This document shows positions 1-64,000 of a DNA stretch of 64,000 nucleotides, one piece after another; positions within the stretch are counted from its first letter, which is position 1, and every line of letters begins with the position of its first letter. This DNA comes from Runella defluvii (GTDB taxonomy: Bacteria; Bacteroidota; Bacteroidia; Cytophagales; Spirosomataceae), in assembly GCF_014195535.1 (NCBI RefSeq), contig NZ_JACIBY010000007.1:1-64000 (forward strand), read 5' to 3'. The notes beneath the pieces were generated by a model. The model saw only the letters and a program-made list of their open reading frames with translations, was not told the DNA's origin and did not search any database. Both the position numbers and the translations under genes were made by a program.

Positions 1-2586
1 AGCCCGACGTCCACTTTTACAGGTACGGCAGGCAGTAGTTACACACTTCGCTGGACGATAAGTAACAGTCCTTGTGTTGCTTCAACGGATGATGTGGCGG
101 TGACGTTTACGCAAAACCCAACTCCCCCAACAATTGGTACAATAACACAACCGACGTGTGCATTGGCAACGGGTAGCGTAGCGTTGAGTGGGTTACCATC
201 AAGTGGCACATGGACATTGACGCGTAATCCTGGGTCAGTAACTAGTACGGGAATGGGGGCTACTACGACAGTTTCAGGGTTGTCTTCAGGAACATACACG
301 TTTACAGTAATGAATGATGCAGGCTGTACTTCGGAGGCGAGTGTGGGTGCAGACATTGTTACTCCACCTAGTAACATAAGCATTACAACAGGAGCAAGCT
401 CGCCTATTTGTGCAGGAGCGACCTCCTTTACAATACCTTACACAGTCACGACGGGTACCCCAACAAGCTATTCGATTACGGGAGCAGGAATTACATCGGT
501 TACCAACGGCTCACTACCTTCAACGCCGATTGTGGTTAATTTGAGTGGCCCTGCGACGGGTAGTTCGATCATTTATACACTTGTCATGAGCAATGCTGGA
601 GGTTGTGTTTCGCCGAACGTTACAGGCAGTGTGGCCGTTCAAAACAAACCAACGATTACCCTAACTACGCTTCAACAAACCTTGAACGAGGGCAACAATC
701 CCGTTCTTTGCGACACCGATGCGAATCCTGAAAACGGTTTACAGTTTAATGTTACAGGTTTGTGTGTGGTGGGTAATCCCGTTTGGCGAGTTCAAGTAGG
801 CAGTGGTGCATGGAGCGGATGGTCGACAACAGCACCAGTTTCTCAATCATCTAATAACCAACCCCACCGCTACCAAGCGGCCTGTGATGCCAATTGTGCT
901 TCGACCTATTCGGGGGTAATAGAATTGACGATTAATTATCGTGCATCAATACCGCAAAATGTGTCAATGGTAGCTGACGGAACAACTATCCCAGCGGGGC
1001 AGTCGGCAACATTGTGTGATCAGGATGGTAATGCGTTGGTATTTAATGCGACTTGTGGAGCAGGTGAGGTGTTACTTTATTCGGTTGATGGAGGAGACTA
1101 TTCAACAACAATTCCTTCTCAGATTGTGGATGGAAACTTCCATAATTACCGCGTTCGTTGCCGTAAATCTGACGGGACACCTTCGTGTATTGAAACTGAG
1201 TCGGCGGTTATGAGATTAAAGTTGACAACGATAAGTATTACACCTACAGTGTCAATTACACCGCTTAACAGCTGTACACCTTCGGCTACGTTTACAGGAA
1301 GCACAACCTGCAGTAGCTTCACGACTTTGTGGTACAATGCGGTGACTAACCAAGCATTACCAAATTTGCCAACGACTCCACCGACAACCACTACATCGTA
1401 CTATGCTCGTTGTCAAAATGCTGAGGGTTGTTTGAGTACGCCTAGCAACACCGTTACTTACACAGTGTTACCTGTGAACGTGGCGCCGATTGTGACTGCA
1501 AGTGCAGAATCAGTTTGTACAGGCACGACGGTCACGATTTCGGCGAATTGTCCCGTAGGCAGTCAGACGTTTTGGAACACGGGTGTCACTGCACCAAGTT
1601 TTGAAGTAGCCTTCAACAACGTAACGAAGCAAACGTATTGGGCGAAGTGTCTTTTTGAAGGCGGTTGCCAAAGTGCGGAAAGTATTCACAAGGATATTTA
1701 TTGGAATGCTTTTGTAGTAACATTGATCAACATTGGCCAAAGCCAATCGGCGGTGAAACCTGCGAATGATAAGTCTTTGTGGAATAGTCAATTTATTACT
1801 AAAGATGGAGGTCCCGAATTGGAGCAAAGCACGCAAGGTAATCCGACGATTTATTTTACAGAAAACGTAAATAAAACTGCACCCCGTTATTGGACGATTC
1901 ATGCCGATGCTTGTGCTTTAGGAACAAATGGTTCGTTGACGTTTGATATGCGAGCAACGCCAGAAATGGGCGTGATTCGTTCGTTCAACACACATGAGAA
2001 CAACGCGCCTTACTTTATGTATGCTAACCGTGAAGGCTGGACTGAGTTATATGCACCTAACCACCCTGCTTATGGCTTCTATCAACTGAATGAACAGGGT
2101 CAAAATGTTTATGACGAAGGTTTGCCCAAAGGGTTGTACAAGCTTAGCGTTCGTTACTGGGATATGAAGGGTTGGGGAAGTATTTATCCAGCTACACGTC
2201 AAGCACAGGGTAATGTGTTAGCCTACCAAGAGTTTTGGTTCCGTATTGTTTCAAAAGATGGGCCAGGCCAAGGTGCGGCAAGGTCAGCCGTAAACGGTCA
2301 GCAGTTAGCAGACGGAGATATGTCATCAAATTCTACTTCTTTCGCGCAGGTAATGCCAAACCCAGTCACGAAAGTGATGCGTTTGGGTATTCAAGGTGCC
2401 AAAGGACAAGCTGTAAAAGCAGAACTGGTCGATGTGGCGGGTCGCTCAATGTTAGAGCGTAAATTTGTGCCAGAAACGCAATCACATCAAGAAGAGTTTG
2501 AGGTTGAGAAGCTGGTAGAAGGTATCTATTTCTTACGTGTAACCACCCCAGATAAGCAAGCAACGCTCAAAGTGGTGAAGTTCTAG
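1..2586 (+). CDS. Large secreted adhesin-like protein with T9SS C-terminal sorting domain, 5' end cut by window
   Basis: The frame is open from base 1, so the GTG at 94 is not the start and the gene continues upstream of the window; about 861 residues are visible. The N-terminal two thirds is Thr/Ser/Gly-rich with repeated Ig/PKD-like segments and many Cys residues, typical of Bacteroidota surface adhesins of the gliding/SprB kind. The last ~80 residues look like a type A T9SS sorting domain: an MPNPV motif, then VAGRSML and EGIYFLRV, ending in KVVKF. The protein is therefore expected to cross the outer membrane through the type IX system and be anchored or released at the surface. Ligand unknown. 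A strong bidirectional terminator follows 15 nt after the stop. High confidence for T9SS cargo, moderate for adhesin. Confidence 0.85.
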   Translation, partial: SPTSTFTGTAGSSYTLRWTISNSPCVASTDDVAVTFTQNPTPPTIGTITQPTCALATGSVALSGLPSSGTWTLTRNPGSVTSTGMGATTTVSGLSSGTYTFTVMNDAGCTSEASVGADIVTPPSNISITTGASSPICAGATSFTIPYTVTTGTPTSYSITGAGITSVTNGSLPSTPIVVNLSGPATGSSIIYTLVMSNAGGCVSPNVTGSVAVQNKPTITLTTLQQTLNEGNNPVLCDTDANPENGLQFNVTGLCVVGNPVWRVQVGSGAWSGWSTTAPVSQSSNNQPHRYQAACDANCASTYSGVIELTINYRASIPQNVSMVADGTTIPAGQSATLCDQDGNALVFNATCGAGEVLLYSVDGGDYSTTIPSQIVDGNFHNYRVRCRKSDGTPSCIETESAVMRLKLTTISITPTVSITPLNSCTPSATFTGSTTCSSFTTLWYNAVTNQALPNLPTTPPTTTTSYYARCQNAEGCLSTPSNTVTYTVLPVNVAPIVTASAESVCTGTTVTISANCPVGSQTFWNTGVTAPSFEVAFNNVTKQTYWAKCLFEGGCQSAESIHKDIYWNAFVVTLINIGQSQSAVKPANDKSLWNSQFITKDGGPELEQSTQGNPTIYFTENVNKTAPRYWTIHADACALGTNGSLTFDMRATPEMGVIRSFNTHENNAPYFMYANREGWTELYAPNHPAYGFYQLNEQGQNVYDEGLPKGLYKLSVRYWDMKGWGSIYPATRQAQGNVLAYQEFWFRIVSKDGPGQGAARSAVNGQQLADGDMSSNSTSFAQVMPNPVTKVMRLGIQGAKGQAVKAELVDVAGRSMLERKFVPETQSHQEEFEVEKLVEGIYFLRVTTPDKQATLKVVKF

Positions 2587-2600
2587 TTGAATAAATAGAA

Positions 2601-2650
2601 TCTATAAACAGAAAAGCCCCTGCTTCGGCAGGGGCTTTTCTGTTTATAGA
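2601..2650. terminator. Bidirectional terminator between convergent genes
   Basis: A perfect 23-bp inverted repeat (2601-2623 and 2628-2650) encloses a TTCG tetraloop. Its G+C-rich core is flanked by A/T runs on both sides, so it can work in both directions. It sits between the stop of the adhesin (2586) and the stop of the convergent MBL-rhodanese gene (2663). Confidence 0.93.
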
Positions 2651-2662
2651 TATATTGATGTA

Positions 2663-4081
2663 CTATAACAAGGTACTTGGACAAACATAATCTGAAACGG
2701 GGACTTTAGCTGTAGCTTTAATGGCGACAAACCCACCTGCTACGTCCACAAAATTATCCCAACCTCTGGATTTTAAAATTGACGCAGCCAGCATACTGCG
2801 GTATCCGCCTGCACAATGTAAAATAAAGGGTTTGTCTTTCGGAAATTCGGCTAAATGTTGGTTGATGGTATTTAATGGAATATTGGTGACACCCTCCACG
2901 TGTTCTGAATCAAATTCACTTTTTTTGCGCACATCAATCACAATCGGCTGCTGCGTCGTGAATTGTTCTGCAAACTCCTCAGCGGTGATTCTATCGACGG
3001 TTTCGATGTCTTTGTTGGCAGATTTCCAAGCGTTAAAGCCACCTTTGAGATACCCCAATGTGTTGTCATACCCTACCCGAGAAAGACGGATAATAGACTC
3101 CTCCTCGCGGCCTTCGTCGGTCACTAGCAAAATCTCTTGTTTTACGCCAGGAATCATTTCACCGACCCATTGGGCAAAACTACCGTCGATGCCAATATTG
3201 ATACTGTTAGGAATAAAGCCTTTGGCAAAGTCGGTTGCACTGCGGGTGTCGAGTACCAGTGCTTGGGTTTCATTGGCTGCCGTCTCAAATTCTTCAGCCG
3301 AAAGCGGACGTTTTCCGCGATCCATGATGTTATCCAAACTTTCGTAACCTTTGATGTTCATCAAAACGTTTTGCGGAAAATAGCCAGGAGGCGTTGTCAA
3401 TCCTGTCAATAAGGACGTGATAAATTCGTCTTTTGTCATGTCAGGACGAAGGGCATAATTAAACTTCTTCTGATTGCCGAGGGTGTCTGTTGTCTCTTTA
3501 CTCATCATTTTACCACAGGCACTACCTGCCCCGTGATTAGGATAAACGATGAGGTCGTCGCTGAGGGGCATGATTTTATTTCGTAACGAATCGAAAAGAT
3601 AACCAGCTAGTTTTTCTTCTGTCAAATCTGCAATGACGTGTTGTGCCAAATCAGGCCGACCAACGTCACCTATAAATAAGGTGTCTCCCGTAATCAGGCC
3701 ATGCTCCTTGCCATTTTCGTCGATGAGCAAATAGGTGGTGCTTTCCATGGTGTGCCCAGGCGTATGAATGACCTTCACGGTGCAGTCGCCAACCTGAAAA
3801 AGTTGGTTGTCTTCGGCAACAGTAGCTTCGTAGGCAGGTTTGGCAGTAGGGCCAAATACAATGGTCGCGCCCGTTTTTTTCATCAAATCTAAATGACCGC
3901 TGACAAAATCGGCGTGAAAGTGGGTTTCAAAAACGTATTTGATTTTGGCATTGTCTTTGGCCGCGCGGTCGATGTACGGCTGTACTTCGCGGAGGGGGTC
4001 AAAAATGGCTGCTTGGCCGTTGCTCTCCAAATAATAGGCCGCGTGGGCAATACATCCCGTGTAAATTTGCTCGATTTTCAT
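2663..4081 (-). CDS. MBL-fold metallo-hydrolase with two rhodanese domains (persulfide dioxygenase-like)
   Basis: 472 residues. Residues 1-250 form a metallo-beta-lactamase domain with the metal motif H54-F-H56-A-D58, a HTPGHT motif near residue 110 and GDTLFIGDVGRPDL, as in the persulfide dioxygenase/glyoxalase II group. Two rhodanese domains follow. The first (about 265-355) lacks the catalytic Cys: the loop reads TDEGREEE. The second (about 370-465) keeps the active-site loop CAGGYRS. Proteins of this architecture oxidise glutathione persulfide or related persulfides to sulfite in sulfide detoxification; the exact substrate is inferred. It converges on the adhesin gene and shares its terminator. 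A perfect -7 element lies 37 nt upstream. Cytoplasmic. Confidence 0.88.
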   Translation of the reverse strand: MKIEQIYTGCIAHAAYYLESNGQAAIFDPLREVQPYIDRAAKDNAKIKYVFETHFHADFVSGHLDLMKKTGATIVFGPTAKPAYEATVAEDNQLFQVGDCTVKVIHTPGHTMESTTYLLIDENGKEHGLITGDTLFIGDVGRPDLAQHVIADLTEEKLAGYLFDSLRNKIMPLSDDLIVYPNHGAGSACGKMMSKETTDTLGNQKKFNYALRPDMTKDEFITSLLTGLTTPPGYFPQNVLMNIKGYESLDNIMDRGKRPLSAEEFETAANETQALVLDTRSATDFAKGFIPNSINIGIDGSFAQWVGEMIPGVKQEILLVTDEGREEESIIRLSRVGYDNTLGYLKGGFNAWKSANKDIETVDRITAEEFAEQFTTQQPIVIDVRKKSEFDSEHVEGVTNIPLNTINQHLAEFPKDKPFILHCAGGYRSMLAASILKSRGWDNFVDVAGGFVAIKATAKVPVSDYVCPSTLL

Positions 4082-4118
4082 GTTAGTAAATGTGTTTTTG
4101 TGTTGTTAATTGTTGGAA

Positions 4119-4138
4119 CAAAAGTAGGGGGTTACCCC
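4119..4138 (-). promoter_or_regulatory. -7 element of the MBL-rhodanese gene with an overlapping small palindrome
   Basis: On the minus strand, TACTTTTG (4126-4119) matches TAnnTTTG exactly. No clear -33 TTTG is seen at the right distance. Just upstream lies GGGGTTACCCC (4128-4138), an 11-bp palindrome apart from its centre, positioned as an operator next to the -7 box would be. The -7 call is reasonable; an operator role is a guess. Confidence 0.45.
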
Positions 4139-4228
4139 ACGGCCTTTTGTAACATCTCTCACACACAAAAACTGATTGTCGTCAGCTTTTGCCATTGCCA
4201 TTGACAAGCGTTGAGTGCCCAAAAAGCC

Positions 4229-4260
4229 TTTGCAGAATGCTGCTACAATTCGTATTTTTG
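4229..4260 (+). promoter_or_regulatory. Bacteroidota-type promoter of recR
   Basis: TTTG at 4229-4232, a 20-nt spacer, and TATTTTTG at 4253-4260 match the sigma-ABfr consensus (TTTG / TAnnTTTG). The predicted transcription start falls a few bases downstream, about 20 nt before the recR ATG. Confidence 0.7.
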
Positions 4261-4284
4261 TAAAATATTCGTTTATAGCTCTAC

Positions 4285-4890
4285 ATGAATTTCCCCTCCA
4301 AACTGATCGAAGAAGCCGTTAGTGAAGTAGCCAAATTGCCTGGTATCGGAAAAAAAAGCGCGCTTCGTATTGTGTTACACATGCTCAAACGGCCAGAAAA
4401 AGATGTTCAAAGCTTGGCCACTGCTTTGGTGGCGGTGCGGACAAAAACGCAATACTGCAAACAGTGCCACAATATTTCGGATGATGAGCTCTGTGGGGTG
4501 TGCCTCAGTACCAAACGCGATCGTAGTATTTTGTGCGTTGTACAAGACAGTCGCGACGTTTTGGCCATTGAAAATACGGGGCAATTTAATGGGCTATATC
4601 ATGTACTAGGGGGGATAATTTCACCCCTAGAAGGGATAAGTCCGAGCGATTTGAACATAGAAAGTCTGCTTTCACGCCTACAAAGCAATACGGAGGTCAA
4701 AGAAATTATTTTGGCCCTTAGCCCCACCATGGAAGGCGATACTACTTCGTTTTATTTGCAGAAAAAATTGAAGCCTTTTGGCGTAAAAACCTCAACCATA
4801 GCGCGTGGCATCCCCATCGGAGGTGATTTGGAGTATGCCGACGAAATCACCCTCGGGCGCAGTATCGTAAGCCGTATTAACTACGATTAA
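4285..4890 (+). CDS. recR: Recombination mediator RecR
   Basis: 201 residues, the usual RecR length. It begins with a helix-hairpin-helix (LPGIGKKSALR, residues 18-28), followed by a Cys4 zinc finger (C58, C61, C70, C73) and a TOPRIM domain (VVQDSRDV to about residue 175), ending with ARGIPIGGDLEYAD and the C-terminal helix. RecR acts with RecO/RecF to load RecA at gaps and breaks. The ATG at 4285 follows a consensus promoter at the right distance. It is followed by the mini anti-sigma gene without an obvious terminator. Confidence 0.97.
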   Translation: MNFPSKLIEEAVSEVAKLPGIGKKSALRIVLHMLKRPEKDVQSLATALVAVRTKTQYCKQCHNISDDELCGVCLSTKRDRSILCVVQDSRDVLAIENTGQFNGLYHVLGGIISPLEGISPSDLNIESLLSRLQSNTEVKEIILALSPTMEGDTTSFYLQKKLKPFGVKTSTIARGIPIGGDLEYADEITLGRSIVSRINYD

Positions 4891-4998
4891 GACACACTTA
4901 AAAGTCTGTTTCTAAAATTTAGGTTTTTGTCAGTAGAATCGTGGAGTTGGTCGCTTATTTGGCAGTATTTATTCTTAGTTGAATTGCCAAAGTACCCG

Positions 4999-5376
4999 AT
5001 GAAAAATTTTGCTCAGTACACCGTTGAGGATTTTGCAGCAGAACCACTTTTTATAAAGTGGGTGCAGCAACCTGACGATATGGAATTGAGTAACTTCTGG
5101 CAAGTTTGGCTCAATAACCACCCCTACAAATCAGATGAAGTCGAAGAAGCACGGGCATTGGTAGGCCAATTGTCGGATGCATATATGGGTATGTCTGCCC
5201 AAGAGGTGCGTGGTCTTTGGAAGCGTGTGATTGAGACTGTAAACACCATTCCCGAAATTGACCCCCTCGATCAAGAAGTCAAACCTTTGGCTTCTGCCCT
5301 TTATTTTATTCGCTGGTTTATTGCCCTAGTGGTAGGGGTTGCTCTCCTTGGTTTGATTATCTGGAAAATTTCTTAG
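4999..5376 (+). CDS. Mini FecR-like anti-sigma protein: N-terminal sigma-binding region plus one membrane helix, no sensor domain
   Basis: The start is set at the ATG 4999 (125 residues) because the longer TTG frame from 4927 adds a non-conserved leader. Residues 1-50 (YTVEDFAAEPLFIKWVQQPD, then FWQVWLNNHP) align by eye with the start of the full FecR at 23663-24778 (YCLEDFVLDARFQQWVRYQQ, then FWEGYLAKNPH). A single membrane helix near residues 98-122 ends the protein, which stops two residues later. The periplasmic FecR and DUF4974 domains of a normal anti-sigma factor are absent. It lies directly upstream of a SusC/SusD pair. No partner sigma gene is adjacent. Role as a truncated or soluble-signal-independent anti-sigma factor is inferred. 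Confidence 0.65.
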   Translation: MKNFAQYTVEDFAAEPLFIKWVQQPDDMELSNFWQVWLNNHPYKSDEVEEARALVGQLSDAYMGMSAQEVRGLWKRVIETVNTIPEIDPLDQEVKPLASALYFIRWFIALVVGVALLGLIIWKIS

Positions 5377-5690
5377 AAACAAATTACATCGGCAAAAAAA
5401 GCCTATTGGTGTACTGAAATAACTTTTTGATATTAAAATAGTACAAAAATATAGTCGATTGTTCAAAGTGTAAATAAAGGTAATATGTCTGAAAAAATGA
5501 AATAAAACCAACTTTGAATTTGAAAACTACCATTTTGGCAACGTTCCCGATAACGTTTGCGTAGAATAATCTGGATAAAATATTGTCTGTTTTGAAGAGT
5601 AATCTTAAACTCGAACGTGTTTCAAACCTATTAGTAAATACAAAAACCCAAAATAATTCTATCTCCTACTTAAAATCACCTTGACAAATC
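5377..5690 (+). promoter_or_regulatory. Long leader region upstream of SusC with a palindromic operator candidate
   Basis: This 314-nt gap is AT-rich and contains no gene. The clearest structure is the inverted repeat 5538-5560: GCAACGTT, six bases (CCCGAT), AACGTTTGC. This resembles LacI-family operator half-sites. No perfect TAnnTTTG box is seen; CAACTTTG near 5508 is one base off. Expected to carry the promoter and control site of the SusC/SusD operon. Confidence 0.45.
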
Positions 5691-8600
5691 ATGAGGAAAA
5701 TTTCTATCTTGTGTAGTGTGTGGGCGGCGGCTGTGGTGCTTAGTGCATCAGGGGCAGAGGCCAAAACCCCACCAACGAATGGCAGTAGCGTGAGAGTAAC
5801 TGCAACTGTGAATGCAGATAAGACGGTGACAGGTAAGGTTGTGTCTTCCGAAGATAATACTGCAATCCCTGGCGTAAGTATTATCGTAAAAGGTACTACA
5901 ACTGGGACTAATACCGACGCTGATGGTAACTTTAAGCTGACTGTAAAAGACAATAGCGCTGTGTTGGTTTTTTCGGCCGTTGGTTTTGAAAAGCAAGAAA
6001 TCACCGTTGGAAACCGTACAACAATCAATGTGACGTTTGTGGTTGACCAAAAATCACTGACGGAAGTAGTCGTTGTGGGTTATGGTACGCAGAGAAAGAG
6101 CCAAATGACGGGGGCGATTTCGCAGGTAACGGCCAAACAACTTCAAGAGATGCCTATCACCAGTATCGGCCAGGCCATGCAAGGACGCGTAGCTGGGGTT
6201 GATGTATCTCAGTCAGGTTCGAGACCTGGGTCAGTTCCTAAAATTTTGATTCGTGGTCGTCGTTCGTTTAATGCTGGAAACGACCCACTTTATGTAGTTG
6301 ATGGGATTCCTCTTTCTGCGGGTTATGAAGACTTAAACCCAAGTGACGTGGCCTCAATGGAAGTATTGAAAGATGCTACGGCTACGGCTATCTACGGTGC
6401 CAGAGGTGCCAACGGGGTAGTACTTGTAACAACGAAAAGAGGCCCAGTGAAAGGAAAAACGACGGTAACATTTGATACGTACGGTGGGGTTTCTAAGCCA
6501 CTCGATAAGATTCAATTGTTTAGCGGGCCAGAATTTGCAGAATATGTTCGTGAAGCCTATCGTGCTACCAACGGTTATAAAGATGCTGCTGGAAATCCTG
6601 TTCCAACGGGTGTTGCTGATGCCGCAGCAGATGCCAAAGTGGCCGTTTTAGGTGGTGACCCTGCCGTAGCGAAAGGACTTGCCGCTGGTACAAATACAGA
6701 TTGGCAGGATTTGCTTTTAAGAAACGGAGCTATGCAAAACCACTCTCTAGGTGTACAAGGTGGAAATGATAGAACGCAGTTTTATATCTCGGGAGGTTAT
6801 TTTCAAGATAAAGGGATTACCGCTGGATTAGATTATACGCGTATTTCGTTGAGAGCTAATATCGACCATAGTGTTAACAAGTGGTTGAAGGTCGGTCTTT
6901 CTTCTTATACGATGTATAGTATCAGAAATGGCGAAAACTTAAACCCTTATGGTTTTACAATTCAGCAAAACCCATTGGCGCGTCCTTATGATGATAATGG
7001 AAACATCATCTTTTCTCCAACGAATGATGCCTTGTTGACCAACCCATTATCAGAGATTGTGCCAGGTGCTCAAATTGACAACACCAAAAAATATCGAATC
7101 TTCAATAGTATTTATGCAGAAGTGAAAATTATCGAAGGCTTGAAGTATCGTGTAAACTTTGGCCCAGATTTTACGATTTCACGTTGGGGACGTTTTATTG
7201 GTGCAGCTACCAATGCGCGTAAATTCGGAGATCCGCAAGCCTCTACACGCAATGACTTTGGTTTCAACTGGACATTGGAGAATATTGTAACGTACAATAA
7301 AACTTTCGCTCAAAAACACAACTTTGGTGCCACAGTACTTCAATCTATTCAAAGAGATAATTTTGAAAGATACACGACTGACGTACAGGGTGTTCCTGCT
7401 GAATCACAACAGTTTTATAACCTTGGAAACGCAGGGTCAGTATTGGGTGTAGGTAGTGGTTTGACTCAATGGACGATTAACTCGTACATGGCTCGTATCA
7501 ATTACGATTTTAACGATAAATACCTCTTGACGGCTACTATTCGTCGCGATGGTTCTAGCCGTTTCGGTGAAAATACGAAATATGGTAACTTCCCTGGAAT
7601 TGCATTGGGATGGAACATTAGCAATGAGCCTTTCTTGAAAGGGGTGACTTGGATTGATCTATTGAAACTTCGTGCAGGTTGGGGTAAAGTGGGTAACCAA
7701 GGGGTAGCACCTTACCAAACACAAGGGTTGTTGACAAGAACTGCTTATGCTTGGGGAACTACCGCAGCCTTTGGATACCGTCCAAATACCATCGGAAACC
7801 CTGACTTGAAATGGGAAACATCGGCTACTGCTAACATTGGGGTTGACTTTAGTTTCTTGAGAGGCCGTATCCAAGGTTCGTTGGAATTGTACGAAACAAA
7901 TACAACCGACTTACTATTGTCTGATCAGCTGCCAGGTTCAATTGGTTTTGGAGCCGTGACTCGTAACGTTGGTCAAACGCGTAACAAAGGAATTGAGTTA
8001 GGCTTTACGACTGTTAACGTAAATACTGCGGGTGGTTTCAAATGGACTACTGATTTCACATTTACCAAAAATAAAGAAGAGATTATCTCACTTTACAACG
8101 GAAAAGTGGATGACTTAGGTAACCGTTGGTTTATCGGACAGCCTTTGAACTCGTACTTTGACTATAAAAAGTTAGGTATTTGGCAATTAGAAGAAAAAGA
8201 AACTGCTGCTAAATTCTATCCAGGCGATAAAGCGAACCCACTTGGCGCAGGTGTAGGCCAAATAAAAGTACAAGATACGAATGGAGACGGTATCATCAAT
8301 GCTTTGGATAGGGTATTGCTCGGCTCGGATATTCCTAACTTTAGCGCAGGGTTTACAACACGCTTTTCTTACAAAGGATTTGATTTGTCAGCCTTCTTGT
8401 TCGGTCGTTTCGGTAATATGATTGTAAGTGGTTTCCACCAAGATAGAAACCAATTGGCTGGTCGTTATCAACAAATCAAAGTAGATTATTGGACACCAAA
8501 CAATCCAACGAATGAGTTCCCTCGTCCATTTAGTACCCAAGAATTCCCTCAGTACAATACTACATTGATTTATTTTGACGGAACATTCGTTAAATTAAGA

Positions 8601-8837
8601 AATGTTAACTTTGGGTACACGGTTCCACAAAGTGTTGCTAATAAATTGAAATTAGAGTCGCTACGTCTGTATGTGAGTATTCAACAGCCAAAAATCTGGT
8701 CTGAATACCGTAGCAAGTACAATGGTATCGACCCTGAAGCAACAATTACTTCATCGGGTAATGGTACAACATCGGTTAGCGCAAACGTTGTTCCTGCAAC
8801 GTCGGTTACAACGGTGGGTTTGAACGTTCGGTTCTAA
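5691..8837 (+). CDS. SusC/RagA-family TonB-linked outer membrane transporter
   Basis: 1048 residues. A signal peptide (1 to about 25) is followed by a carboxypeptidase-regulatory-like Ig domain (about 43-118: VTGKVVSSEDNTAIPGVSI), the LTEVVVVGYGTQRK segment that marks the SusC family, a plug domain (about 130-235, including the IRGRRSFN and LYVVDGIPL motifs), and a 22-strand-type barrel ending in NVRF. There is no STN signalling domain, so it is not itself a FecR-coupled receptor. It forms the channel for oligomer import with the SusD protein 40 nt downstream. Substrate is not predictable: no glycosidase, peptidase or sulfatase gene is in the operon. Confidence 0.95.
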   Translation: MRKISILCSVWAAAVVLSASGAEAKTPPTNGSSVRVTATVNADKTVTGKVVSSEDNTAIPGVSIIVKGTTTGTNTDADGNFKLTVKDNSAVLVFSAVGFEKQEITVGNRTTINVTFVVDQKSLTEVVVVGYGTQRKSQMTGAISQVTAKQLQEMPITSIGQAMQGRVAGVDVSQSGSRPGSVPKILIRGRRSFNAGNDPLYVVDGIPLSAGYEDLNPSDVASMEVLKDATATAIYGARGANGVVLVTTKRGPVKGKTTVTFDTYGGVSKPLDKIQLFSGPEFAEYVREAYRATNGYKDAAGNPVPTGVADAAADAKVAVLGGDPAVAKGLAAGTNTDWQDLLLRNGAMQNHSLGVQGGNDRTQFYISGGYFQDKGITAGLDYTRISLRANIDHSVNKWLKVGLSSYTMYSIRNGENLNPYGFTIQQNPLARPYDDNGNIIFSPTNDALLTNPLSEIVPGAQIDNTKKYRIFNSIYAEVKIIEGLKYRVNFGPDFTISRWGRFIGAATNARKFGDPQASTRNDFGFNWTLENIVTYNKTFAQKHNFGATVLQSIQRDNFERYTTDVQGVPAESQQFYNLGNAGSVLGVGSGLTQWTINSYMARINYDFNDKYLLTATIRRDGSSRFGENTKYGNFPGIALGWNISNEPFLKGVTWIDLLKLRAGWGKVGNQGVAPYQTQGLLTRTAYAWGTTAAFGYRPNTIGNPDLKWETSATANIGVDFSFLRGRIQGSLELYETNTTDLLLSDQLPGSIGFGAVTRNVGQTRNKGIELGFTTVNVNTAGGFKWTTDFTFTKNKEEIISLYNGKVDDLGNRWFIGQPLNSYFDYKKLGIWQLEEKETAAKFYPGDKANPLGAGVGQIKVQDTNGDGIINALDRVLLGSDIPNFSAGFTTRFSYKGFDLSAFLFGRFGNMIVSGFHQDRNQLAGRYQQIKVDYWTPNNPTNEFPRPFSTQEFPQYNTTLIYFDGTFVKLRNVNFGYTVPQSVANKLKLESLRLYVSIQQPKIWSEYRSKYNGIDPEATITSSGNGTTSVSANVVPATSVTTVGLNVRF

Positions 8838-8877
8838 TTTAGATTTTTAAACAAAGACTTTTAAAACATTCACGACA

Positions 8878-10575
8878 ATGAAATTAAACAATATAATAAA
8901 ACCCATTAAAATCTTTGGTGTGGCAGCGTTGTTATTAACAACTCAGTCATGTAAGGATCTTTTGGATGAAAAAGTCGTATCAGGCATTGGTAATGACTAC
9001 ATAAATACCCCGAAAGGATTTGAAGACGCAGTAAAGTCAGCTTATTCCTCACTTAGGTATTACTACGCAACTCAGCAAGGGCTTACCCTCACGGAGTATG
9101 GCACCGATATTTATGCGACGGGTGCGGATGGAGGTTATAAAGGTTTTCACTTTTACGATACCCAACTTAACCCAACCGTCGATTATATCATTAATACGTG
9201 GGATGAACTTTATCGCGGTATCAACACTTGTAATGCAATTATTGATAGGGCCCCAGCGGCAACAGTTTCGGATGCTGTCAAAAAATTGAGAGTTGCTGAA
9301 GCTAAGTTCTTGAGAGCGCATTATTACTATATTTTGCACCAACAATTTGGTGGGGTTGATTTGCGTTTGAAGGAAACTTTGGCTCCTACCAAAGAGACCA
9401 AAAGAGCTTCGGATGCTGAAATGTATGCGGCTATCATCAAAGACTTGGAAGATGCCATTCCTGCATTGGAAGCAAAAGCACAATCATCTGACTATGGACG
9501 TGCAACAAAACCTGCAGCTGAAACTTTGTTGGCGAAAGTATATTTAGCCAAAGCTTATTCTGCTTCTAAAGCCGCTGACGACTTTGCAAAAGCTGCGGCT
9601 TTGTGCAAAACAGTGACTACAGCGTATGGCTTTAAGTTGTTGGATGATTTTGCAAGTGTTTTTGACGAAAACAACCAAGTGAATAGTGAAGTAGTATTTG
9701 CAGTTCAATATACGTCGGATCCTTTGACTAACTTGACCAACAACACAGGGGCAACTAACGGTGGAAATAACCTTCACTTGTTCTTTGGGATGCAGTATGA
9801 TGTGCAGCCAGGTATGAAACGCGACGTATTCTATGGCCGTCCGTTCAAACGCTTGAGACCTACTTCGTATTTGTTGAATACGCTTTTTGCAGATAGAACC
9901 AATGACTCACGCTACAAAAAGACGTTCAGAGATACGTGGCTCTCAAATAACCCAGGAGCCAACTTGAATCCTTCTTTTGATGATTCAAAAACGAAGATAA
10001 CCTTCGCTGCTGGCGACACGGCCATTTTTATTCCAGGAGTTGAATGGACAAAGGCGCAACGTGCTGCCAAAAAATACCAAGTATTGGTGCCAAGTATGTA
10101 CAATGAGGCTTTATTTCCTACATTGACCAAGTTTTTTGATACCAAGCGCCCTGACCTAACGTATGAAGCAGGTAGCCGTGATTATTTTGTGTTCCGTTTG
10201 GCGGATGTGTTACTGATGCAAGCAGAAGCTTATTTGCAGTCAGGAAACAAGGCAGAAGCCGTCGCAGCATTCAACCAAGTACGTTTCCGTGCAGGTTGGC
10301 CAGGTAAAAAAGATGCCATGCTTATCAAAGAAGCTGACATGAACTTTGAGCAAATCATTGAAGAGCGGGGTCGTGAGTTGGCGGGTGAGCAAACTCGTTG
10401 GATGGATTTGAAACGTTGGGGTTTGTTAGTTGAGAGAGTACAGAAGTATAATCCGCAAGCCGCCACTAACATCAAAGCTATTCACAACGTGCGCCCAATT
10501 CCACAAACACAGATTGACCGTAGTGCAAAAAATGCAGAAGGTGTTTCTGTTTTTCAACAAAATCCAGGGTATTAA
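8878..10575 (+). CDS. SusD/RagB-family nutrient-binding outer membrane lipoprotein
   Basis: 565 residues with a lipobox ending at Cys25 (LLTTQSC). The rest shows a SusD alpha-helical TPR-type fold: YRGINTCNAIIDRAP, FLRAHYYYILHQQFGGVDL, RLADVLLMQAEAYLQSG near the end, and the C-terminal ERGRELAGEQTRWMDLKRWG motif. It caps the SusC barrel and captures substrate at the cell surface. The start is 40 nt after the SusC stop and the terminator after it closes a two-gene operon. Substrate unknown. Confidence 0.95.
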   Translation: MKLNNIIKPIKIFGVAALLLTTQSCKDLLDEKVVSGIGNDYINTPKGFEDAVKSAYSSLRYYYATQQGLTLTEYGTDIYATGADGGYKGFHFYDTQLNPTVDYIINTWDELYRGINTCNAIIDRAPAATVSDAVKKLRVAEAKFLRAHYYYILHQQFGGVDLRLKETLAPTKETKRASDAEMYAAIIKDLEDAIPALEAKAQSSDYGRATKPAAETLLAKVYLAKAYSASKAADDFAKAAALCKTVTTAYGFKLLDDFASVFDENNQVNSEVVFAVQYTSDPLTNLTNNTGATNGGNNLHLFFGMQYDVQPGMKRDVFYGRPFKRLRPTSYLLNTLFADRTNDSRYKKTFRDTWLSNNPGANLNPSFDDSKTKITFAAGDTAIFIPGVEWTKAQRAAKKYQVLVPSMYNEALFPTLTKFFDTKRPDLTYEAGSRDYFVFRLADVLLMQAEAYLQSGNKAEAVAAFNQVRFRAGWPGKKDAMLIKEADMNFEQIIEERGRELAGEQTRWMDLKRWGLLVERVQKYNPQAATNIKAIHNVRPIPQTQIDRSAKNAEGVSVFQQNPGY

Positions 10576-10600
10576 TAATTCAATCAACCCCCACCAAGAA

Positions 10601-10627
10601 AAAAGAGGCGCAATTTGCGCCTCTTTT
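10601..10627. terminator. Terminator between susD-like gene and rsgA (convergent)
   Basis: A near-perfect palindrome of AAAAGAGGCGCAA and its complement with a single central base (practically an 11-bp stem and 5-nt loop). A-run before and T-run after allow use from both strands. It lies between the stops of the SusD gene (10575) and rsgA (10650). Confidence 0.9.
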
Positions 10628-10649
10628 GCTTTTAAGCCTATCAAAAAAA

Positions 10650-11708
10650 TTATTTGCGATTGTCTTGCCCGCCGACCATGCTCAAGTAGCTTTCGTAGCG
10701 ACTCATGGCAATGGTACCTGCTTCTACGGCGTCTTTGACGGCGCATTTAGGCTCGTCAATGTGAAGGCAATTGTTAAAACGACATTCGTTCAACAAATCA
10801 CGCATTTCGGGGAAATAGTGACTGATTTCCTCTTCTTCAATCTCCGATAACCCCAACTCTTTGATGCCAGGGGAGTCAATGATAAAGGTAGAGGGCGCCA
10901 GCTCAAACATTTCGGCAAAAGTGGTGGTATGGACGCCTTTGTTGGCAAAGGTTGAGACTTCGTTGGTACGTAGGTTAAGATGCGGAGCGATGGCATTGAC
11001 CAATGTTGATTTACCCACGCCTGAGTGTCCCGACAAAACCGAAATCTTCCCCGAAAGAAGCTCCCGAAAAGATTCCACGCCTTCACCTGTGACGCTCGAT
11101 GTGGTAAAACACGTATAACCCAACCCTCGATAGAGATTAATCAAGTAGTCTTGGTATTCTTTGGTTTCTTCGTCAAACAAATCTTGTTTGTTGAAAATGA
11201 TTGCACTCGGAATCCGAAACGATTCGGCAACCACCAGCAAACGGTCGATGAACCCCAACGATGTACGAGGAAAGGTCAAGGTGGCTACGATAATCGCTTG
11301 GTCAACGTTGGCGGCAAGTAAGTGCGAATGTGCTGACTTTTGAACCGATTTTCGTGCAATGTAGTTGGCACGTGGTTCAATGTCGTTAATGATGCCCGTT
11401 TGCAACGATTCATCCTCAATTTCCCAAAACACACGGTCACCTACAGCCACGGGGTTGGTTACTTTTAAGTCCTGAAACTTAAATTTCCCCCGCAGTCGGC
11501 AGCGCCAGATTTGTGCTTCTTCATCACGAACGTCGTACCAAGAGCCTGTCGAACGAATCACCAAGCCTTTCAATGAATTTGCGTTGATTTCTTCGGTTCG
11601 TTTGGCAATGACCGCTGCACTTTTGGTCTGAAATTTAGCGGGAGGTGTCTTTATTTTACCTGATTTTTTCAAATTACAGTCGTCTAAAAATTGCTTCGAT
11701 GTCGGCAA
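10650..11708 (-). CDS. rsgA: Ribosome small subunit-dependent GTPase RsgA
   Basis: Circularly permuted GTPase: an OB fold first (about 48-115), then G4 (NKQD, about residue 187) ahead of G1 (GHSGVGKST) and G3 (DSPGIKEL), ending in a zinc-binding C-terminus with CRFNNCLHIDEPKC. It checks late 30S assembly and releases RbfA. The start is uncertain. The longest frame begins at 11708 and overlaps the 3' end of kdnB by 35 bp. The conserved part begins at LKGLVIRSTGSW, where a TTG at 11573 would be an alternative start; the basic region between is poorly conserved-looking. Last gene of the minus-strand kdn cluster. Confidence 0.93.
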   Translation of the reverse strand: MPTSKQFLDDCNLKKSGKIKTPPAKFQTKSAAVIAKRTEEINANSLKGLVIRSTGSWYDVRDEEAQIWRCRLRGKFKFQDLKVTNPVAVGDRVFWEIEDESLQTGIINDIEPRANYIARKSVQKSAHSHLLAANVDQAIIVATLTFPRTSLGFIDRLLVVAESFRIPSAIIFNKQDLFDEETKEYQDYLINLYRGLGYTCFTTSSVTGEGVESFRELLSGKISVLSGHSGVGKSTLVNAIAPHLNLRTNEVSTFANKGVHTTTFAEMFELAPSTFIIDSPGIKELGLSEIEEEEISHYFPEMRDLLNECRFNNCLHIDEPKCAVKDAVEAGTIAMSRYESYLSMVGGQDNRK

Positions 11709-12753
11709 TCGTTACTTTCTCTTGCCAGTCATATCCTACAGCATGATTCCACATGTGATCAAGCTTGTACGAGACATGGGCCATCGCTGTGATTTGCTCA
11801 TCGGTCCAGTCTTTCGACAATCCTTGTGGTAATGTGATGTTATGTTGAGCCACCATTTGTTTAAATTCGGCTACCCCTTCTGGATAGTAATCTGCCAAAT
11901 GATTGAAGGCGATGCAGTTGGAATAACAATGGCGCATTCCCAGAATCTTTGAAAGACCATAGCTAATCGCATGGCAAATACCCACTTCTGAATACGTCAA
12001 GCTCAAACCACCCATCAACGAGGCAACCATCAGTTTGTCGTCATTTTCGGCAGTTTGACCGCTATTTTCACCCAAATAAATATCACGGCAAAGCTTCATC
12101 GATTGCTCGGCGTAAGCGTGCGAATAAGCATTATTAAACTGCCCATTTTCTGACTCGATGCAGTGAATATAAGTATCCATTCCCACATAAAACCACCAGT
12201 CGCGTGGAACAGTCGCAATCAACTCGGGGTCAAGTACCACTTGGTTAAAAACCGTCCATTCGCATTTTAAGCCCAGTTTTTTCTCAGGGCCTGTCAATAC
12301 GGCCGTCATCGAAACCTCCGCGCCAGTTCCCGAAATAGTAGGAACGCCCACGTGGTAAATGCCTGGTTTTTTGATGAGATTTAAGCCTTGGTATAAGGTA
12401 GAAGACCCTTCGTTGGTTACCATCAACGACACGCACTTGGCAATGTCCATAATGGCCCCGCCGCCAATTCCAATGATGCCCGAAGGCAAACCTTTGCTGG
12501 CCAAAATCTCATCGCGCAAGATGTCAATTTGCTCAGTGGTAGGTTCGTGCGGGTCAACGTCGATGAAATAAACGGTATCCTCGGGCTGAACAGGCAAGCG
12601 GCCTTCTAATTCTTTTCCTTTGAAATAGTTGTCAACAATAAACACCATGTAGCCGTTGTTTTCGCTACGGTGTGGGGCGATGATTTCACCCAATTGGCTA
12701 AAACTTCCCCGTCCAAAAACGGTTTTTTCGATTCCTTTGAAATTTTTATGCAT
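11674..12753 (-). CDS. kdnB: Iron-containing alcohol dehydrogenase family, 3-deoxy-D-manno-octulosonate 8-oxidase KdnB
   Basis: 359 residues, a metal-dependent (type III) alcohol dehydrogenase. The nucleotide-binding GIGGGAIMDIAK motif is near residue 98 and metal-ligand regions are GMDTYIHCIES and MRHCYSN. The text of the protein and its partner kdnA upstream match the Shewanella pair KdnB/KdnA from memory. KdnB oxidises the C8 hydroxyl of Kdo with NAD(P)+ to give the 8-keto sugar, which KdnA aminates to 8-amino-Kdo for the lipopolysaccharide core. Separated from kdnA by a small ORF and a DUF6169 gene. Function rests on family resemblance plus the neighbouring partner. Confidence 0.85.
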   Translation of the reverse strand: MHKNFKGIEKTVFGRGSFSQLGEIIAPHRSENNGYMVFIVDNYFKGKELEGRLPVQPEDTVYFIDVDPHEPTTEQIDILRDEILASKGLPSGIIGIGGGAIMDIAKCVSLMVTNEGSSTLYQGLNLIKKPGIYHVGVPTISGTGAEVSMTAVLTGPEKKLGLKCEWTVFNQVVLDPELIATVPRDWWFYVGMDTYIHCIESENGQFNNAYSHAYAEQSMKLCRDIYLGENSGQTAENDDKLMVASLMGGLSLTYSEVGICHAISYGLSKILGMRHCYSNCIAFNHLADYYPEGVAEFKQMVAQHNITLPQGLSKDWTDEQITAMAHVSYKLDHMWNHAVGYDWQEKVTIADIEAIFRRL

Positions 12754-12787
12754 GAATCTGTACGTCTTAAAGAAAAAATTTAAAGTG

Positions 12788-13282
12788 TTACTTTGGTTGA
12801 TTGTACTTAGCAGCCAAATCGTCTAATGCAGTAATTATTTGAATTTTCATTCGATTCTCAGATTTGAAAATCAGTGATGCTGAATAACTAAAGCCGTCTG
12901 CTTCATGAAAGCCTTGATCAATTTTTATAAAACCCCGTCCTTCAAAATTAAGGTAGTGGAACCATCCGTCAAATTTGCGTTTACGTGCTTTCCCTTTCCC
13001 GTCGCTGTCATCACAAACATATATAGCAATATTTTCCGCTTTTTTGAAAAAATCTTCTGCAATGGCAGCAATGGTATATAAAATCTGCTCATCAGGAGGA
13101 ATTGAACCTTCTGGCTTTTCAATTTGCGCTATGATTGATTCGTACACGTTGTCGGCAATAACAGGGTCAGCATCAAGTACATAAAAACTTGGTTTGAAAC
13201 GTATCGCATGACGAACATTATATCTTGTTTTGAAAAGATAAAAATGTTCTTCAGGGAAGAGTTGAAAAGGATATGCTTCCAC
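12788..13282 (-). CDS. DUF6169-like protein of unknown function
   Basis: 164 residues starting at a GTG. No in-frame ATG lies in a sensible place. The protein has a conserved-looking core (YVCDDSDGKGKARKRKFDGWF) and no signal peptide or membrane helix. I recall this pattern from the DUF6169 family of Bacteroidota, whose function I do not know. It is preceded, in the same frame, by two stop codons (TAA TGA, 13288-13283) and the small ORF 13286-13390, so translation of the two is probably coupled. The two-gene insert between kdnA and kdnB resembles toxin-antitoxin organisation, but there is no direct evidence for that. Confidence 0.65.
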   Translation of the reverse strand: MEAYPFQLFPEEHFYLFKTRYNVRHAIRFKPSFYVLDADPVIADNVYESIIAQIEKPEGSIPPDEQILYTIAAIAEDFFKKAENIAIYVCDDSDGKGKARKRKFDGWFHYLNFEGRGFIKIDQGFHEADGFSYSASLIFKSENRMKIQIITALDDLAAKYNQPK

Positions 13283-13285
13283 TCA

Positions 13286-13390
13286 TTATTGCTTAGGCTT
13301 TCCCTCTAGCTTTTCAAAAATTTCCTTGATTTTGGGATTTTTCTTGTAAACTTCCTGCATTTCCTTTTGGGATTGCCGTTTACTTTCCAT
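13286..13390 (-). CDS. Small charged ORF coupled to the DUF6169 gene, possibly 5'-damaged
   Basis: 34 residues from the ATG at 13390 (MESKRQSQKEMQEVYKKNPK start), Lys/Glu-rich and probably helical. The reading frame is open further upstream to 13435 and that stretch also looks coding (TEPPKSLGRWL). It is blocked by a TGA at 13438-13436, while an ATG at 13439 sits one frame off. A one-base deletion near 13436 may therefore have removed the original start, leaving the internal ATG or the TTG just before it. Function unknown; partner of the downstream DUF6169 gene by position. Confidence 0.45.
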   Translation of the reverse strand: MESKRQSQKEMQEVYKKNPKIKEIFEKLEGKPKQ

Positions 13391-13452
13391 CAACCAACGA
13401 CCCAGGCTTTTGGGTGGTTCAGTAAGTTTTTGTTCTCATCTGAGAAAATAGT

Positions 13453-14661
13453 TTAGCACGTATAAGCTGCCATTGCTTTGCGAATCGCCTTTTCGAGGTT
13501 ATTGGCAAGCGTTTCAAGCTCAGTTTGTGTCCACGTAACGCGTACTCCAAACGATATCAAACGTCCAATTACTTCTTGCGATTTTGGTAAATCAAGGTTA
13601 GCATAATCTTGCGGAGCACCCAATACTTGAACCGCTAATTTACCCGCTGTACGCATTTCTTTGAGGTGATCCCACTGGTTGATAAAGTGGTACATGTTGG
13701 TAAACCAATAGTTGAACCCACCTACACCTGCAGCGTTTAGTTCGGCCACTACGGCTTGGGCACTTTCAGTATCTGGCAACAATAAATTCAAAAACGTAGC
13801 TGAATCGCCTTCAGTATCGGGGATGCGTGCAAAAGAAACCCCAGGTACGTTGGCAAGGCGGTTCATCAACCACTTTTTGTGCTCGTTGTTCTTTTCTACT
13901 AAGTATGGTACACGACGCGTTTGAGCCAAGCCTACGGCCGCATGAAGTTCTGAAATGCGGTAGTTGAAGCCGATAATCGGGTGTTGTTCCATGCCACGGT
14001 TGTTGCCAATGTGGTCGTGACCGTGATCAGAATAGCTATCGGCAAATTTATAGGCTTGTTCGTCGTTCGTTACGAATACGCCGCCTTCACCTGCGGTAGC
14101 AATCTTGAAAAAGTCATATGAATAGGCCCCTGTTTTGCCCCAAAGCCCCGTAAACGTTCCTTTATAATGGGCGCCCATCGCCTGTCCTGCATCTTCTACC
14201 AAAATAAGGTTATGCTCATTGACAACCTCCATAATGGCTTCCATGTCAGCCATTTGGCCACACATGTGTACCAAACAAATGGCTTTGGTTTTAGGTGTGA
14301 CAACTTTGCGGATTCCTTCGGCTGAAAGGCAAAGTGTTTCGTCGATTTCGGCAAAAACGGGTAAGGCACCAATCATCAAAACGGCTTCAACCGAAGCGAT
14401 ATACGTGAACGGTGGTACAATCACTTCGTCGCCTGTGCCAATACCTGCTGCTACAAGCGCAGTTTGAATGGCCGTCGAACCGCTTGAAACGGCATGGGCG
14501 TATTTGGCACCTACTACTTTACACACTTCCGCTTCCATTTCGCGGGCTTTCCAAATATTATTACGTTGTGCTTCGTGGTTAAAACGAAAGAAAACTCCTG
14601 TCTCTAAAACGTCATTAATTTCTTTGCGCTCTTCTGCGCCGTATAATTCTGTTCCTGGCAT
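13453..14661 (-). CDS. kdnA: PLP-dependent sugar aminotransferase, 8-amino-3,8-dideoxy-D-manno-octulosonate transaminase KdnA
   Basis: 402 residues of the DegT/DnrJ/EryC1/StrS family. SSGSTAIQTAL binds the cofactor phosphate, D157 (VEDAGQAMG) the pyridine nitrogen, and K186 (SYDFFKIAT) forms the Schiff base. The segments MPGTELYG at the start and SDHGHDHIG followed by HPIIGFNYRISE match Shewanella KdnA as I remember it. It transfers an amino group from glutamate to the 8-keto sugar made by KdnB. First gene of the minus-strand cluster kdnA, small ORF, DUF6169, kdnB, rsgA. Clearly an aminotransferase; the specific assignment depends on the neighbouring kdnB. Confidence 0.87.
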   Translation of the reverse strand: MPGTELYGAEERKEINDVLETGVFFRFNHEAQRNNIWKAREMEAEVCKVVGAKYAHAVSSGSTAIQTALVAAGIGTGDEVIVPPFTYIASVEAVLMIGALPVFAEIDETLCLSAEGIRKVVTPKTKAICLVHMCGQMADMEAIMEVVNEHNLILVEDAGQAMGAHYKGTFTGLWGKTGAYSYDFFKIATAGEGGVFVTNDEQAYKFADSYSDHGHDHIGNNRGMEQHPIIGFNYRISELHAAVGLAQTRRVPYLVEKNNEHKKWLMNRLANVPGVSFARIPDTEGDSATFLNLLLPDTESAQAVVAELNAAGVGGFNYWFTNMYHFINQWDHLKEMRTAGKLAVQVLGAPQDYANLDLPKSQEVIGRLISFGVRVTWTQTELETLANNLEKAIRKAMAAYTC

Positions 14662-14741
14662 ACAATTTACTGGTTATAGCCCCCTAATTCCCAAAAGGGA
14701 ACTGTTTATTATTCATTACAAAGTTTTTAACAATAACGTCG

Positions 14742-14749
14742 CAAAGTTA
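14742..14749 (-). promoter_or_regulatory. -7 promoter element upstream of kdnA
   Basis: On the minus strand 14749-14742 reads TAACTTTG, a perfect TAnnTTTG box, about 80 nt before the kdnA start. No exact -33 TTTG is present at 17-23 nt, so strength is uncertain. Confidence 0.45.
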
Positions 14750-14874
14750 GTGATTTTGTAGTGTAGAAGTATAACATTTTATGCGGCCATTCCTGATTTA
14801 CAGTCGAAAGGAATGCTATATAAATCTAAAAAGTTTTTTTATCTTCGGCCTTTAGACCATTGATTATTAAACCT

Positions 14875-16749
14875 ATGATGAACGTAGTAAAATCCTTTTT
14901 CCTTGCCTTGTGCGTGGGAGGGCTAGGGCTGTCTTCTATCGCACAAAATCCAGACATTCAACATTTGCATCCGACCAATTGGTGGATTGGAATGAAAAAC
15001 CCGAATGTGCAACTGTTAGTCCATGGTAAAAACATCAGTACTGCCAAAGTGAGTTTGGCTTATCCAGGTGTTCAGATTAAAAAAACGCAAAAGCTGGAAA
15101 ACCCCAATTACCTTTTGATAGACTTGGTGATTGCCAAAACGACCCAACCTGGGGTTGTTAAGTTGGTGTTTAGCAATGGCAAATTTAAAAATACCCAGCC
15201 TTTTCCTTTGGCAGCCCGCAAACACAAGCCAAATAACATTACCACCGCCGATTTTATTTATTTACTCATGCCTGATCGCTTTGCCAACGGCGACGAGTCG
15301 AACGATAAGTTTTCGAATATGCTCGATACGCAAGCGGATAAAAATGTGCCTTATTTACGCCACGGAGGGGATTTTCAGGGAATTATCAGTCACTTGGATT
15401 ATCTACAAGAATTTGGGGTAACGACGTTGTGGAATACGCCCGTCATTGAAAACAATACAGGCTTAAAAAAGGAGCTTCATGGCAATATGCAAGCGGCCTA
15501 TCACGGGTATCACTTTAGCGACCATTACAAAATCGACCGTCGTTTTGGCGGCAATGAGGGCTATAAAAAGTTGTCGGCGGCGCTGCATCAGCGTGGAATG
15601 AAACTGGTTCAGGATGCTGTTTATAACCATGTGTCAGAAGACCATTGGATGTTTCTGGACCCGCCAACGAAGGATTGGTTCAATATGTGGCCGACTTATA
15701 CCGCCACTAGCCACAAAGAACAAGTCATGCTTGATCCTAATGGGACAGAGGCTGACCGCCGCTTATTGATTGATGGTTGGTTTATGCCATTTTTACCCGA
15801 CGTCAACGCCCGAAATCCACATTTTGCAACTTACATGATTCAACACGCTTTGTGGTCAACGGAAGAGTTTGGGGTGGACGGCTGGCGGATTGATACCTAC
15901 AAATACAACGACATGGAGTTTATGAATCGTTGTAATAAAGCCTTGTTGGATGAATATCCTGACATGCTCATTTTTGGGGAAACGTTTGTGACTAACCCTG
16001 CTTTTATGAATTATTTTGTGCAGAACAACGTCAATTATCCTTTCCAATGTAACCTTCCTGGTAGTTGCGATTTTCCAAGTTACTCGGCCATCGGCGACGC
16101 CCTCACGCAGCCTTGGAGTTGGGATGGAGGGGTAAATCGCCTTTACAGTACGTTGGCGCAAGATTATTTCTACAAAAACCCGTCTAAGATGGTAACATTT
16201 TTGGACAACCACGATACCGACCGTTTTCTGTCGGTGATAGGGGAGGATTTTGCCAAATACAAAATGGGAATCACGTGGCTGTTGACGACGCGCGGCATTC
16301 CGCATCTTTATTATGGGACAGAAGTGTTGATGAAAAATACGAAAAACCCCACCGATGCCGAGGTTCGCCAAGATTTTGTGGGAGGCTGGAAAGGCGATAA
16401 ACAAAACAAATTTACGGCCGCTGGGCGCTCTGCCAAAGAAAATGAAGCCTTTGATTTGGTAAAAAAACTGGCCAATTACCGTAAAAATACCCCATCATTG
16501 TACAACGGTAAGTTTACCCAATACCTTCCCCAAAACGGCGTGTACGTGTATTTTAGGCATGATACTGCCAAAACAATTATGGTAATCATGAATAGCAATT
16601 CAGCCGAAACTACGCTAGAAACGGCTCGTTTTGCTGAACGTACAAAAGGGTTGACGGGAGCAATGAATGTTTTGACGGAAGAAAAGATAAATTCACTCGG
16701 AAGTCTCAAAATACCTGCAATGACAACGTGGGTATTGGAGTTGAAGTAA
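14875..16749 (+). CDS. Exported GH13 alpha-amylase family enzyme (cyclomaltodextrinase/neopullulanase type)
   Basis: Start placed at ATG 14875 (624 residues); the TTG at 14860 only adds MIIKP-type leader. The signal peptide ends LSSIAQ, giving a mature N-terminal Gln. An N-terminal Ig-like cyclomaltodextrinase domain (about 30-125) precedes the TIM barrel. Predicted catalytic residues are D340 (GWRIDTYKY), E369 (FGETF) and D447 (LDNHDTDRF). A beta-sandwich C-terminal domain finishes the protein. It should hydrolyse alpha-1,4/1,6-glucans or cyclodextrins in the periplasm, as SusA does. It is monocistronic, with a possible -7 element (TATCTTCG, 14840-14847) and an inverted-repeat element after the stop. 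The SusC/SusD pair is 4 kb away, so a link is not shown. Confidence 0.92.
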   Translation: MMNVVKSFFLALCVGGLGLSSIAQNPDIQHLHPTNWWIGMKNPNVQLLVHGKNISTAKVSLAYPGVQIKKTQKLENPNYLLIDLVIAKTTQPGVVKLVFSNGKFKNTQPFPLAARKHKPNNITTADFIYLLMPDRFANGDESNDKFSNMLDTQADKNVPYLRHGGDFQGIISHLDYLQEFGVTTLWNTPVIENNTGLKKELHGNMQAAYHGYHFSDHYKIDRRFGGNEGYKKLSAALHQRGMKLVQDAVYNHVSEDHWMFLDPPTKDWFNMWPTYTATSHKEQVMLDPNGTEADRRLLIDGWFMPFLPDVNARNPHFATYMIQHALWSTEEFGVDGWRIDTYKYNDMEFMNRCNKALLDEYPDMLIFGETFVTNPAFMNYFVQNNVNYPFQCNLPGSCDFPSYSAIGDALTQPWSWDGGVNRLYSTLAQDYFYKNPSKMVTFLDNHDTDRFLSVIGEDFAKYKMGITWLLTTRGIPHLYYGTEVLMKNTKNPTDAEVRQDFVGGWKGDKQNKFTAAGRSAKENEAFDLVKKLANYRKNTPSLYNGKFTQYLPQNGVYVYFRHDTAKTIMVIMNSNSAETTLETARFAERTKGLTGAMNVLTEEKINSLGSLKIPAMTTWVLELK

Positions 16750-16754
16750 ATTTC

Positions 16755-16827
16755 TTTGTCACTCCGACATTAGGAGGGGGCTACATCCAAATCGGGTATA
16801 GGCTCCTCCTATCGTCAAAGTGACAAA
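16755..16827. repeat. 73-bp imperfect palindrome, REP-like or terminator
   Basis: Two 28-nt arms (16755-16782 and 16800-16827) are complementary at most positions; both ends read TTTGTCAC and its complement. The arms contain TAGGAGG / CCTCCTA cores and flank an unpaired centre of about 17 nt. It sits between the amylase stop (16749) and the convergent small gene stop (16849). The stem is long and mismatched, lacks a T-run, and looks more like a dispersed palindromic element than a simple terminator. Confidence 0.6.
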
Positions 16828-16848
16828 AGGAATGCATATGTCAAATTT

Positions 16849-17109
16849 TTATGCCATATTCCAAAAAATGACAAGAAAAATAAAAATCAAGCTTATTCCT
16901 ATAATTGTAGGTGTGATAGCCTTTAATCTGTCTTCTTTGGGTATTACTTGAAGTCGTTTGTAATAGGTGTAAATCGATATTGTTGCGAATAAAGGTAAAA
17001 ACCAGTATTGTTTTAATAATATCACCAATACAAAAAGTGAAATCAAGGTTAAAATTGTTATGGTTTTATATTTATCCTGCAACATAATAATGTTTGATTT
17101 AGTAGTCAT
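16849..17109 (-). CDS. Small hypothetical membrane protein
   Basis: 86 residues with two or three predicted membrane segments: ITILTLISLFVLVILL (about 17-32), a hydrophobic stretch around WFLPLFATISIYTYY (about 36-50), and a C-terminal helix from about 66 to 84. A short Lys/Arg/Asp-rich loop separates the last two. No recognisable family. The run of hydrophobic codons and open frame support a real gene, but its short length keeps confidence moderate. Not recognised; no function proposed. Confidence 0.5.
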   Translation of the reverse strand: MTTKSNIIMLQDKYKTITILTLISLFVLVILLKQYWFLPLFATISIYTYYKRLQVIPKEDRLKAITPTIIGISLIFIFLVIFWNMA

Positions 17110-17222
17110 TCAACACAGTGAGCATCAAAATAATGTTCTAATCTACTTTATTGCTGCTTTTGAATGGTTCTTCCGCATGGGTATGGGGAAAGATGGTCCA
17201 ATCTAAATCAGAATTGAAAGAA

Positions 17223-18650
17223 TTATTTTCGGTGCTGTTCAATTAATTTAAACAAGGCTTTTTGCTTTTCTAAATCAGGGAAAAAAACGTACAACTGCTC
17301 ATGCGCATTGTAGTCGAGGGTGAGGGCGATTTCAAGGTGAAGCAGTGCTTCCTTGTATTCGCCACCATGAAGCAAATAGGCCACCGCCCGATAATACATG
17401 GCGGCGCTGTCGGGAATGGTATCTAACCCTTCCTGAATTACGTCAAAGGCTTTCTTAAAATCGCTCTGGTCAAACAACGCCAACGACCACTTGAGCCAAA
17501 CATCTTCAAAGTCAGGTTCAAGGTCAGCGGCTTTTTCAAACGCCTCCATACTAGAGAAGACATTCCCAATTTTGTATTCCAAGTCGCCCACCAACAACCA
17601 ATAGTCGGCAATGAATTCATTGATTTTAATGGCTTTCCGAATGCAATTGAGCGCCTCTACCCATTTGTCCTCAACGGCCAAGCAAACCGCAACGCCGTAC
17701 CAAGCTTCATCCCATTCTTTGTCCAGTTTGAGGGCATCGCGGTAATGTTCAAGGGCTTTGCCAAAATCTTTGATTTTTTCAAAACTAGCGCCAATGTGGC
17801 AATGCAAATCGGCCGTGGGAGATTCGTATTGAAGCGTACGTAAATAATTGGTATTTGCCTCCGCAAATCGGTCTAAGTTCATGTACGCATTGGCCATGTT
17901 GAAATAGGCCGACGAAAAATCTTCCTTGATGACCGTGGCATAATCATACGCATGGAGCGACTCTTCGTAGCGCCCGAGTTTGCTATAGACGATACCCAGG
18001 TTATACCAAGCATTGTAAGAATACGGATCGCGGTCGATGAGTTCGTTGTAGTAGTCGATACTGTCTTCCAATTGTCCCATGATTTCGAGGCAAAAGGCCA
18101 GTTCGTACAACGCGCTTTCGTTGTCTAGGTTAATTTCAAGCGATGATTTGTAGTACTTTATTGCCTCGTCGTATTTGCCCGAATTTTGGTAGGCTTGGCC
18201 AATTTGGAACAGCACGTCGTCTTTATCTCCGTCTTCGATGTAGCGAAGCATTTCTTCATATACTTCCACCGACTGTTCATAATCGCCCATCATGTTATAG
18301 ATGCCACCTTGCATAAAAAGGACATCTAAGTCGTGGGGATGAAAAAGAGAGGCACGTTCAAGTAATGCGAGTGATTCTTCGTAACGTTGTTTTTGAGCAA
18401 GTAAATGTGCTTTGTCCAGTAAAAGCTCTAACGAATGTGGAAAATGCTCTAGTCCATACTCACAGGCTTGCAAGGCACGCTCCCAGTTCCCCTCTCCAAT
18501 GTAATGTTCTACGATGTGTTCGTAGGTGTCCAAATCAAAAAATTCGTGTTCTTGGTTCTTGAGCATTACCTCAAATCGTTGAACCGAATCCCGCCAATCG
18601 GGTTGTCTCTCCTCGAATTCTGGTTGCATATCCTGAATGTATGGGGTCAA
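17223..18650 (-). CDS. Cytoplasmic tetratricopeptide repeat protein
   Basis: 475 residues made almost wholly of TPR motifs from about residue 45 to 460; roughly eleven 34-residue units can be read, for example YYKSSLEINLDNESALYELA, YNAWYNLGIVYSKLGRYEESL and AWYGVAVCLAVEDKWVEAL. The N-terminal ~40 residues are acidic. There is no signal peptide, so it is probably a cytoplasmic scaffold. Such TPR proteins are conserved in Bacteroidota but I know no defined function. It sits alone on the minus strand, 120 nt downstream in gene order from pafA. Confidence 0.88.
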   Translation of the reverse strand: MTPYIQDMQPEFEERQPDWRDSVQRFEVMLKNQEHEFFDLDTYEHIVEHYIGEGNWERALQACEYGLEHFPHSLELLLDKAHLLAQKQRYEESLALLERASLFHPHDLDVLFMQGGIYNMMGDYEQSVEVYEEMLRYIEDGDKDDVLFQIGQAYQNSGKYDEAIKYYKSSLEINLDNESALYELAFCLEIMGQLEDSIDYYNELIDRDPYSYNAWYNLGIVYSKLGRYEESLHAYDYATVIKEDFSSAYFNMANAYMNLDRFAEANTNYLRTLQYESPTADLHCHIGASFEKIKDFGKALEHYRDALKLDKEWDEAWYGVAVCLAVEDKWVEALNCIRKAIKINEFIADYWLLVGDLEYKIGNVFSSMEAFEKAADLEPDFEDVWLKWSLALFDQSDFKKAFDVIQEGLDTIPDSAAMYYRAVAYLLHGGEYKEALLHLEIALTLDYNAHEQLYVFFPDLEKQKALFKLIEQHRK

Positions 18651-18769
18651 TGTCTTAGTCGAAAGATAAGAAAATTTCTTTTCCTGTCAAATTTTTAACG
18701 TAATATCCTTCGACTAAATTCCGTCATTTACCCCACACATTTCCAAGATAATTGATAATCAGGTATTTT

Positions 18770-20410
18770 TTATTTCTTCATCACGTCTTCGATGATGTGT
18801 CCGATATTTCCGCTTGGCTCCAATAATTTGAGCAATGCAGCCACGGTAGGAGCAGTATCAGCAACGGCCGTACGGCTGAAAGTTTCTCCTGGTTTGATTC
18901 CCCAACCGAAGAAAAGCAACGGAATGTGGGTGTCATAATTATAGGGTGCCCCGTGGGTGGCAGCAATGGAACTCGACATCCAGCCTGGTTCGGTCACAAT
19001 CTGAATATCTCCGCTGCGCTTGGCGTGCGTCCCGTTTTTGTAGAGGGTAAGCAAATAATCGTTGATGTTGGCATTGCTCAAATCGTGGGTATTGAGTACT
19101 TCGGCTATGCCGTCAAAATCAAGCATTGTTGGGCGGATGGCTTCTACGATTTTATCAACCGATAAGTTTTTTTGTTTCAACAAATCGTGGTTGAGGTAAA
19201 ACTGGTAATTTTCGGAAGCACGAATAAAATCACCGTCGCCAAATTTCTCTTTCAAAACTGCTTTGACGGCCGTATTGACTTGTCCAATGTTCAAACGTCC
19301 CGCAGGCAAACGGTTTGTTTTCCAAAGGTCTGTTACGTCCATTACTCCGTGGTCAGCTGATAGGAAAAGTAAGTAATTCCCTTTCCCCACTTGTGCGTCG
19401 AAGGCATTGAGTAATTCGGCCAAGTCGCGGTCGAGGCGGAGGTAAATGTCTTCTTCTTCTACTGAGTTGGGGCCAAAACCGTGTCCTACGTAATCGGGAG
19501 TGGAGAAACTTACGGCCAAGAAGTCGGTTGATTTTCCTTTGCCAAGTTGCTCGTTTTTCAAGGCTTCTAAGGCCATTTCTTTGGTAATGGTGTTGCCGTG
19601 CGGGGTACTTGCCAACACACCAAATGCGTCACCCGCAATTCCTGCTAAGTCATACGGGAAAACTGATTTTTTTGCGCCAGGAAGTTTGGTCTCGTACGGT
19701 TGGTCATCGGCCGTACTTTCGGTGTATTTTTCAATCGGAAGCAAAGTGTTCCAGTTTTGTTTCATCAACGCTGACGGACGTTTCTTCGCATTGTAATCTT
19801 TTACCCACTGTGGTAGGTCGTTCATATAAAACGTACTGGTAATCCAGCTTCCCGTTTTGCTGTCAAACCAATAAGCGCCGTTGGCCGTGTGACCTGCGGG
19901 TAAGATAGCCCCACGGTCTTTGATGGCAATTCCGATGGTTTTGTTTTGGTAGTTGGTACCGATGCGTAACTGGTCAGTAATGGTGCTTACCAACATATTT
20001 TTTGGCGACATTTTGCCTGCGGGAGCGTTGGTTGTTCCCACGGGCTGTACGGTTGAGTCAGCTACGCAATACATGCCTTTGCCGAGGCGTTTGTCGAACC
20101 AATCGTTCCCCACAATTCCGTGAATGGCAGGCGTAGAACCCGTATAGACCGAGGCGTGGCCAGCCGCCGTCACCGTAAGCGCGTAGTGATAATGGTGGTT
20201 TCGGCAGTTGAAACCTTCGCGCATGAGTCGTTTGAACCCTCCTTCACTGTATTTGTCATAGTAACGGAACCAATAATCGTAACGCATTTGGTCCACGACA
20301 ACGCCGACCACTAATTTGGGACGTGCTAACGACGCGGGTTTGGTTGGTTTGGTTTGCGCCCAAAGCGTACTCATGCTCAAAAGCGCTAAGGTTAGTTTGA
20401 GGTACTTCAT
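18770..20410 (-). CDS. pafA: PafA-type alkaline phosphatase
   Basis: 546 residues, exported (signal peptide ends TLWAQ, mature N-terminal Gln). Metal ligand D40 (GVVVDQMRYD), the nucleophile T81 in the TAAGHAS motif, and the pair K164/R166 in IKDRGAILPAGH. These sit two residues after the T79, K162 and R164 of Elizabethkingia PafA as I recall them. Later metal ligands appear in STPDYVGHGFG, LSADHGVMD and ATHGAPYNYD. It is a phosphate-irrepressible, broad-specificity periplasmic phosphomonoesterase that supplies phosphate in marine and soil Bacteroidota. Monocistronic. A Pho-type operator is not evident. Confidence 0.92.
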   Translation of the reverse strand: MKYLKLTLALLSMSTLWAQTKPTKPASLARPKLVVGVVVDQMRYDYWFRYYDKYSEGGFKRLMREGFNCRNHHYHYALTVTAAGHASVYTGSTPAIHGIVGNDWFDKRLGKGMYCVADSTVQPVGTTNAPAGKMSPKNMLVSTITDQLRIGTNYQNKTIGIAIKDRGAILPAGHTANGAYWFDSKTGSWITSTFYMNDLPQWVKDYNAKKRPSALMKQNWNTLLPIEKYTESTADDQPYETKLPGAKKSVFPYDLAGIAGDAFGVLASTPHGNTITKEMALEALKNEQLGKGKSTDFLAVSFSTPDYVGHGFGPNSVEEEDIYLRLDRDLAELLNAFDAQVGKGNYLLFLSADHGVMDVTDLWKTNRLPAGRLNIGQVNTAVKAVLKEKFGDGDFIRASENYQFYLNHDLLKQKNLSVDKIVEAIRPTMLDFDGIAEVLNTHDLSNANINDYLLTLYKNGTHAKRSGDIQIVTEPGWMSSSIAATHGAPYNYDTHIPLLFFGWGIKPGETFSRTAVADTAPTVAALLKLLEPSGNIGHIIEDVMKK

Positions 20411-20543
20411 TTGTATAGGTGTAGTTAGAAACTAAAAAAATTGCGGCTAAGTTACGTTAAGTTTTTGAACCTTATCTTTATAAATACGAAACTCAATTCT
20501 ATAAAGGCTACTACTGTTTGTTTCTAGTGCGTTGGCTGGATTT

Positions 20544-20578
20544 AAAAAAGTCCGTCTGCCAAGAAACCTCGGCAGACG
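20544..20578 (-). terminator. Rho-independent terminator after the FecA-like receptor
   Basis: Read on the minus strand, an 8-bp stem (CGTCTGCC paired with GGCAGACG, 20578-20571 with 20560-20553) and a 10-nt loop are followed by GGAC and six T. It lies 45 nt after the receptor stop at 20623. Confidence 0.8.
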
Positions 20579-20622
20579 AAACAAATGGATGAAAACTAGG
20601 TAGGTCAATGAATGCAAGCAAA

Positions 20623-23523
20623 TTAGAAGGAATAGGTAAGGGAAGTCCAGAAACTGCGTGGCAAAATAATGCGCCCAATTTGCAACGAGCCTTTTTCAAA
20701 GTTTCCGTTCAATAAAAACTGGTCGCCACGTATATTCCCTTCGGTCAAGCCACGGCTATTGGTGAGGTTGTCGCCCCACACGCGGAAGCCCAACTTTTTG
20801 GTGATTTTGCAATCTAACCCCATCGAAAGTTCATCGTATCCACCCATGTGATAGACGTTACTCGGTGAGCTCCAACGCTTACCAATGTGGCGGAAACTGG
20901 CAAACAAATCGAAAATTTTGTAGTTATACGTTCCCGAAAGCTCCCAAATGACGTTCGGAATACGCTCTGCGTAATTGCCCGACCAAGAGTATAGCTTACC
21001 AGCTAAGTCGGCACGGGCATTGGAAGGGGCCGTCACTTCGTATTGGGGGTATTTGCTGTTTTGGAAAGTGGTGACTAAACGGAAATTGAGGTTTTTAGAA
21101 GGAGTATAAGTTGCTTCGATTTCGGCACTTAGGTTTCGGCTAGAGGCGAATGTACCAATGGAAATAAACCCAGCGGTGGTATTCGGAATCAACATACTAG
21201 AAGCAATATTGGTCAGTTTTGCATAGACCAATGAGCTAAACAACGAAAACTTAGGCGTGTTGATTTTGTAGCCTACTTCTGACATAAACACGCCACGGTC
21301 TTTGACGGCATCAGGATTAAAGGTAAAGTTAGAATAGTCACCGATGTTCAAAGCACTGTACGTTCTTGTGGCGCGTCCAAACAAGGCGTGATGGTCATTG
21401 ATTTTGTAGTTTAAACCCACCGACGCGGTGCCGTACGTTCGGGTTTCATCAAAAGGCGTATAATTGGTAAAGGGAGCCGTGTTTTGTAAACGTTGCCCTT
21501 TGATGTGGAAACGGTCGGCACGTAAACCAAGGTCAAGGGTGAGGTTTCCTAAACTTACTTCGTCGGAAGCCCAAGCCGAGGTAATGCCCGTCGTTCCTTT
21601 GCGGTAGGTACCAATGTTGATGCCGCTGTAGCCATTGCCAGTGGCAGTTCCAATCAGTAAGGTACGAGGTTGGTTCGCGATTTCGGTGTTGAATGTTGCT
21701 CCTAGTGAGAAAAGGTCAATGTCATAAGTGTGAATTCCCGCCCCAAACGAAAGTGAATGTTTGCCTAATTGTTTGTTAAAGTCTAAGTTGTCAGAAAATT
21801 GTTTGTCGGTACTGTTGGTTCCAATAAACGATTGCCCTGTGTAAAAACCCGTCGGATTATTGAGTTTTTGCCCATCTAAATAATAGTAGTTCACGTTGGA
21901 TTTATAGGAAGTAGCAGCAGTTACAATCGAACCCGTAAAATTGGAAGTGGTGCTTTGGTAGCGCAAATTGTTCTTAATCGTCCACTCGTTTTTGGTAATG
22001 TGCTTAAATTCAATGCCTCCTGCTAATGACTTCAAATGGGCGCCGTCCGAAAAATCGTAGTTGTAGGTCTTGCCAGTAGGTGCTACCAATGATACTTTGG
22101 TGTCGCGGGTGGCTAAGATTTGGGTCAACAAATCGAACTCTGGTAGTGCTTTGCCTTGTCCTGAACCGTCGTAGCTGTAGTACGAAGGCACGAGCCAAGC
22201 TGTTTTATCGTTGAGGTATTTTCCGTAAAAACGAAGGTAGCTATTGGGTTTGATTTCGTAAGTAAGGTTCATTTTCAACTGACCACCTTCGTTGGCGCGG
22301 TACGAAGGCGGGCGAATTCCATCGTCGGCGCGGTAAAAACCACCTACGTTAAACTTGAGCTTTGGCGCGATTTTACCCCCAAAATTGGCATCAAAACGAT
22401 TGGCATTTTGAGACAAACCGCGGGTGTATTTTACTTTCCCCGAAAATTTATCGCCCCCTGTATTAGAAATCACGTTGATGAGGGCACCAGGGGTATTGGC
22501 CAACAATACGGCGGCGTGTCCACCGCGAACGGCTTCAACGGTTTTGATGGTCAAATCTACTTTGTAGTACTGGTCGGCGGAGGGGCTGGTACTAAAACCC
22601 GTTGGAAGCACAGGAAGGCCGTCTTCCATTACACCCATAAAAACGTAGCCACCGCCAGGCAAGCCGCGAACGCGTACACTTCCTGGGCCGTCGCCTCCAC
22701 TGCTTTCAACCGAAAGTCCTGGAATGGCCTTCAACATATCGGTACTGTTGAGGGGAGGGCGTTGGCTCAGTTGTTTGGCGTTGATGGTCGAAATTGCCAC
22801 ACTCGATTCAATTTTTTTCTTGGGCGAACCGCTAGAGGTTACCACTACTTGTTCGAGCTGAAGATTGTCTTCTTGAAGAATGATAGTGATTTGAACGTCG
22901 TTGCCTGCGACGGCTACTTCTTTTTTGAGCGAGATAAAACCAATGCTACTTAGGTTGAGGGTGTAGTTGCCATTGGGAATATCGCTAAAGGTAAACATCC
23001 CATTTTTATCCGCGACTTGGCCTTTGTTTTGGTAGCTCAAAATCACCGTCGTTCCGATCAGTGCGTCGCCTTTGGCATCGGTTATTTTTCCCGAAATGGT
23101 ATGCCCTTCGGCTTTTGCGGCCTCCTCGTTTTGAAAGGAGGGCGGAAAGGAGGAGGAGCTTTTGGCGGTTCGACTGATAATGATGAGGTTGCCCGTTACT
23201 TTATAGTTGAGTTCCAACGATTTGGTTACGTCATCCAACACTTTTTGTAGAGGTTGTTGGTCGGCATTGATGTTTATTTTGCGATTGGCCTGAATCATCT
23301 TTGAGCTAAAGACAAATTTGGCACTTACTTGTTTTTCAATGAGGTTAAATACGGTTTCGACGTCTTGTTTTTGGAGACGAAGGGTGATTTTTTGGTTCAG
23401 CACCGACTGAGCGTTGCTGTCGGTAGCGTAGGCATTGCTCATGAACCAAACGGCGATTAAAATCTGAGTGAGCGAGATACGCATAGCTCTGAGGAATACT
23501 TGGAGGTGTACGCTTTTTTTCAT
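20623..23523 (-). CDS. TonB-dependent receptor with STN signalling domain (FecA-like)
   Basis: Start taken at ATG 23523 (966 residues) because MKKSVHLQVFLRAMR begins a plausible leader; the frame from 23610 adds a non-signal stretch. Order of domains: signal peptide, STN/secretin-like domain (about 50-115: DVETVFNLIEKQVSAKFVFS), carboxypeptidase-like Ig domain (about 135-205), plug (about 225-340: VRVRGLPGGGYVFM), and a barrel ending in LTYSF. The STN domain is the part that contacts a FecR protein, and a FecR and ECF sigma gene lie immediately upstream in the same orientation. Probably imports a siderophore or other large ligand and reports its presence. Substrate unknown. Confidence 0.93.
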   Translation of the reverse strand: MKKSVHLQVFLRAMRISLTQILIAVWFMSNAYATDSNAQSVLNQKITLRLQKQDVETVFNLIEKQVSAKFVFSSKMIQANRKININADQQPLQKVLDDVTKSLELNYKVTGNLIIISRTAKSSSSFPPSFQNEEAAKAEGHTISGKITDAKGDALIGTTVILSYQNKGQVADKNGMFTFSDIPNGNYTLNLSSIGFISLKKEVAVAGNDVQITIILQEDNLQLEQVVVTSSGSPKKKIESSVAISTINAKQLSQRPPLNSTDMLKAIPGLSVESSGGDGPGSVRVRGLPGGGYVFMGVMEDGLPVLPTGFSTSPSADQYYKVDLTIKTVEAVRGGHAAVLLANTPGALINVISNTGGDKFSGKVKYTRGLSQNANRFDANFGGKIAPKLKFNVGGFYRADDGIRPPSYRANEGGQLKMNLTYEIKPNSYLRFYGKYLNDKTAWLVPSYYSYDGSGQGKALPEFDLLTQILATRDTKVSLVAPTGKTYNYDFSDGAHLKSLAGGIEFKHITKNEWTIKNNLRYQSTTSNFTGSIVTAATSYKSNVNYYYLDGQKLNNPTGFYTGQSFIGTNSTDKQFSDNLDFNKQLGKHSLSFGAGIHTYDIDLFSLGATFNTEIANQPRTLLIGTATGNGYSGINIGTYRKGTTGITSAWASDEVSLGNLTLDLGLRADRFHIKGQRLQNTAPFTNYTPFDETRTYGTASVGLNYKINDHHALFGRATRTYSALNIGDYSNFTFNPDAVKDRGVFMSEVGYKINTPKFSLFSSLVYAKLTNIASSMLIPNTTAGFISIGTFASSRNLSAEIEATYTPSKNLNFRLVTTFQNSKYPQYEVTAPSNARADLAGKLYSWSGNYAERIPNVIWELSGTYNYKIFDLFASFRHIGKRWSSPSNVYHMGGYDELSMGLDCKITKKLGFRVWGDNLTNSRGLTEGNIRGDQFLLNGNFEKGSLQIGRIILPRSFWTSLTYSF

Positions 23524-23662
23524 ACTTTTGAACTGTTTTATTAAGGTGAAAATTTGGTAAAACAATCCCCTGCATCCTTGAAAAAAGATGTGCTTAGGCG
23601 TCAGAACCATTAAGGGGATTTCGAAACTAGGAGGGCGATGCTGGTACCATTACCCTCCTTTT

Positions 23663-24778
23663 TTATTTACATCCTTTGCTGTGTACCACTATCTGCCCGT
23701 CGATGACTTCGTAATGGGCTTCAATGGCTTCACAAATGATGGTCAATTTCTCATAAAGGCTTTGGTTAGTCAATGTGGCGGTGAGGGGACAGTCAGAAAG
23801 CAAATCTTCGTCAAAAAGAATGTCAACTTGGTACGCTTTTTCAAGCATTTTAAGTACTTCCGTAACGGGCGTATTGTGAAATGAAAAGCTGACTAGCTCA
23901 TTGGCACTGGTCACCATTTGGGGCGTTTCACTGAGGGTTTTTACCAATTGATTGTTTTCGGGTTCAAACACCAATTTTTGATTAGCCGTCAAAACAACGC
24001 CCTTAGATTCTTGACCTATGAGGTTTTTTTGGGTTTCAATGTCACGTTTTTTGAAGACAGAAACCCGCCCTTCTCGGACTTCAACGATGGTTTTGGCAGC
24101 ACCTTCTTGCGCATTTACCAAAAAACTTGTCCCCAATACTTTGGTAACCAAATCGTTGGCATATACCAAAAAAGGACGCTTGGAGTCTTTGGAAACTTCA
24201 AAAAAAGCAACGCCCGAGAGATACACTTTTCGATGGTCTTTTTGGAAGGATGCAGGGTAACTAAGGCGCGCCTTGGGCTGTAGGGTTATTTTGCTGCCAT
24301 CGCTCAACAAGACGGATTGGGGAGCATTGCTTTCGTTTATTTTCTCTACCAATTGTTGTCCCGACGTGCTTTGCTGGTACGAACTTTGGGGTGATTGGGT
24401 AAGTAAAAACCGAATGCCTAATCCCAAAACAACAACGGCGGCGACTCGCCAAATCCACGTCAAAACTGGCCGAAAACGTACTGTCGGAGTGGGCTCATCG
24501 GTGATCTCTAACACTTGTTTTTCTTTTTCGGCCCGCGCTTTTTCGACCAATTTTTGGATTTCAAACTGAATCTCTACGTCGCTTATGGGCGACTGGTAAC
24601 GGCGATACACGCTGCTCAAGAGTGTTTTCGCTTGCTTAATTTCCTGTGTTTGGTGTGGATTTTTTGCGAGGTAGCCTTCCCAAAACGTAACGTCTTCGGG
24701 CTGTTGGTAGCGCACCCACTGTTGAAAGCGGGCGTCCAACACAAAATCTTCGAGGCAATAGTCGTGGTATAAATTCAT
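23663..24778 (-). CDS. FecR-family anti-sigma factor
   Basis: 371 residues. The cytoplasmic N-terminal sigma-binding part (1-95) begins YHDYCLEDFVLDARFQQWV. One membrane helix (about 100-122: IWRVAAVVVLGLGIRFLL) leads to the periplasmic FecR domain (about 150-245: SDGSKITLQPKARLSYPASF, then VLGTSFLVNA) and a C-terminal DUF4974 domain (about 300-368: SFHNTPVTEVLKMLEKAY), which resembles an STN fold. It holds the sigma factor at the membrane until the receptor's STN domain signals ligand binding. Located between the receptor and sigma genes, the standard order. Confidence 0.93.
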   Translation of the reverse strand: MNLYHDYCLEDFVLDARFQQWVRYQQPEDVTFWEGYLAKNPHQTQEIKQAKTLLSSVYRRYQSPISDVEIQFEIQKLVEKARAEKEKQVLEITDEPTPTVRFRPVLTWIWRVAAVVVLGLGIRFLLTQSPQSSYQQSTSGQQLVEKINESNAPQSVLLSDGSKITLQPKARLSYPASFQKDHRKVYLSGVAFFEVSKDSKRPFLVYANDLVTKVLGTSFLVNAQEGAAKTIVEVREGRVSVFKKRDIETQKNLIGQESKGVVLTANQKLVFEPENNQLVKTLSETPQMVTSANELVSFSFHNTPVTEVLKMLEKAYQVDILFDEDLLSDCPLTATLTNQSLYEKLTIICEAIEAHYEVIDGQIVVHSKGCK

Positions 24779-24876
24779 TGTAATAAAGGCTTCTATCTAT
24801 ACATAGGCAGCCTTTAACCTTGAATAATCAAAAAAAATCACATTTTTTTTCAAATGTTGATTTTGAGCCAATATCG

Positions 24877-25437
24877 CTACATTTTTTCTTTCAATTCTTT
24901 CAAGGTACGGTACAATAAATTGGCCACGGCTTGCCTCGAAATAGACATTACCTGAGCGATGGATTCGTTGTCGAGGTTTTCGTAAAACTTCAAGTAAATG
25001 ATTTCTTGTTGGCGCTTGGGCAGTTCGGCCAACTGTCGATTGAGCTGTTGAAGCAATTCTTGGTTGGTTTCAACCTCAATGATTTGTTGTTCCACCGAAA
25101 TTTCTCCCAAATCTTCTGCATCGAAGTCCAGTTCGTCTTCGTCGGTGAGCCATTGTTGTTTCAAACTTTCGCGGTGAATTTTTCGTCGCAGCGATTTAAG
25201 AAGGTAAAATTTAACAAAGTCGGTGTCACCGAGCGTTTCGCGCTTGTACCAGAGTTCCATAAAAAGGTCTTGCAGACAATCTTTGATGAATTCTCGGTCT
25301 CTGGAAAATTTGGTTCCGTAGCTAAATAAGCTTCGATAATACTTTTGGGCAATTTGACCAAACGCATTTTCATCCCCTTCGCGAAAAGCATTCCACAAGT
25401 GAGCATCTTCGGGAGATGTGTTAGGTACGTTAGTCAT
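24877..25437 (-). CDS. ECF-type RNA polymerase sigma factor (FecI-like)
   Basis: 186 residues. Region 2 is at about 18-85 (GDENAFGQIAQKYYRSLFSY, DCLQDLFMELW) and region 4 at about 128-180 (LPKRQQEIIYLKFYENLDNE, then SISRQAVANLLYRTLKEL). The acidic linker between the two is long. It belongs to the Bacteroidota ECF group paired with FecR. It should direct transcription of the receptor gene downstream. The gap to the FecR start is about 98 nt and is AT-rich, leaving room for a separate sigma-dependent promoter before the FecR gene. Confidence 0.94.
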   Translation of the reverse strand: MTNVPNTSPEDAHLWNAFREGDENAFGQIAQKYYRSLFSYGTKFSRDREFIKDCLQDLFMELWYKRETLGDTDFVKFYLLKSLRRKIHRESLKQQWLTDEDELDFDAEDLGEISVEQQIIEVETNQELLQQLNRQLAELPKRQQEIIYLKFYENLDNESIAQVMSISRQAVANLLYRTLKELKEKM

Positions 25438-25555
25438 GTAGGTTAGTAGAATGGGAATTGGCGGGTAATCCTACGATAAATTATAGAAATTTGCAAAATT
25501 ATTCAACCATTATGCTGTAAAAAAGGAAGGCGTTGCCGTTATGGATTCAGTGTAG

Positions 25556-25573
25556 TCGGTTTCTCAAAACCGA
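25556..25573. repeat. Single CTCA-loop hairpin, family member A
   Basis: TCGGTTT and AAACCGA pair perfectly over 7 bp around a CTCA loop. It lies in the divergent gap between the ECF sigma gene and elbB, so it is not a terminator for either. The same loop and GGTT...AACC core recur at 28517-28606, 55188-55362 and 59531-59660. Confidence 0.6.
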
Positions 25574-25644
25574 GTGAAGATTAGACCCAAGTTGATTTTG
25601 ACTTTTGGGGCGTAAAGTGTACTATTAAAACATAAAAAGAAAAT

Positions 25645-26328
25645 ATGAAAAAAATTGGCGTTTTGCTTCACGGAAGTGGGGTATTTGATGGCTCAGAAAT
25701 CCACGAATCGGTTTTTACGTTGTTGGCAATTGCTGAAGCAGGAGCTGAGGCGGTCTGTTTTGCGCCCAACGTAAATCAGCACCACGTGCTCAACCATACC
25801 ACGGGCGAAGAAATGCCCGAAATCCGCAATGTGTTGGTAGAATCGGCGCGAATTGCGCGGGGCAATATCAAAGACATTGTCGATATTCAGGCGTCGGAGT
25901 TGGATGGATTGGTAATGCCAGGTGGTTTTGGAACGGCCAAAAACATTACAAAATGGGCGTTTGAAGGGCCTGATGGGCCAATTTTGGAATCGGTGAAAAA
26001 CCTGATTGTGGAGCTAGTAGCCCAAGGAAAACCGATTGCGGGGTTATGTATGAGCCCCACGACCATTGCCAAAGCGTTGGAAGGAACAGCATACCACGCG
26101 CATTTGACCGTTGGAACGCCCAACGAAGCCTCTCCGTACGAAATCGCGGCCATTTCGGCAGGCATGGAGTCGATTGGACAAGTGGCAACAATGGCGTCGG
26201 TGCGAGAAATTGTGGTGGACGAAAAACTCAAAATTGTAACCGCTCCTTGTTACATGATGGAGGCGAACATTGTCGAAGTTCGTGATAACATCAAGCAGGC
26301 GGTGGACGCGCTGATTACATTGATGTAG
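25645..26328 (+). CDS. elbB: ElbB/DJ-1-PfpI family glyoxalase-like protein
   Basis: 227 residues, matching ElbB in length. The start KKIGVLLHGSGVFDGSEIHES and the nucleophile elbow AGLCMSP (Cys near residue 136) are characteristic; VMPGGFGTAKN lies before it. ElbB is a cytosolic DJ-1/PfpI-fold protein with weak glyoxalase activity, and its older name links it to isoprenoid synthesis without a firm role. It is monocistronic and shares a strong bidirectional terminator with terC. Confidence 0.93.
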   Translation: MKKIGVLLHGSGVFDGSEIHESVFTLLAIAEAGAEAVCFAPNVNQHHVLNHTTGEEMPEIRNVLVESARIARGNIKDIVDIQASELDGLVMPGGFGTAKNITKWAFEGPDGPILESVKNLIVELVAQGKPIAGLCMSPTTIAKALEGTAYHAHLTVGTPNEASPYEIAAISAGMESIGQVATMASVREIVVDEKLKIVTAPCYMMEANIVEVRDNIKQAVDALITLM

Positions 26329-26331
26329 TTA

Positions 26332-26371
26332 CCAACGAAAAAGGCGGCCATTCGGCCGCCTTTTTCGTTGG
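26332..26371. terminator. Bidirectional terminator between elbB and terC-like gene
   Basis: A perfect 18-bp inverted repeat (26332-26349 and 26354-26371) with a 4-nt loop ATTC and GGCGGCC core bordered by A5/T5 runs. Placed between two convergent stops (26328 and 26384). Confidence 0.95.
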
Positions 26372-26383
26372 AATTTATAGAAA

Positions 26384-27214
26384 TTATTCGCTTTCGTTGT
26401 CTGAGATAATACCTTCTTTTTCGGCTTGCGCTTTATAATCGTGAAGCTGAACAGGTTTGCTTCCCTTCCGCATTTGAATATTGAGTACTTCCACTAGCAA
26501 GGAGAATGCAATGGCAAAGTATAAATAACCTTTTGGAACTGAACCCACGTGCGAACCAAAGACAGATACGTTGGCAAGGTGCGCTCCTTCGGCAATGAGC
26601 ATAAATCCAATGGCAATCAAGAAGGCCAAACCGAGCATTTGCACCGACGGGTGGCGGTTGACAAAATCGCCAACAGGGCCTGAGAATGCCATCATAATAA
26701 TGACCGAAAGCACTACCGAAATAATCATTACTGTGACGTTTTGGGTAAGACCAATGGCCGTCAAAATGGAGTCAATCGAAAAAACGACGTTGATAAGTGC
26801 AATTTGCATGACCACATTTGTCAACTTGCTTGCGGCACTTCCTTTTGGTTTTTGAACTTCTTCTTCCGCACCTTCTAATTTATGGTGAATCTCTGAGGTA
26901 CTTTTGTACAACAAAAACAATCCTCCGACTACTAAAATGACACTTTGACCAGAAAAGGCCGCATGAAACCAGCCTGCGTCAATGTGCGTAAAGGGTTTTG
27001 ATAGAGAAATAATAAATGAAATTCCAAATAACAGCGTTACGCGAAAAATCATGGCCAACAACAAACCAATGTTACGTGCTTTGGGCTGGTCTTTGCGGGC
27101 AAGTTTGTTGGCAGCAATTGAAATAAAAATGATGTTGTCGATCCCCAAAACAATTTCTAGGAATGTAAGGGTTAACAAACTAACGATGGCCTCTGCAGTA
27201 AATAGTGAATCCAT
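26384..27214 (-). CDS. TerC-family integral membrane protein
   Basis: 276 residues with about seven to eight membrane helices. The hallmark FLEIVLGIDNIIFISI (residues 18-33) and FSIDSILTAIGLT (about 147-159) carry the conserved acidic residues of the TerC family, which exports metal ions (manganese in several studied members). A charged cytoplasmic loop around residue 125 (KLEGAEEEVQKPKG) separates the halves. Monocistronic. Ion specificity is not visible in the sequence. Confidence 0.92.
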   Translation of the reverse strand: MDSLFTAEAIVSLLTLTFLEIVLGIDNIIFISIAANKLARKDQPKARNIGLLLAMIFRVTLLFGISFIISLSKPFTHIDAGWFHAAFSGQSVILVVGGLFLLYKSTSEIHHKLEGAEEEVQKPKGSAASKLTNVVMQIALINVVFSIDSILTAIGLTQNVTVMIISVVLSVIIMMAFSGPVGDFVNRHPSVQMLGLAFLIAIGFMLIAEGAHLANVSVFGSHVGSVPKGYLYFAIAFSLLVEVLNIQMRKGSKPVQLHDYKAQAEKEGIISDNESE

Positions 27215-27319
27215 TTTGATAAATGAGTGAGTAAATAAGTTGTTTAGTTAAGAAAGTTCAAAATTGAAGGGCTATTCGGTTTCAATAAGCTAATTTTACA
27301 CGAAAAAACCAAACCCTCC

Positions 27320-28471
27320 ATGAGTGGTAAAAAAATAACCTCAAAACTTCCCAACGTTGGTACAACGATATTTACGGTAATGTCTGCTTTGGCGGCAGAA
27401 CACAAAGCCATTAACCTTTCGCAAGGTTTTCCTGATTTTGACATGCCCGATGATCTGGTCAATCTTACGTGCGAAGCACTGCAAAATGGCTATAATCAAT
27501 ATTCGCCCATGGCGGGTTGGATGCCATTGCGGGAGAGTATCGCTGCCAAAGTTCATGATTTGTACGGGGTTGAAATCAATCCTGATTCCGAAATTACCAT
27601 TACCCCTGGTGGAACATACGGGATTTATACGGCTTTTACCACCGTGTTACAGCCTGGCGACGAGGTAATTGTGTTTGAACCCGCCTACGATAGTTATATT
27701 CCCAATATTGAAATCAACGGTGGAGTGGCGGTTCGGATTCCGCTGGAGTTTCCGACCTATCGGATCAATTGGGAGTTGGTTCGGGCTAAAATTACGCCCC
27801 GCACCCGCATGATTGCGCTCAATACGCCTCACAATCCTACGGGCAGTATTTTGCGGGCTTCGGACATCGAACAACTGCGTCAGCTAGTGGAGGAATTTGA
27901 TTTGCTCATCATGTCTGACGAGGTGTATGAACATTTGATTTACGACGAAGAACCTCATCAAAGTATTTTGAGGTACGAAGATTTACGCCAACGGGCTTTC
28001 GTTAATTTTTCGTTTGGGAAGGTTTATCATTGCACAGGCTGGAAAATGGGGTATTGTATTGCGCCACCTGCGTTTACGGCTGAGTTTCGTAAAGTACACC
28101 AGTTTAATTGCTTTAGCTGTTATACCCCCGCCCAAGTTGCTTTGGCCGAGTACCTCAAAAACAAGGAGGCTTACCGTTCAATTTCTGGTTTTTATCAAAA
28201 GAAGCGTGATTATTTTGCCGAATTGATGAAACAAACGCGTTTCAAGCCCCTCCCGAGTTACGGTAGTTATTTTCAATTGTATTATTTCGATCACCTTTCC
28301 GATTTGTCCGACAAAGACTTTTCTATTTGGCTAACCAAAGAACACGGCGTGGCTTGCATTCCTGTTTCGGCATTTTACCAAGAAGCTATCGACAACGGTG
28401 TTGTGCGTTTTTGCTTTGCAAAAAAAGAAGAAACGCTCGACAAAGCGGTGGAAAGATTGGTGAAACTGTAG
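27320..28471 (+). CDS. Methionine aminotransferase (class I/II PLP aminotransferase, YbdL-like)
   Basis: 383 residues. Conserved NLSQGFPDFD near the start, NTPHNPTG, SDEVYEHLIYD (PLP-ring Asp and Tyr), the Schiff-base lysine K234 in FSFGKVYHCTGWK, and a C-terminal VRFCFAKKEETL with the carboxylate-binding Arg. The GFPDF start and SFGKVYHCTGWK segment place it with methionine/kynurenine aminotransferases of the KAT/YbdL group, which transaminate methionine in the salvage pathway. Cytoplasmic and apparently monocistronic. TAATTTTA at 27291-27298 could be a weak -7 element. Confidence 0.9.
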   Translation: MSGKKITSKLPNVGTTIFTVMSALAAEHKAINLSQGFPDFDMPDDLVNLTCEALQNGYNQYSPMAGWMPLRESIAAKVHDLYGVEINPDSEITITPGGTYGIYTAFTTVLQPGDEVIVFEPAYDSYIPNIEINGGVAVRIPLEFPTYRINWELVRAKITPRTRMIALNTPHNPTGSILRASDIEQLRQLVEEFDLLIMSDEVYEHLIYDEEPHQSILRYEDLRQRAFVNFSFGKVYHCTGWKMGYCIAPPAFTAEFRKVHQFNCFSCYTPAQVALAEYLKNKEAYRSISGFYQKKRDYFAELMKQTRFKPLPSYGSYFQLYYFDHLSDLSDKDFSIWLTKEHGVACIPVSAFYQEAIDNGVVRFCFAKKEETLDKAVERLVKL

Positions 28472-28484
28472 TAGTGTGTCAAAA

Positions 28485-28606
28485 TTGGGTTTCTCAAAAT
28501 ATCAGGCAAAAAGGGCGGGTTGTGAGCAACCCTTTGCACGATGCGCAACAAAGAAGGGGCGGGTTTTGAGAAACCCTTTGCACGATGATCGGGTTTTGAG
28601 AAACCC
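28485..28606. repeat. Cluster of CTCA-loop hairpins, family member B
   Basis: Three complete palindromes, each a 6-bp stem around TGAG (the complement of CTCA): 28517-28532 (GGGTTG/CAACCC), 28561-28576 and 28591-28606 (GGGTTT/AAACCC). A decayed copy with only its left half (GGGTTTCTCA, opposite orientation) lies at 28487-28496. The first two complete copies are each followed by TTTGCACGATG, so the repeated unit is longer than the hairpin. It fills the gap between two convergent genes and might also stop transcription. Confidence 0.7.
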
Positions 28607-28621
28607 TCAGCACACTCGACA

Positions 28622-29101
28622 TTACTTAATCACTCTCCGCACACCTACATATCTCTTTTTGTAATAGTCGGCATGAAGGACGTCGTAACGGATGCCGCCT
28701 TTCCAAGCTGAGTGGATGAATTTGACGTAGCCATCGCTAACGGCGACAATCATTCCGACGTGGCCAATACGGGCGCTTTTTGAGTTGCTTCCTTTGAAGA
28801 AAATTAAATCACCTGGACGTGCTTCGCCAAGGGCGATTTCGACGCCGTGGGAGATTTGGGCGGCGCTAGAATGGGGAAGGAGCATCCCAAATTTAGAAAA
28901 ACAGTATCGTACAAAACCTGAGCAGTCGAAGCCTTTGGGAGAACTCCCGCCTGAGCGGTAACGGTAGCTAAGGTGCTTTTTTGCAAATGACAGAATATCA
29001 GTCGTTAATGAGTTGGTTTGGGTCGAATCGACTGCTTGTTTTTGGGCAAAAGAAAAGGTCGATAAAAGGCATAATCCTAGAACAAAAATCCACTTCTTCA
29101 T
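28622..29101 (-). CDS. Exported NlpC/P60 cell wall hydrolase (C40 peptidase)
   Basis: 159 residues, close to the minimal single-domain form. The signal peptide ends TFSFAQ (mature Gln20). Catalytic triad C60 (KGFDCSGFV), H114 (RIGHVGMI) and H130 (KFIHSA). It cuts gamma-D-Glu to diamino acid bonds of peptidoglycan stem peptides in the periplasm. No SH3 or LysM targeting domain. Divergent from arsR with a shared 124-nt gap. No lipobox. Confidence 0.93.
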   Translation of the reverse strand: MKKWIFVLGLCLLSTFSFAQKQAVDSTQTNSLTTDILSFAKKHLSYRYRSGGSSPKGFDCSGFVRYCFSKFGMLLPHSSAAQISHGVEIALGEARPGDLIFFKGSNSKSARIGHVGMIVAVSDGYVKFIHSAWKGGIRYDVLHADYYKKRYVGVRRVIK

Positions 29102-29171
29102 CAGTTAGGTACTTTTTTATAGGGTTGAACGCTTCCCCAAGTAAGTAAAGAAAGTTTTGTTAGCCAAATTT

Positions 29172-29204
29172 TTTGAATTAAAATTTATATCGTAATATTG
29201 CGAT
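29172..29204 (+). promoter_or_regulatory. arsR promoter with overlapping ArsR operator 1
   Basis: TTTG (29172-29175) and TAATATTG (29193-29200, one base off TAnnTTTG) with a 17-nt spacer form a plausible promoter. Overlapping the -7 box is ATCGTAATATTGCGAT (29189-29204), a 16-bp palindrome with one wobble pair. The same motif recurs before arsM at 29571-29586, which supports autoregulation by ArsR. Confidence 0.75.
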
Positions 29205-29225
29205 GAATTAGCATTTTTACACCAA

Positions 29226-29552
29226 ATGGGAACAACAAAATCGGAGGTTTTTACCGAAGAAGAAAACCGAATTGCGGACTTGGCCAAGGCGTTTGCGCAT
29301 CCTGCCAGGGTGGCTATTTTGCGACTTTTAGCCGAGAAAAAAGCCTGCGTTTGTGGCGATTTGGTGGATGAATTACCGCTTTCCCAAGCCACAGTTTCGC
29401 AACATTTGAAGGAGCTGAAACGCATCGGCATCATCAAAGGGGACATTGCTCCACCGCGCGTTTGTTACTGCATCGACGAAGTTGTTTGGAACGAAGCAAT
29501 GCAGTCGTTTGGGCTGTTGTTTTCGTCGTACCTTAAAAATGATTGCTGCTAA
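29226..29552 (+). CDS. arsR: ArsR/SmtB-family metalloregulator
   Basis: 108 residues with a winged helix: [21 protein letters not shown], then [21 protein letters not shown] (recognition helix) and a short wing. A C41-V-C43 pair sits at the metal-binding helix, as in arsenite-sensing ArsR proteins, and two Cys end the protein. Without As(III) it should repress its own promoter and the following arsM gene, each of which has a matching palindrome. It is 51 nt upstream of arsM in this annotation. Confidence 0.92.
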
Positions 29553-29570
29553 AATTTTTTGCTTATATTT

Positions 29571-29586
29571 ATCGTAATATTACAAT
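29571..29586 (+). promoter_or_regulatory. ArsR operator 2, between arsR and arsM
   Basis: ATCGTAATATTACAAT matches operator 1 at 13 of 16 positions and fits the same palindrome consensus ATYGTAATATTRCRAT. It lies 18 nt before the arsM ATG at 29604, which argues against any start further upstream and suggests that arsM has its own ArsR-controlled promoter. Confidence 0.75.
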
Positions 29587-29603
29587 TGAAACCAATGCTT
29601 ACA

Positions 29604-30935
29604 ATGACAACAGACGAATCGCTCAAAAACTTGGTGCGTGAAAAATACACTGAGGTGGCTAATCAATCAAAGGATTTCAACGCGGCTTCTTGTTGTGGCT
29701 GTGGCCCAAGTTGTGAAACGGACGGCGAATTTTTGGGAATCATGGCCGAAGATTATACGAAATTAAGCGGATACGTGGCCGATGCCGACTTGGGCTTGGG
29801 ATGTGGGCTTCCTACCCAATTTGCCCAAATCAAAGAAGGCGATACGGTCATTGATTTAGGCAGTGGCGCGGGTAACGATGCCTTTGTAGCGCGGGCTGCA
29901 ACGGGGAATTCGGGCAAGGTGATTGGAGTGGACTTTACGGAAGCCATGATTGCCAAAGCACGGGCCAACGCCGAAAAATTGGGCTTCAATAACGTGGAGT
30001 TTCGCCAAGGGGATATTGAAGCGATGCCTGTTAGTGATAATGTCGCTGATGTGGTTGTGAGCAATTGTGTATTGAATTTGGTGCCGAACAAAGCCAATGT
30101 GTTCAAAGAAATTTACCGTACGTTGAAGCCTGGTGGGCATTTTAGTATTTCTGACATTGTGTTGGAAGGGGAACTGCCAGCGGGGCTACAACATGCCGCT
30201 GAAATGTACGCAGGCTGTGTGTCGGGGGCGATTCAGAAATCAGACTATTTGGGATTGATTGAAAAAACGGGATTTGTCAACATCACTCTTCAGAAAGATC
30301 GTGAAATTGTACTTCCTGATTCGATTTTGGCCGAATACATTTCGAGCGAAGAAATTGAGGCGTACCGTAAAGGGAATTTGGGAATTTACAGCATTACAGT
30401 TTACGCCGATAAACCATCGCCAGCGGCGGCAGAAATCCGAATTCGTACGGCAAAACCAACTGACAAAGAATCGGTTACGGAATTGTTGCAATCGGCAGGT
30501 CTGCCAACGGCAGATTTGAGTCCTGAACTTTCCAATTTCTTACTTGCATTTGTGGATGGTCAGCTGGTTGGTACGGCAGGAGTGGAGGTAACGGGCGACT
30601 ACGGACTTTTGCGTTCGGTAGCGGTGAAAGAGTCCTTTCGGAACTATAAAATTGCGCAACGTTTGGTCAATGATTTAACCAAACAAATGCGTTTGCAGTG
30701 GGTAAAAGAACTGTATTTAATCACAACAACGGCCGAAACCTATTTTGCGAAACAGGGTTTTGAAAAAGTAGAACGCACCGCTGTCCCTACTGAAATAGCA
30801 CAATCACAGCAGTTTAGCGGTCTATGCCCAAGTTCGGCCACGGTGATGAAGAAGTCGGTAGAGAAACCCAAAATCAAGCTGTTGGAGTTAGAACAAGCGT
30901 CGTCGTGTTGCACGCCCAATTCGGGTTGTTGTTAG
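29604..30935 (+). CDS. arsM: Fusion of arsenite methyltransferase ArsM and arsinothricin N-acetyltransferase ArsN1-like GNAT
   Basis: Start set at ATG 29604 (443 residues); ATG 29595 is possible. Residues 1-275 form an ArsM methyltransferase with the Cys cluster SCCGCGPSC, LGLGCGLPTQFA, the SAM site DLGSGAGNDAF and the second conserved Cys in YAGCVSGA. Residues about 280-415 form a GNAT domain (LLRSVAVKESFRNYKIAQRL, LYLITTTAETYFAKQGFE, FSGLCPSSATVM) like ArsN1, which acetylates the organoarsenical antibiotic arsinothricin. A Cys-rich tail (SSCCTPNSGCC) could bind As(III). One protein thus appears to handle inorganic arsenite and an arsenical antibiotic. A hairpin follows the stop. Confidence 0.88.
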   Translation: MTTDESLKNLVREKYTEVANQSKDFNAASCCGCGPSCETDGEFLGIMAEDYTKLSGYVADADLGLGCGLPTQFAQIKEGDTVIDLGSGAGNDAFVARAATGNSGKVIGVDFTEAMIAKARANAEKLGFNNVEFRQGDIEAMPVSDNVADVVVSNCVLNLVPNKANVFKEIYRTLKPGGHFSISDIVLEGELPAGLQHAAEMYAGCVSGAIQKSDYLGLIEKTGFVNITLQKDREIVLPDSILAEYISSEEIEAYRKGNLGIYSITVYADKPSPAAAEIRIRTAKPTDKESVTELLQSAGLPTADLSPELSNFLLAFVDGQLVGTAGVEVTGDYGLLRSVAVKESFRNYKIAQRLVNDLTKQMRLQWVKELYLITTTAETYFAKQGFEKVERTAVPTEIAQSQQFSGLCPSSATVMKKSVEKPKIKLLELEQASSCCTPNSGCC

Positions 30936-30961
30936 GATGTGCTTGGAACACGGATTGAATG

Positions 30962-30998
30962 GATTAAACGGGTTTTTGTGGATAGAATCCGTTTAATC
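30962..30998. terminator. Hairpin between convergent arsM and 30993-32504, possible terminator
   Basis: GATTAAACGG (30962-30971) and CCGTTTAATC (30989-30998) are perfectly complementary over 10 bp with a 17-nt loop, overlapping the stop of the minus-strand gene. Surrounding bases look like the ACGGATT-type intergenic filler common in Bacteroidota. Terminator function is plausible but unproved. Confidence 0.45.
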
Positions 30999-32504
30999 AA
31001 AATCGGTTTGATAGACTACTTTTCCCGTGTAGGAGTTGGATACTTTGACCCAATCTACGGAACCCGTTCCTTTAAACGTAAAACGAATATCGGTTAGGTT
31101 GAAAAAGTTTTCTCGGCCTTCATACTCGCCCTGAAATACCGAAATTCCATTGACAAACACTTCGACTTGCTTGCCCCTCAATTGGAGTTTAAAGGTATTC
31201 CATTCGTTGTGGTTTATCCCAAAATTATCTAAATCTACATTTTTGCCCTGTTGGAGGTTGCCTTTCCTGAAAATCGTTTTACCTACGATCAATTTGGCAT
31301 AATCGGAGCAACCCTTCATCGTAAATTCTGACTCGGCAATATTAAGGTGTTTATCAGTTAGCAAAATATCGGTATTAAAACAGCTTTCGCCGCCTTCATT
31401 TTCAGGGTTTTTCAGGCGGGCTTCTAAGGTCACACTATCAAGACGAAGACCGAAATCTTGCGTGAGTGCATACACGGAGTGGCGATAATCGTCTTCTCCT
31501 TTTATTTCGTTGGGTAATTCGCGCGGATCCAAATGAAGCACCCCATCGTTGATGTAGGTCTTAACAGTGCTGATGTTGGTCGTCCAATTCTTTTCGTACG
31601 CTACCCCAAAACCCCAAGCTGCCCATTGATTTGGATAAGAAAACACGGTATGATAGTCGGTTTTGATGTTGTGTTTATTGACCAATAAATTGAGACGATA
31701 GACCCCAGGGTAAAAATACGTTTGAGAAACTGTGTCACAAGGCTTGGCACTGCTCGTGATGTAACTGACGTAATTGTTTGCGGATACAATTCTCCCAACC
31801 CCCAAAATCAATTCTACGTCTCGAACGCGTTTAAGCGACTGTACATCGTACATAATACGAACCGATTGAGGATATTTTCCCACCGTTTTGATGACATTAA
31901 ACTGCACTCCTTTGACCTCTTCGGACGAAAAAGGTTGGCTTTGCCACCAATTAAAACTCAAATAAACAAGTACCGACACGGCCAGGATTCCCAAGAAAAT
32001 GGGTACGAATCTGGGGAGAGTGAATTTCGGTTTGATGACCTTAAATGTCGTGTATGGGCTGTCAGATAGCGGAATTATCTGCGTTTTACGAAGGGCGGGC
32101 AAAAACGATTCTTCGATATTGACGTAGTTGATGTGGATATTTTGGCGGTCGATTTCATTGTTTTTTTGTTGAAAGTCAGCCCAGTCGGCATAACCTAAAT
32201 AGACTGCTATGACGTTGCGGAAGCGGGTTTGGATACGAACTTCTTTAGTGCCGTATTCAAAAATAAAGCGGCGTAGAAAATCTTTGCTGAATAGTTCGTT
32301 TTTGCTTTCTCCGTTGGGATGTTGGTGTAAGACTTCCTCAATATCAGCCAGCAGAGTTTCCAAAAACGCATTTTTACTTTTAAGGGCTTCAAAACTGCTG
32401 AACTCCTCAAACTCCTTTTGCCATTTGGAAGGCCATTCATTGACAATCTGTTGCAAAAATTGTTCGCGAAGCTCGTGCAAGTAAATTTTGTCTTTAAGCA
32501 ACAT
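30993..32504 (-). CDS. Single-pass membrane protein with cytoplasmic N-domain and extracytoplasmic lectin-like domain
   Basis: 503 residues, function not recognised. Residues 1-155 are cytoplasmic, charged and helical, with a conserved-looking stretch FIFEYGTKEVRIQTRFRNVI and YLGYADWADFQQ. One membrane helix covers about 165-185. The outer part has an Ig/PKD-like region (about 200-290) and then a concanavalin-type jelly roll (about 310-495: LEARLKNPENEGG, HNEWNTFKLQLRGKQVEVFVNG, ending DWVKVSNSYTGKVVYQTDFD), as in LamG or DUF1080 proteins. A trans-membrane sensor that binds glycans outside is one reading; the sequence does not settle it. Confidence 0.75.
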   Translation of the reverse strand: MLLKDKIYLHELREQFLQQIVNEWPSKWQKEFEEFSSFEALKSKNAFLETLLADIEEVLHQHPNGESKNELFSKDFLRRFIFEYGTKEVRIQTRFRNVIAVYLGYADWADFQQKNNEIDRQNIHINYVNIEESFLPALRKTQIIPLSDSPYTTFKVIKPKFTLPRFVPIFLGILAVSVLVYLSFNWWQSQPFSSEEVKGVQFNVIKTVGKYPQSVRIMYDVQSLKRVRDVELILGVGRIVSANNYVSYITSSAKPCDTVSQTYFYPGVYRLNLLVNKHNIKTDYHTVFSYPNQWAAWGFGVAYEKNWTTNISTVKTYINDGVLHLDPRELPNEIKGEDDYRHSVYALTQDFGLRLDSVTLEARLKNPENEGGESCFNTDILLTDKHLNIAESEFTMKGCSDYAKLIVGKTIFRKGNLQQGKNVDLDNFGINHNEWNTFKLQLRGKQVEVFVNGISVFQGEYEGRENFFNLTDIRFTFKGTGSVDWVKVSNSYTGKVVYQTDFD

Positions 32505-32564
32505 AAACCAGTGAGTGATAGGGTAAAGGTGAATAAATATACCCTTTGCAAAATCTTTTGCAAA

Positions 32565-32604
32565 AATAAATCCTTGGCAAACTTGATTTTGCCAAGGATT
32601 TATT
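32565..32604. other. Strong hairpin in a divergent intergenic region
   Basis: A perfect 17-bp inverted repeat (32565-32581, 32588-32604) with a 6-nt loop CTTGAT. It lies between the starts of two divergent genes, where a terminator is not needed. It might be an attenuator or mRNA-stabilising leader for the gene at 32651, or a binding site. No promoter box was found nearby. Confidence 0.6.
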
Positions 32605-32650
32605 CTGTGCTGGGCTTTATTTCATGCCTTGAAACTCATCATTAATCCTC

Positions 32651-33790
32651 ATGAAAAAAACAGCTGCTTTCCTTCTGGTTCTATTTTTTGTCGCTTTTAC
32701 CGCTTTTGGACAGAGTGTTACGCTAACCCCCACCACGGATAAGCAGCTTACCTTGACTGCGGCGGGGGTAGCAGTACCCAACATTACCGGGCAACGATCG
32801 GATGGGACATCGGCAGCACCGACTGCTTTACCGAGCGGTGCCTGGATGATGAGTATCTATGGACGAGGCTATAATGGCAGTGGATATTCCACTAACGCCA
32901 GCTCGGCCATTACTTTTGGCGCCGCCCAAGACTTCACCCCCACGGCAAACGGCTCCAATATTCAATTTTATACGACCCTTTTGAATACGCTCTCCACTCA
33001 GGAAAGAATGAGGATTGACCACAATGGCAGAGTAGGGATTGGACTAATTAACCCAGCTACCACTCTGGATGTAAACAGCCCTTCAAATTTTATTGCTAAA
33101 TTCAATGGAGTGGGTGCACAAACGTATATAGCCCTTCATGAAAATGGAGTCTATCGCGGCTATTTGGGTTCCTTTGCTGGTGCTGCCGAAGATGTTGATT
33201 TTGGGACGGGCAACGGTACAACAGGAAAACTGCATTTGACCATAAAAGCCATTCCTCGACTCACCATTGACACAACGGGCAATGTGGGTATTGGGACAAG
33301 TATCTTCGCAACAGGCGAAAAATTTGCAGTGAGAAATGGTACAACGCAATTTGGGATATTCCCAGGGTATTTTGATGCCATCCCAGACGCCAACTGGACT
33401 ACTTTTAAAACACCCTTGAGGATTCAGAATGATTTTTCAGTGAGTGGTAGGATAACCACCAATAATGCATTAGATGTAAATGGCTTTTCAAAATTAGGCA
33501 ATGATGCCCCTGCCATCAAGGTGAAGAAATTGACAGGTACTACGGGGGCAGCACAGGGAGATATAATTCCTATCAGTCACGGGCTTACGAGCACAAAAAT
33601 ACTGTCAATTACTGTGTTGGTTCAATTTGAGACAAATGGGCAGTATGTCCCTCATTCTTATACAAATACGAATGGGTACCAATTTGATTTTTTTTCAGAT
33701 GCAACTAATATTCAGATCCGAAACCACCCCACAAACAGCGGTCAAATTTTATCAAAACCGATTAAAATCATGATTACGTATGAGCAGTAA
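32651..33790 (+). CDS. Exported tail-fibre-like / head-domain protein of unknown function
   Basis: 379 residues with a signal peptide ending AFGQ (mature Gln). The body is Thr/Asn/Gly-rich with motifs such as ERMRIDHNGRVGIGLINPATTLDV and LTIDTTGNVGIGTS, seen in trimeric tail-fibre and adhesin-like proteins of Bacteroidota. The last ~100 residues form a different domain (LGNDAPAIKVKKLTGTTGAA onwards). No T9SS sorting domain. No other phage gene is nearby, so it is not evidence of a prophage. Probably a secreted structural or adhesive protein; function unknown. Confidence 0.75.
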   Translation: MKKTAAFLLVLFFVAFTAFGQSVTLTPTTDKQLTLTAAGVAVPNITGQRSDGTSAAPTALPSGAWMMSIYGRGYNGSGYSTNASSAITFGAAQDFTPTANGSNIQFYTTLLNTLSTQERMRIDHNGRVGIGLINPATTLDVNSPSNFIAKFNGVGAQTYIALHENGVYRGYLGSFAGAAEDVDFGTGNGTTGKLHLTIKAIPRLTIDTTGNVGIGTSIFATGEKFAVRNGTTQFGIFPGYFDAIPDANWTTFKTPLRIQNDFSVSGRITTNNALDVNGFSKLGNDAPAIKVKKLTGTTGAAQGDIIPISHGLTSTKILSITVLVQFETNGQYVPHSYTNTNGYQFDFFSDATNIQIRNHPTNSGQILSKPIKIMITYEQ

Positions 33791-33795
33791 AGAAG

Positions 33796-33818
33796 AGAGG
33801 GGTTATTGAACCCCTTTT
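33796..33818. terminator. Bidirectional terminator between convergent genes
   Basis: AGGGGTT (33798-33804) and AACCCCT (33809-33815) pair over 7 bp with loop ATTG and a following T4. It overlaps the stop codon of the minus-strand gene at 33803 and follows the stop at 33790. Confidence 0.7.
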
Positions 33819-34207
33819 ATATCATCAATCAGCCATTGGTTGGCCACATTGTTGAGTGTGACGGTTGCGGCTTTTCCGCCAAACATCCATAACTCAAAAG
33901 TTGCTTTGGTAGCCGCACTGGAGATGGGCTTGATTTTAAATTGATCATCAAAATCTTGCGCCTGAACGATGGGGTCGTAGCCGCCTTCGTTGTCTTTTTC
34001 CATTTTTTGGTAAAATACGGTTAATCGTTTACGAAACGCAGGACTAAACTCGGGCCGCTTGAGCACCTGACGCCATTCAAGCATGGCGCCTTTGGTGGTG
34101 TACCATTTGTAAAAGTCCTGAACTGTTTGAGCGGCGGTTTTGGTTTGCCCATTAGAGGTGTTTGCAAAGTACCCCAAAACGAAAAATAATACAAGAATTC
34201 TGCGCAT
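33803..34207 (-). CDS. Exported DUF3828-like protein
   Basis: 134 residues. The signal peptide ends NTSNGQ, giving a mature Gln. The rest (AQTVQDFYKWYTTKG, LEWRQVLKRPEFSPAFRKRL, then FELWMFGGKAATVTLN, ending WLIDDI) has the cystatin/NTF2-like pattern of DUF3828 domains, as best I recall. Function unknown, periplasmic or lipid-free secreted. Last of three same-strand exported genes (35846 to 33803) with 23-29 nt gaps, so probably an operon. Confidence 0.75.
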   Translation of the reverse strand: MRRILVLFFVLGYFANTSNGQTKTAAQTVQDFYKWYTTKGAMLEWRQVLKRPEFSPAFRKRLTVFYQKMEKDNEGGYDPIVQAQDFDDQFKIKPISSAATKATFELWMFGGKAATVTLNNVANQWLIDDIKGVQ

Positions 34208-34230
34208 TGTTAATAAATAAAAAGATAGAG

Positions 34231-35139
34231 TTAAAACTTGTTTAAAATAGCAATAAGTTGCTTTTTATCAGCACTATCAGTGGTTTTGCTAAGAATGTTT
34301 TTCCAATCATTTGCCGATTTTTTTACTAATTTTTTGTCGGCGGCATCGTAGGTTTTGGTCTCTGCTGGATCTGAGTACTTAAACTCTTCGAGAACGGACT
34401 GAACCAGCGCGTTGGCATTTTTTCCTTTGGGATGTCGTTTTAGGTATTCACCTGATTTGGATAGGGCACGGTCCAACACACACACCCAATAGCCTTCACA
34501 TTCGCCACCCGTTTCGAGTTGGCTTGCTTCGTAGGCGATACGTTCTTTGAGCGGGTCGGTGGCAGGGACTGTCGCTTCCAGTTTCCACAAAAGGTCTTGT
34601 TGTAAAAAATGGCCTGCGTTCCCATAGTCGCTGTAATAGACCTCTTTTTTATGGCTATCAGTCCAATATTTTAGTTCATTGGTGCCAAACGGAATGCTGC
34701 GTGCAATGCGTTGAATGGTGACCAAACGAAAGAATTCTATCTCTGCCAATTCGGTAGGAGTGAGCGTTTTATCCGTTTTGAGGGCAGTAAGCCAGCTTTC
34801 CACTTCCACGTTGGCGGCTCCACTTTCTTTGGGTTTGTTGTTATAACCATGAGCGATGCTCAAAGAGACTTCCTTCGGCGTAGGTTTATCTAATGCCACA
34901 ATTTGGGAAGGGGTTACCCAACCCGTGGCTCCTTTGTCTTGGCTAATTTTTAAAAATTTACCATTGGCTGATTTTTCAAGAAGTTTGACTTTGGCTCCGA
35001 TTCGATAACTGCCTGCGGTCGCCCCCGTTGAGGCAGGATTTTTGAAAGCGCTCACTTTGGGTTGTGCGACCATGTATTCTTGAGCAACGACGCTCAAGGA
35101 AAAAAGCAATACAAAAAGTATAGAAAATAGGTTTTTCAT
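34231..35139 (-). CDS. Exported SH3-domain protein
   Basis: 302 residues. The signal peptide ends SVVAQ (mature QEYMV or EYMV). A bacterial SH3 domain spans about 22-85 (YRIGAKVKLLEKSANGKFLKI, GATGWVTPSQIVAL). The helical remainder (about 105-300) contains ETGGECEGYWVCVLDRALSKSGEYL, which carries two Cys and recurs to my eye in uncharacterised Bacteroidota proteins. SH3 domains of this kind often bind peptidoglycan. Middle gene of the exported three-gene group; function unknown. Confidence 0.8.
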   Translation of the reverse strand: MKNLFSILFVLLFSLSVVAQEYMVAQPKVSAFKNPASTGATAGSYRIGAKVKLLEKSANGKFLKISQDKGATGWVTPSQIVALDKPTPKEVSLSIAHGYNNKPKESGAANVEVESWLTALKTDKTLTPTELAEIEFFRLVTIQRIARSIPFGTNELKYWTDSHKKEVYYSDYGNAGHFLQQDLLWKLEATVPATDPLKERIAYEASQLETGGECEGYWVCVLDRALSKSGEYLKRHPKGKNANALVQSVLEEFKYSDPAETKTYDAADKKLVKKSANDWKNILSKTTDSADKKQLIAILNKF

Positions 35140-35168
35140 TGGATTTAAAGGATAGGGTTTGAGTCATA

Positions 35169-35846
35169 TTAGAGGTAAACGTCTTTGTAAATCGCGTACT
35201 GAACGGGTTTAAACGTTTTGAGTTTCAAGAGTGGCTTCTTGCCAATGTTGAGCTTAGTAACTTTGTCTTTTGGCGTATTTCCTTTGGCATCTTCTCCTGC
35301 ACCTTTGGAAATCTCGGTGGCACCCGTGATGAGGTTAAAGTCGTATTTTTCGTACGAACCGTCGTGCGTAGAGCTTGCCGTGTAAGTGGCACCAATCATA
35401 AACCAATCATTATCTTGGAATCTCCAACGGTAAGCATATCCCCATCGACTAGAGCTCCCTCCGTAAAAACGTACCAAAAGGGTGCCTCTTTCCACTGAAA
35501 GCCCTTCCCACGGGTCGCCAAAGACACCGCCTTCGTTGGACAGCATGATTGATTCGTTGGATTGAATCGCAAGTTTGTAACTGCCATCAGCTTGTTTGAA
35601 TGCCACCAAGAGAATACGGGGTTGCTGGTCGTTGTCGGTTTCTTTCAGGTTTTTAACGGGTTTGTCGGCTTCAATAACCGCCGCGAGGTCGGGAAGGTTG
35701 TCTTTGTTGAGGTCGCCTTCGGCTTTTTCGTGAATGTGCCAACCCTTCAGCACAAACGATTCCACTTTGGTACCCGCAACGGGTAAAATGGGGTACTTAT
35801 AGGATTGAAAAAATAGAGTAATTGAGAGTAAAGTAGGTAAGAACAT
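35169..35846 (-). CDS. Exported protein of unknown function with beta-propeller-like repeats
   Basis: 225 residues with a hydrophobic N-terminus (1 to about 14) that may be a signal peptide. GDLNKDNLPDLAAVIEAD resembles a Ca-binding FG-GAP/VCBS unit (D-x-N-x-D-x-x-D), so a partial beta-propeller is likely. Later segments (RGTLLVRFYGGSSSRWGYAYRWRF) are hydrophobic beta strands. No known family named with confidence. First of three adjacent minus-strand exported genes. Confidence 0.7.
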   Translation of the reverse strand: MFLPTLLSITLFFQSYKYPILPVAGTKVESFVLKGWHIHEKAEGDLNKDNLPDLAAVIEADKPVKNLKETDNDQQPRILLVAFKQADGSYKLAIQSNESIMLSNEGGVFGDPWEGLSVERGTLLVRFYGGSSSRWGYAYRWRFQDNDWFMIGATYTASSTHDGSYEKYDFNLITGATEISKGAGEDAKGNTPKDKVTKLNIGKKPLLKLKTFKPVQYAIYKDVYL

Positions 35847-35986
35847 TGTGAGTAAGTTTTGCCCAAATGTACGTAAGATTCTATTTTATTATCCATCATT
35901 TTGGGCTGTTTTTTATCGTCCCCCTTTGTTAGGAAGAACTTTCAAAAAAAACGTAATTTGCGTTGGTAAAAGAAAAATAGGAACGT

Positions 35987-37114
35987 ATGGTTCAGCAAGT
36001 AACGATTGAGAATTTCAAATCTATCGAATCCTTAACCTTAGAGTTGGGGCGGGTAAATGTCTTTATTGGTGAAAACGGAAGCGGGAAAAGCAATATCCTT
36101 GAAGCAATTGCTATGGGTTCGGCAGCAGCGGAAAATAAATTGAGTAATGAGTTTTTAGCTTCGAGGGGAATTAGAGTGACTGAACCTCAGGCGATGCGAA
36201 GTGGATTTGAGCAGAAGAGCTTGATTAAAGACATAATTATCCAATTTCAGTTTAAAGGAGAACGTGAATACAAACATTTGATTTATAATAATAATGGTGC
36301 ATTTGATAGTTGGAGGGAAAGAAATTTGGAAAGGATAGAAAGAGACTTTCAAAAATTTATAAGTGAAAGTAGGAGAGATCACATGGCAGACATTGAGGCA
36401 AAAGTAATAGCCGAAGCTAGATCTAAAGAAATCGTCACAGGCTTGAATGTAGAGGCTACCAACTTTCTCATTTATTCCCCTGAAAACTACTTTCTTCGAC
36501 GTTTTGAGGACGAATCGCAAATAGCTCCTTTGGGAATTAGAGGTGAGGGTTTGTTTAAATTATTGTCTGTTATTTATGAAGAAAAACCTGAGCAGTTCCA
36601 AAAAATTCGAGAACATTTAGAGGTAATTGATTGGTTTGAAGGGTTTGAAATACCCGATGATTTACGATTCACAGAACGGCGCATTCGTATTAAAGACCGC
36701 TTTATTGAAGATGGTTTGTCGTATTTTGACCAACGAAGTTCTAACGAGGGTTTTTTATACCTACTTTTCTATTTTTCTCTATTTGTCAGCGATTATACAC
36801 CCAAATTTTTTGCCATAGATAACATTGATAATGCCATGAATCCCAAATTGGCTAGTCAATTGGTAAAACAATTGTCACACTTGGCCAAGGAGCATGATAA
36901 GCAAGTGATTATGACTACGCACAATCCTGCGGTGTTAGATGGATTGGATTTGAAGGATGAAGAACAACGATTGTTTGTCATTTCGAGAAACAAACTGGGG
37001 CATACCAAAGCACTTCGAATTACGCACAAACCGACTCCTGAGGGGCTCGACCCGGTACGCTTGTCGGAACAATTTCTGCGGGGATATATCGGAGGATTAC
37101 CCAAAAACTTTTAG
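35987..37114 (+). CDS. AAA-family (AAA_21/OLD-like) ATPase, first gene of a putative defence pair
   Basis: 375 residues of the SMC/RecF-like ATPase superfamily with a short coiled region. Walker A is G28 to S35 in FIGENGSGKSN. The Walker B strand FFAIDNIDNAMNP puts N279 after D278, where the catalytic Glu is usual. The switch His is in VIMTTHNPAVL. The next gene begins 3 nt later and encodes a TOPRIM-like protein. ATPase plus TOPRIM pairs are known from AbiL and PARIS anti-phage systems, which makes defence the best guess. The DNA is AT-rich: by hand count about 28% G+C in 36301-36360 versus about 40% in 38161-38220. No promoter consensus is clear upstream. Confidence 0.75.
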   Translation: MVQQVTIENFKSIESLTLELGRVNVFIGENGSGKSNILEAIAMGSAAAENKLSNEFLASRGIRVTEPQAMRSGFEQKSLIKDIIIQFQFKGEREYKHLIYNNNGAFDSWRERNLERIERDFQKFISESRRDHMADIEAKVIAEARSKEIVTGLNVEATNFLIYSPENYFLRRFEDESQIAPLGIRGEGLFKLLSVIYEEKPEQFQKIREHLEVIDWFEGFEIPDDLRFTERRIRIKDRFIEDGLSYFDQRSSNEGFLYLLFYFSLFVSDYTPKFFAIDNIDNAMNPKLASQLVKQLSHLAKEHDKQVIMTTHNPAVLDGLDLKDEEQRLFVISRNKLGHTKALRITHKPTPEGLDPVRLSEQFLRGYIGGLPKNF

Positions 37115-37117
37115 ACC

Positions 37118-37783
37118 ATGGCGACATTTGGACTCGTGGCAGAAGGAGTGACTGACCATGTGGTATTGGAGAATATTTTGATTGGTTATTTTAATGACCC
37201 CGACCTTGTCGTACGACCGTTGCAGCCTCTACGGGATGCCACCGATACTGATACTTTATCCGAAAGTTTTGGCGGCTGGTACAACGTGTTTGAATATTGT
37301 CAATCTAGCGTTTTTAAGGAGGCTTTTGTGCAAAATGATTATTTGGTCGTGCAAATTGACACAGATTGTTCTCATCATAAACACTTCGATATTCCACCTA
37401 AAAATGGAGAAACCATCGAACAATTTATCGAACGGATTGTCGAAAAGTTTGATGGGCTCATATTGAAAAGTTTTGGCGAAGCGTTTTTTGAGATGTATCA
37501 AAAACGCATTCTTTTTGCCATATCAGTTGATGAAATTGAATGTTGGCTTTTGCCACTTTATTGTTCGGACAAAGCACGGTCTTCCGTCAATAACTGCCTT
37601 CATAAGTTAAATCAGGTATTGATGAAAAACAAAAAAGAAGCCATTAACCCTAGTCGTAAGGAACCAAGAGTTTATGAAAAACTATCGCGTGATTATTGTA
37701 AACACAAGATATTAAAAAGCCACTATGCACAGAATCCTAGTTTGAAGTATTTTGTAGAGCATTACTTAGATGAAGTACTATAA
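37118..37783 (+). CDS. DUF4276-like TOPRIM protein, second gene of the putative defence pair
   Basis: 221 residues. TOPRIM-type acidic residues are readable: E9 in LVAEGVTDHVVLE and D81-x-D83 in VVQIDTDCSHH. The ISVDEIECWLLP motif further on resembles the E-x-x-E-x-W-L-L motif of DUF4276 proteins. These residues usually bind Mg2+ for nuclease action. Start is 3 nt after the ATPase stop, so translation is coupled; the end overlaps nothing essential of the next gene if that gene starts at 37824. Likely a nuclease effector regulated by the ATPase. This is inferred from architecture, not from a known homologue. Confidence 0.68.
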   Translation: MATFGLVAEGVTDHVVLENILIGYFNDPDLVVRPLQPLRDATDTDTLSESFGGWYNVFEYCQSSVFKEAFVQNDYLVVQIDTDCSHHKHFDIPPKNGETIEQFIERIVEKFDGLILKSFGEAFFEMYQKRILFAISVDEIECWLLPLYCSDKARSSVNNCLHKLNQVLMKNKKEAINPSRKEPRVYEKLSRDYCKHKILKSHYAQNPSLKYFVEHYLDEVL

Positions 37784-37823
37784 ACTCAATAAGAATTTTA
37801 GAAAAATAGGAACCCCTACACAC

Positions 37824-38672
37824 ATGACGCCTCAATTTGAAGGAACCGAAAAGTACGTCGCAACACGTGAGTTGGCCGTGGCCGTGAATGCCTCGGTGAG
37901 TTTGCAAAAACCGCTGCTGCTCAAAGGAGAACCTGGCACGGGCAAAACCATGCTTGCCTATGAAGTGGCCAAAGCGTTGGGAAAACGACTCATTACGTGG
38001 CACATCAAATCAACGACACTGGCGCACCAAGGTTTGTACGAATACGATGCCGTTTCGCGACTGCGTGACTCACAGCTTGGTGATCAGCGGGTGTATGACG
38101 TGGAGAATTATATCAAAAAAGGGAAATTGTGGGAAGCCTTTGAGGCCGAAGAGCAGGTCGTGTTGTTGATTGACGAAATCGATAAAGCCGACATTGAGTT
38201 TCCCAATGACTTGTTGCAAGAACTCGACCGTATGGAGTTTTTTTGCTATGAACTCAACCGAACCGTTGCAGCAAAACATCGTCCGATTGTCATCATTACG
38301 TCCAACAACGAAAAAGAACTACCCGACGCGTTTTTGCGGCGTTGCTTTTTCCATTTCATTCGTTTTCCTGATCGGGAAACCATGCTCCAAATTGTCAATG
38401 TTCACTATCCCGACCTTGATAAAGAGTTGTTGGAACGGTCGTTAAAACTATTTTTCGCCGTTCGGGACGTGAAAGCGCTGAAAAAGAAGCCCTCTACCAG
38501 CGAATTGATTGATTGGATTAAGCTGTTACTTTGGGCGAAAGTATCCGCCGATGATCTCAAAGACCTTGAGTCAATGCCCGAGGTGCCGCCGTTTTTTGGG
38601 GCATTGCTCAAAAATGAACAAGACAACGACTTATACGCAGCCTTACGTTCCAAAGGTTTTCGGCCTTATTAA
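37824..38672 (+). CDS. MoxR-type AAA+ ATPase
   Basis: Start set at ATG 37824 (282 residues); the longer frame from 37770 overlaps the previous gene by 14 nt and adds a basic leader. Walker A is GEPGTGKT (G35-T42), Walker B VVLLIDEIDKAD, sensor 1 IITSNNEKELPDAFLRR with the arginine finger region, and a lid helix ending near FFAVRDVKAL. MoxR ATPases act as chaperones for VWA proteins, and a VWA gene follows 45 nt downstream. Cytoplasmic. Confidence 0.9.
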   Translation: MTPQFEGTEKYVATRELAVAVNASVSLQKPLLLKGEPGTGKTMLAYEVAKALGKRLITWHIKSTTLAHQGLYEYDAVSRLRDSQLGDQRVYDVENYIKKGKLWEAFEAEEQVVLLIDEIDKADIEFPNDLLQELDRMEFFCYELNRTVAAKHRPIVIITSNNEKELPDAFLRRCFFHFIRFPDRETMLQIVNVHYPDLDKELLERSLKLFFAVRDVKALKKKPSTSELIDWIKLLLWAKVSADDLKDLESMPEVPPFFGALLKNEQDNDLYAALRSKGFRPY

Positions 38673-38717
38673 GCGCTTGTGATTATCCATTAATTCTTTA
38701 CTTCGTCGCTCACAAAG

Positions 38718-39926
38718 ATGTTTTTAGACTTTTTTTTATTGCTCAAAAAACACGCACTTCCTGTATCAGTGGGGGAGTATCTGAACCTGTTGGAAGGACT
38801 CAAGCAGCAGGTCATTCAAATGAGTGTGGAAGAGTTTTACTACTTCAGTCGGACGGTATTGATTAAGAATGAAATGCACTACGATTTGTTTGACCGACTG
38901 TTTGCGGAGTATTTCAAAAACGCCGAAACTGTTGAAGCCAAATTGTTGGAAGTGAATGTGCCGCCCGATTGGTTTGAAGACGCCCTCAAACGAGAATTGA
39001 CGGAGGAAGAAAAAGAATTGATTGAAAAAATGGGAGGTTTGGAGAAACTCTTTGAGCGCTTTCAACAATTATTGCATGAGCAAAACGAACGTCATTCGGG
39101 AGGAAATACGTGGATTGGTTCGGGGGGAACTTCTCCTTTTGGCAATAATGGTTACAATCCTGAGGGTTTTCGAGTGAAAGGCCCTTCGGCAGGAAACCGA
39201 ACGGCGTTGAAAGTGTGGGAGCAACGCGAGTACAAGAACTACGATGAAGACGTAGAACTCAATACCCGAAACATGAAAATGGCCCTTCGGCGTTTACGAA
39301 TCCTGACGCGGGAAGGAGCCGACGAAGAACTTGACATGAACGCTACCATCGAAGGTACAAGCCGAAATGGTGGGATTTTGGATATTCATCTGCACCCGTC
39401 GCGAAAAAATAACGTAAAGGTGCTGTTGCTACTCGACGTCGGAGGTTCGATGGACGACCACATTGATTTGTGTTCGCAGTTGTTTTCGGCGGCCAAATAC
39501 CAGTTTAAGCACATCGAATACTTTTATTTCCACAATTGTATTTACGAAACCCTTTGGCGGGATAACAGTCGGCGGTCGAGCCGAGTACCGACGCTGGAGG
39601 TTTTACATAAGTATAACAAAGACTACAAAGTAATTTTTGTGGGTGATGCTTCCATGGCTTCCTACGAAATCACTCATCCCAAAGGAAGTGTGGAACATTA
39701 CAACGAAGAAGCGGGTATGACGTGGTTGAATCGTTTTAAAGAACAATACCCTCATTTCGTATGGTTAAATCCAATCGCGGTAGCAGACTACTGGAAATAT
39801 ACCCATAGTATCAGTATTATTCGAGAATGGTCCGAAAATCGGATGTTTCCACTGACCCTAAATGGATTGACTCAAGCCATGAAATGTTTGAAAAATCCTA
39901 AAATTAAATTTGAAACGAGCGTTTGA
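38718..39926 (+). CDS. VWA-domain CoxE-like protein, MoxR partner
   Basis: 402 residues. The N-terminal ~200 residues are helical and acidic (LTEEEKELIEKMGGLEKLFERF). The VWA domain (about 230-390) has the metal-site loop LLLLDVGGSMDDH: the usual D-x-S-x-S reads D-V-G-G-S, so the middle Ser is replaced by Gly. FVGDASMASYEI follows. With its MoxR ATPase this forms a metal-insertion or assembly chaperone pair of the CoxD/CoxE type. The client is unknown; none is obvious nearby. Membership is clear; function is inferred. Confidence 0.85.
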   Translation: MFLDFFLLLKKHALPVSVGEYLNLLEGLKQQVIQMSVEEFYYFSRTVLIKNEMHYDLFDRLFAEYFKNAETVEAKLLEVNVPPDWFEDALKRELTEEEKELIEKMGGLEKLFERFQQLLHEQNERHSGGNTWIGSGGTSPFGNNGYNPEGFRVKGPSAGNRTALKVWEQREYKNYDEDVELNTRNMKMALRRLRILTREGADEELDMNATIEGTSRNGGILDIHLHPSRKNNVKVLLLLDVGGSMDDHIDLCSQLFSAAKYQFKHIEYFYFHNCIYETLWRDNSRRSSRVPTLEVLHKYNKDYKVIFVGDASMASYEITHPKGSVEHYNEEAGMTWLNRFKEQYPHFVWLNPIAVADYWKYTHSISIIREWSENRMFPLTLNGLTQAMKCLKNPKIKFETSV

Positions 39927-39949
39927 GTCCAACTATTTTAAAACACATA

Positions 39950-40068
39950 GGGCACAGATAGGATAAACACATAGTAAAACATATTCATCTGCGGTCATCT
40001 GCGACTTTAAATCCGCGCAAATCTGCGGGGAAAGTTTAAAGGTAACGCAGCAAAGTTTAACTCCAAAT
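39950..40068 (+). repeat. Degenerate ATCTGCG intergenic repeats
   Basis: ATCTGCG occurs at 39987-39993, 39997-40003 and 40021-40027, with a related AATCCGCG between them. The text resembles the CATCTGCGG-type filler found between genes in Bacteroidota genomes. It sits between the VWA gene and rsmE. No strong hairpin. Confidence 0.4.
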
Positions 40069-40776
40069 ATGCATTTATTTTTCCAGCCTGATTTCTCTTC
40101 AATTTCTGCCCTCACCGACGATGAGGCTTTCCACGCCGCCAAAGTGTTACGCCTGCGCGAAGGAGAAACCGTTCAAGTAACCGACGGCCAAGGAAGTTGG
40201 TACGACGCCCAAGTGCGTCAGAGTACGCCCAAGCGGTGTGATTTACAAATTCTAAAACAAACCACTTACGAGCCACGCCCGTATTCCATCGAAATCGCTT
40301 TGGCCCCCACCAAAAATATCGACCGCATTGAATGGTTTGTCGAAAAAGCGACGGAAATGGGAATGGATAAAATCTCGTTTTTCTATACCAAACACTCAGA
40401 ACGACGTACGATTAAACTAGACCGCTTGCAAAAAATAGCCGTTTCGGCCATGAAGCAGTCGTTGCAAGCGTACTTGCCTCAGTTAGAAGAAGTGGGTGAT
40501 TTTGAAAAATGGTTGCCCAAAGCGTCGGAAGCAACGGCGCAAAAATTTATTGCCCATTTACCCGACGATGTGCTTCCGCCGCATTTGTTGAAAAGTGCTC
40601 TTCCAAAACAAAATTACCTTGTGTTAATTGGCCCTGAGGGGGATTTTACGACCAAAGAAATCGAATTGACGCAACAACTTGGGTTTCAAATGGCCGTGTT
40701 GGGCAATACCCGCTTGCGGACGGAAACGGCAGCGTTGGTGGCGTGTCAGACTTTGCATCTCGTAAACATACCATAA
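40069..40776 (+). CDS. rsmE: 16S rRNA m3U1498 methyltransferase RsmE
   Basis: 235 residues with an N-terminal PUA-like domain and a SPOUT knot. The N-terminal AFHAAKVLRLREGE motif, the KATEMGMDKISFFYTKHSER segment, LIGPEGDFTTKEIEL and LGNTRLRTETAAL are characteristic. It methylates N3 of U1498 in the 30S decoding centre using SAM. Monocistronic, ordinary codon use. Confidence 0.96.
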   Translation: MHLFFQPDFSSISALTDDEAFHAAKVLRLREGETVQVTDGQGSWYDAQVRQSTPKRCDLQILKQTTYEPRPYSIEIALAPTKNIDRIEWFVEKATEMGMDKISFFYTKHSERRTIKLDRLQKIAVSAMKQSLQAYLPQLEEVGDFEKWLPKASEATAQKFIAHLPDDVLPPHLLKSALPKQNYLVLIGPEGDFTTKEIELTQQLGFQMAVLGNTRLRTETAALVACQTLHLVNIP

Positions 40777-40912
40777 AGCTGCACGGTTTAGGTCGTGTTT
40801 GCTACGGTTTACTTACTTAATATCCCGATTCACTGTGACATTTTTTTTAATGGTGGCTACTTTCCTGAATTTTGGAATGTTGATTTTAACCCTTAAAAAT
40901 GCTACATCCATT

Positions 40913-41293
40913 ATGTCACAGGCATCGTACTTTTCGCTCCCTCCGTTAAAAGAAAGCCGTTTATCGCATATATTTGTGCATGTGGGCGGTATTCCTAGAC
41001 CTATCGATAAATTCCAAATCGTCTATATGCAGTCGGAGGTGAACTATACCCGACTTTTCTTAAAAAATGGGAAGTCTTATTTGGAGTCAAAAACTTTGAA
41101 GCATTTCAACGAAGTTATGGGAAACGTTGATTTTGTACGTATTCATAAGTCGTACCTCGTCAATGCCAAACATATTGTAACGATGACTCCTGACAATGTG
41201 CTGTTGCTCAACGGCGAAGAATTGCCCATTTCGCGGCGGAAACGTAGGGCCTTAAAAAAAGATAATGCACTGACAAAATTTTGGGGAAATTAG
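40913..41293 (+). CDS. Stand-alone LytTR DNA-binding regulator
   Basis: The ATG at 40913 gives 126 residues; the TTG at 40799 would prepend an unlikely hydrophobic leader. Residues 20-118 are a LytTR domain: KFQIVYMQSEVNYTRLFLKNGKSYLESKTLKHF, then VRIHKSYLVNAKHI and LPISRRKRRAL. There is no receiver domain and no histidine kinase next to it. It probably binds an imperfect repeat near its own or another promoter. The role is unknown. Confidence 0.85.
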   Translation: MSQASYFSLPPLKESRLSHIFVHVGGIPRPIDKFQIVYMQSEVNYTRLFLKNGKSYLESKTLKHFNEVMGNVDFVRIHKSYLVNAKHIVTMTPDNVLLLNGEELPISRRKRRALKKDNALTKFWGN

Positions 41294-41308
41294 TAAACCA
41301 TACAAATC

Positions 41309-41737
41309 ATGAATCAAAAACCATCTTCGGCATTTATTGGCGCTTCTTGGGTCGCACTGGGCGCAGGCATGGCAGGCTACATTATTGGGCTTTGGAGGGC
41401 CGAACTCCCACTTAATGAAAAAGGATATTATTTTACGGTTTTGATGTACGGGTTATTCGCCGTTGTGTCAGTACAAAAAAGCGTGCGCGACCGCTTGGAG
41501 GGTATTCCAGTGACGGATGTGTATTACGGAATCAGTTGGTTTTCAACTATTTTGTCCATTTCTCTTTTGGCGATAGGGCTTTGGAATGCCACCATGCTTC
41601 CAAGCGAAAAAGGATTTTATGCTTTTGCGTTTCTGTTGGCACTATTTGGGGCGATTGCTGTTCAAAAAAATACCAGAGATAGCCAAGACAGTCCTTCTTC
41701 TAAAACTGGTACTAAATTTGATAAGGATTCGTTGTAA
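41309..41737 (+). CDS. YiaA/YiaB-family inner membrane protein
   Basis: 142 residues with two copies of the YiaA/B unit: FIGASWVALGAGMAGYIIG with GYYFTVLMYGLFAVVSVQKSVRD, and YGISWFSTILSISLLAIGLW with GFYAFAFLLALFGAIAVQKNTRD. Each copy has two membrane helices, so four in total. A Ser/Lys-rich tail follows. Start is 15 nt after the LytTR stop, so co-transcription is likely. Function of the family is not known beyond its membrane location. Confidence 0.9.
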   Translation: MNQKPSSAFIGASWVALGAGMAGYIIGLWRAELPLNEKGYYFTVLMYGLFAVVSVQKSVRDRLEGIPVTDVYYGISWFSTILSISLLAIGLWNATMLPSEKGFYAFAFLLALFGAIAVQKNTRDSQDSPSSKTGTKFDKDSL

Positions 41738-41813
41738 TTGGTGTACAAACTTGCGTGATTGAATCGTTTACGTTAAGTTCGTGCAACGGTTCATTCATCA
41801 AGACACCCCCATT

Positions 41814-42485
41814 ATGCGCCTCCTTCAAAAGCTGTTTCTATCCCTGTTGCTTAGTGCCTTTATATTGACCACTGCTTCGGCCCAATATTCTTATAAAATC
41901 GCAAAACTCAAGTACGGTGGTGGGGGCGACTGGTACGCCAACAAAACATCAGTACCCAATCTCATTAAGTTCTGCAATCAGAACTTACGCATGAATATTT
42001 TCCCCGAGGAAGACATTGTGGAGCCTGGAAGCCCCGATTTATTTTCATATCCTTTTGTTCACTTGACAGGCCACGGCAACGTCCTTTTTTCTGATTCGGA
42101 AGCCCGAAATCTTCGTAAATACCTGATTGCAGGAGGTTTTCTTCATCTTGACGATAACTACGGATTGGATAAATTTATTCGCCGAGAAATGAAAAAGGTA
42201 TTCCCCGAACTGGAGTTTGTCGAAGTGCCTTTTAATCACCCCGTTTACCACCAAAAATTTAACTTCACTAATGGGCTTCCCAAAGTTCACGAGCACGACT
42301 CTAAACCCCCTCAAGGTTTTGGGCTGTTTTGGCAAGGACGTTTGGTCTGTTATTATAGCTACGAATGCGACCTAGGCAACGGCTGGGAAGACCAAAGTGT
42401 CTATAACGACCCCGAAGAACTCCGCCTCCAAGCCTTGCGTATGGGAGCGAATTTGGTTCAGTACGCACTTACTGTTAACCAGTAA
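41814..42485 (+). CDS. Exported DUF4159 protein
   Basis: Start placed at ATG 41814 (223 residues); a GTG at 41781 would only lengthen the leader. The signal peptide ends TTASAQ with mature Gln. The rest fits DUF4159: KLKYGGGGDWYANKTSVPNL, VHLTGHGNVLFSDSEARNLRKYLIAGGFLHLDDN, then NHPVYHQKF and YECDLGNGWED. The fold is class I glutamine amidotransferase-like with HxDD-type conserved residues. Function unknown. It precedes the desaturase gene, which has its own promoter. Confidence 0.87.
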   Translation: MRLLQKLFLSLLLSAFILTTASAQYSYKIAKLKYGGGGDWYANKTSVPNLIKFCNQNLRMNIFPEEDIVEPGSPDLFSYPFVHLTGHGNVLFSDSEARNLRKYLIAGGFLHLDDNYGLDKFIRREMKKVFPELEFVEVPFNHPVYHQKFNFTNGLPKVHEHDSKPPQGFGLFWQGRLVCYYSYECDLGNGWEDQSVYNDPEELRLQALRMGANLVQYALTVNQ

Positions 42486-42509
42486 GCGGAAATTCGCTCG
42501 AAAAGGTTG

Positions 42510-42537
42510 TTTGTCAGCAAAGCTTTTCTTAGTTTTG
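42510..42537 (+). promoter_or_regulatory. Promoter of the desaturase gene
   Basis: TTTG at 42510-42513 and the perfect -7 box TAGTTTTG at 42530-42537, with a 16-nt spacer, slightly short of the usual 17-23. The gene starts 38 nt later. Confidence 0.6.
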
Positions 42538-42575
42538 TACAAGTTTATAATAAGTTTAAATAATCCATTTGCTTC

Positions 42576-43364
42576 ATGTACGCAGTTTTGGTTGCCTTTT
42601 TTGGACATTGGTATCTTTCATTGTTTTGCCAAACATTCTTTTTGCACCGTTACTCTGCCCATAAGATGTTCACTATGAACAAGTTTTGGGAGAAGTTTTT
42701 CTACGCTTTGACCTACATTTCGCAAGGGTCATCGTATTTGAGTCCACGTGCTTACGCCATTTTACACCGTATGCACCACGCGTTTAGCGACACAGAAAAA
42801 GACCCACATTCGCCGCATCATACCGAAAACGTGTTTACGATGATGTGGAAAACCAAAGATATTTACAATGCCGTTGTGCAGCGTAAAATGAAAGTAGAAG
42901 CTCGTTTTGACCGTGATTATCCATATTGGGAAAAACTCGAAAAATTGGGTGACTCATGGATTTCGCGCGTTGGTTGGGGGGTATCGTACTCGGTTTTCTA
43001 TATTTTTGCGTTTATCTATTTGGATATGCACTGGGCGTTTTTCTTGTTGTTGCCTATCCACTTTTTGATGGGGCCTGTTCACGGGGCTATCGTCAACTGG
43101 AGTGGTCACAAGTATGGTTACCAAAACTTTGACAACCGCGATGAGTCAAAAAATTCGTTGATTTTTGATTTGTTGATGATGGGCGAATTGTTCCAAAACA
43201 ACCACCACAAATTGCCAAACCGTGCCAACTTTGGTACTAAATGGTTTGAATTTGACCCAACTTATCCAGTTATTAAACTCTTGAGTTGGACTAAAATCAT
43301 CAAACTTCGTGAATCAAAAGTAGGTGTTGAGGTACCAGCACCAGCGCACGAAAGAGAGGCATAA
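42576..43364 (+). CDS. Membrane-bound acyl-CoA/acyl-lipid desaturase
   Basis: 262 residues with the three His boxes of delta-9-type desaturases: HRYSAH (about residue 24), HRMHHAFSD (about 63) and NNHHKLP (about 209), which bind the di-iron centre. Membrane segments lie at the N-terminus and around residues 135-175. It introduces a double bond into long-chain acyl chains and helps to set membrane fluidity. The start at 42576 is ATG and follows a promoter at a suitable distance. A strong terminator follows. Confidence 0.93.
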   Translation: MYAVLVAFFGHWYLSLFCQTFFLHRYSAHKMFTMNKFWEKFFYALTYISQGSSYLSPRAYAILHRMHHAFSDTEKDPHSPHHTENVFTMMWKTKDIYNAVVQRKMKVEARFDRDYPYWEKLEKLGDSWISRVGWGVSYSVFYIFAFIYLDMHWAFFLLLPIHFLMGPVHGAIVNWSGHKYGYQNFDNRDESKNSLIFDLLMMGELFQNNHHKLPNRANFGTKWFEFDPTYPVIKLLSWTKIIKLRESKVGVEVPAPAHEREA

Positions 43365-43380
43365 GAAGCAAAAGATATTT

Positions 43381-43426
43381 CCAATAAAAAAGCGGGTTAG
43401 TGTCAACTAGCCCGCTTTTTTATTGG
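43381..43426. terminator. Bidirectional terminator
   Basis: A 21-bp inverted repeat (43381-43401 and 43406-43426), one pair wobble, with loop GTCA and A6/T6 flanks. Lies between the desaturase stop and the convergent deoxyribonucleotidase stop at 43450. Confidence 0.94.
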
Positions 43427-43449
43427 AGAAAATTTTCAAAGCAATAACC

Positions 43450-43980
43450 CTACAAGAGACGTTTTAAAATTTCTTCCCAGTTCATGACACGCTCAAATTC
43501 CGTTTCCTTGAGATTATGAGGTGCGTTGAAGAGTAATCCTTTTCCTTTGAATGTCTTCAGGTTTCGGGGCATATCGTCGATGAGGTAATCGCCGTTTAGG
43601 ATACTTTTATCGCCACAAAAAACGATGTTTGACCAAGAAATAAACCCAAAATGACGGTGAAGCCAATCGTACTTTTCGCGAAAGGAGTTGGGAAATTCCA
43701 TCGCTGCTGTTGCGACAAAAATTTCGTATTTTTTGCTCAATTCCAACACGGCTTCTTGGGCATTCGGAATGAGTGGAATGTCCGAAAAAAAGCCAGGTTC
43801 GTGGAGGATTTTGTAAAGTCGCTTTTGATCGGCTTGCGATAGGGTTTCGTAAAAAGAGTCTTGGTGAAGTTCTGCTGAAGTTAATTGGGTGTCAAATTCA
43901 CGAAGAACGATGTCTGCAAGTTTACCATGGGTATCGGCCAATACGTCGTCTTGGTCTAAAATGAGGCGTGGTTTGGTCAT
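43450..43980 (-). CDS. 5'(3')-deoxyribonucleotidase, NT5C-type HAD hydrolase
   Basis: 176 residues. HAD motif 1 is LDQDDVLAD (D10 nucleophile, D12 acid). The cap and later HAD motifs include VATAAMEFPNSFREKYDWL, IVFCGDKSIL and GDYLIDDMPRNL. The family removes phosphate from deoxyribonucleoside 5'- and 3'-monophosphates and balances nucleotide pools. Monocistronic, cytoplasmic. Uses the shared terminator on its 3' side. Confidence 0.9.
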   Translation of the reverse strand: MTKPRLILDQDDVLADTHGKLADIVLREFDTQLTSAELHQDSFYETLSQADQKRLYKILHEPGFFSDIPLIPNAQEAVLELSKKYEIFVATAAMEFPNSFREKYDWLHRHFGFISWSNIVFCGDKSILNGDYLIDDMPRNLKTFKGKGLLFNAPHNLKETEFERVMNWEEILKRLL

Positions 43981-44198
43981 GTGTTTAAATAAAGGCGATT
44001 ATAAAAAGTCAACTCCGATTTCACCAGAAAAATTCAGAGAATTAGAAGATTAATTAATCGAGCTGGTCATTGAATAAGGGTAAAAGCAGGGGTAATTTGT
44101 TGAAAATGAGAGAAAGAAAAAGGGTAAAGAATGCTTCAAAAAACATCCTTTACCCTTTAGCAGTTCGACATTTTGCATTCGACAATCGATATTCCCGT
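43981..44198. other. Gene-free gap with a porX terminator
   Basis: A 218-nt AT-rich stretch without a gene. Apart from the hairpin at 44119-44158, no conserved structure is seen. Confidence 0.5.
44119..44158 (-). terminator. Terminator of porX
   Basis: Arms 44119-44133 and 44144-44158 pair over 15 positions with one G-T wobble, around a 10-nt loop. Read on the minus strand the hairpin is followed by TTTTCTTTC. Confidence 0.8.
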
Positions 44199-45761
44199 TT
44201 ATCCTTTCGGCTTCAAAAACACAAAAGGTATAATCATTTCTTCGATAGAGACACCTCCGTGTTGAAACGTATCACGGTACATATTTACGTATTGATTGAA
44301 GTTGTTGGGGTAGGCAAAAAAGTAATCGCCAAGGGTGAAAACGTAGGCAGTTGATACGTTCAGTTTCGGTAAAAACAATCGCTCAGGACGGCGGCATACG
44401 TAAAGGTGGTTGTCGTCAAAACCAAGGTTTTTGCCCTGTTTGTAGCGCAAATTGGTGTTAGTTTCGCGGTAGCCGACGATTTTTACTGGTTTCTTCACAC
44501 GCGTCATGCCATGATCGGTAGTAATGATAATGCGCCCTTTTTTCTCCGCAATTTTCTGAATCAAATCCATAATGGGCGAATGCTGAAACCAAGACTTGGT
44601 AATGGAGCGATAGGCAGCTTCGTCAGGTGCTAATTCTTTGATCATCATCATGTCGGTTCGGGCGTGCGAAAGCATGTCCACGAAGTTATAGACGATGACG
44701 TTCAAGTGGTTTTTCCAGAGATTAGGCAAGTTATCAACGAGGTTTTTACCTTGGTTCTGGTTGATGATTTTGTTGTACGAAAACCGTACTTGCATACGAT
44801 TACGTTCAAATTGCTTCCGCAACAAATCTTCTTCGTGCTTATTTAACCCTTCTTCGCCTTCGGGAGTGTTTTCATCGTTTACCCACCAATTTGGGTATTG
44901 TTTTTCGATTTCACTCGGCATCAATCCCGCAAAAATGGAGTTACGTGAAAAACCCGTCGTCGTAGGGAGTATTGAATAATAAGAGCCTTCTTCTTCAATC
45001 GTAAAGTATTCATTCAGAAGAGGTTCTACTACTTTCCATTGGTCAAAACGGAAGTTGTCGATGAGAATAAAAAAGAGCGGCTCGCTGGGTTTCATCAACG
45101 GAAATACTTTCCGCTTCATTAACTGGTGCGACAGAATGGGTTTGTCGGAATGAGGGTCGTTGAGCCAGTCTTCGTAATTGTCAATGATAAACTTGCAAAA
45201 GTTGTTGTTTGCTTCTTCTTTTTGGGTGTAAAACACCTCTTCCATGCTTTTGTCTTTGCTCTGCTCAAGTTCTAACTCCCAGTATATGAGCTTTTTGTAA
45301 AGTTCTACCCACTCAGAGTGGCCGATGCGGTCTTGGTATTGCATGGCCAGCTGGCGGAACTCTTGCATGTAATTGTGGTTTGTTTTTTCACTAACCAAGC
45401 GCTTGTTGTCCAAAATCTTTTTGACCGACAATAAAATCTGATTGGGATTCAGCGGCTTGATGAGGTAGTCGGCAATTTTAGAACCAATGGCTTCCTCCAT
45501 GATGCGCTCTTCCTCGCTTTTGGTAATCATAACCACGGGAAGGTTTGGGCGACTTTGCTTAATTTGAGCTAAGGTTTCAAGCCCCGTGAGCCCAGGCATA
45601 TTTTCGTCCAAAAAAACGACATCAAAACGTTCTTGCTCTACTTTTTCGAGGGCGTCTGCGCCGCTATTGACTGGAGTAATGGTGTAACCTTTGCCCGTTA
45701 AGAATAAAATATGGGGTTTAAGTAAGTCTATTTCATCGTCTGCCCAGAGGATATTTGCCAT
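44199..45761 (-). CDS. porX: T9SS response regulator and PglZ phosphatase PorX
   Basis: Start set at ATG 45761 (520 residues); the frame to 45866 is an unlikely leader. A receiver domain (1-120) has acidic D8/D9, the phospho-acceptor D52 (VVFLDENMPGL) and K near DYLIKPL. After a helical linker, the PglZ alkaline-phosphatase-fold domain begins about residue 210, with LFFILIDNFRFDQW, LPTTTGFSRNSIFAG (nucleophile Thr) and IITTDHGMTRV. This is the architecture of PorX, which controls and responds to the type IX secretion system with PorY and SigP in Porphyromonas. Monocistronic here. No porY is in the window. Confidence 0.93.
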   Translation of the reverse strand: MANILWADDEIDLLKPHILFLTGKGYTITPVNSGADALEKVEQERFDVVFLDENMPGLTGLETLAQIKQSRPNLPVVMITKSEEERIMEEAIGSKIADYLIKPLNPNQILLSVKKILDNKRLVSEKTNHNYMQEFRQLAMQYQDRIGHSEWVELYKKLIYWELELEQSKDKSMEEVFYTQKEEANNNFCKFIIDNYEDWLNDPHSDKPILSHQLMKRKVFPLMKPSEPLFFILIDNFRFDQWKVVEPLLNEYFTIEEEGSYYSILPTTTGFSRNSIFAGLMPSEIEKQYPNWWVNDENTPEGEEGLNKHEEDLLRKQFERNRMQVRFSYNKIINQNQGKNLVDNLPNLWKNHLNVIVYNFVDMLSHARTDMMMIKELAPDEAAYRSITKSWFQHSPIMDLIQKIAEKKGRIIITTDHGMTRVKKPVKIVGYRETNTNLRYKQGKNLGFDDNHLYVCRRPERLFLPKLNVSTAYVFTLGDYFFAYPNNFNQYVNMYRDTFQHGGVSIEEMIIPFVFLKPKG

Positions 45762-45955
45762 AGTGAATTGTGTTGAATTGATACAAAGGAGTTGGTGAGT
45801 ACAAGAGTTCTTGAAACTTGACTTTTCTAACGTGCGAAGGTGCGAATAATTGTAGAGAAGTGACAATTATCAGCCAAGATAAATGCGTTTTATCATATTT
45901 TTTAGTGGGTTGAATAAAGAAATTTGACCTGTTCACCAACTAATTCTCCCTAAAA

Positions 45956-46768
45956 ATGAAAACGATACTTGTCCCCACCGACCTGAGCGATGTCTCTGAA
46001 TATGCCCTTGAGGTAGCCGTAGAAATTGCAAAAAAACAAGGAGCAACGGTGTCGCTGTTGAAGAAAATTGTTTTTCCAACGCTCGAATACACCATGATAG
46101 ACAACGAATTTTATGAGTCGAAAGATGAATTTTATAAGTACTTAACGCAAGACTCGAAAGAGCGCCTTAAAGACATGGTGGACAAGCCAAAGTACGACAA
46201 TGTAAAGTTTCGATTTAAAATCATGCGAGATACGGATACGCTGGCGTCGATTGTAACGCAGCAAAACGTTGACCTTATTGTGATGGGTTCTACGGGGGCA
46301 ACGGGCTGGAAAGAGTGGACAAAAGGCTCTAATGCAGAGCAGGTTGTGCGTTATTCTCGCTGCCCAGTGTTGGTGGTAAAAGCACCCGTTGCTGCGTTTA
46401 AGCGCGTTGTAGTAGCCATTGATTTTGAAAATATTGGATTTATTAAAACGTCATTGGCCTTGTTGGATACCGCGCAAATTGAACCATACTTTGTGTATGT
46501 TGATAACGGAATGGCAAAATTTGACGGGCCGCAATTAAAAAATGAAATGGGAAAACTTGCGCTTGAGTTGGGCTTGACAAATTACGAGTTTACCATTTTT
46601 AATGATGATACGATTGAGCAAGGAATTTTGGATTATGCCAAGGAAGTAGAAGCGGATATTATTGTGATGTACACGCACGGGCGCAAGGGTTTGGATCACT
46701 TTATCAATGGAAGTATCGCCGAAGACGTTGTTAATCATGCAGATATTCCAGTATTAGTGAGTCATTAA
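45956..46768 (+). CDS. Tandem universal stress protein
   Basis: 270 residues made of two Usp domains. Domain 1 (1-140) starts TILVPTDLSDVSEYALEVA and has the ATP-binding GSTGATGWKEWTKGSNAE loop. Domain 2 (150-270) ends with MYTHGRKGLDHFINGSIAED, a weaker G-x-x-G-x9-G pattern. Such proteins bind ATP and are induced by starvation and stress. Divergent from porX. A cluster of repeats and a terminator follow. Confidence 0.92.
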   Translation: MKTILVPTDLSDVSEYALEVAVEIAKKQGATVSLLKKIVFPTLEYTMIDNEFYESKDEFYKYLTQDSKERLKDMVDKPKYDNVKFRFKIMRDTDTLASIVTQQNVDLIVMGSTGATGWKEWTKGSNAEQVVRYSRCPVLVVKAPVAAFKRVVVAIDFENIGFIKTSLALLDTAQIEPYFVYVDNGMAKFDGPQLKNEMGKLALELGLTNYEFTIFNDDTIEQGILDYAKEVEADIIVMYTHGRKGLDHFINGSIAEDVVNHADIPVLVSH

Positions 46769-46772
46769 CAAC

Positions 46773-46870
46773 CGTCAGACGATAGTCAGACGGTATGTTG
46801 ACTAAATGCCGCATTGTCAGACGATAGTCAGACGATGATTAGACGTAATACTGTTTGACTATCGTCTGAC
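46773..46870. repeat. GTCAGACGATAGTCAGAC direct and inverted repeat cluster
   Basis: The motif TCAGACGATAGTCAGACG occurs at 46775-46792 and again at 46817-46834, 42 nt apart. The complementary GACTATCGTCTGAC occurs at 46857-46870. The ends of the first copy (CCGTC...GACGG) are themselves complementary, so hairpins form within and between copies. Lies between the stress protein gene and its terminator. A binding site array or a small palindromic element; not a gene. Confidence 0.65.
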
Positions 46871-46888
46871 AGTGACGTACAAAATCAG

Positions 46889-46924
46889 AAAAGAATGGTG
46901 CGCGGGGCGTGCCATTCTTTTTTT
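46889..46924 (+). terminator. Terminator after the universal stress protein gene
   Basis: AAGAATGG and CCATTCTT form the outer stem, extended inward by G-T wobbles and GC pairs (TGCGC / GCGTG), followed by seven T. Placed downstream of the repeat cluster. Confidence 0.8.
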
Positions 46925-46929
46925 ATGCG

Positions 46930-46937
46930 TAATTTTG
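46930..46937 (+). promoter_or_regulatory. -7 element of pyrE
   Basis: TAATTTTG matches TAnnTTTG perfectly, about 55 nt before the pyrE ATG. The -33 region overlaps the preceding terminator T-run and holds no exact TTTG. Confidence 0.5.
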
Positions 46938-46992
46938 CCCCGCAAAATAGCGTATCTAGTAACTTCAAACTCGTGCATTTGCACGCATTTTC

Positions 46993-47634
46993 ATGCAAAA
47001 CCACTCGGATGTATCGCGTCAAATTGCGGCGCACTTACTCAATATCGAGGCCATTCGTCTTCGTCCCGACCAACCTTTTAAATGGAGCTCGGGCTGGAAT
47101 TCACCCATTTATTGTGATAATCGCCTTTCACTTTCGTACCCCGAAGTACGAACTTACATCAAAAATGCCCTTGCAGATGCCATTCGCGTTGCTTTTCCAG
47201 CAGCCGAACTGATTGCAGGCGTTGCTACAGCGGGTATTGCTCAAGGAGCGCTTGTTGCGGATGTCCTGCACATGCCTTATGCCTATGTACGTCCTGAACC
47301 CAAAAAACACGGCATGGGCAATCAAATCGAAGGGCGTATTTTGCCAGGCCAAAAAGTAGTGGTTTTGGAAGATTTGATTTCGACGGGCGGTAGTTCGTTG
47401 AAAGTAGTGGATGTTTTGCGTGAAGCAGGTGCGGAAGTCTTGGGAATGGCAGCCATTTTTACCTACGGTTTTGCGTTAGCCGATGAAAACTTTAGCCAAA
47501 AAGGAGTAGAGTTAATGTGTTTAAGCAATTACGATAGCTTATTACAAGAGGCTTTAAAATTGGATTATGTGACTGAGGGCCAGTTAGAAACGTTGGCGCA
47601 GTGGCGTAAAGACCCAGGAAGCTGGGGCGTATAA
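46993..47634 (+). CDS. pyrE: Orotate phosphoribosyltransferase
   Basis: 213 residues. The orotate-side residues appear in WSSGWNSPIYCDNR, the PRPP-binding loop is VVVLEDLISTGGSSLKV (about 117-133), and YVRPEPKKHG is the catalytic loop with Lys and His. It makes OMP from orotate and PRPP in pyrimidine synthesis. Start ATG follows a -7 box. A hairpin terminator follows. Confidence 0.96.
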   Translation: MQNHSDVSRQIAAHLLNIEAIRLRPDQPFKWSSGWNSPIYCDNRLSLSYPEVRTYIKNALADAIRVAFPAAELIAGVATAGIAQGALVADVLHMPYAYVRPEPKKHGMGNQIEGRILPGQKVVVLEDLISTGGSSLKVVDVLREAGAEVLGMAAIFTYGFALADENFSQKGVELMCLSNYDSLLQEALKLDYVTEGQLETLAQWRKDPGSWGV

Positions 47635-47645
47635 CAAATTTGTCT

Positions 47646-47673
47646 CGCCTCGGCATTTTGTCGGGGCGTTTTT
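47646..47673 (+). terminator. Terminator after pyrE
   Basis: CGCCTCGGC and GTCGGGGCG pair over 9 bp with two G-U wobbles, loop ATTTT, followed by five T. It lies between the pyrE stop and the pgeF start. Confidence 0.75.
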
Positions 47674-47685
47674 AATTCTTCTCGC

Positions 47686-48432
47686 ATGAGCTCTGTTAAT
47701 ATCCCATCTATATTTTCTCCATTTAATCACCTAATTGCGGCCGAAAGTACCCGCCTTGGCGGAGTAAGTAGCCCACCGTTTTCGTCGTTAAATTTGGGAA
47801 TTAATACCCAAGATTCTTTTGAAAATGTTCAAGCCAATCGGGCTATTTTTTTTCAACAATTAGGTATTGAAGAAACTCAGTTTGCGTCGTCATTTCAAGT
47901 GCACGGTGCCGAAGTGCAAATTGTCGAAAAAGGTGGCCGCGCTGAAGGGTACGACGCGCTCGTGACCAATCAACCAAATGTGTTTGTGGGGGTGACGGTG
48001 GCAGATTGTACCCCGATTTTGATTTTTGACTCAAAACAGTTGGCCGTAGGAGCCATTCATGCAGGTTGGCGCGGAACGGTCGCCGAGATTGTTCGCAAAA
48101 CCTTGACAACCATGGCCGAAACTTACGGGACGCAAGCCAAAGATTGTTTCGCCTACGTGGGAACCTGCATCGACGAGTGTTCGTTTGAAGTAGGAGAGGA
48201 GGTAGCTGACCAATTTGAGGCCGAATTCAAACGCTTTGATACAGGGCTTAACAAATACTTCGTCGATTTAAAACGTGCCAATGCTGCTCAATTAGTAGCT
48301 TTTGGTATTCCAAAAAATCAAATAGAGATTTCCTCATTTTCAACCATCACGCACAACGAGACCTTTTTCTCTTATCGACTAGAAAAAGGGCAAACAGGCC
48401 GAATGTTGGCCGTTATTGGGCGAAAAGAGTAA
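47686..48432 (+). CDS. pgeF: Peptidoglycan editing factor PgeF (laccase-domain, YfiH)
   Basis: 248 residues. Conserved FQVHGAEVQIV, ADCTPILIFD, AIHAGWRGTV (zinc His) and VGTCIDECSFEVG (zinc Cys). PgeF hydrolyses UDP-MurNAc-L-Ser-D-Glu-type errors in peptidoglycan precursors; older annotations call it polyphenol oxidase. Cytoplasmic. The EamA gene downstream starts 20 nt after its stop if the ATG at 48452 is used. Confidence 0.94.
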   Translation: MSSVNIPSIFSPFNHLIAAESTRLGGVSSPPFSSLNLGINTQDSFENVQANRAIFFQQLGIEETQFASSFQVHGAEVQIVEKGGRAEGYDALVTNQPNVFVGVTVADCTPILIFDSKQLAVGAIHAGWRGTVAEIVRKTLTTMAETYGTQAKDCFAYVGTCIDECSFEVGEEVADQFEAEFKRFDTGLNKYFVDLKRANAAQLVAFGIPKNQIEISSFSTITHNETFFSYRLEKGQTGRMLAVIGRKE

Positions 48433-48451
48433 ACTAGAGAATTATTCTACA

Positions 48452-49360
48452 ATGCAACAATCTTCATCTTCGTTAAAACTTTGGGTTAATCTTCTGTTGG
48501 TGTACGTGATTTGGGGTTCTACCTTTTTAGGAGTTCGCTATGCCCTCGAAACGTTACCGCCGTTGTTGACCAATACCATTCGATTTTTAGTGGGTGGTGT
48601 CCTTTTATTTGTCTTTACCTTGCTCAGAGGATACGGTATTCCTTCGCTTAAACAATGGTTGTCGGCAGCTTGGGTAGGTGTGTTGTTGAGCGGCATCGGA
48701 AACTGCGCAGTAGCGTATGCCATTGGTTACATGCCGTCGGGGTTAGTGGCTTTGTTGGTTGCAACTTTGCCAGGCTGGATGGTGGGTTTGGATTATTATT
48801 TCTTTGCGCGTCAAAAACCCTCATGGATTACCGTACTTGGGTTGGGCGTGGGGCTAGTTGGAATGTATATTTTGTTAAACCCATTTGGGCAAGAACACAC
48901 CCGTGAAATCCCGCTTTGGCCAGCATTCATGGTATTTATTGGGTCAATCACTTGGGCGTGGGGGTCGTTGCAATCCCCTTATTTGGACATGCCACCACGT
49001 ATGCAAACGACTGCCATTCAAATGCTGGGGGGAGGGTTTTTTTCGCTGGTAATGAGTTTGGCATTAGAGCCCAAAATGAGTGAGTCTTTGTCGCACATGA
49101 CGAACCAAACATATTTTTCTTTGGCTTACCTTATCGTTATGGGTTCGTTTGTGGGGTATTCGGCTTATGTGTGGCTGCTGCACCATGCGCCTCCAACGTT
49201 GACCGCTACCTATGCTTATGTCAATCCCGTTGTTGCCATCATTTTAGGCGCTTTGTTTATTCACGAAGTGCCAAGTAGCCGATCGTTAGTAGCTTCGGCG
49301 GTGGTGTTGGCGGGAGTGGTTTTGATTACGTTGGGGCGCCGCTTTTCGGTAAAAAGCTAA
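48452..49360 (+). CDS. EamA/DMT-superfamily transporter
   Basis: Start taken at ATG 48452 (302 residues) because the frame from 48416 overlaps pgeF. Ten predicted membrane helices in two EamA repeats: WVNLLLVYVIWGSTFLGVRY starts the first and AFMVFIGSITWAWGSLQSPY the second. HHAPPTLTATYAYVNPVVAIILG is a typical EamA motif. It likely exports amino acids or other small metabolites. Substrate not predictable. Ends in a shared hairpin. Confidence 0.92.
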   Translation: MQQSSSSLKLWVNLLLVYVIWGSTFLGVRYALETLPPLLTNTIRFLVGGVLLFVFTLLRGYGIPSLKQWLSAAWVGVLLSGIGNCAVAYAIGYMPSGLVALLVATLPGWMVGLDYYFFARQKPSWITVLGLGVGLVGMYILLNPFGQEHTREIPLWPAFMVFIGSITWAWGSLQSPYLDMPPRMQTTAIQMLGGGFFSLVMSLALEPKMSESLSHMTNQTYFSLAYLIVMGSFVGYSAYVWLLHHAPPTLTATYAYVNPVVAIILGALFIHEVPSSRSLVASAVVLAGVVLITLGRRFSVKS

Positions 49361-49384
49361 AATGACTGCTTTGTAAATAAAATG

Positions 49385-49436
49385 GCCTTAGCCTCAACAT
49401 TATTGCAATAGAATGCGCAAAAGTCGAGGCTAAGGC
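49385..49436. terminator. Bidirectional hairpin between EamA and ferritin-like genes
   Basis: GCCTTAGCCTCAAC (49385-49398) pairs with GTCGAGGCTAAGGC (49423-49436) at 13 of 14 positions, with a 24-nt loop. A-runs follow on the plus strand. Convergent genes end on both sides (49360, 49471). Confidence 0.8.
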
Positions 49437-49470
49437 TAAAAAAGATACCCACGCGTTTTAATCTAAACGC

Positions 49471-50271
49471 TTATTTAATGAATGGACCTGCAATGGCCAA
49501 TACTTCTTCTTTTGTCAAAGGCTCGTCAAACGAATCTTGCGCAAATTTCATGGCTCTCATTTGAGAAGCATTGTTTTGGAACAATAGTTTTGGTTGCGAA
49601 AGCGCCACAATGTCAACCCCTGCTACGTGGGTTGTGTTGTTTTCACGCGCATAGATAGCGGCAGGAACCCCACCTGTGTTCATTTCGCTGGCATAGGCCG
49701 ACATACTACGGATAATTCTAATTTCCCCAGCGTGACGAGCTTCCACGGAGTGAATACGAAGCGCTGCCTCTAAAATATCTCGGTTGCTTGCCAAATTAGG
49801 CGCTTGCCCCTTGTAAGCACGAACCCCCGTGTCTTCAAATGCTTGCGCTAGGGTAAGAAATACAGGATAATTGGTGTAAGGATTGGGAAAAGCACCTTTG
49901 GCAGTAAAATCAAACTCGGGTTTTGCTACTGCACTAGCTCCCAATGCACTTTTAAGAAAGGCAACGTGTTGTGCTTCGTGTTTGGCAATTTCGTTAATAA
50001 GCCCTCGGTCTGCCCCAAAGTTAAGACTAGAGTTCATCCCTTTCATATAGAACTCTGCTTCAAGGTATTCCAGTACCAGTGCAAAATTTAGCACGTCGGT
50101 TATTGTATTACTTTGCCCATAGGCTTTATTTAGTACACCTGCAAAAAAAAGGCCACTCGTTGCCGCTGCAACAGAGGTTGTCTTTAACATTTTGCGGCGC
50201 GAGTAGTTGAATTTTTCGGCGGCATCACCGTCAATTTTTTCAATGTCAGAAAGAATATTGAAGATATTCAT
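49471..50271 (-). CDS. Ferritin-like domain protein with twin-arginine-like leader
   Basis: 266 residues. After a short cytoplasmic stretch, YSRRKMLKTTSVAAATSGLFFAGV (about 24-47; two Arg before a hydrophobic core) looks like a Tat-type or anchor segment. The helical ferritin-like domain (about 60-235) carries VLEYLEAEFYM, HEAQHVAFL and HSVEARHAGE, whose Glu/His residues form a di-iron site. This fits the ferritin_2 / desiccation-related group. Likely exported and involved in iron or oxidative stress handling; activity unknown. It sits 15 nt downstream of its paralog. Confidence 0.82.
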   Translation of the reverse strand: MNIFNILSDIEKIDGDAAEKFNYSRRKMLKTTSVAAATSGLFFAGVLNKAYGQSNTITDVLNFALVLEYLEAEFYMKGMNSSLNFGADRGLINEIAKHEAQHVAFLKSALGASAVAKPEFDFTAKGAFPNPYTNYPVFLTLAQAFEDTGVRAYKGQAPNLASNRDILEAALRIHSVEARHAGEIRIIRSMSAYASEMNTGGVPAAIYARENNTTHVAGVDIVALSQPKLLFQNNASQMRAMKFAQDSFDEPLTKEEVLAIAGPFIK

Positions 50272-50286
50272 GGTTTTGCTATGATT

Positions 50287-51051
50287 TTAGGCGTTGGTGG
50301 TTGGTAAATTGGCTCCGCTTAGTTTTTGTTTGATAAACCCTTGCGCTACAGGAAGCACTTCCGATGGCTTATAGACGATATCCAAACCATTTGAATCAGT
50401 CGTACCAAATCCGAAAGAGTAAGTAGAGCCAGGTAGCGGCAAATACATGTGCCCCGTAACTGAAGCGTGGCGGGCTTCTACCGAGACAATTTTACCCGCA
50501 ATTCCGATAATATCCGCGTTTTTGATGTAACGTGCCGCGCCATTATAAGCACCCACTCCAGTACTTTCTAGGATGTTAGCAACTTGAAAAACGTTGTTAC
50601 GGTCATTGAAGTTGACCGTCGAAAAGTCAAAGTCTAGGTCAGGAATGGCATTTGCCCCCAATACTGCTCTGAAAAATTCGCGGTGTACCAATTCGTGCTC
50701 TCTAATTTCTTGCAAGATTTGGAGTTCATTAAAAGTCAATCCTGCCGTTTTTTCTTGAGCAACAGTGTAAAAAGCAGTTTCTAATTGCTCCAAAGCATAC
50801 GCATAATTAAGGATTCCAATGTCGCCTGCTCCCAAATCAATGGAGCCATCAGCATTTACCCTTGCCCCAGAATGGGCCATCGAGCCACCAGTAGGTGAAA
50901 GGTCGAGGCTTTTTGAACAAGCCATCAAAAACGAAGTCGTAGATGCGGCAAAGATGCCCAAATGGCGTAAAAATAATCTTCGCTCTGCAGAAGGAATGCT
51001 TGGAACCGTTGGCCCTTTGGCTTTTGTTTCTGAAATAGTTGATTTTTCCAT
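50287..51051 (-). CDS. Ferritin-like domain protein, lipoprotein-type leader
   Basis: 254 residues. The leader RRLFLRHLGIFAASTTSFLMACSKS combines two Arg with a Cys at a lipobox-like position, so it could be a Tat-exported lipoprotein. The ferritin-like helices carry YALEQLETAFYT, EHELVHREFFRAVLG and VSVEARHASVTG. It is paralogous to the next gene, sharing the order of motifs. First gene of a two-gene operon. Its C-terminal part after residue 205 differs from the partner. Confidence 0.82.
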   Translation of the reverse strand: MEKSTISETKAKGPTVPSIPSAERRLFLRHLGIFAASTTSFLMACSKSLDLSPTGGSMAHSGARVNADGSIDLGAGDIGILNYAYALEQLETAFYTVAQEKTAGLTFNELQILQEIREHELVHREFFRAVLGANAIPDLDFDFSTVNFNDRNNVFQVANILESTGVGAYNGAARYIKNADIIGIAGKIVSVEARHASVTGHMYLPLPGSTYSFGFGTTDSNGLDIVYKPSEVLPVAQGFIKQKLSGANLPTTNA

Positions 51052-51320
51052 AGAAATAAGGCATTGTAACGTTTAACTGCATTTGGAAATCAAATACATC
51101 CGTACATACGGTTGGCTTTCATCTGGCGGATTTACGAGAAAAAAAATAGTCGTAAAAGAAGAGAATATAAAAAATATTGCAAATAAAATATTTAAAAGAA
51201 AATTATATGCTTATATTCAGATAATCAGGCTGTTATATTAATTTGAGTTGTGTTTTTATTGTATTAAAAACATATAAAAAATAATTATTTTTTGTTAAAA
51301 ATCTCTAAAATAAAAAATTG
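51052..51320. promoter_or_regulatory. Divergent intergenic region between ferritin-like and DJ-1 genes
   Basis: A 269-nt, very AT-rich stretch with no gene. It must hold promoters for both sides. TGTATTTG on the minus strand and TTAATTTG on the plus strand are each one base off the -7 consensus; neither has a firm -33. Confidence 0.4.
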
Positions 51321-51932
51321 ATGACACGCAGCGTAGCCATTTTTCTCTTCGATGAGGTCGAAGTGCTTGATTTTGCAGGGCCTTATGAGGTCTTTAGTGT
51401 AGCTGGTTTACGGACGCTCCCACAGAAACCGTTTGATGTTTTTACGGTGGCCGAAAAACCTTCCATTGTCGCACGAAACGGACTGAAAGTTACCACTGAT
51501 TATACATTCGAAAATATGCCCAAAGCGGACATTGTATTGCTACCAGGTGGGGGTGGTTATACGCCCGACGGAGTAGCCTTTGGTAGCCGACGTGAAATGA
51601 ATAACCCTGTGGTGCTGGAGTGGGTCAAAAAACAGGCGACACAAGTAGAACTCCTTTTGTCGGTTTGTACGGGGGCATTGATTCTGGGACAAGCAGGTTT
51701 ATTAAATGGGTTAAAAGCAACCACGCATTTTATGGCGCTTGATTCGTTGCGGGCTATTTCTGCTGAGATTGAGGTAGTCGAAAAAGTTCGGTACATGGAT
51801 AATGGAACCGTAATTTTATCGGCGGGGGTTTCGGCGGGCATTGACATGTCGTATTACGTGGTAAGCAAGCTGCTAGGGTCAGAAATTGCTACCGAAGCCG
51901 CCCGTTATGCACAATACGACTATTGGCCTTGA
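51321..51932 (+). CDS. DJ-1/PfpI family protein, isonitrile hydratase-like
   Basis: The ATG at 51321 gives 203 residues; the TTG at 51318 is directly before it. The start SVAIFLFDEVEVLDFAGPYEVF, GGGGYTPDG and the nucleophile Cys in LLSVCTGALILGQAGLLNG fit the isonitrile hydratase/AraC-associated DJ-1 subgroup. No DNA-binding domain is attached. Cytoplasmic hydratase or chaperone-like activity is inferred. Confidence 0.88.
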   Translation: MTRSVAIFLFDEVEVLDFAGPYEVFSVAGLRTLPQKPFDVFTVAEKPSIVARNGLKVTTDYTFENMPKADIVLLPGGGGYTPDGVAFGSRREMNNPVVLEWVKKQATQVELLLSVCTGALILGQAGLLNGLKATTHFMALDSLRAISAEIEVVEKVRYMDNGTVILSAGVSAGIDMSYYVVSKLLGSEIATEAARYAQYDYWP

Positions 51933-52047
51933 GCAGAGATATACCAAAACAAAATGCCCTTATTTGTAATTTTTCCAAAGATTTAATACTTTGCCTAAGA
52001 ATTCTCAGTTATACATAGTAAGAAACCACTTTAACATTTCAATCACC

Positions 52048-52542
52048 ATGAAAAAATACGTTTACGCATCTCTCTTTTTCGCAGTAGCACTTTTGGCAGG
52101 CTGCTCGAAAACGGAACCAGAACCAGAACCTGCCGAACAGGTGATTGGAACATACAACGTTGACAAAATAACCGAATCAATCAAATATGCTTCTGCGGCT
52201 TCTGAGATTTCTGAGACCATTTCTTTGCCAATCAAAGGCAACGGTTATGAACTAACGGCCGTATTGGACGTTGCTAAAAAAGCGTCAAATATTGTTACAA
52301 TTGCCTTTGTTCAAACCGTTAAATACACCAATGGCCAAACTGAAAAAGACAGCGATGCGTTTGACAGTATTGAATTGAAAAAAGTAGAAGGCACGTCTGA
52401 ATACGAAATGTTGGATACGGGCGTGAAGATTGGTACAATTGGAAACAATACCATCACTTTCGAGAACGTCTCAAATGACAAAGATAGCTTGGGCAGAGCT
52501 TATACTTATACTTTCCGTATGACGGGTAAAAAGTCGATTTAA
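52048..52542 (+). CDS. Small exported lipoprotein, unknown function
   Basis: The ATG at 52048 (164 residues) opens a lipoprotein signal (FFAVALLAGC, Cys near 18) followed by a Glu/Pro run (TEPEPEPAEQ) and a beta-rich domain (VIGTYNVDKITES to the end), lipocalin-like in pattern. The frame from 51991 adds a non-conserved leader. Followed by its own terminator. Function unknown. Confidence 0.8.
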   Translation: MKKYVYASLFFAVALLAGCSKTEPEPEPAEQVIGTYNVDKITESIKYASAASEISETISLPIKGNGYELTAVLDVAKKASNIVTIAFVQTVKYTNGQTEKDSDAFDSIELKKVEGTSEYEMLDTGVKIGTIGNNTITFENVSNDKDSLGRAYTYTFRMTGKKSI

Positions 52543-52562
52543 GTAACCTTTTAATACTTTTG

Positions 52563-52616
52563 AAGGTTAGGAAGTTAGGAAAACGTTGCTTTTCTTTACT
52601 TTCTAACCTTTTTTCA
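52563..52616 (+). terminator. Terminator after the lipoprotein gene
   Basis: AAGGTTAGGAAGT (52563-52575) pairs with ACTTTCTAACCTT (52598-52610) with one G-T pair, a 22-nt loop, then a run of T. Confidence 0.75.
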
Positions 52617-52635
52617 TTTTAATAATCCACATCTT

Positions 52636-55176
52636 ATGAAGCGTCAATGGTGTTTGTGGTGGTTGGGGATGATGTTGATGGTTTCGGGAGTATATGCCAA
52701 CGACCAGCAACGGTATTTGGCTTATCTTCAACTCAATTTGAGTCGGGCAGCGGATGCTGAACTCGACATGATGGAAGAGGCCGTAAAGGCGGGCTGTAAT
52801 GCCGTTCACTTAACGATACATTGGGATTACGTGTATCCTTCGGCCACCTCTCAGCCCGATTGGAAAAAATACGATAGCCAAATTGCGTTGGCCCAGAAAT
52901 TGGGCGTAAAAGTCGCGTTGCGTATTTATTTGGGCCGCAATGAGGGCAGAATTGCAGGTTTTATGTCCAATGACGAACGGCAGCGCGACCAGCATGGCCG
53001 TGCGTTGGTATCGGGCTATGCGAGTACGTATTTTAGCTTTGCAAGTCAGCCAGCGGTTGATAAAGGCAATAGTTTTATCAAAGAAGTATGCGAGCGATAT
53101 AAAACTGCGCAAGAGCAAGGCATTATTTCTTGGGTATCGGTGTGTCTAACTCCTACGCAAGAAACGGGTTATTTTTTCGAAAATTCGTCAGAGGGGTATC
53201 CTCACCCCACGGTGTTTGATTATTCGCCCGCCATGAAGCGAGAGTTTCGGATTTGGCTAAGTCGAAAATACACCAAAATCGCCCGTCTCAATGTCTTTTG
53301 GCAAACCGATTACAAAGACTTTCAAGATGTGGAACCCCAAACGGCTTTGGCCAATCGCGACCAAGTATTTTGGGGGCAGGCGGGAAAAGATTGGTACGTG
53401 TTTCGGCATGCTATTTTTAAGCAGTTTATCGAACAAACAACCCGCACCATCAAAAATGTGCATTCGGGCTACCGCGTCATTACAGATTTTGGTTCAGTCT
53501 TTGACCAACTCAGCGCGGTTTGTGGCAGTGTGGCGTTCAGAGATTTAAACGCAGGAACGGATGGGGTGAAAATCAACAACGACGTTCGCTACGACCACCG
53601 TTTTTCGATGGATATTCTGCGAAGCAATGTATTGCCAAATCAGTGGATTTTGAATGAAGTTTTTCCCGATTTTAGGGCACAAAAAGCAAGTGATCTCATT
53701 ACCAAGCAATTTGACGAAAGCTACGCCCACGGCGCACGCTGGATTAGTGTGGTACTTGGTACAAAAGAAGTATTGGAGCAAGCCAAACCTATTCTAAAAA
53801 GTACAGCAACTAAGTGGTTGTCAGCTCCTTTTGTCGATGTATTGCCCAAGGATTACATGACCTACAATCTTTCTCGGGTGTTGGAGTTTGGCTATTTTAG
53901 TGGAGGGGTTTATGGGGAATGGGCCAATCGCGCAGGGCCAGAGTCAAATCGAAGCCCAGTGAATATTCGGATGGTCGAAGATATTTTGGCTGATTCGCTG
54001 CAAGGAGCGATTAATCGCCCGCCTTATGTCAAAAACGCACTACCTACCAAGACCATTAAAGTCAACTCTCCCTTTTCTTATCGCTTGAGCTCGGAGGTGT
54101 TTGTGGACGTCGATGGTGCCATAAGTAGTGTCGTACTGCAAGGACAACCGTCATGGCTTAGGTTTTCTAATGGTATTTTTTCAGGAACGCCGACCCAAAC
54201 GGGAATTTACACTTTTACCGTTCGAGCCACCGACGACGACGGGGCGACGGTTGAAACAACCTTTACGATTATTGTCGATAATTTAGGCCGTTTTAATCAA
54301 GCACCGACGCTTCGCAAACGTATCTCTAATGCTGTAGGGTTGTACAAACAACCCTTTATTTTTTCAATTTCAGACAGCACATTTGTTGATTCAGATGGTT
54401 TTATTAGTCGAATGGAAGTCATTGGTTTGCCTGGATGGGCGCAGTACCGCAAAGGAGAAATTCGTGGTTTGGCGGATACTGTTGGTGTGTATTCGTTGCG
54501 GGTAAGGGGGTATGACGACGAAGATGCGGTCGTTGAAACATCTTTTACCATCACCATCAATTACCCCACGGTTTACTTTGATTTAATCCAAGCGGGAAAA
54601 CCTGGACAGCGATTTTTGATCAAACGGTTGCAGCCCAAAGAACAATTGTTGCAACACCAATTGCCAACGGCGGTCAATGTGTATGCCAATTGCGATGCCG
54701 TTTTTGATGCTTTTGATTTGGAAATTACGGGTGCGCAGTACCAAAAAACATCTACAACAAGCTCTCCTTTTTCGCTTTATGAAGGAGATGCTGGCCTTCC
54801 CGTGACGGCAGGGAAGTATTTTTTGAGAGGCAAGGCTTATTTTCGTAAACAACTGATTGCGTCAACAGAATATGAATTGGAGTTTTTGCCCTCAGATCCA
54901 GTCTCAAAACAACCTATTTCGGTAGAAGATTGGTCGGTATTCCCAAATCCAGCCACTGATTTTGTCCATCTCAAACACCCCTCTGGCAAATTGTTGTCTC
55001 CTCGTTTTGTGACGCTTTTGGGGCAGGAAATCACTGTTCCTGAAGAAACAATGTACCGCTCAGGGACGCAAATTTCGTTCAATTTGCGGCAGCTGCGGCT
55101 TGGTGCAGGCATTTATTTCTTAAAATTACAACTCGAAGATGCCACCTGGAAAGTGTTTCGCGTTGTCAAGTATTAA
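52636..55176 (+). CDS. T9SS-secreted glycosidase-like protein with two cadherin-like Ig repeats (paralog 1)
   Basis: 846 residues. Signal peptide (MVSGVYA). Residues ~25-440 are a TIM-barrel like GH42/GH5 enzymes; candidate catalytic Glu residues are in TPTQETGY and ILNEVFPDF, both kept in the next gene. Two putative-Ig (He_PIG/cadherin-like) repeats follow, each ending in a DDDGATVETTF / DDEDAVVETSF pattern. Then a ~100-residue domain begins FDLIQAGKPGQRFLI, and a T9SS sorting domain ends the protein (VFPNPATDF, then GIYFLKLQ). A surface polysaccharide hydrolase is likely, substrate unknown. Gene duplication with the downstream neighbour is evident. Confidence 0.85.
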   Translation: MKRQWCLWWLGMMLMVSGVYANDQQRYLAYLQLNLSRAADAELDMMEEAVKAGCNAVHLTIHWDYVYPSATSQPDWKKYDSQIALAQKLGVKVALRIYLGRNEGRIAGFMSNDERQRDQHGRALVSGYASTYFSFASQPAVDKGNSFIKEVCERYKTAQEQGIISWVSVCLTPTQETGYFFENSSEGYPHPTVFDYSPAMKREFRIWLSRKYTKIARLNVFWQTDYKDFQDVEPQTALANRDQVFWGQAGKDWYVFRHAIFKQFIEQTTRTIKNVHSGYRVITDFGSVFDQLSAVCGSVAFRDLNAGTDGVKINNDVRYDHRFSMDILRSNVLPNQWILNEVFPDFRAQKASDLITKQFDESYAHGARWISVVLGTKEVLEQAKPILKSTATKWLSAPFVDVLPKDYMTYNLSRVLEFGYFSGGVYGEWANRAGPESNRSPVNIRMVEDILADSLQGAINRPPYVKNALPTKTIKVNSPFSYRLSSEVFVDVDGAISSVVLQGQPSWLRFSNGIFSGTPTQTGIYTFTVRATDDDGATVETTFTIIVDNLGRFNQAPTLRKRISNAVGLYKQPFIFSISDSTFVDSDGFISRMEVIGLPGWAQYRKGEIRGLADTVGVYSLRVRGYDDEDAVVETSFTITINYPTVYFDLIQAGKPGQRFLIKRLQPKEQLLQHQLPTAVNVYANCDAVFDAFDLEITGAQYQKTSTTSSPFSLYEGDAGLPVTAGKYFLRGKAYFRKQLIASTEYELEFLPSDPVSKQPISVEDWSVFPNPATDFVHLKHPSGKLLSPRFVTLLGQEITVPEETMYRSGTQISFNLRQLRLGAGIYFLKLQLEDATWKVFRVVKY

Positions 55177-55187
55177 TCAAGTGAAAA

Positions 55188-55362
55188 GGGTTGTTCACAA
55201 CCCGTATTTCAAGTGTAGAGGGTTGCTCACAACCCGTATTTCAAGTGTAGAGGGTTGCTCACAACCCGTATTTCGAGTGTAGAGGGTTGCTCACAACCCG
55301 TATTTCGAGTGTAGAGGGTTGCTCACAACCCGTATTCAAGTGTCAAGGGTTGCTCACAACCC
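55188..55362. repeat. Tandem array of six CTCA-loop palindromes, family member C
   Basis: Six copies of GGGTTG-NTCA-CAACCC start at 55188, 55220, 55252, 55284, 55316 and 55347: a 32-bp period with the last step 31. The 16-nt linkers (core GTATTTCGAGTGTAGA) are also repeated, so this is a tandem repeat and not a CRISPR array. The first copy has loop TTCA instead of CTCA. It lies between the two T9SS glycosidase-like paralogs and ends 15 nt before the second ATG. Confidence 0.92.
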
Positions 55363-55377
55363 ACTTATTATTCCAAA

Positions 55378-58300
55378 ATGATAAAAATAGTAGGAATTTG
55401 GTTAGGAGTGATTTGGGCTACGATGGCGGTTGCACAGCAGGGAGCGCAACAGCGATACGTAGGTTTGCAGCTGTTGAATCTAAATGCCGAACCAGATTAT
55501 GGCGCCGACATCATCGAGCAGTCAGTAGGAGCGGGGGCCAATTTAGTCGTATTGACGATTTATTGGGATGAAGTATATAAAACGGCCACCTCACAACCCG
55601 ATTGGCGACAGCCCGACCGCCAAATGGAACAAATTGCACGGCTGGGCGTGAAAGCGGGCATCCGCATTATGCTTGGACGGAAAATAGAACGGCTTCAGGG
55701 TTTTTGGACGCTGAACGAAACCATGAACGATGATTTAGGACGACCGCTTTGGGGGGCGTACGGGCGAACCTGCTTTAGCTTTGCCCACGCTCCAACAGTG
55801 ACCAAAGCCCAAAGTTTTTTAAAAGAAGTATGCCAACGCTATAATGCCTATCAGTCGCAAGGAACTATCTTGTACGTGACTTTTGTCAATACCCCAACCC
55901 AAGAGCTTGGCTATCATTACGAGACAGAATTAAACGGTGATTACAAACAGGTGTATCCCACAGGTTTTGACTATTCGTCGCCCTCCTTGGAGGCATTTAA
56001 AGGTTGGATTACGCAGCAGTATAAGCGCATCAATAAACTCAACTACATTTGGGGAGCCAAATTTACGTCCCTCAACGACGTTCGACCGCCAACGACTGCT
56101 TATCGCCCTTTGCCTGCGTACCGAACCCGCGCGGGCAAAGATTGGTATTTGTTTTCGCACCTCCAGCTTAAAAACTTTATTGACCAAAGCATTCGTACCA
56201 TTAAACAGGTGAATCCGTCGTATAAAGTGGTCAATGAATACGGCGCGGTGATTGACGTACAAGCCGCTGTTCGGGGTACAATTGCCTTTAAAAATTTGGA
56301 CGAAAACGCCGACGGAACCAAGGTGCATAATGACCTTTATTGGAATCACCGTTTTATTACGGATGTGGTTCGGTCTAATCGTCCAGGGAAATGGATAATG
56401 AACGAAACGTTCTTTTCGCCCGTCTATTCGGACGATTTGCTCATCAAACATTTTGATGAATGTTTTGAAAACGGCTGTAATGTCGTGACCATGGTGGCAA
56501 GTACAAAAGATGCCCGTTTGTCGTCCATTTTTGGTCCAGTGGCAGCACGATGGAAAAATAGACCTTGGAGTGAACTAAGGAGCAACGCGACCATAACTTA
56601 CAAAGCAACCGAAGTACTCGACTCGACTTCAACAATCGTAGAAAAAGCGTGGAGAACCCATCCGCAGCCATCGCCCATTGATGTAAAATTAGAAGAGGAT
56701 ATTTTGGGCGAAGACTATTGGCGAATTTTGGCGGCCAATGTCTATCCAGTCGTAGCAAATCCAATCATTGACCGCGCCACAAAACCTAAAAAGACGTATT
56801 CTTACACCTTGCCCAAAGACGTTTTTTTAGACCCTGACGGTGAAATCGTGACCATCGAAGCCCTTGAAAAACCGCAGTGGTTGACGTTCTCAAATGGTAC
56901 ATTTACGGGCACAGTGCCCGATCAACTTGGAGAGTCAAAAATTACTTTGCGGGCAATCGACGATGAAGGAGCAACGGTGCAAACGAGTTTTTTGCTTAAA
57001 ATAGTGAATGTCAATCAAAAACCTGTCGTCAAGCGAACCCTTCCCGATTTTGAATCTTCGCTTAATCAAACCATTTCGTACCCGATTCAGGGTGATATTT
57101 TTGATGACCCCGACGGCGTGATTGTTCGCACTCAGGCCATCGGTTTACGACCTTGGATGTCGTTCAATTCAAAAGAGTTTTCGGCGTATCCACAAGAACA
57201 AGGTACGTTTACGATTACGTTGCGCGGCATTGATGACGACAGTGCATACGCGGAGACTTCTTTTAAAGTGAAAATCCTAAATCGGTCGCCGATTGTCAAA
57301 CAGTTGTTGCCCGAAAAAACAATTGCTCAGAATAAAGCTTTTCGTTTCAAAGTCCCGACTTCTATTTTCACCGATCCTGATGGACAAATCACGAAAGTAA
57401 AAGCGGTAGGACTTCCTGCGTGGCTTACCTACGATGCCGCTACAAGCACGTTGACAGGAACGCCAACGCAATTGGGAACCTATCAATTAGGAATTCGGGC
57501 TTACGACAATGGGGGCGATTCGGTCGAGACAGCTTTTGTTATCAAGGTGGATTTGTACGGAACTCAAAATGTGCCTCCCGTGCTCAGATACACGCCTCCC
57601 AACGCCCAATTGTACGTAACCCAGCGTTTTTCATATAAAGTTTCAGACTCACTTTTTTATGATACCAATGGGTACGTCGATCGAATCGAAGCCCCGAATT
57701 TGCCGTCTTGGCTAACGTTTAAAAACAATGAAATTTCGGGAATAGCGAACGCTGCAGGGATGTATTCGGTGACCTTACGAGCAGTGGACGATGACGAAAC
57801 TTCAACTTCAACCACCTTCAACATAGAAGTAAAACAGGCTCAGTTGAGTTTTGAGCTGATTCAGGCAGGAAAAGCGGGGTTGCGAAAAAGTTTGGGAATT
57901 TTGAAAAATGGCGATGTTTTAACAGAGGCTACGCTGCCCCAAAGCATTACCGTGTATGCCAATAGTGAAGCCCCCGCTACCAAGGTGGATTTTGTGCTCC
58001 GAGGGCCGTATTCAAAAAATTATACAGCAACGCGCTTCCCTTTTACCCTTTTTGATGAAGAAATGGGTTTTGCACCAATCGCAGGTCGGTATGTTTTAGA
58101 GGCAGTTGCTTTTAATGATTCGGCCAAAGTGAGCGCCGCCACCATCCAATTTACGGTAAAATCAGATCAAACATTGCAAGATTGGGAAGCCTATCCAAAT
58201 CCGTTTGATCGGGTATGCAATGTGAAACTACCCAAAGATTTGGAATTGGCATCGGTCGAGTATCAACTATTGACTGTGACGGGAAGTAGTTTGCCGTTGA

Positions 58301-58437
58301 ACAAGTCAACCGTTACGGTGGTAGAAGAGACAGCTTACATTGATATGACGTCATTGGCTTTGCCCAAAGGAACGTATTTTCTCAAAATCTTAGAAAGTGG
58401 TTCTCTCAAAAAAATCATTAAAATCCTCAAACTGTAA
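55378..58437 (+). CDS. T9SS-secreted glycosidase-like protein with four cadherin-like Ig repeats (paralog 2)
   Basis: 1019 residues, paralogous to the preceding gene. Signal peptide ends AVAQ, mature Gln. The TIM-barrel (about 22-440) keeps candidate catalytic residues in TPTQELGY and IMNETFFSP. Four Ig repeats follow (about 460-820), against two in paralog 1, so repeat number has changed since duplication. Next come the FELIQAGKAGLRKSL domain and a T9SS sorting domain (AYPNPFDRV, GTYFLKILESG). The ATG is 15 nt after the palindrome array, so the array occupies the leader. Expected role is surface polysaccharide breakdown or binding. Confidence 0.86.
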   Translation: MIKIVGIWLGVIWATMAVAQQGAQQRYVGLQLLNLNAEPDYGADIIEQSVGAGANLVVLTIYWDEVYKTATSQPDWRQPDRQMEQIARLGVKAGIRIMLGRKIERLQGFWTLNETMNDDLGRPLWGAYGRTCFSFAHAPTVTKAQSFLKEVCQRYNAYQSQGTILYVTFVNTPTQELGYHYETELNGDYKQVYPTGFDYSSPSLEAFKGWITQQYKRINKLNYIWGAKFTSLNDVRPPTTAYRPLPAYRTRAGKDWYLFSHLQLKNFIDQSIRTIKQVNPSYKVVNEYGAVIDVQAAVRGTIAFKNLDENADGTKVHNDLYWNHRFITDVVRSNRPGKWIMNETFFSPVYSDDLLIKHFDECFENGCNVVTMVASTKDARLSSIFGPVAARWKNRPWSELRSNATITYKATEVLDSTSTIVEKAWRTHPQPSPIDVKLEEDILGEDYWRILAANVYPVVANPIIDRATKPKKTYSYTLPKDVFLDPDGEIVTIEALEKPQWLTFSNGTFTGTVPDQLGESKITLRAIDDEGATVQTSFLLKIVNVNQKPVVKRTLPDFESSLNQTISYPIQGDIFDDPDGVIVRTQAIGLRPWMSFNSKEFSAYPQEQGTFTITLRGIDDDSAYAETSFKVKILNRSPIVKQLLPEKTIAQNKAFRFKVPTSIFTDPDGQITKVKAVGLPAWLTYDAATSTLTGTPTQLGTYQLGIRAYDNGGDSVETAFVIKVDLYGTQNVPPVLRYTPPNAQLYVTQRFSYKVSDSLFYDTNGYVDRIEAPNLPSWLTFKNNEISGIANAAGMYSVTLRAVDDDETSTSTTFNIEVKQAQLSFELIQAGKAGLRKSLGILKNGDVLTEATLPQSITVYANSEAPATKVDFVLRGPYSKNYTATRFPFTLFDEEMGFAPIAGRYVLEAVAFNDSAKVSAATIQFTVKSDQTLQDWEAYPNPFDRVCNVKLPKDLELASVEYQLLTVTGSSLPLNKSTVTVVEETAYIDMTSLALPKGTYFLKILESGSLKKIIKILKL

Positions 58438-58470
58438 GCAAAAGTGAGCATTTACATGCCAAACTTGCCT

Positions 58471-58478
58471 TACTTTTG
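58471..58478 (+). promoter_or_regulatory. -7 element of the glutaminyl cyclase gene
   Basis: TACTTTTG is a perfect TAnnTTTG box, 29 nt before the ATG at 58508. No exact -33 TTTG is seen. Confidence 0.5.
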
Positions 58479-58507
58479 TACTTTCAAAAAAATAGAAAAT
58501 CAACTCC

Positions 58508-59512
58508 ATGTTTAAATCAACCAAGTGGGTGGTAGCTGCAATGGCGTCAATAACGCTTTGGAATTGTGGTACCAGTACAGATTCATCGACTTCAGAACAA
58601 ACAACCGCATCTTCGACGTCCAGCCTTGTAAAAGCTCCTGCGTTTAACGGAGATTCTGCCTATAAATACATTGATAATCAGGTGAAATTTGGGCCACGAG
58701 TGCCTAATTCGTCGGCCCACGTGAAGTGTGGAGATTACTTGGTGGCAGAGCTGAAACGCCTTGGGTGTACGGTGACAGAACAAAAATTTACGGCAACGCA
58801 TTACGACGGCTCAAAACTCAATGCCCGCAATATCATTGGGAGTATCAATCCGCAAGCCACCAAGCGAATTTTGTTGGCGTCGCACTGGGACAGTCGCCCC
58901 GTAGCTGATGAAGACCCGACCAATAAAAAAGGAGCCATCGACGGTGCTAACGACGGCGCTAGTGGCGTAGGTGTACTCATTGAACTAGCCAGGGTGATTC
59001 AGCAGGCAGCTCAAAAACCATCGGTAGGGGTTGATATTATGTTTTTTGATGTAGAAGACGGTGGCAATGCCGCAGTCGCCAAAGATAAATTTACGGGATT
59101 TTGCCTAGGCTCGCAGTATTGGGCGGCCAACAAACACGTCCCCAATTATACGGCCTATTACGGAGTATTGTTAGACATGGTAGGGGCAAAGGGTGCAACG
59201 TTTCCTAAGGAAGCATTCTCAAATCAATATGCGGGAGAAATTACGCGCACTATTTGGAACATCGCAGGCCAGCTTGGGTACAGTTCGTATTTTATTCAAG
59301 AAGATGGAGCTGCCATCACTGACGACCATTTGCCAGTAAACGAAACGGCTAAAATTCCGATGGTTGATATTATTCATTTGCAAATGAACAACCCTACCAA
59401 AACGTTTTTTGACGCGTGGCATACCCACACGGACGACATGCGGAACATTGACCCAACAACGCTCAAGGCCGTTGGTCAAACTTTAGTGCAAGTGCTGTAC
59501 CAAGAACAATAA
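58508..59512 (+). CDS. Lipoprotein glutaminyl-peptide cyclotransferase (M28 fold)
   Basis: 334 residues, lipobox ending at Cys20, so anchored in the envelope. Zinc-binding and catalytic positions: ASHWDSRP, GANDGASGVGVLIELAR, FFDVEDGG, and the late DAWHTHTDDM. These are the motifs of type II bacterial glutaminyl cyclases (as in Porphyromonas), which convert N-terminal Gln to pyroglutamate, rather than of M28 aminopeptidases. Many exported proteins in this window have Gln at the first mature position and would be its substrates. Hairpin repeats follow the gene. Confidence 0.87.
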   Translation: MFKSTKWVVAAMASITLWNCGTSTDSSTSEQTTASSTSSLVKAPAFNGDSAYKYIDNQVKFGPRVPNSSAHVKCGDYLVAELKRLGCTVTEQKFTATHYDGSKLNARNIIGSINPQATKRILLASHWDSRPVADEDPTNKKGAIDGANDGASGVGVLIELARVIQQAAQKPSVGVDIMFFDVEDGGNAAVAKDKFTGFCLGSQYWAANKHVPNYTAYYGVLLDMVGAKGATFPKEAFSNQYAGEITRTIWNIAGQLGYSSYFIQEDGAAITDDHLPVNETAKIPMVDIIHLQMNNPTKTFFDAWHTHTDDMRNIDPTTLKAVGQTLVQVLYQEQ

Positions 59513-59530
59513 AACCCTTCACGGTAACGT

Positions 59531-59660
59531 GCTTTCGGTTTCTCACAACCGAAAGCTTGCGCCGAGGTTTAGTTCGCAGTGGGCCGCGGTTATAAGTAAC
59601 CGCTTGCACGGAATGTGCTTTCGGTTGCTCACAACCGAAACCGTGGTCACTCATAACCAC
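59531..59660. repeat. CTCA-loop hairpin cluster, family member D
   Basis: Two complete copies with CTCA: 59531-59556 (stem GCTTTCGGTT) and 59619-59640 (stem TTTCGGTTG). A third copy with a changed loop (TAAG) lies at 59586-59603 (stem GCGGTTA) and a fourth, CTCA-containing but with a longer loop, at 59642-59661 (stem CGTGGT). Stems differ from those at the other loci yet stay complementary. The cluster fills the gap between the glutaminyl cyclase and the next gene. Confidence 0.75.
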
Positions 59661-59703
59661 GAAAACCAAAATGAGAAAGCGTAGTTTTAATTAAAAAAGA
59701 CCA

Positions 59704-60096
59704 ATGAAAATCATTAAAAATAGTTTTTGGGTAGTCGCTTTGTTTTTGAGCCTGATAGGATGTACATCAGCTCCTGACCGAATTGGCGATTTAGACCTAA
59801 AAAAATGGCGCAGCGACCGTGGAGGTTGTGAAGGCATTCGTAAAAACCAGCTTGCAGATTTTAAAAAAATAGAATCACAACTCCTAAATAAGCACATAGA
59901 TGAAGTGGGTCAGCTATTGGGGCGTCCCGATATTCATCAGCTAGGAGGTCGTGATCAAAAATTTTACGTCTATTTTTTTGAAAAAGGTACTCACTGTACC
60001 GACATCACCAAAAAATCAGAGGGGCAGAAAGTGATACTTCGTTTTAATGCCATCGGTTACTTAGCCGAAGTAACACACCAGACGAAACCGTTGTAA
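59704..60096 (+). CDS. Small lipoprotein of unknown function
   Basis: 130 residues with a lipobox ending at Cys20 (LSLIGC). The domain after it (about 40-128) contains IESQLLNKHIDEVGQLLGRPDIHQL and QKFYVYFFEKGTHCTD, a pattern that resembles SmpA/BamE-type or related lipoprotein folds (LLG-x-P-D motif). Two Cys (about 43 and 98) may form a disulfide. Not recognised further. Confidence 0.75.
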   Translation: MKIIKNSFWVVALFLSLIGCTSAPDRIGDLDLKKWRSDRGGCEGIRKNQLADFKKIESQLLNKHIDEVGQLLGRPDIHQLGGRDQKFYVYFFEKGTHCTDITKKSEGQKVILRFNAIGYLAEVTHQTKPL

Positions 60097-60116
60097 GATA
60101 AACAGCTATTTTGTCA

Positions 60117-60959
60117 TTATTCCCCCATCCGAGAGATCAATTTTTCGTGGGTAAGTTTTACAAAACGATAGCCCTGAGCGCGCAGGATGGGCACGGCCAA
60201 TTGAAGGGCTTCAAGTTCGTGCCATTGGGGATGATTGAAGTGCATAATGACAATTGCCCCAGGTTTTGCATTGGCGATAATGGTATTTTTGATGATTTCG
60301 GCGGGGGTAAACGGAACGGCATCGCCGCTTAGTATGTCAAAAGCCACTACCTTCATTCCTAATTGATTGGCAATTTTGGCGCAAGTTTCGTCGGTGTAGG
60401 CCGTCGCAGAACGAAAAAAAAGCGGTCTTTTCCCCGTAATAGCCGCCATTTTGCGCGCATTCAACTCCATTTCATCTACCACTTCCGCCAGGTTTTGGGT
60501 AGCTGCTATGCCGTATTTCGTTTCTCCATCTACGGAGCATAAACGATGGAGCAAGCCGTGATTTCCCATTTCAAAAAGCGAATCGGAAGCTAATTCACGA
60601 AATGTTGACAGGTTACTATCAATCCAAAGTCCGCTGACAAACAACGTGGCGGGTATTTTTTCTTTCTTCAAAAAGTTAATCAAAGGGGCATTGTAGTCAT
60701 TGTCTTTGCCAATGCAAGCATCAAAGGTAAGGGCTATCACTTTTTCTTTGTCTGCTACGTCTTCAAACACATCTTTGACCACCACGCCAAATCTTCCAGG
60801 TTTTGCATTGGGGAAATTTTGGATAACCTTTTGCCGAAAGGCCAAGTACTCAGGAGTATAGTACGGTTTTACTTTTTGTTGGAGCCGCTGACGTTGTTGC
60901 AACGTAGTTTGCGCCCATAGTGGAGATATTCCTATAAGAAAGACTAGAATCGTTTTCAT
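60117..60959 (-). CDS. Exported polysaccharide deacetylase-family protein, variant first motif
   Basis: Start taken at ATG 60959 (280 residues; leader MKTILVFLIGISPLWAQ gives mature Gln or Thr). A NodB domain runs from about 70 to 275. The first motif reads ALTFDAC, where the usual TFDD has a metal Asp as the second D; here it is Ala-Cys. The second motif NHGLLHR keeps both His. FFRSATAYTDE matches the third motif and VIMHFNHPQWHELEAL the last. The DAC variant is known in some members; activity cannot be judged. Likely acts on cell wall or surface glycans. Confidence 0.85.
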   Translation of the reverse strand: MKTILVFLIGISPLWAQTTLQQRQRLQQKVKPYYTPEYLAFRQKVIQNFPNAKPGRFGVVVKDVFEDVADKEKVIALTFDACIGKDNDYNAPLINFLKKEKIPATLFVSGLWIDSNLSTFRELASDSLFEMGNHGLLHRLCSVDGETKYGIAATQNLAEVVDEMELNARKMAAITGKRPLFFRSATAYTDETCAKIANQLGMKVVAFDILSGDAVPFTPAEIIKNTIIANAKPGAIVIMHFNHPQWHELEALQLAVPILRAQGYRFVKLTHEKLISRMGE

Positions 60960-60993
60960 TCCTTCGGCGATTTGGTTCATTGTACGAGAAACG

Positions 60994-61731
60994 TTACTCC
61001 TTCAAAAAGCTCAACACGTAAGTAATGATTTCTTTCCGTTGGCTTTCATTGGCGCTGTCATCCATATTATTGTGGATGGTATTGGGAAGCGGTATGACTG
61101 TTATACCATAGTTCTTTTGCTCAGCAGGAGTTGGTAGTACCCCCTCATCGGCGGGTTGGTCGCTCGAACGCAAGGAGTAAATTTATGGGCGACGAGTGCG
61201 TGGAAATGGCATTCGTCGATTATCCAACGAAATCACTTTGGTGATTAATTTGGGGTATTGATGAGCAAAAAGCACCGACATATCGCCCCCATTAGAATGC
61301 CCAATCAACGTTACATGTCGGTAGTCAGCCTGAGGAAGGAGTTTTTTGAGCTCGCCTAACACAAAATGAATGTTAGTGGCACCACGCTCCCAATTTGGCC
61401 GCCGAACTACCTGAGGTACCCCCGTCAAAGGCAATAAATCATCCGTAGGAAGTTCATGTTGGATGCTTGCTACGACGTAGCCCGATGCTGCCAACGCTTC
61501 TGTTAAATAAGAATAAGCTCGATTATCTCCCCCTTTATTGAAGCCATATCCGTGGCTTAGTATTACCACTTTTGCTTTTTTCAACGAGTTGGGAAGGTAG
61601 AGTTCAACGGGAATAGCCCGATTTCTAGTTGCATCCAAAAACACGACACTGTCTTGTTTAAAAGGAGCGGATTGGGCGAAAGTGACAATTGAGAGGACAA
61701 TCAGGCTGAAAACTGAAACAAAATATCGCAT
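60994..61731 (-). pseudogene. Exported alpha/beta hydrolase interrupted by an in-frame TAA
   Basis: The reading frame starts at ATG 61731 (signal peptide ending TFAQ) and stops at TAA 61185-61183 after 182 residues (RRMPFPRTRRP). Continuing in the same frame past this TAA, the sequence reads IYSLRSSDQPADEG and runs 62 codons to a TAA at 60996-60994. The Ser of the catalytic triad is in LIGHSNGGDM before the stop. The Asp (SSDQPADEG) and His (LPNTIHNN) typical of this fold lie after it. The truncated protein would lack two triad residues. A single base change (for example AAA or CAA to TAA) explains it; no frameshift is needed. Confidence 0.85.
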
Positions 61732-61850
61732 GGAGAGAATGAGGGACGGCTGTTTTGGGGCGAAGATACTACTTGCCTAAATGGAACAAAAGTAGTCGTT
61801 TCGGTTTCATCAAAATTTAATGGATAAGTTTATTAAAAATTCACAAGAAA

Positions 61851-61882
61851 TTTGCCGTTGTAAATAATTGTCTATAAAATTG
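61851..61882 (+). promoter_or_regulatory. Promoter candidate for hppD
   Basis: TTTG at 61851-61854, a 20-nt spacer and TAAAATTG at 61875-61882 (one base from TAnnTTTG). The hppD ATG is about 94 nt downstream. Confidence 0.4.
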
Positions 61883-61975
61883 TAAGTAAAATAATAATTA
61901 GTAAAGCAATTAAATGTTTTACACTTCATCAACAAACGTAAAATTAGTGCTCAATAGTCTAAAAATCAGAAAGAT

Positions 61976-63109
61976 ATGAACAGTGTAGTAGCAAATTTTG
62001 AAGAAGCAGTAAAAGCAACCACCGATTTTTTGCCGCTCAACGGGACTGATTATGTGGAGCTGTATGTCGGAAATTCCAAGCAAGCAGCCCATTTTTTTCA
62101 GACAGCTTTTGGTTTTCAACCCTTGGCGTATGCAGGTTTAGAAACGGGCCTTCGCGACCGTGAGTCGTACGTGTTGGTACAAGATAAAATTCGATTGGTA
62201 CTGACGTCGCCGCTTCAGGGTGGTACCGAAATCGGGAAACACCTCGACAAGCACGGCGATGGTATTAAAGTGGTCGCTTTGTGGGTGGACGATGCACACT
62301 ATTCGTTTGAAGAAACCGTCCGCCGTGGAGCAAAACCCTATTTTGAACCCGTAGTGGAAGAAGATGCGTTTGGGAAAGTGGTACGTTCGGGTATTCATAC
62401 GTATGGAGATACCGTTCATATTTTTGTGGAAAGAAGTCAATACAAAGGTGTTTTCTTACCAGGTTTTAAGTCGTGGAATCCTGCCTATCGCCCCGCCGAA
62501 ATTGGCCTAAAATACGTGGATCACATGGTAGGAAATGTGGGTTGGAACGAAATGTTACCTTGGGTGAATTTTTATGCCAATGTAATGGGTTTCAATCAGT
62601 TGGTGTCGTTTGATGACAAAGACATTTCGACCGATTACACCGCACTGATGAGTAAAGTAATGAGCAACGGCAACGGACGAATCAAATTCCCCATCAACGA
62701 ACCTGCCGAAGGAAAGAAAAAATCGCAGGTAGAAGAATACCTAGATTTTTACGGTGGAGCAGGGGTGCAGCATATTGCGGTGGCTACTGATAATATCATC
62801 GAAACGGTGACCGAATTGCAAAACCGTGGCATTGAATTTCTACGCGTGCCCACTACCTATTACGATGATTTGCTGTCGCGCGTGGGTCACATTGATGAAG
62901 ACCTAGCACCTTTACGCAAGTTAGGAATCTTAGTGGACCGCGACGACGAGGGGTATTTACTCCAAATTTTCACCAAACCTATTATGCCTCGCCCGACCCT
63001 GTTTTTTGAAATTATTCAGCGCAAAGGGGCTAAGTCGTTTGGTAAAGGAAATTTTAAGGCGCTGTTTGAGGCCATCGAGCGTGAGCAAGAATTAAGAGGA
63101 ACGTTGTAG
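61976..63109 (+). CDS. hppD: 4-hydroxyphenylpyruvate dioxygenase
   Basis: 377 residues with two vicinal-oxygen-chelate halves. Fe(II) ligands: His in KYVDHMVGN, His in GVQHIAVATDN and Glu in LFFEIIQRKGA. It converts 4-hydroxyphenylpyruvate to homogentisate with O2 in tyrosine degradation. The final residues ELRGTL resemble the normal C-terminus. It is followed by phhA after 18 nt, so one operon turns phenylalanine into tyrosine and tyrosine-derived 4-HPP into homogentisate. The aminotransferase step is not in the window. Confidence 0.97.
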   Translation: MNSVVANFEEAVKATTDFLPLNGTDYVELYVGNSKQAAHFFQTAFGFQPLAYAGLETGLRDRESYVLVQDKIRLVLTSPLQGGTEIGKHLDKHGDGIKVVALWVDDAHYSFEETVRRGAKPYFEPVVEEDAFGKVVRSGIHTYGDTVHIFVERSQYKGVFLPGFKSWNPAYRPAEIGLKYVDHMVGNVGWNEMLPWVNFYANVMGFNQLVSFDDKDISTDYTALMSKVMSNGNGRIKFPINEPAEGKKKSQVEEYLDFYGGAGVQHIAVATDNIIETVTELQNRGIEFLRVPTTYYDDLLSRVGHIDEDLAPLRKLGILVDRDDEGYLLQIFTKPIMPRPTLFFEIIQRKGAKSFGKGNFKALFEAIEREQELRGTL

Positions 63110-63127
63110 CACCTAACAGGTAAAACA

Positions 63128-63853
63128 ATGCAACAGGACTTTAATAACTATTCGCCCAGCGATCACCAAGTGTGGAGGACGTTGTTTGAGCGGCAGATGG
63201 AACAATTGCCGCTCATGGCGAGCAAAACATACCTAGAAGGAATCAAAAAAGTGGGATTTGTCGCCGACCGTATCCCTAATTTTGAAACCGAAACCAATCC
63301 CCGACTACGGGCGCTGACGGGTTGGGAGGTGGAGCCTGTGACGGGTTTGATTCCCAAACGTGATTTTTTTGAATTATTGGCCAACCAAAAATTCCCCGCT
63401 TCGACTTGGCTACGTACGCCCGAGCAGTTGGATTATTTGGAAGAGCCCGATATGTTTCACGATACGTTTGGACACGTTCCGCTGTTGGCGCACCAGCCGT
63501 TTTGTGATTTTATGTCGGAGTTAAGTAAAGTGGCATTGCGGTGGCTCGACGTCCCCGAAGCCATTGAGCAAATCGGTAGTTTGTATTGGTACACCGTGGA
63601 GTTTGGGTTGATAGAAGAAGAAAACCGACTCAAAATTTACGGAGGGGGTATTTTGTCTTCGATTGGGGAAAGTACCTATTGTCTCCGCGCGGATGTTCCC
63701 AAAATTCGTTTTGATGTAAGAGAGCTTTTAGCCGCTTCTTACCACATCGACCGATTTCAAGACCATTATTTTGTCATAAATTCTTTCGATGAATTGTATC
63801 GTTCAGTGCCTGATATTGAGGATGTTTTAACGGAAATGCACTTTTTGGTGTAA
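63128..63853 (+). CDS. phhA: Phenylalanine 4-monooxygenase (pterin-dependent)
   Basis: 241 residues, close to the length of bacterial catalytic-domain-only enzymes; no regulatory ACT domain. The iron ligands are the two His in MFHDTFGHVPLL and the Glu in YTVEFGLIEE; FPASTWLRTPEQLDYLEEPD precedes. It hydroxylates phenylalanine to tyrosine with tetrahydrobiopterin. The 18-nt gap to hppD implies co-transcription. Stop at 63853. Confidence 0.96.
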   Translation: MQQDFNNYSPSDHQVWRTLFERQMEQLPLMASKTYLEGIKKVGFVADRIPNFETETNPRLRALTGWEVEPVTGLIPKRDFFELLANQKFPASTWLRTPEQLDYLEEPDMFHDTFGHVPLLAHQPFCDFMSELSKVALRWLDVPEAIEQIGSLYWYTVEFGLIEEENRLKIYGGGILSSIGESTYCLRADVPKIRFDVRELLAASYHIDRFQDHYFVINSFDELYRSVPDIEDVLTEMHFLV

Positions 63854-63880
63854 AAAAATATAAGTTTTTTTGCGAAAAAA

Positions 63881-63913
63881 TTTGTTTTAAATATTTCAGA
63901 ACCGCTATATTTG
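63881..63913 (+). promoter_or_regulatory. Consensus promoter of the tRNA-Ser gene
   Basis: TTTG at 63881-63884, a 21-nt spacer and TATATTTG at 63906-63913, a perfect TAnnTTTG. The tRNA begins 55 nt downstream. Confidence 0.75.
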
Positions 63914-63968
63914 CGCCTCGATAAACGACAAACCAACGCGGTTTTAACTTATCGTTCAGCCTTTAAAC

Positions 63969-64000
63969 GGAGAGATGGGTGAGTGGCTGAAACCAGCAGT
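63969..64000 (+). tRNA. tRNA-Ser, 3' part cut by window end
   Basis: From GGAGAGATGGG the sequence shows the acceptor arm 5' strand, the D-arm (GAGTGGCTGAAACC) and the start of the anticodon arm, matching the 5' third of a class II tRNA-Ser (probably the GCT anticodon type, inferred). The anticodon lies outside the window. Confidence 0.8.

Follow-up and report, generated by a model that had tools for sequence, protein, structure and literature searches.

Short hairpins of the form GGTTN-CTCA-NAACC recur in four intergenic gaps of the window, the 64,000-nucleotide stretch of Runella defluvii DNA analysed here. The question that they raise is whether they are signals in RNA, binding sites in double-stranded DNA or mobile DNA. 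The genome from which the window is taken (G000; 7.99 Mb in 50 contigs) contains a family of such hairpins that have a common anatomy, are associated with the gene of a REP-associated tyrosine transposase (RAYT) and differ in presence and copy number between relatives. The hairpins are very probably REP elements of a Bacteroidota (Runella) REPtron, most likely recognised, cut and spread by the RAYT encoded on contig C4.

Hairpin copies in the window

The palindromes are present in all four gaps in which they had originally been noticed. According to a mechanical list of open reading frames (ORFs), the gap at 25556 is divergent, that at 28485-28606 is convergent, and those at 55188-55362 and 59531-59661 are tandem, as had been described. 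The individual copies are as follows.

25550..25575, + strand: REP copy in a divergent gap; GTGT foot, AGTC, core GGTTTCTCAAAACC, GAGT
28488..28501, + strand: degenerate copy; core with 2 mismatches
28514..28539, - strand: REP copy in a convergent gap; GTGC foot, core GGTTGCTCACAACC
28558..28583, - strand: REP copy in a convergent gap; GTGC foot, core GGTTTCTCAAAACC
28588..28613, - strand: REP copy in a convergent gap; GTGC foot, core GGTTTCTCAAAACC
55181..55365, + strand: array of six REP copies; start-to-start spacing 32, 32, 32, 32 and 31
59529..59554, + strand: REP copy; GTGC foot, core GGTTTCTCACAACC, folding into a 10-bp stem with a 6-base loop
59584..59609, - strand: REP copy; GTGC foot, core GGTTACTTATAACC (CTTA loop)
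59615..59640, + strand: REP copy; GTGC foot, core GGTTGCTCACAACC, nine-pair stem
59645..59658, + strand: variant copy; core GGTCACTCATAACC (1 mismatch), without GTG foot

The first copy of the array has one mismatch in its core, GGTTGTTCACAACC, and the remaining five are exact. Folded as single-stranded DNA, eight stretches with window copies have z-scores of -1.8 to -7.1; the weakest-folding of them is equalled by 11 of 200 shuffles.

Abundance in the genome

Eleven exact copies of GGTTNCTCANAACC are found in the window. When up to two mismatches are allowed the number rises to 22, compared to a mean of 5.86 and a maximum of 12 in 100 shuffles, and the addition of the upstream GTG to the pattern leaves 13 matches at the same tolerance where 0.14 are expected. 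Throughout G000 there are 530 exact copies (258 + 272). Base composition predicts about 0.9, and the pattern read backwards, which served as a control, has none. The motif is thus a short palindrome of high copy number, as REPs are, and its frequency, on which the initial annotation had made its proposal depend, is far above chance. The same loop stands out in a survey of 864 kb for hairpins with arms of six and a loop of four bases. CTCA and its complement TGAG rank at the top, with 65 counts each out of 866 (both strands are counted, and the 866 include 154 that are masked N).

Structure of the repeat unit

The unit opens with GTG and a further base. Four variable stem bases and GGTTN come next, then the CTCA loop, and NAACC with the complementary outer arm completes it. 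Its anatomy was studied in 66 distinct copies from the window and from contigs C1 and C2, each over its first 400 kb. The GTG starts exactly 8 bases 5' of GGTT in 45 of these copies, and at most five have it at any one of the other offsets between -20 and -1, whereas CAC occupies the mirror position in just two. All 11 exact window copies carry GTG at -8, as do 348 of the 530 copies of the genome; it is absent there in the other 182. The base that follows the foot is T in 18, C in 17, A in 9 and G in 1 of the 66 copies (the rest are other), and the foot is therefore not of the GT[AG]G type looked for in REPs. This one-sided foot, missed in the initial annotation, makes the element strand-specific. 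The loop had been described as either kept or reverse-complemented. It does occur both ways, but the flip mostly represents an element lying on the opposite strand.

The four outer positions of the stem, taken from the inside outwards, pair in 59, 41, 40 and 45 of the 66 copies if G-T is counted, and the next four positions pair in just 22, 25, 23 and 31. In the set of 64 distinct copies that was used for covariation, 7, 23, 26 and 19 are unpaired at these four positions. Changes on both sides of the outer stem occupy 132 cells, compared to 56.6 (sd 5.5) after shuffling, a value that none of 500 shuffles reached. The covariation score is 0.43 against 0.105 in shuffles, and it falls to 0.03-0.13 when the partner columns are slid by 1-3 positions. 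Two further counts in the 64 copies show no excess: 5 pairs are changed on both sides (5.0 in shuffles) and 17 further pair types occur (19.5 in shuffles). On one set of measures, then, the stems differ between copies and stay complementary, as had been claimed. The complementary changes are real, but they need not reveal selection on the fold, because amplified subfamilies or arm-to-arm correction would give the same pattern.

The invariance of GGTT, CTCA and AACC in the 64-copy set was imposed by the search pattern. A search that fixed only the GTG and a nine-base stem, with at most one mismatch, found 47 hairpins at this offset, compared to 3-10 at eleven others. Their loops are CTCA in 29, CTCC in 8 and CTTA in 5, and 37 of the 47 have GGTT in the stem.

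A palindromic core that is fixed at 530 places might also be a binding site in double-stranded DNA, such as an operator or a chromosome-organising site. This explanation, to which we give next to no probability, accounts neither for the compensatory changes in the outer stem nor for the one-sided foot, and it leaves the clustering of copies around the RAYT gene and the range of 0 to 530 copies within one genus unexplained.

Placement relative to genes

The position of the copies was analysed in the window and a further 800 kb, with ORFs of at least 90 amino acids standing in for genes. The copies are mostly extragenic, as is typical of REPs: 56 of 68 lie outside ORFs, and eight of the 12 internal ones are at one place (C2:228056-228643). 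The 30 occupied gaps comprise 16 tandem, 12 convergent and 2 divergent gaps, compared to 311, 75 and 88, respectively, among all 474 gaps. Convergent gaps are thus over-represented (P 0.0008), and the deficit of divergent gaps has a P of 0.06.

This distribution could be understood if the hairpins were RNA signals, that is terminators, 3'-end stabilisers or processing sites, maintained by selection on the transcript, with the RAYT link being secondary. The covariation of the outer stems is in agreement with such a role, as is the finding that REP hairpins make up three of the six terminator-like sites in 55100-59800. However, six such sites are no more than shuffled sequence of this region contains (6.1), and the 66 copies show no T-rich tail after the stem; on these two grounds an intrinsic terminator was rejected. 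Furthermore, the foot is one-sided, the hairpin is often missing from orthologous gaps in the genus, and a search of the window against Rfam gave no family at the gathering score. We consider a primary role in RNA very unlikely. The more specific suggestion of an RNA-processing site fares no better: the lack of an Rfam match in the window, the fixed one-sided GTG and the location of the RAYT gene inside a dense cluster of hairpins together argue for recognition in single-stranded DNA. The hairpins may have an added effect on transcripts.

The RAYT gene and its product

A transposase gene with similar flanks, which the initial annotation had thought worth looking for, is present in the genome outside the window, at C4:567261-567848. 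Thirty exact hairpin copies lie within 2 kb of it, 18 on one side and 12 on the other, so that this RAYT gene is flanked by the same repeat, as in known REP systems. Its product, P0001, matches the NCBIfam family NF047646 (REP-associated tyrosine transposase) with 101.3 bits (cut-off 80) and Pfam Y1_Tnp with 27.7 (cut-off 23). The HuH motif and the catalytic tyrosine are represented by H77, H79, Y153, N157 and P158. In an alignment of 24 proteins, H77 is conserved in 90% or more, and the other four residues are invariant. A profile of 24 relatives matches TnpA-REP (4er8) at 5.4e-9, compared to 0.095 for P0001 alone. The orthologues in G075 and G095 are 95% and 94% identical, respectively, and the gene is syntenic in G000 and these two genomes, with flanks of about 88-92%. 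The dN/dS values of 0.12, 0.07 and 0.06 among these genes indicate that the gene is under purifying selection.

G000 has seven Y1_Tnp matches in all, which could suggest that the hairpins are relics or ends of IS200/IS605-type insertion sequences, or a MITE moved by another transposase. One of the seven is the RAYT itself. Around the other six, flanks extending at most 1.5 kb contain no hairpin even when a loose pattern is used, and these IS200-type genes were therefore rejected as the source. No larger element with hairpins at both ends was noticed in a non-systematic look. An origin from insertion sequences or a MITE is highly improbable.

Distribution among relatives

The survey covered 200 genomes of the family Spirosomataceae, with a close orthologue of the RAYT defined by an E value below 1e-30. 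Such an orthologue is found in 12 genomes. Eleven of these have at least 10 hairpins, compared to 10 of the 188 genomes without it (Fisher 1e-11, a value that overstates the support, given the relatedness of the genomes and a threshold of 10 hairpins that was set after the counts had been seen). The 13 genomes of the genus contain 530, 448, 438, 68, 62, 59, 37, 37, 29, 1, 0, 0 and 0 copies. An intact close orthologue is present only in the first three of them, and the other ten have 0 to 68 copies. In G040, the twelfth of the genomes with an orthologue, the gene has an internal stop and there are no hairpins. G103, G129 and G134, with 37, 68 and 59 copies, respectively, have broken or partial orthologues. 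Their hairpins would fit relics, although two of these orthologues are at contig ends, where the assembly may contribute. Ten genomes speak against the association, since between 11 and 108 copies occur without a close orthologue in G031, G039, G050, G063, G148, G163, G169, G175, G184 and G190.

The flanks of five orthologues in another genus, g5 (G136, G154, G172, G004 and G145), contain 1 to 4 exact copies. The GTG at -8 is common in G075 (319 of 448 copies), G095 (293 of 438), G031 (39 of 62) and G145 (61 of 76). G145 is one of seven g5 genomes, and in the other six the GTG is scarce: G004 (2/33), G136 (3/38), G154 (5/113), G163 (7/85), G172 (7/48) and G190 (9/108). This scarcity, like the lack of GTG at -8 in 182 copies of G000, weighs against the proposed role of the RAYT. 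Of 41 copies taken at g5 loci, 12 have a GTG that begins at -4, compared to 4 with one at -8. A foot at -8 thus characterises the Runella family and a single g5 genome and is not shared by every carrier.

The orthologous gaps differ in occupancy. The gap 25438-25644 holds the element in G075, as GGTTACTCAAAACC, and none in G095, where the flanks are 91-94%; in the remaining genomes no more than one flank could be located. Three exact copies lie in the convergent gap of G000 and two in that of G075, and no hairpin was found in nine other genomes in which both flanks could be located; four of the nine have more than 1 kb of other sequence there. The site of the array contains six copies in G000, two in G075 and two in G095 (one with a flipped loop), and no hairpin in G129. 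At the last gap, 59531-59661, the element is present in G075, G095 and G129 and missing from nine further genomes. A gap without the element may reflect loss.

The last hairpin of the array is GGTTGCTTACAACC in G075 and GGTTATAAGCAACC in G095, followed in both by CACTTATTA. The symmetric recoding of outer stems in the family and the flip of this loop at an unchanged site would fit a reading in which a group-5 RAYT with a code of its own (GTG foot, fixed GGTTN-CTCA core, free outer stem) rewrites resident hairpins in place, so that hairpin-templated conversion would contribute as much as transposition to the evolution of the copies. We regard this as rather unlikely.

Proposed mechanism

Spreading of REP elements by the RAYT, the reading preferred here, would proceed as follows. 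The RAYT (TnpA-REP), an HuH-Y1 single-strand nuclease, would recognise the folded unit in single-stranded DNA by its foot, core and loop, cut beside it, and spread copies to further intergenic sites, mainly close to the ends of genes. Arrays such as that at 55181-55365 would expand locally, probably by slippage or recombination. Movement, recognition, cutting and the choice of strand are attributed to this RAYT by analogy with what is known of its family.

The family has a clear consensus and more than 500 copies, its RAYT is syntenic and under purifying selection, and copy numbers range from 0 to 530 among sister species, in which some of the orthologous sites are empty. Recognition and spread thereby become testable in a REPtron outside Proteobacteria. 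The case also calls for caution, because covariation of intergenic hairpins can stem from mobile DNA and not only from a function in RNA.

Comparison with known REP systems

The passages of PMC6006769 on subclass 2.6 equate it with RAYT group 5, place it mostly in Bacteroidetes and describe its genes as flanked by hairpins without GT[AG]G, called 'atypical' and found by manual inspection, copies of which occur elsewhere in the genome. The present system is similar in its Bacteroidota host and in a RAYT gene flanked by hairpins that lack GTAG and have copies elsewhere. P0001 has the motifs NHIH, YMHNNP (with M for I) and FSSAKF, which correspond to NH[LIV]H, YIH[QN]NP and SS as given there. It also shares a 21-residue insert between alphaC and beta4 relative to 4er8. 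The insert lies between K99 and W132, compared to K82-W94 in 4er8; the first piece of this alignment is not significant, but the profile match also gives 21. Unlike the subclass as characterised in these passages, P0001 has D after W132, so that WD replaces the defining WQ, and its HuH-Y spacing is 74 compared to a published median of 82. Nor does that account give a foot of GTG plus one base at a fixed distance, as found here. By most but not all of the motifs, P0001 likely belongs to subclass 2.6 (RAYT group 5).

Canonical REPs, as portrayed in the relevant parts of PMC3733652 and PMC8266576, share with these hairpins a 5' foot next to an intergenic palindrome that marks one strand, a patchy copy number and clustering at the RAYT gene. 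They differ in their GTAG or GTGG foot, whereas here the base after GTG is T, C or A (one of the 66 copies has GTGG) and the loop is CTCA. Pairs of copies 5-34 bases apart have their 3' ends or their feet facing each other in ratios of 50:25 in G000 (among its 530 copies), 39:25 in G075 and 35:27 in G095. In seven g5 genomes the ratios are 37:0 (G154), 31:0 (G190), 20:0 (G163), 15:0, 7:0, 5:1 and 13:1. The inverted doublets that are clear in the g5 genomes resemble the REPINs presented in sections of PMC3116915. G000, unlike REPINs as presented there, has both types of pair, single copies and direct arrays such as that at 55181-55365.

A search of the literature found no publication dealing with REPs in Runella or Spirosoma. 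The proposal that the element is undescribed holds at most for this family, since REP/RAYT systems are well described and the atypical hairpins of subclass 2.6 already appear in the portions of PMC6006769 cited above.

G000 encodes a second RAYT, P0002 (C2:562156-562623; 100 bits to NF047646). The gene is surrounded by a different repeat family of the AGGCTGGAAGCCT type, whose pattern is matched exactly at 17 places in the genome, nine of them at the gene. P0002 was rejected as the partner of the present hairpins on account of this family of its own, which is absent from the window. The association agrees with the statement, in the same portions of PMC6006769, that every tnpA-REP has a REP family of its own.

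A second RAYT and its repeats

The R. defluvii genome contains a second REP-associated tyrosine transposase (RAYT), P0002, within G000:C2:561414-562836 (L039:5414-6836), and the flanks of its gene carry a hairpin family unlike that of the window. Two hairpin types, AGGCTGGAAGCCT and GAGGC...GCCTC, are found there. The P0002-type pattern has 17 exact matches genome-wide, 9 of them at the P0002 gene, and 0 within the window. Four further stretches are RAYT-like, each scoring under the cut-off of the NCBIfam RAYT model NF047646:

G000:C11:178-612, RAYT-like stretch
G000:C9:223325-224056, RAYT-like stretch
G000:C3:362998-363162, RAYT-like stretch
G000:C1:854492-854884, RAYT-like stretch

Variation among the hairpins

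The loop variant GGTTACTCCTAACC, which is possibly a subfamily, occurs 10 times in the window and the first 400 kb each of C1 and C2, with the GTG foot at -8 in nine copies. When the window hairpin at 55340-55365 is compared with its orthologues (L171 and L170), the loop orientation is flipped between the Runella relatives G075 and G095, in which the site and flanks are the same. Many copies in genus g5 (loci L188-L217, L061-L065) are arranged as inverted pairs and have an additional conserved arm, similar to TTCTTAAACCTGACA, on the 5' side; the GTG foot is frequently at -4.

The hairpin repeats probably interrupt genome assemblies, because G095:C13 stops within the orthologue of the convergent-gap hairpins (near 181884 of 181914) and the opposite flank is found on G095 C2.
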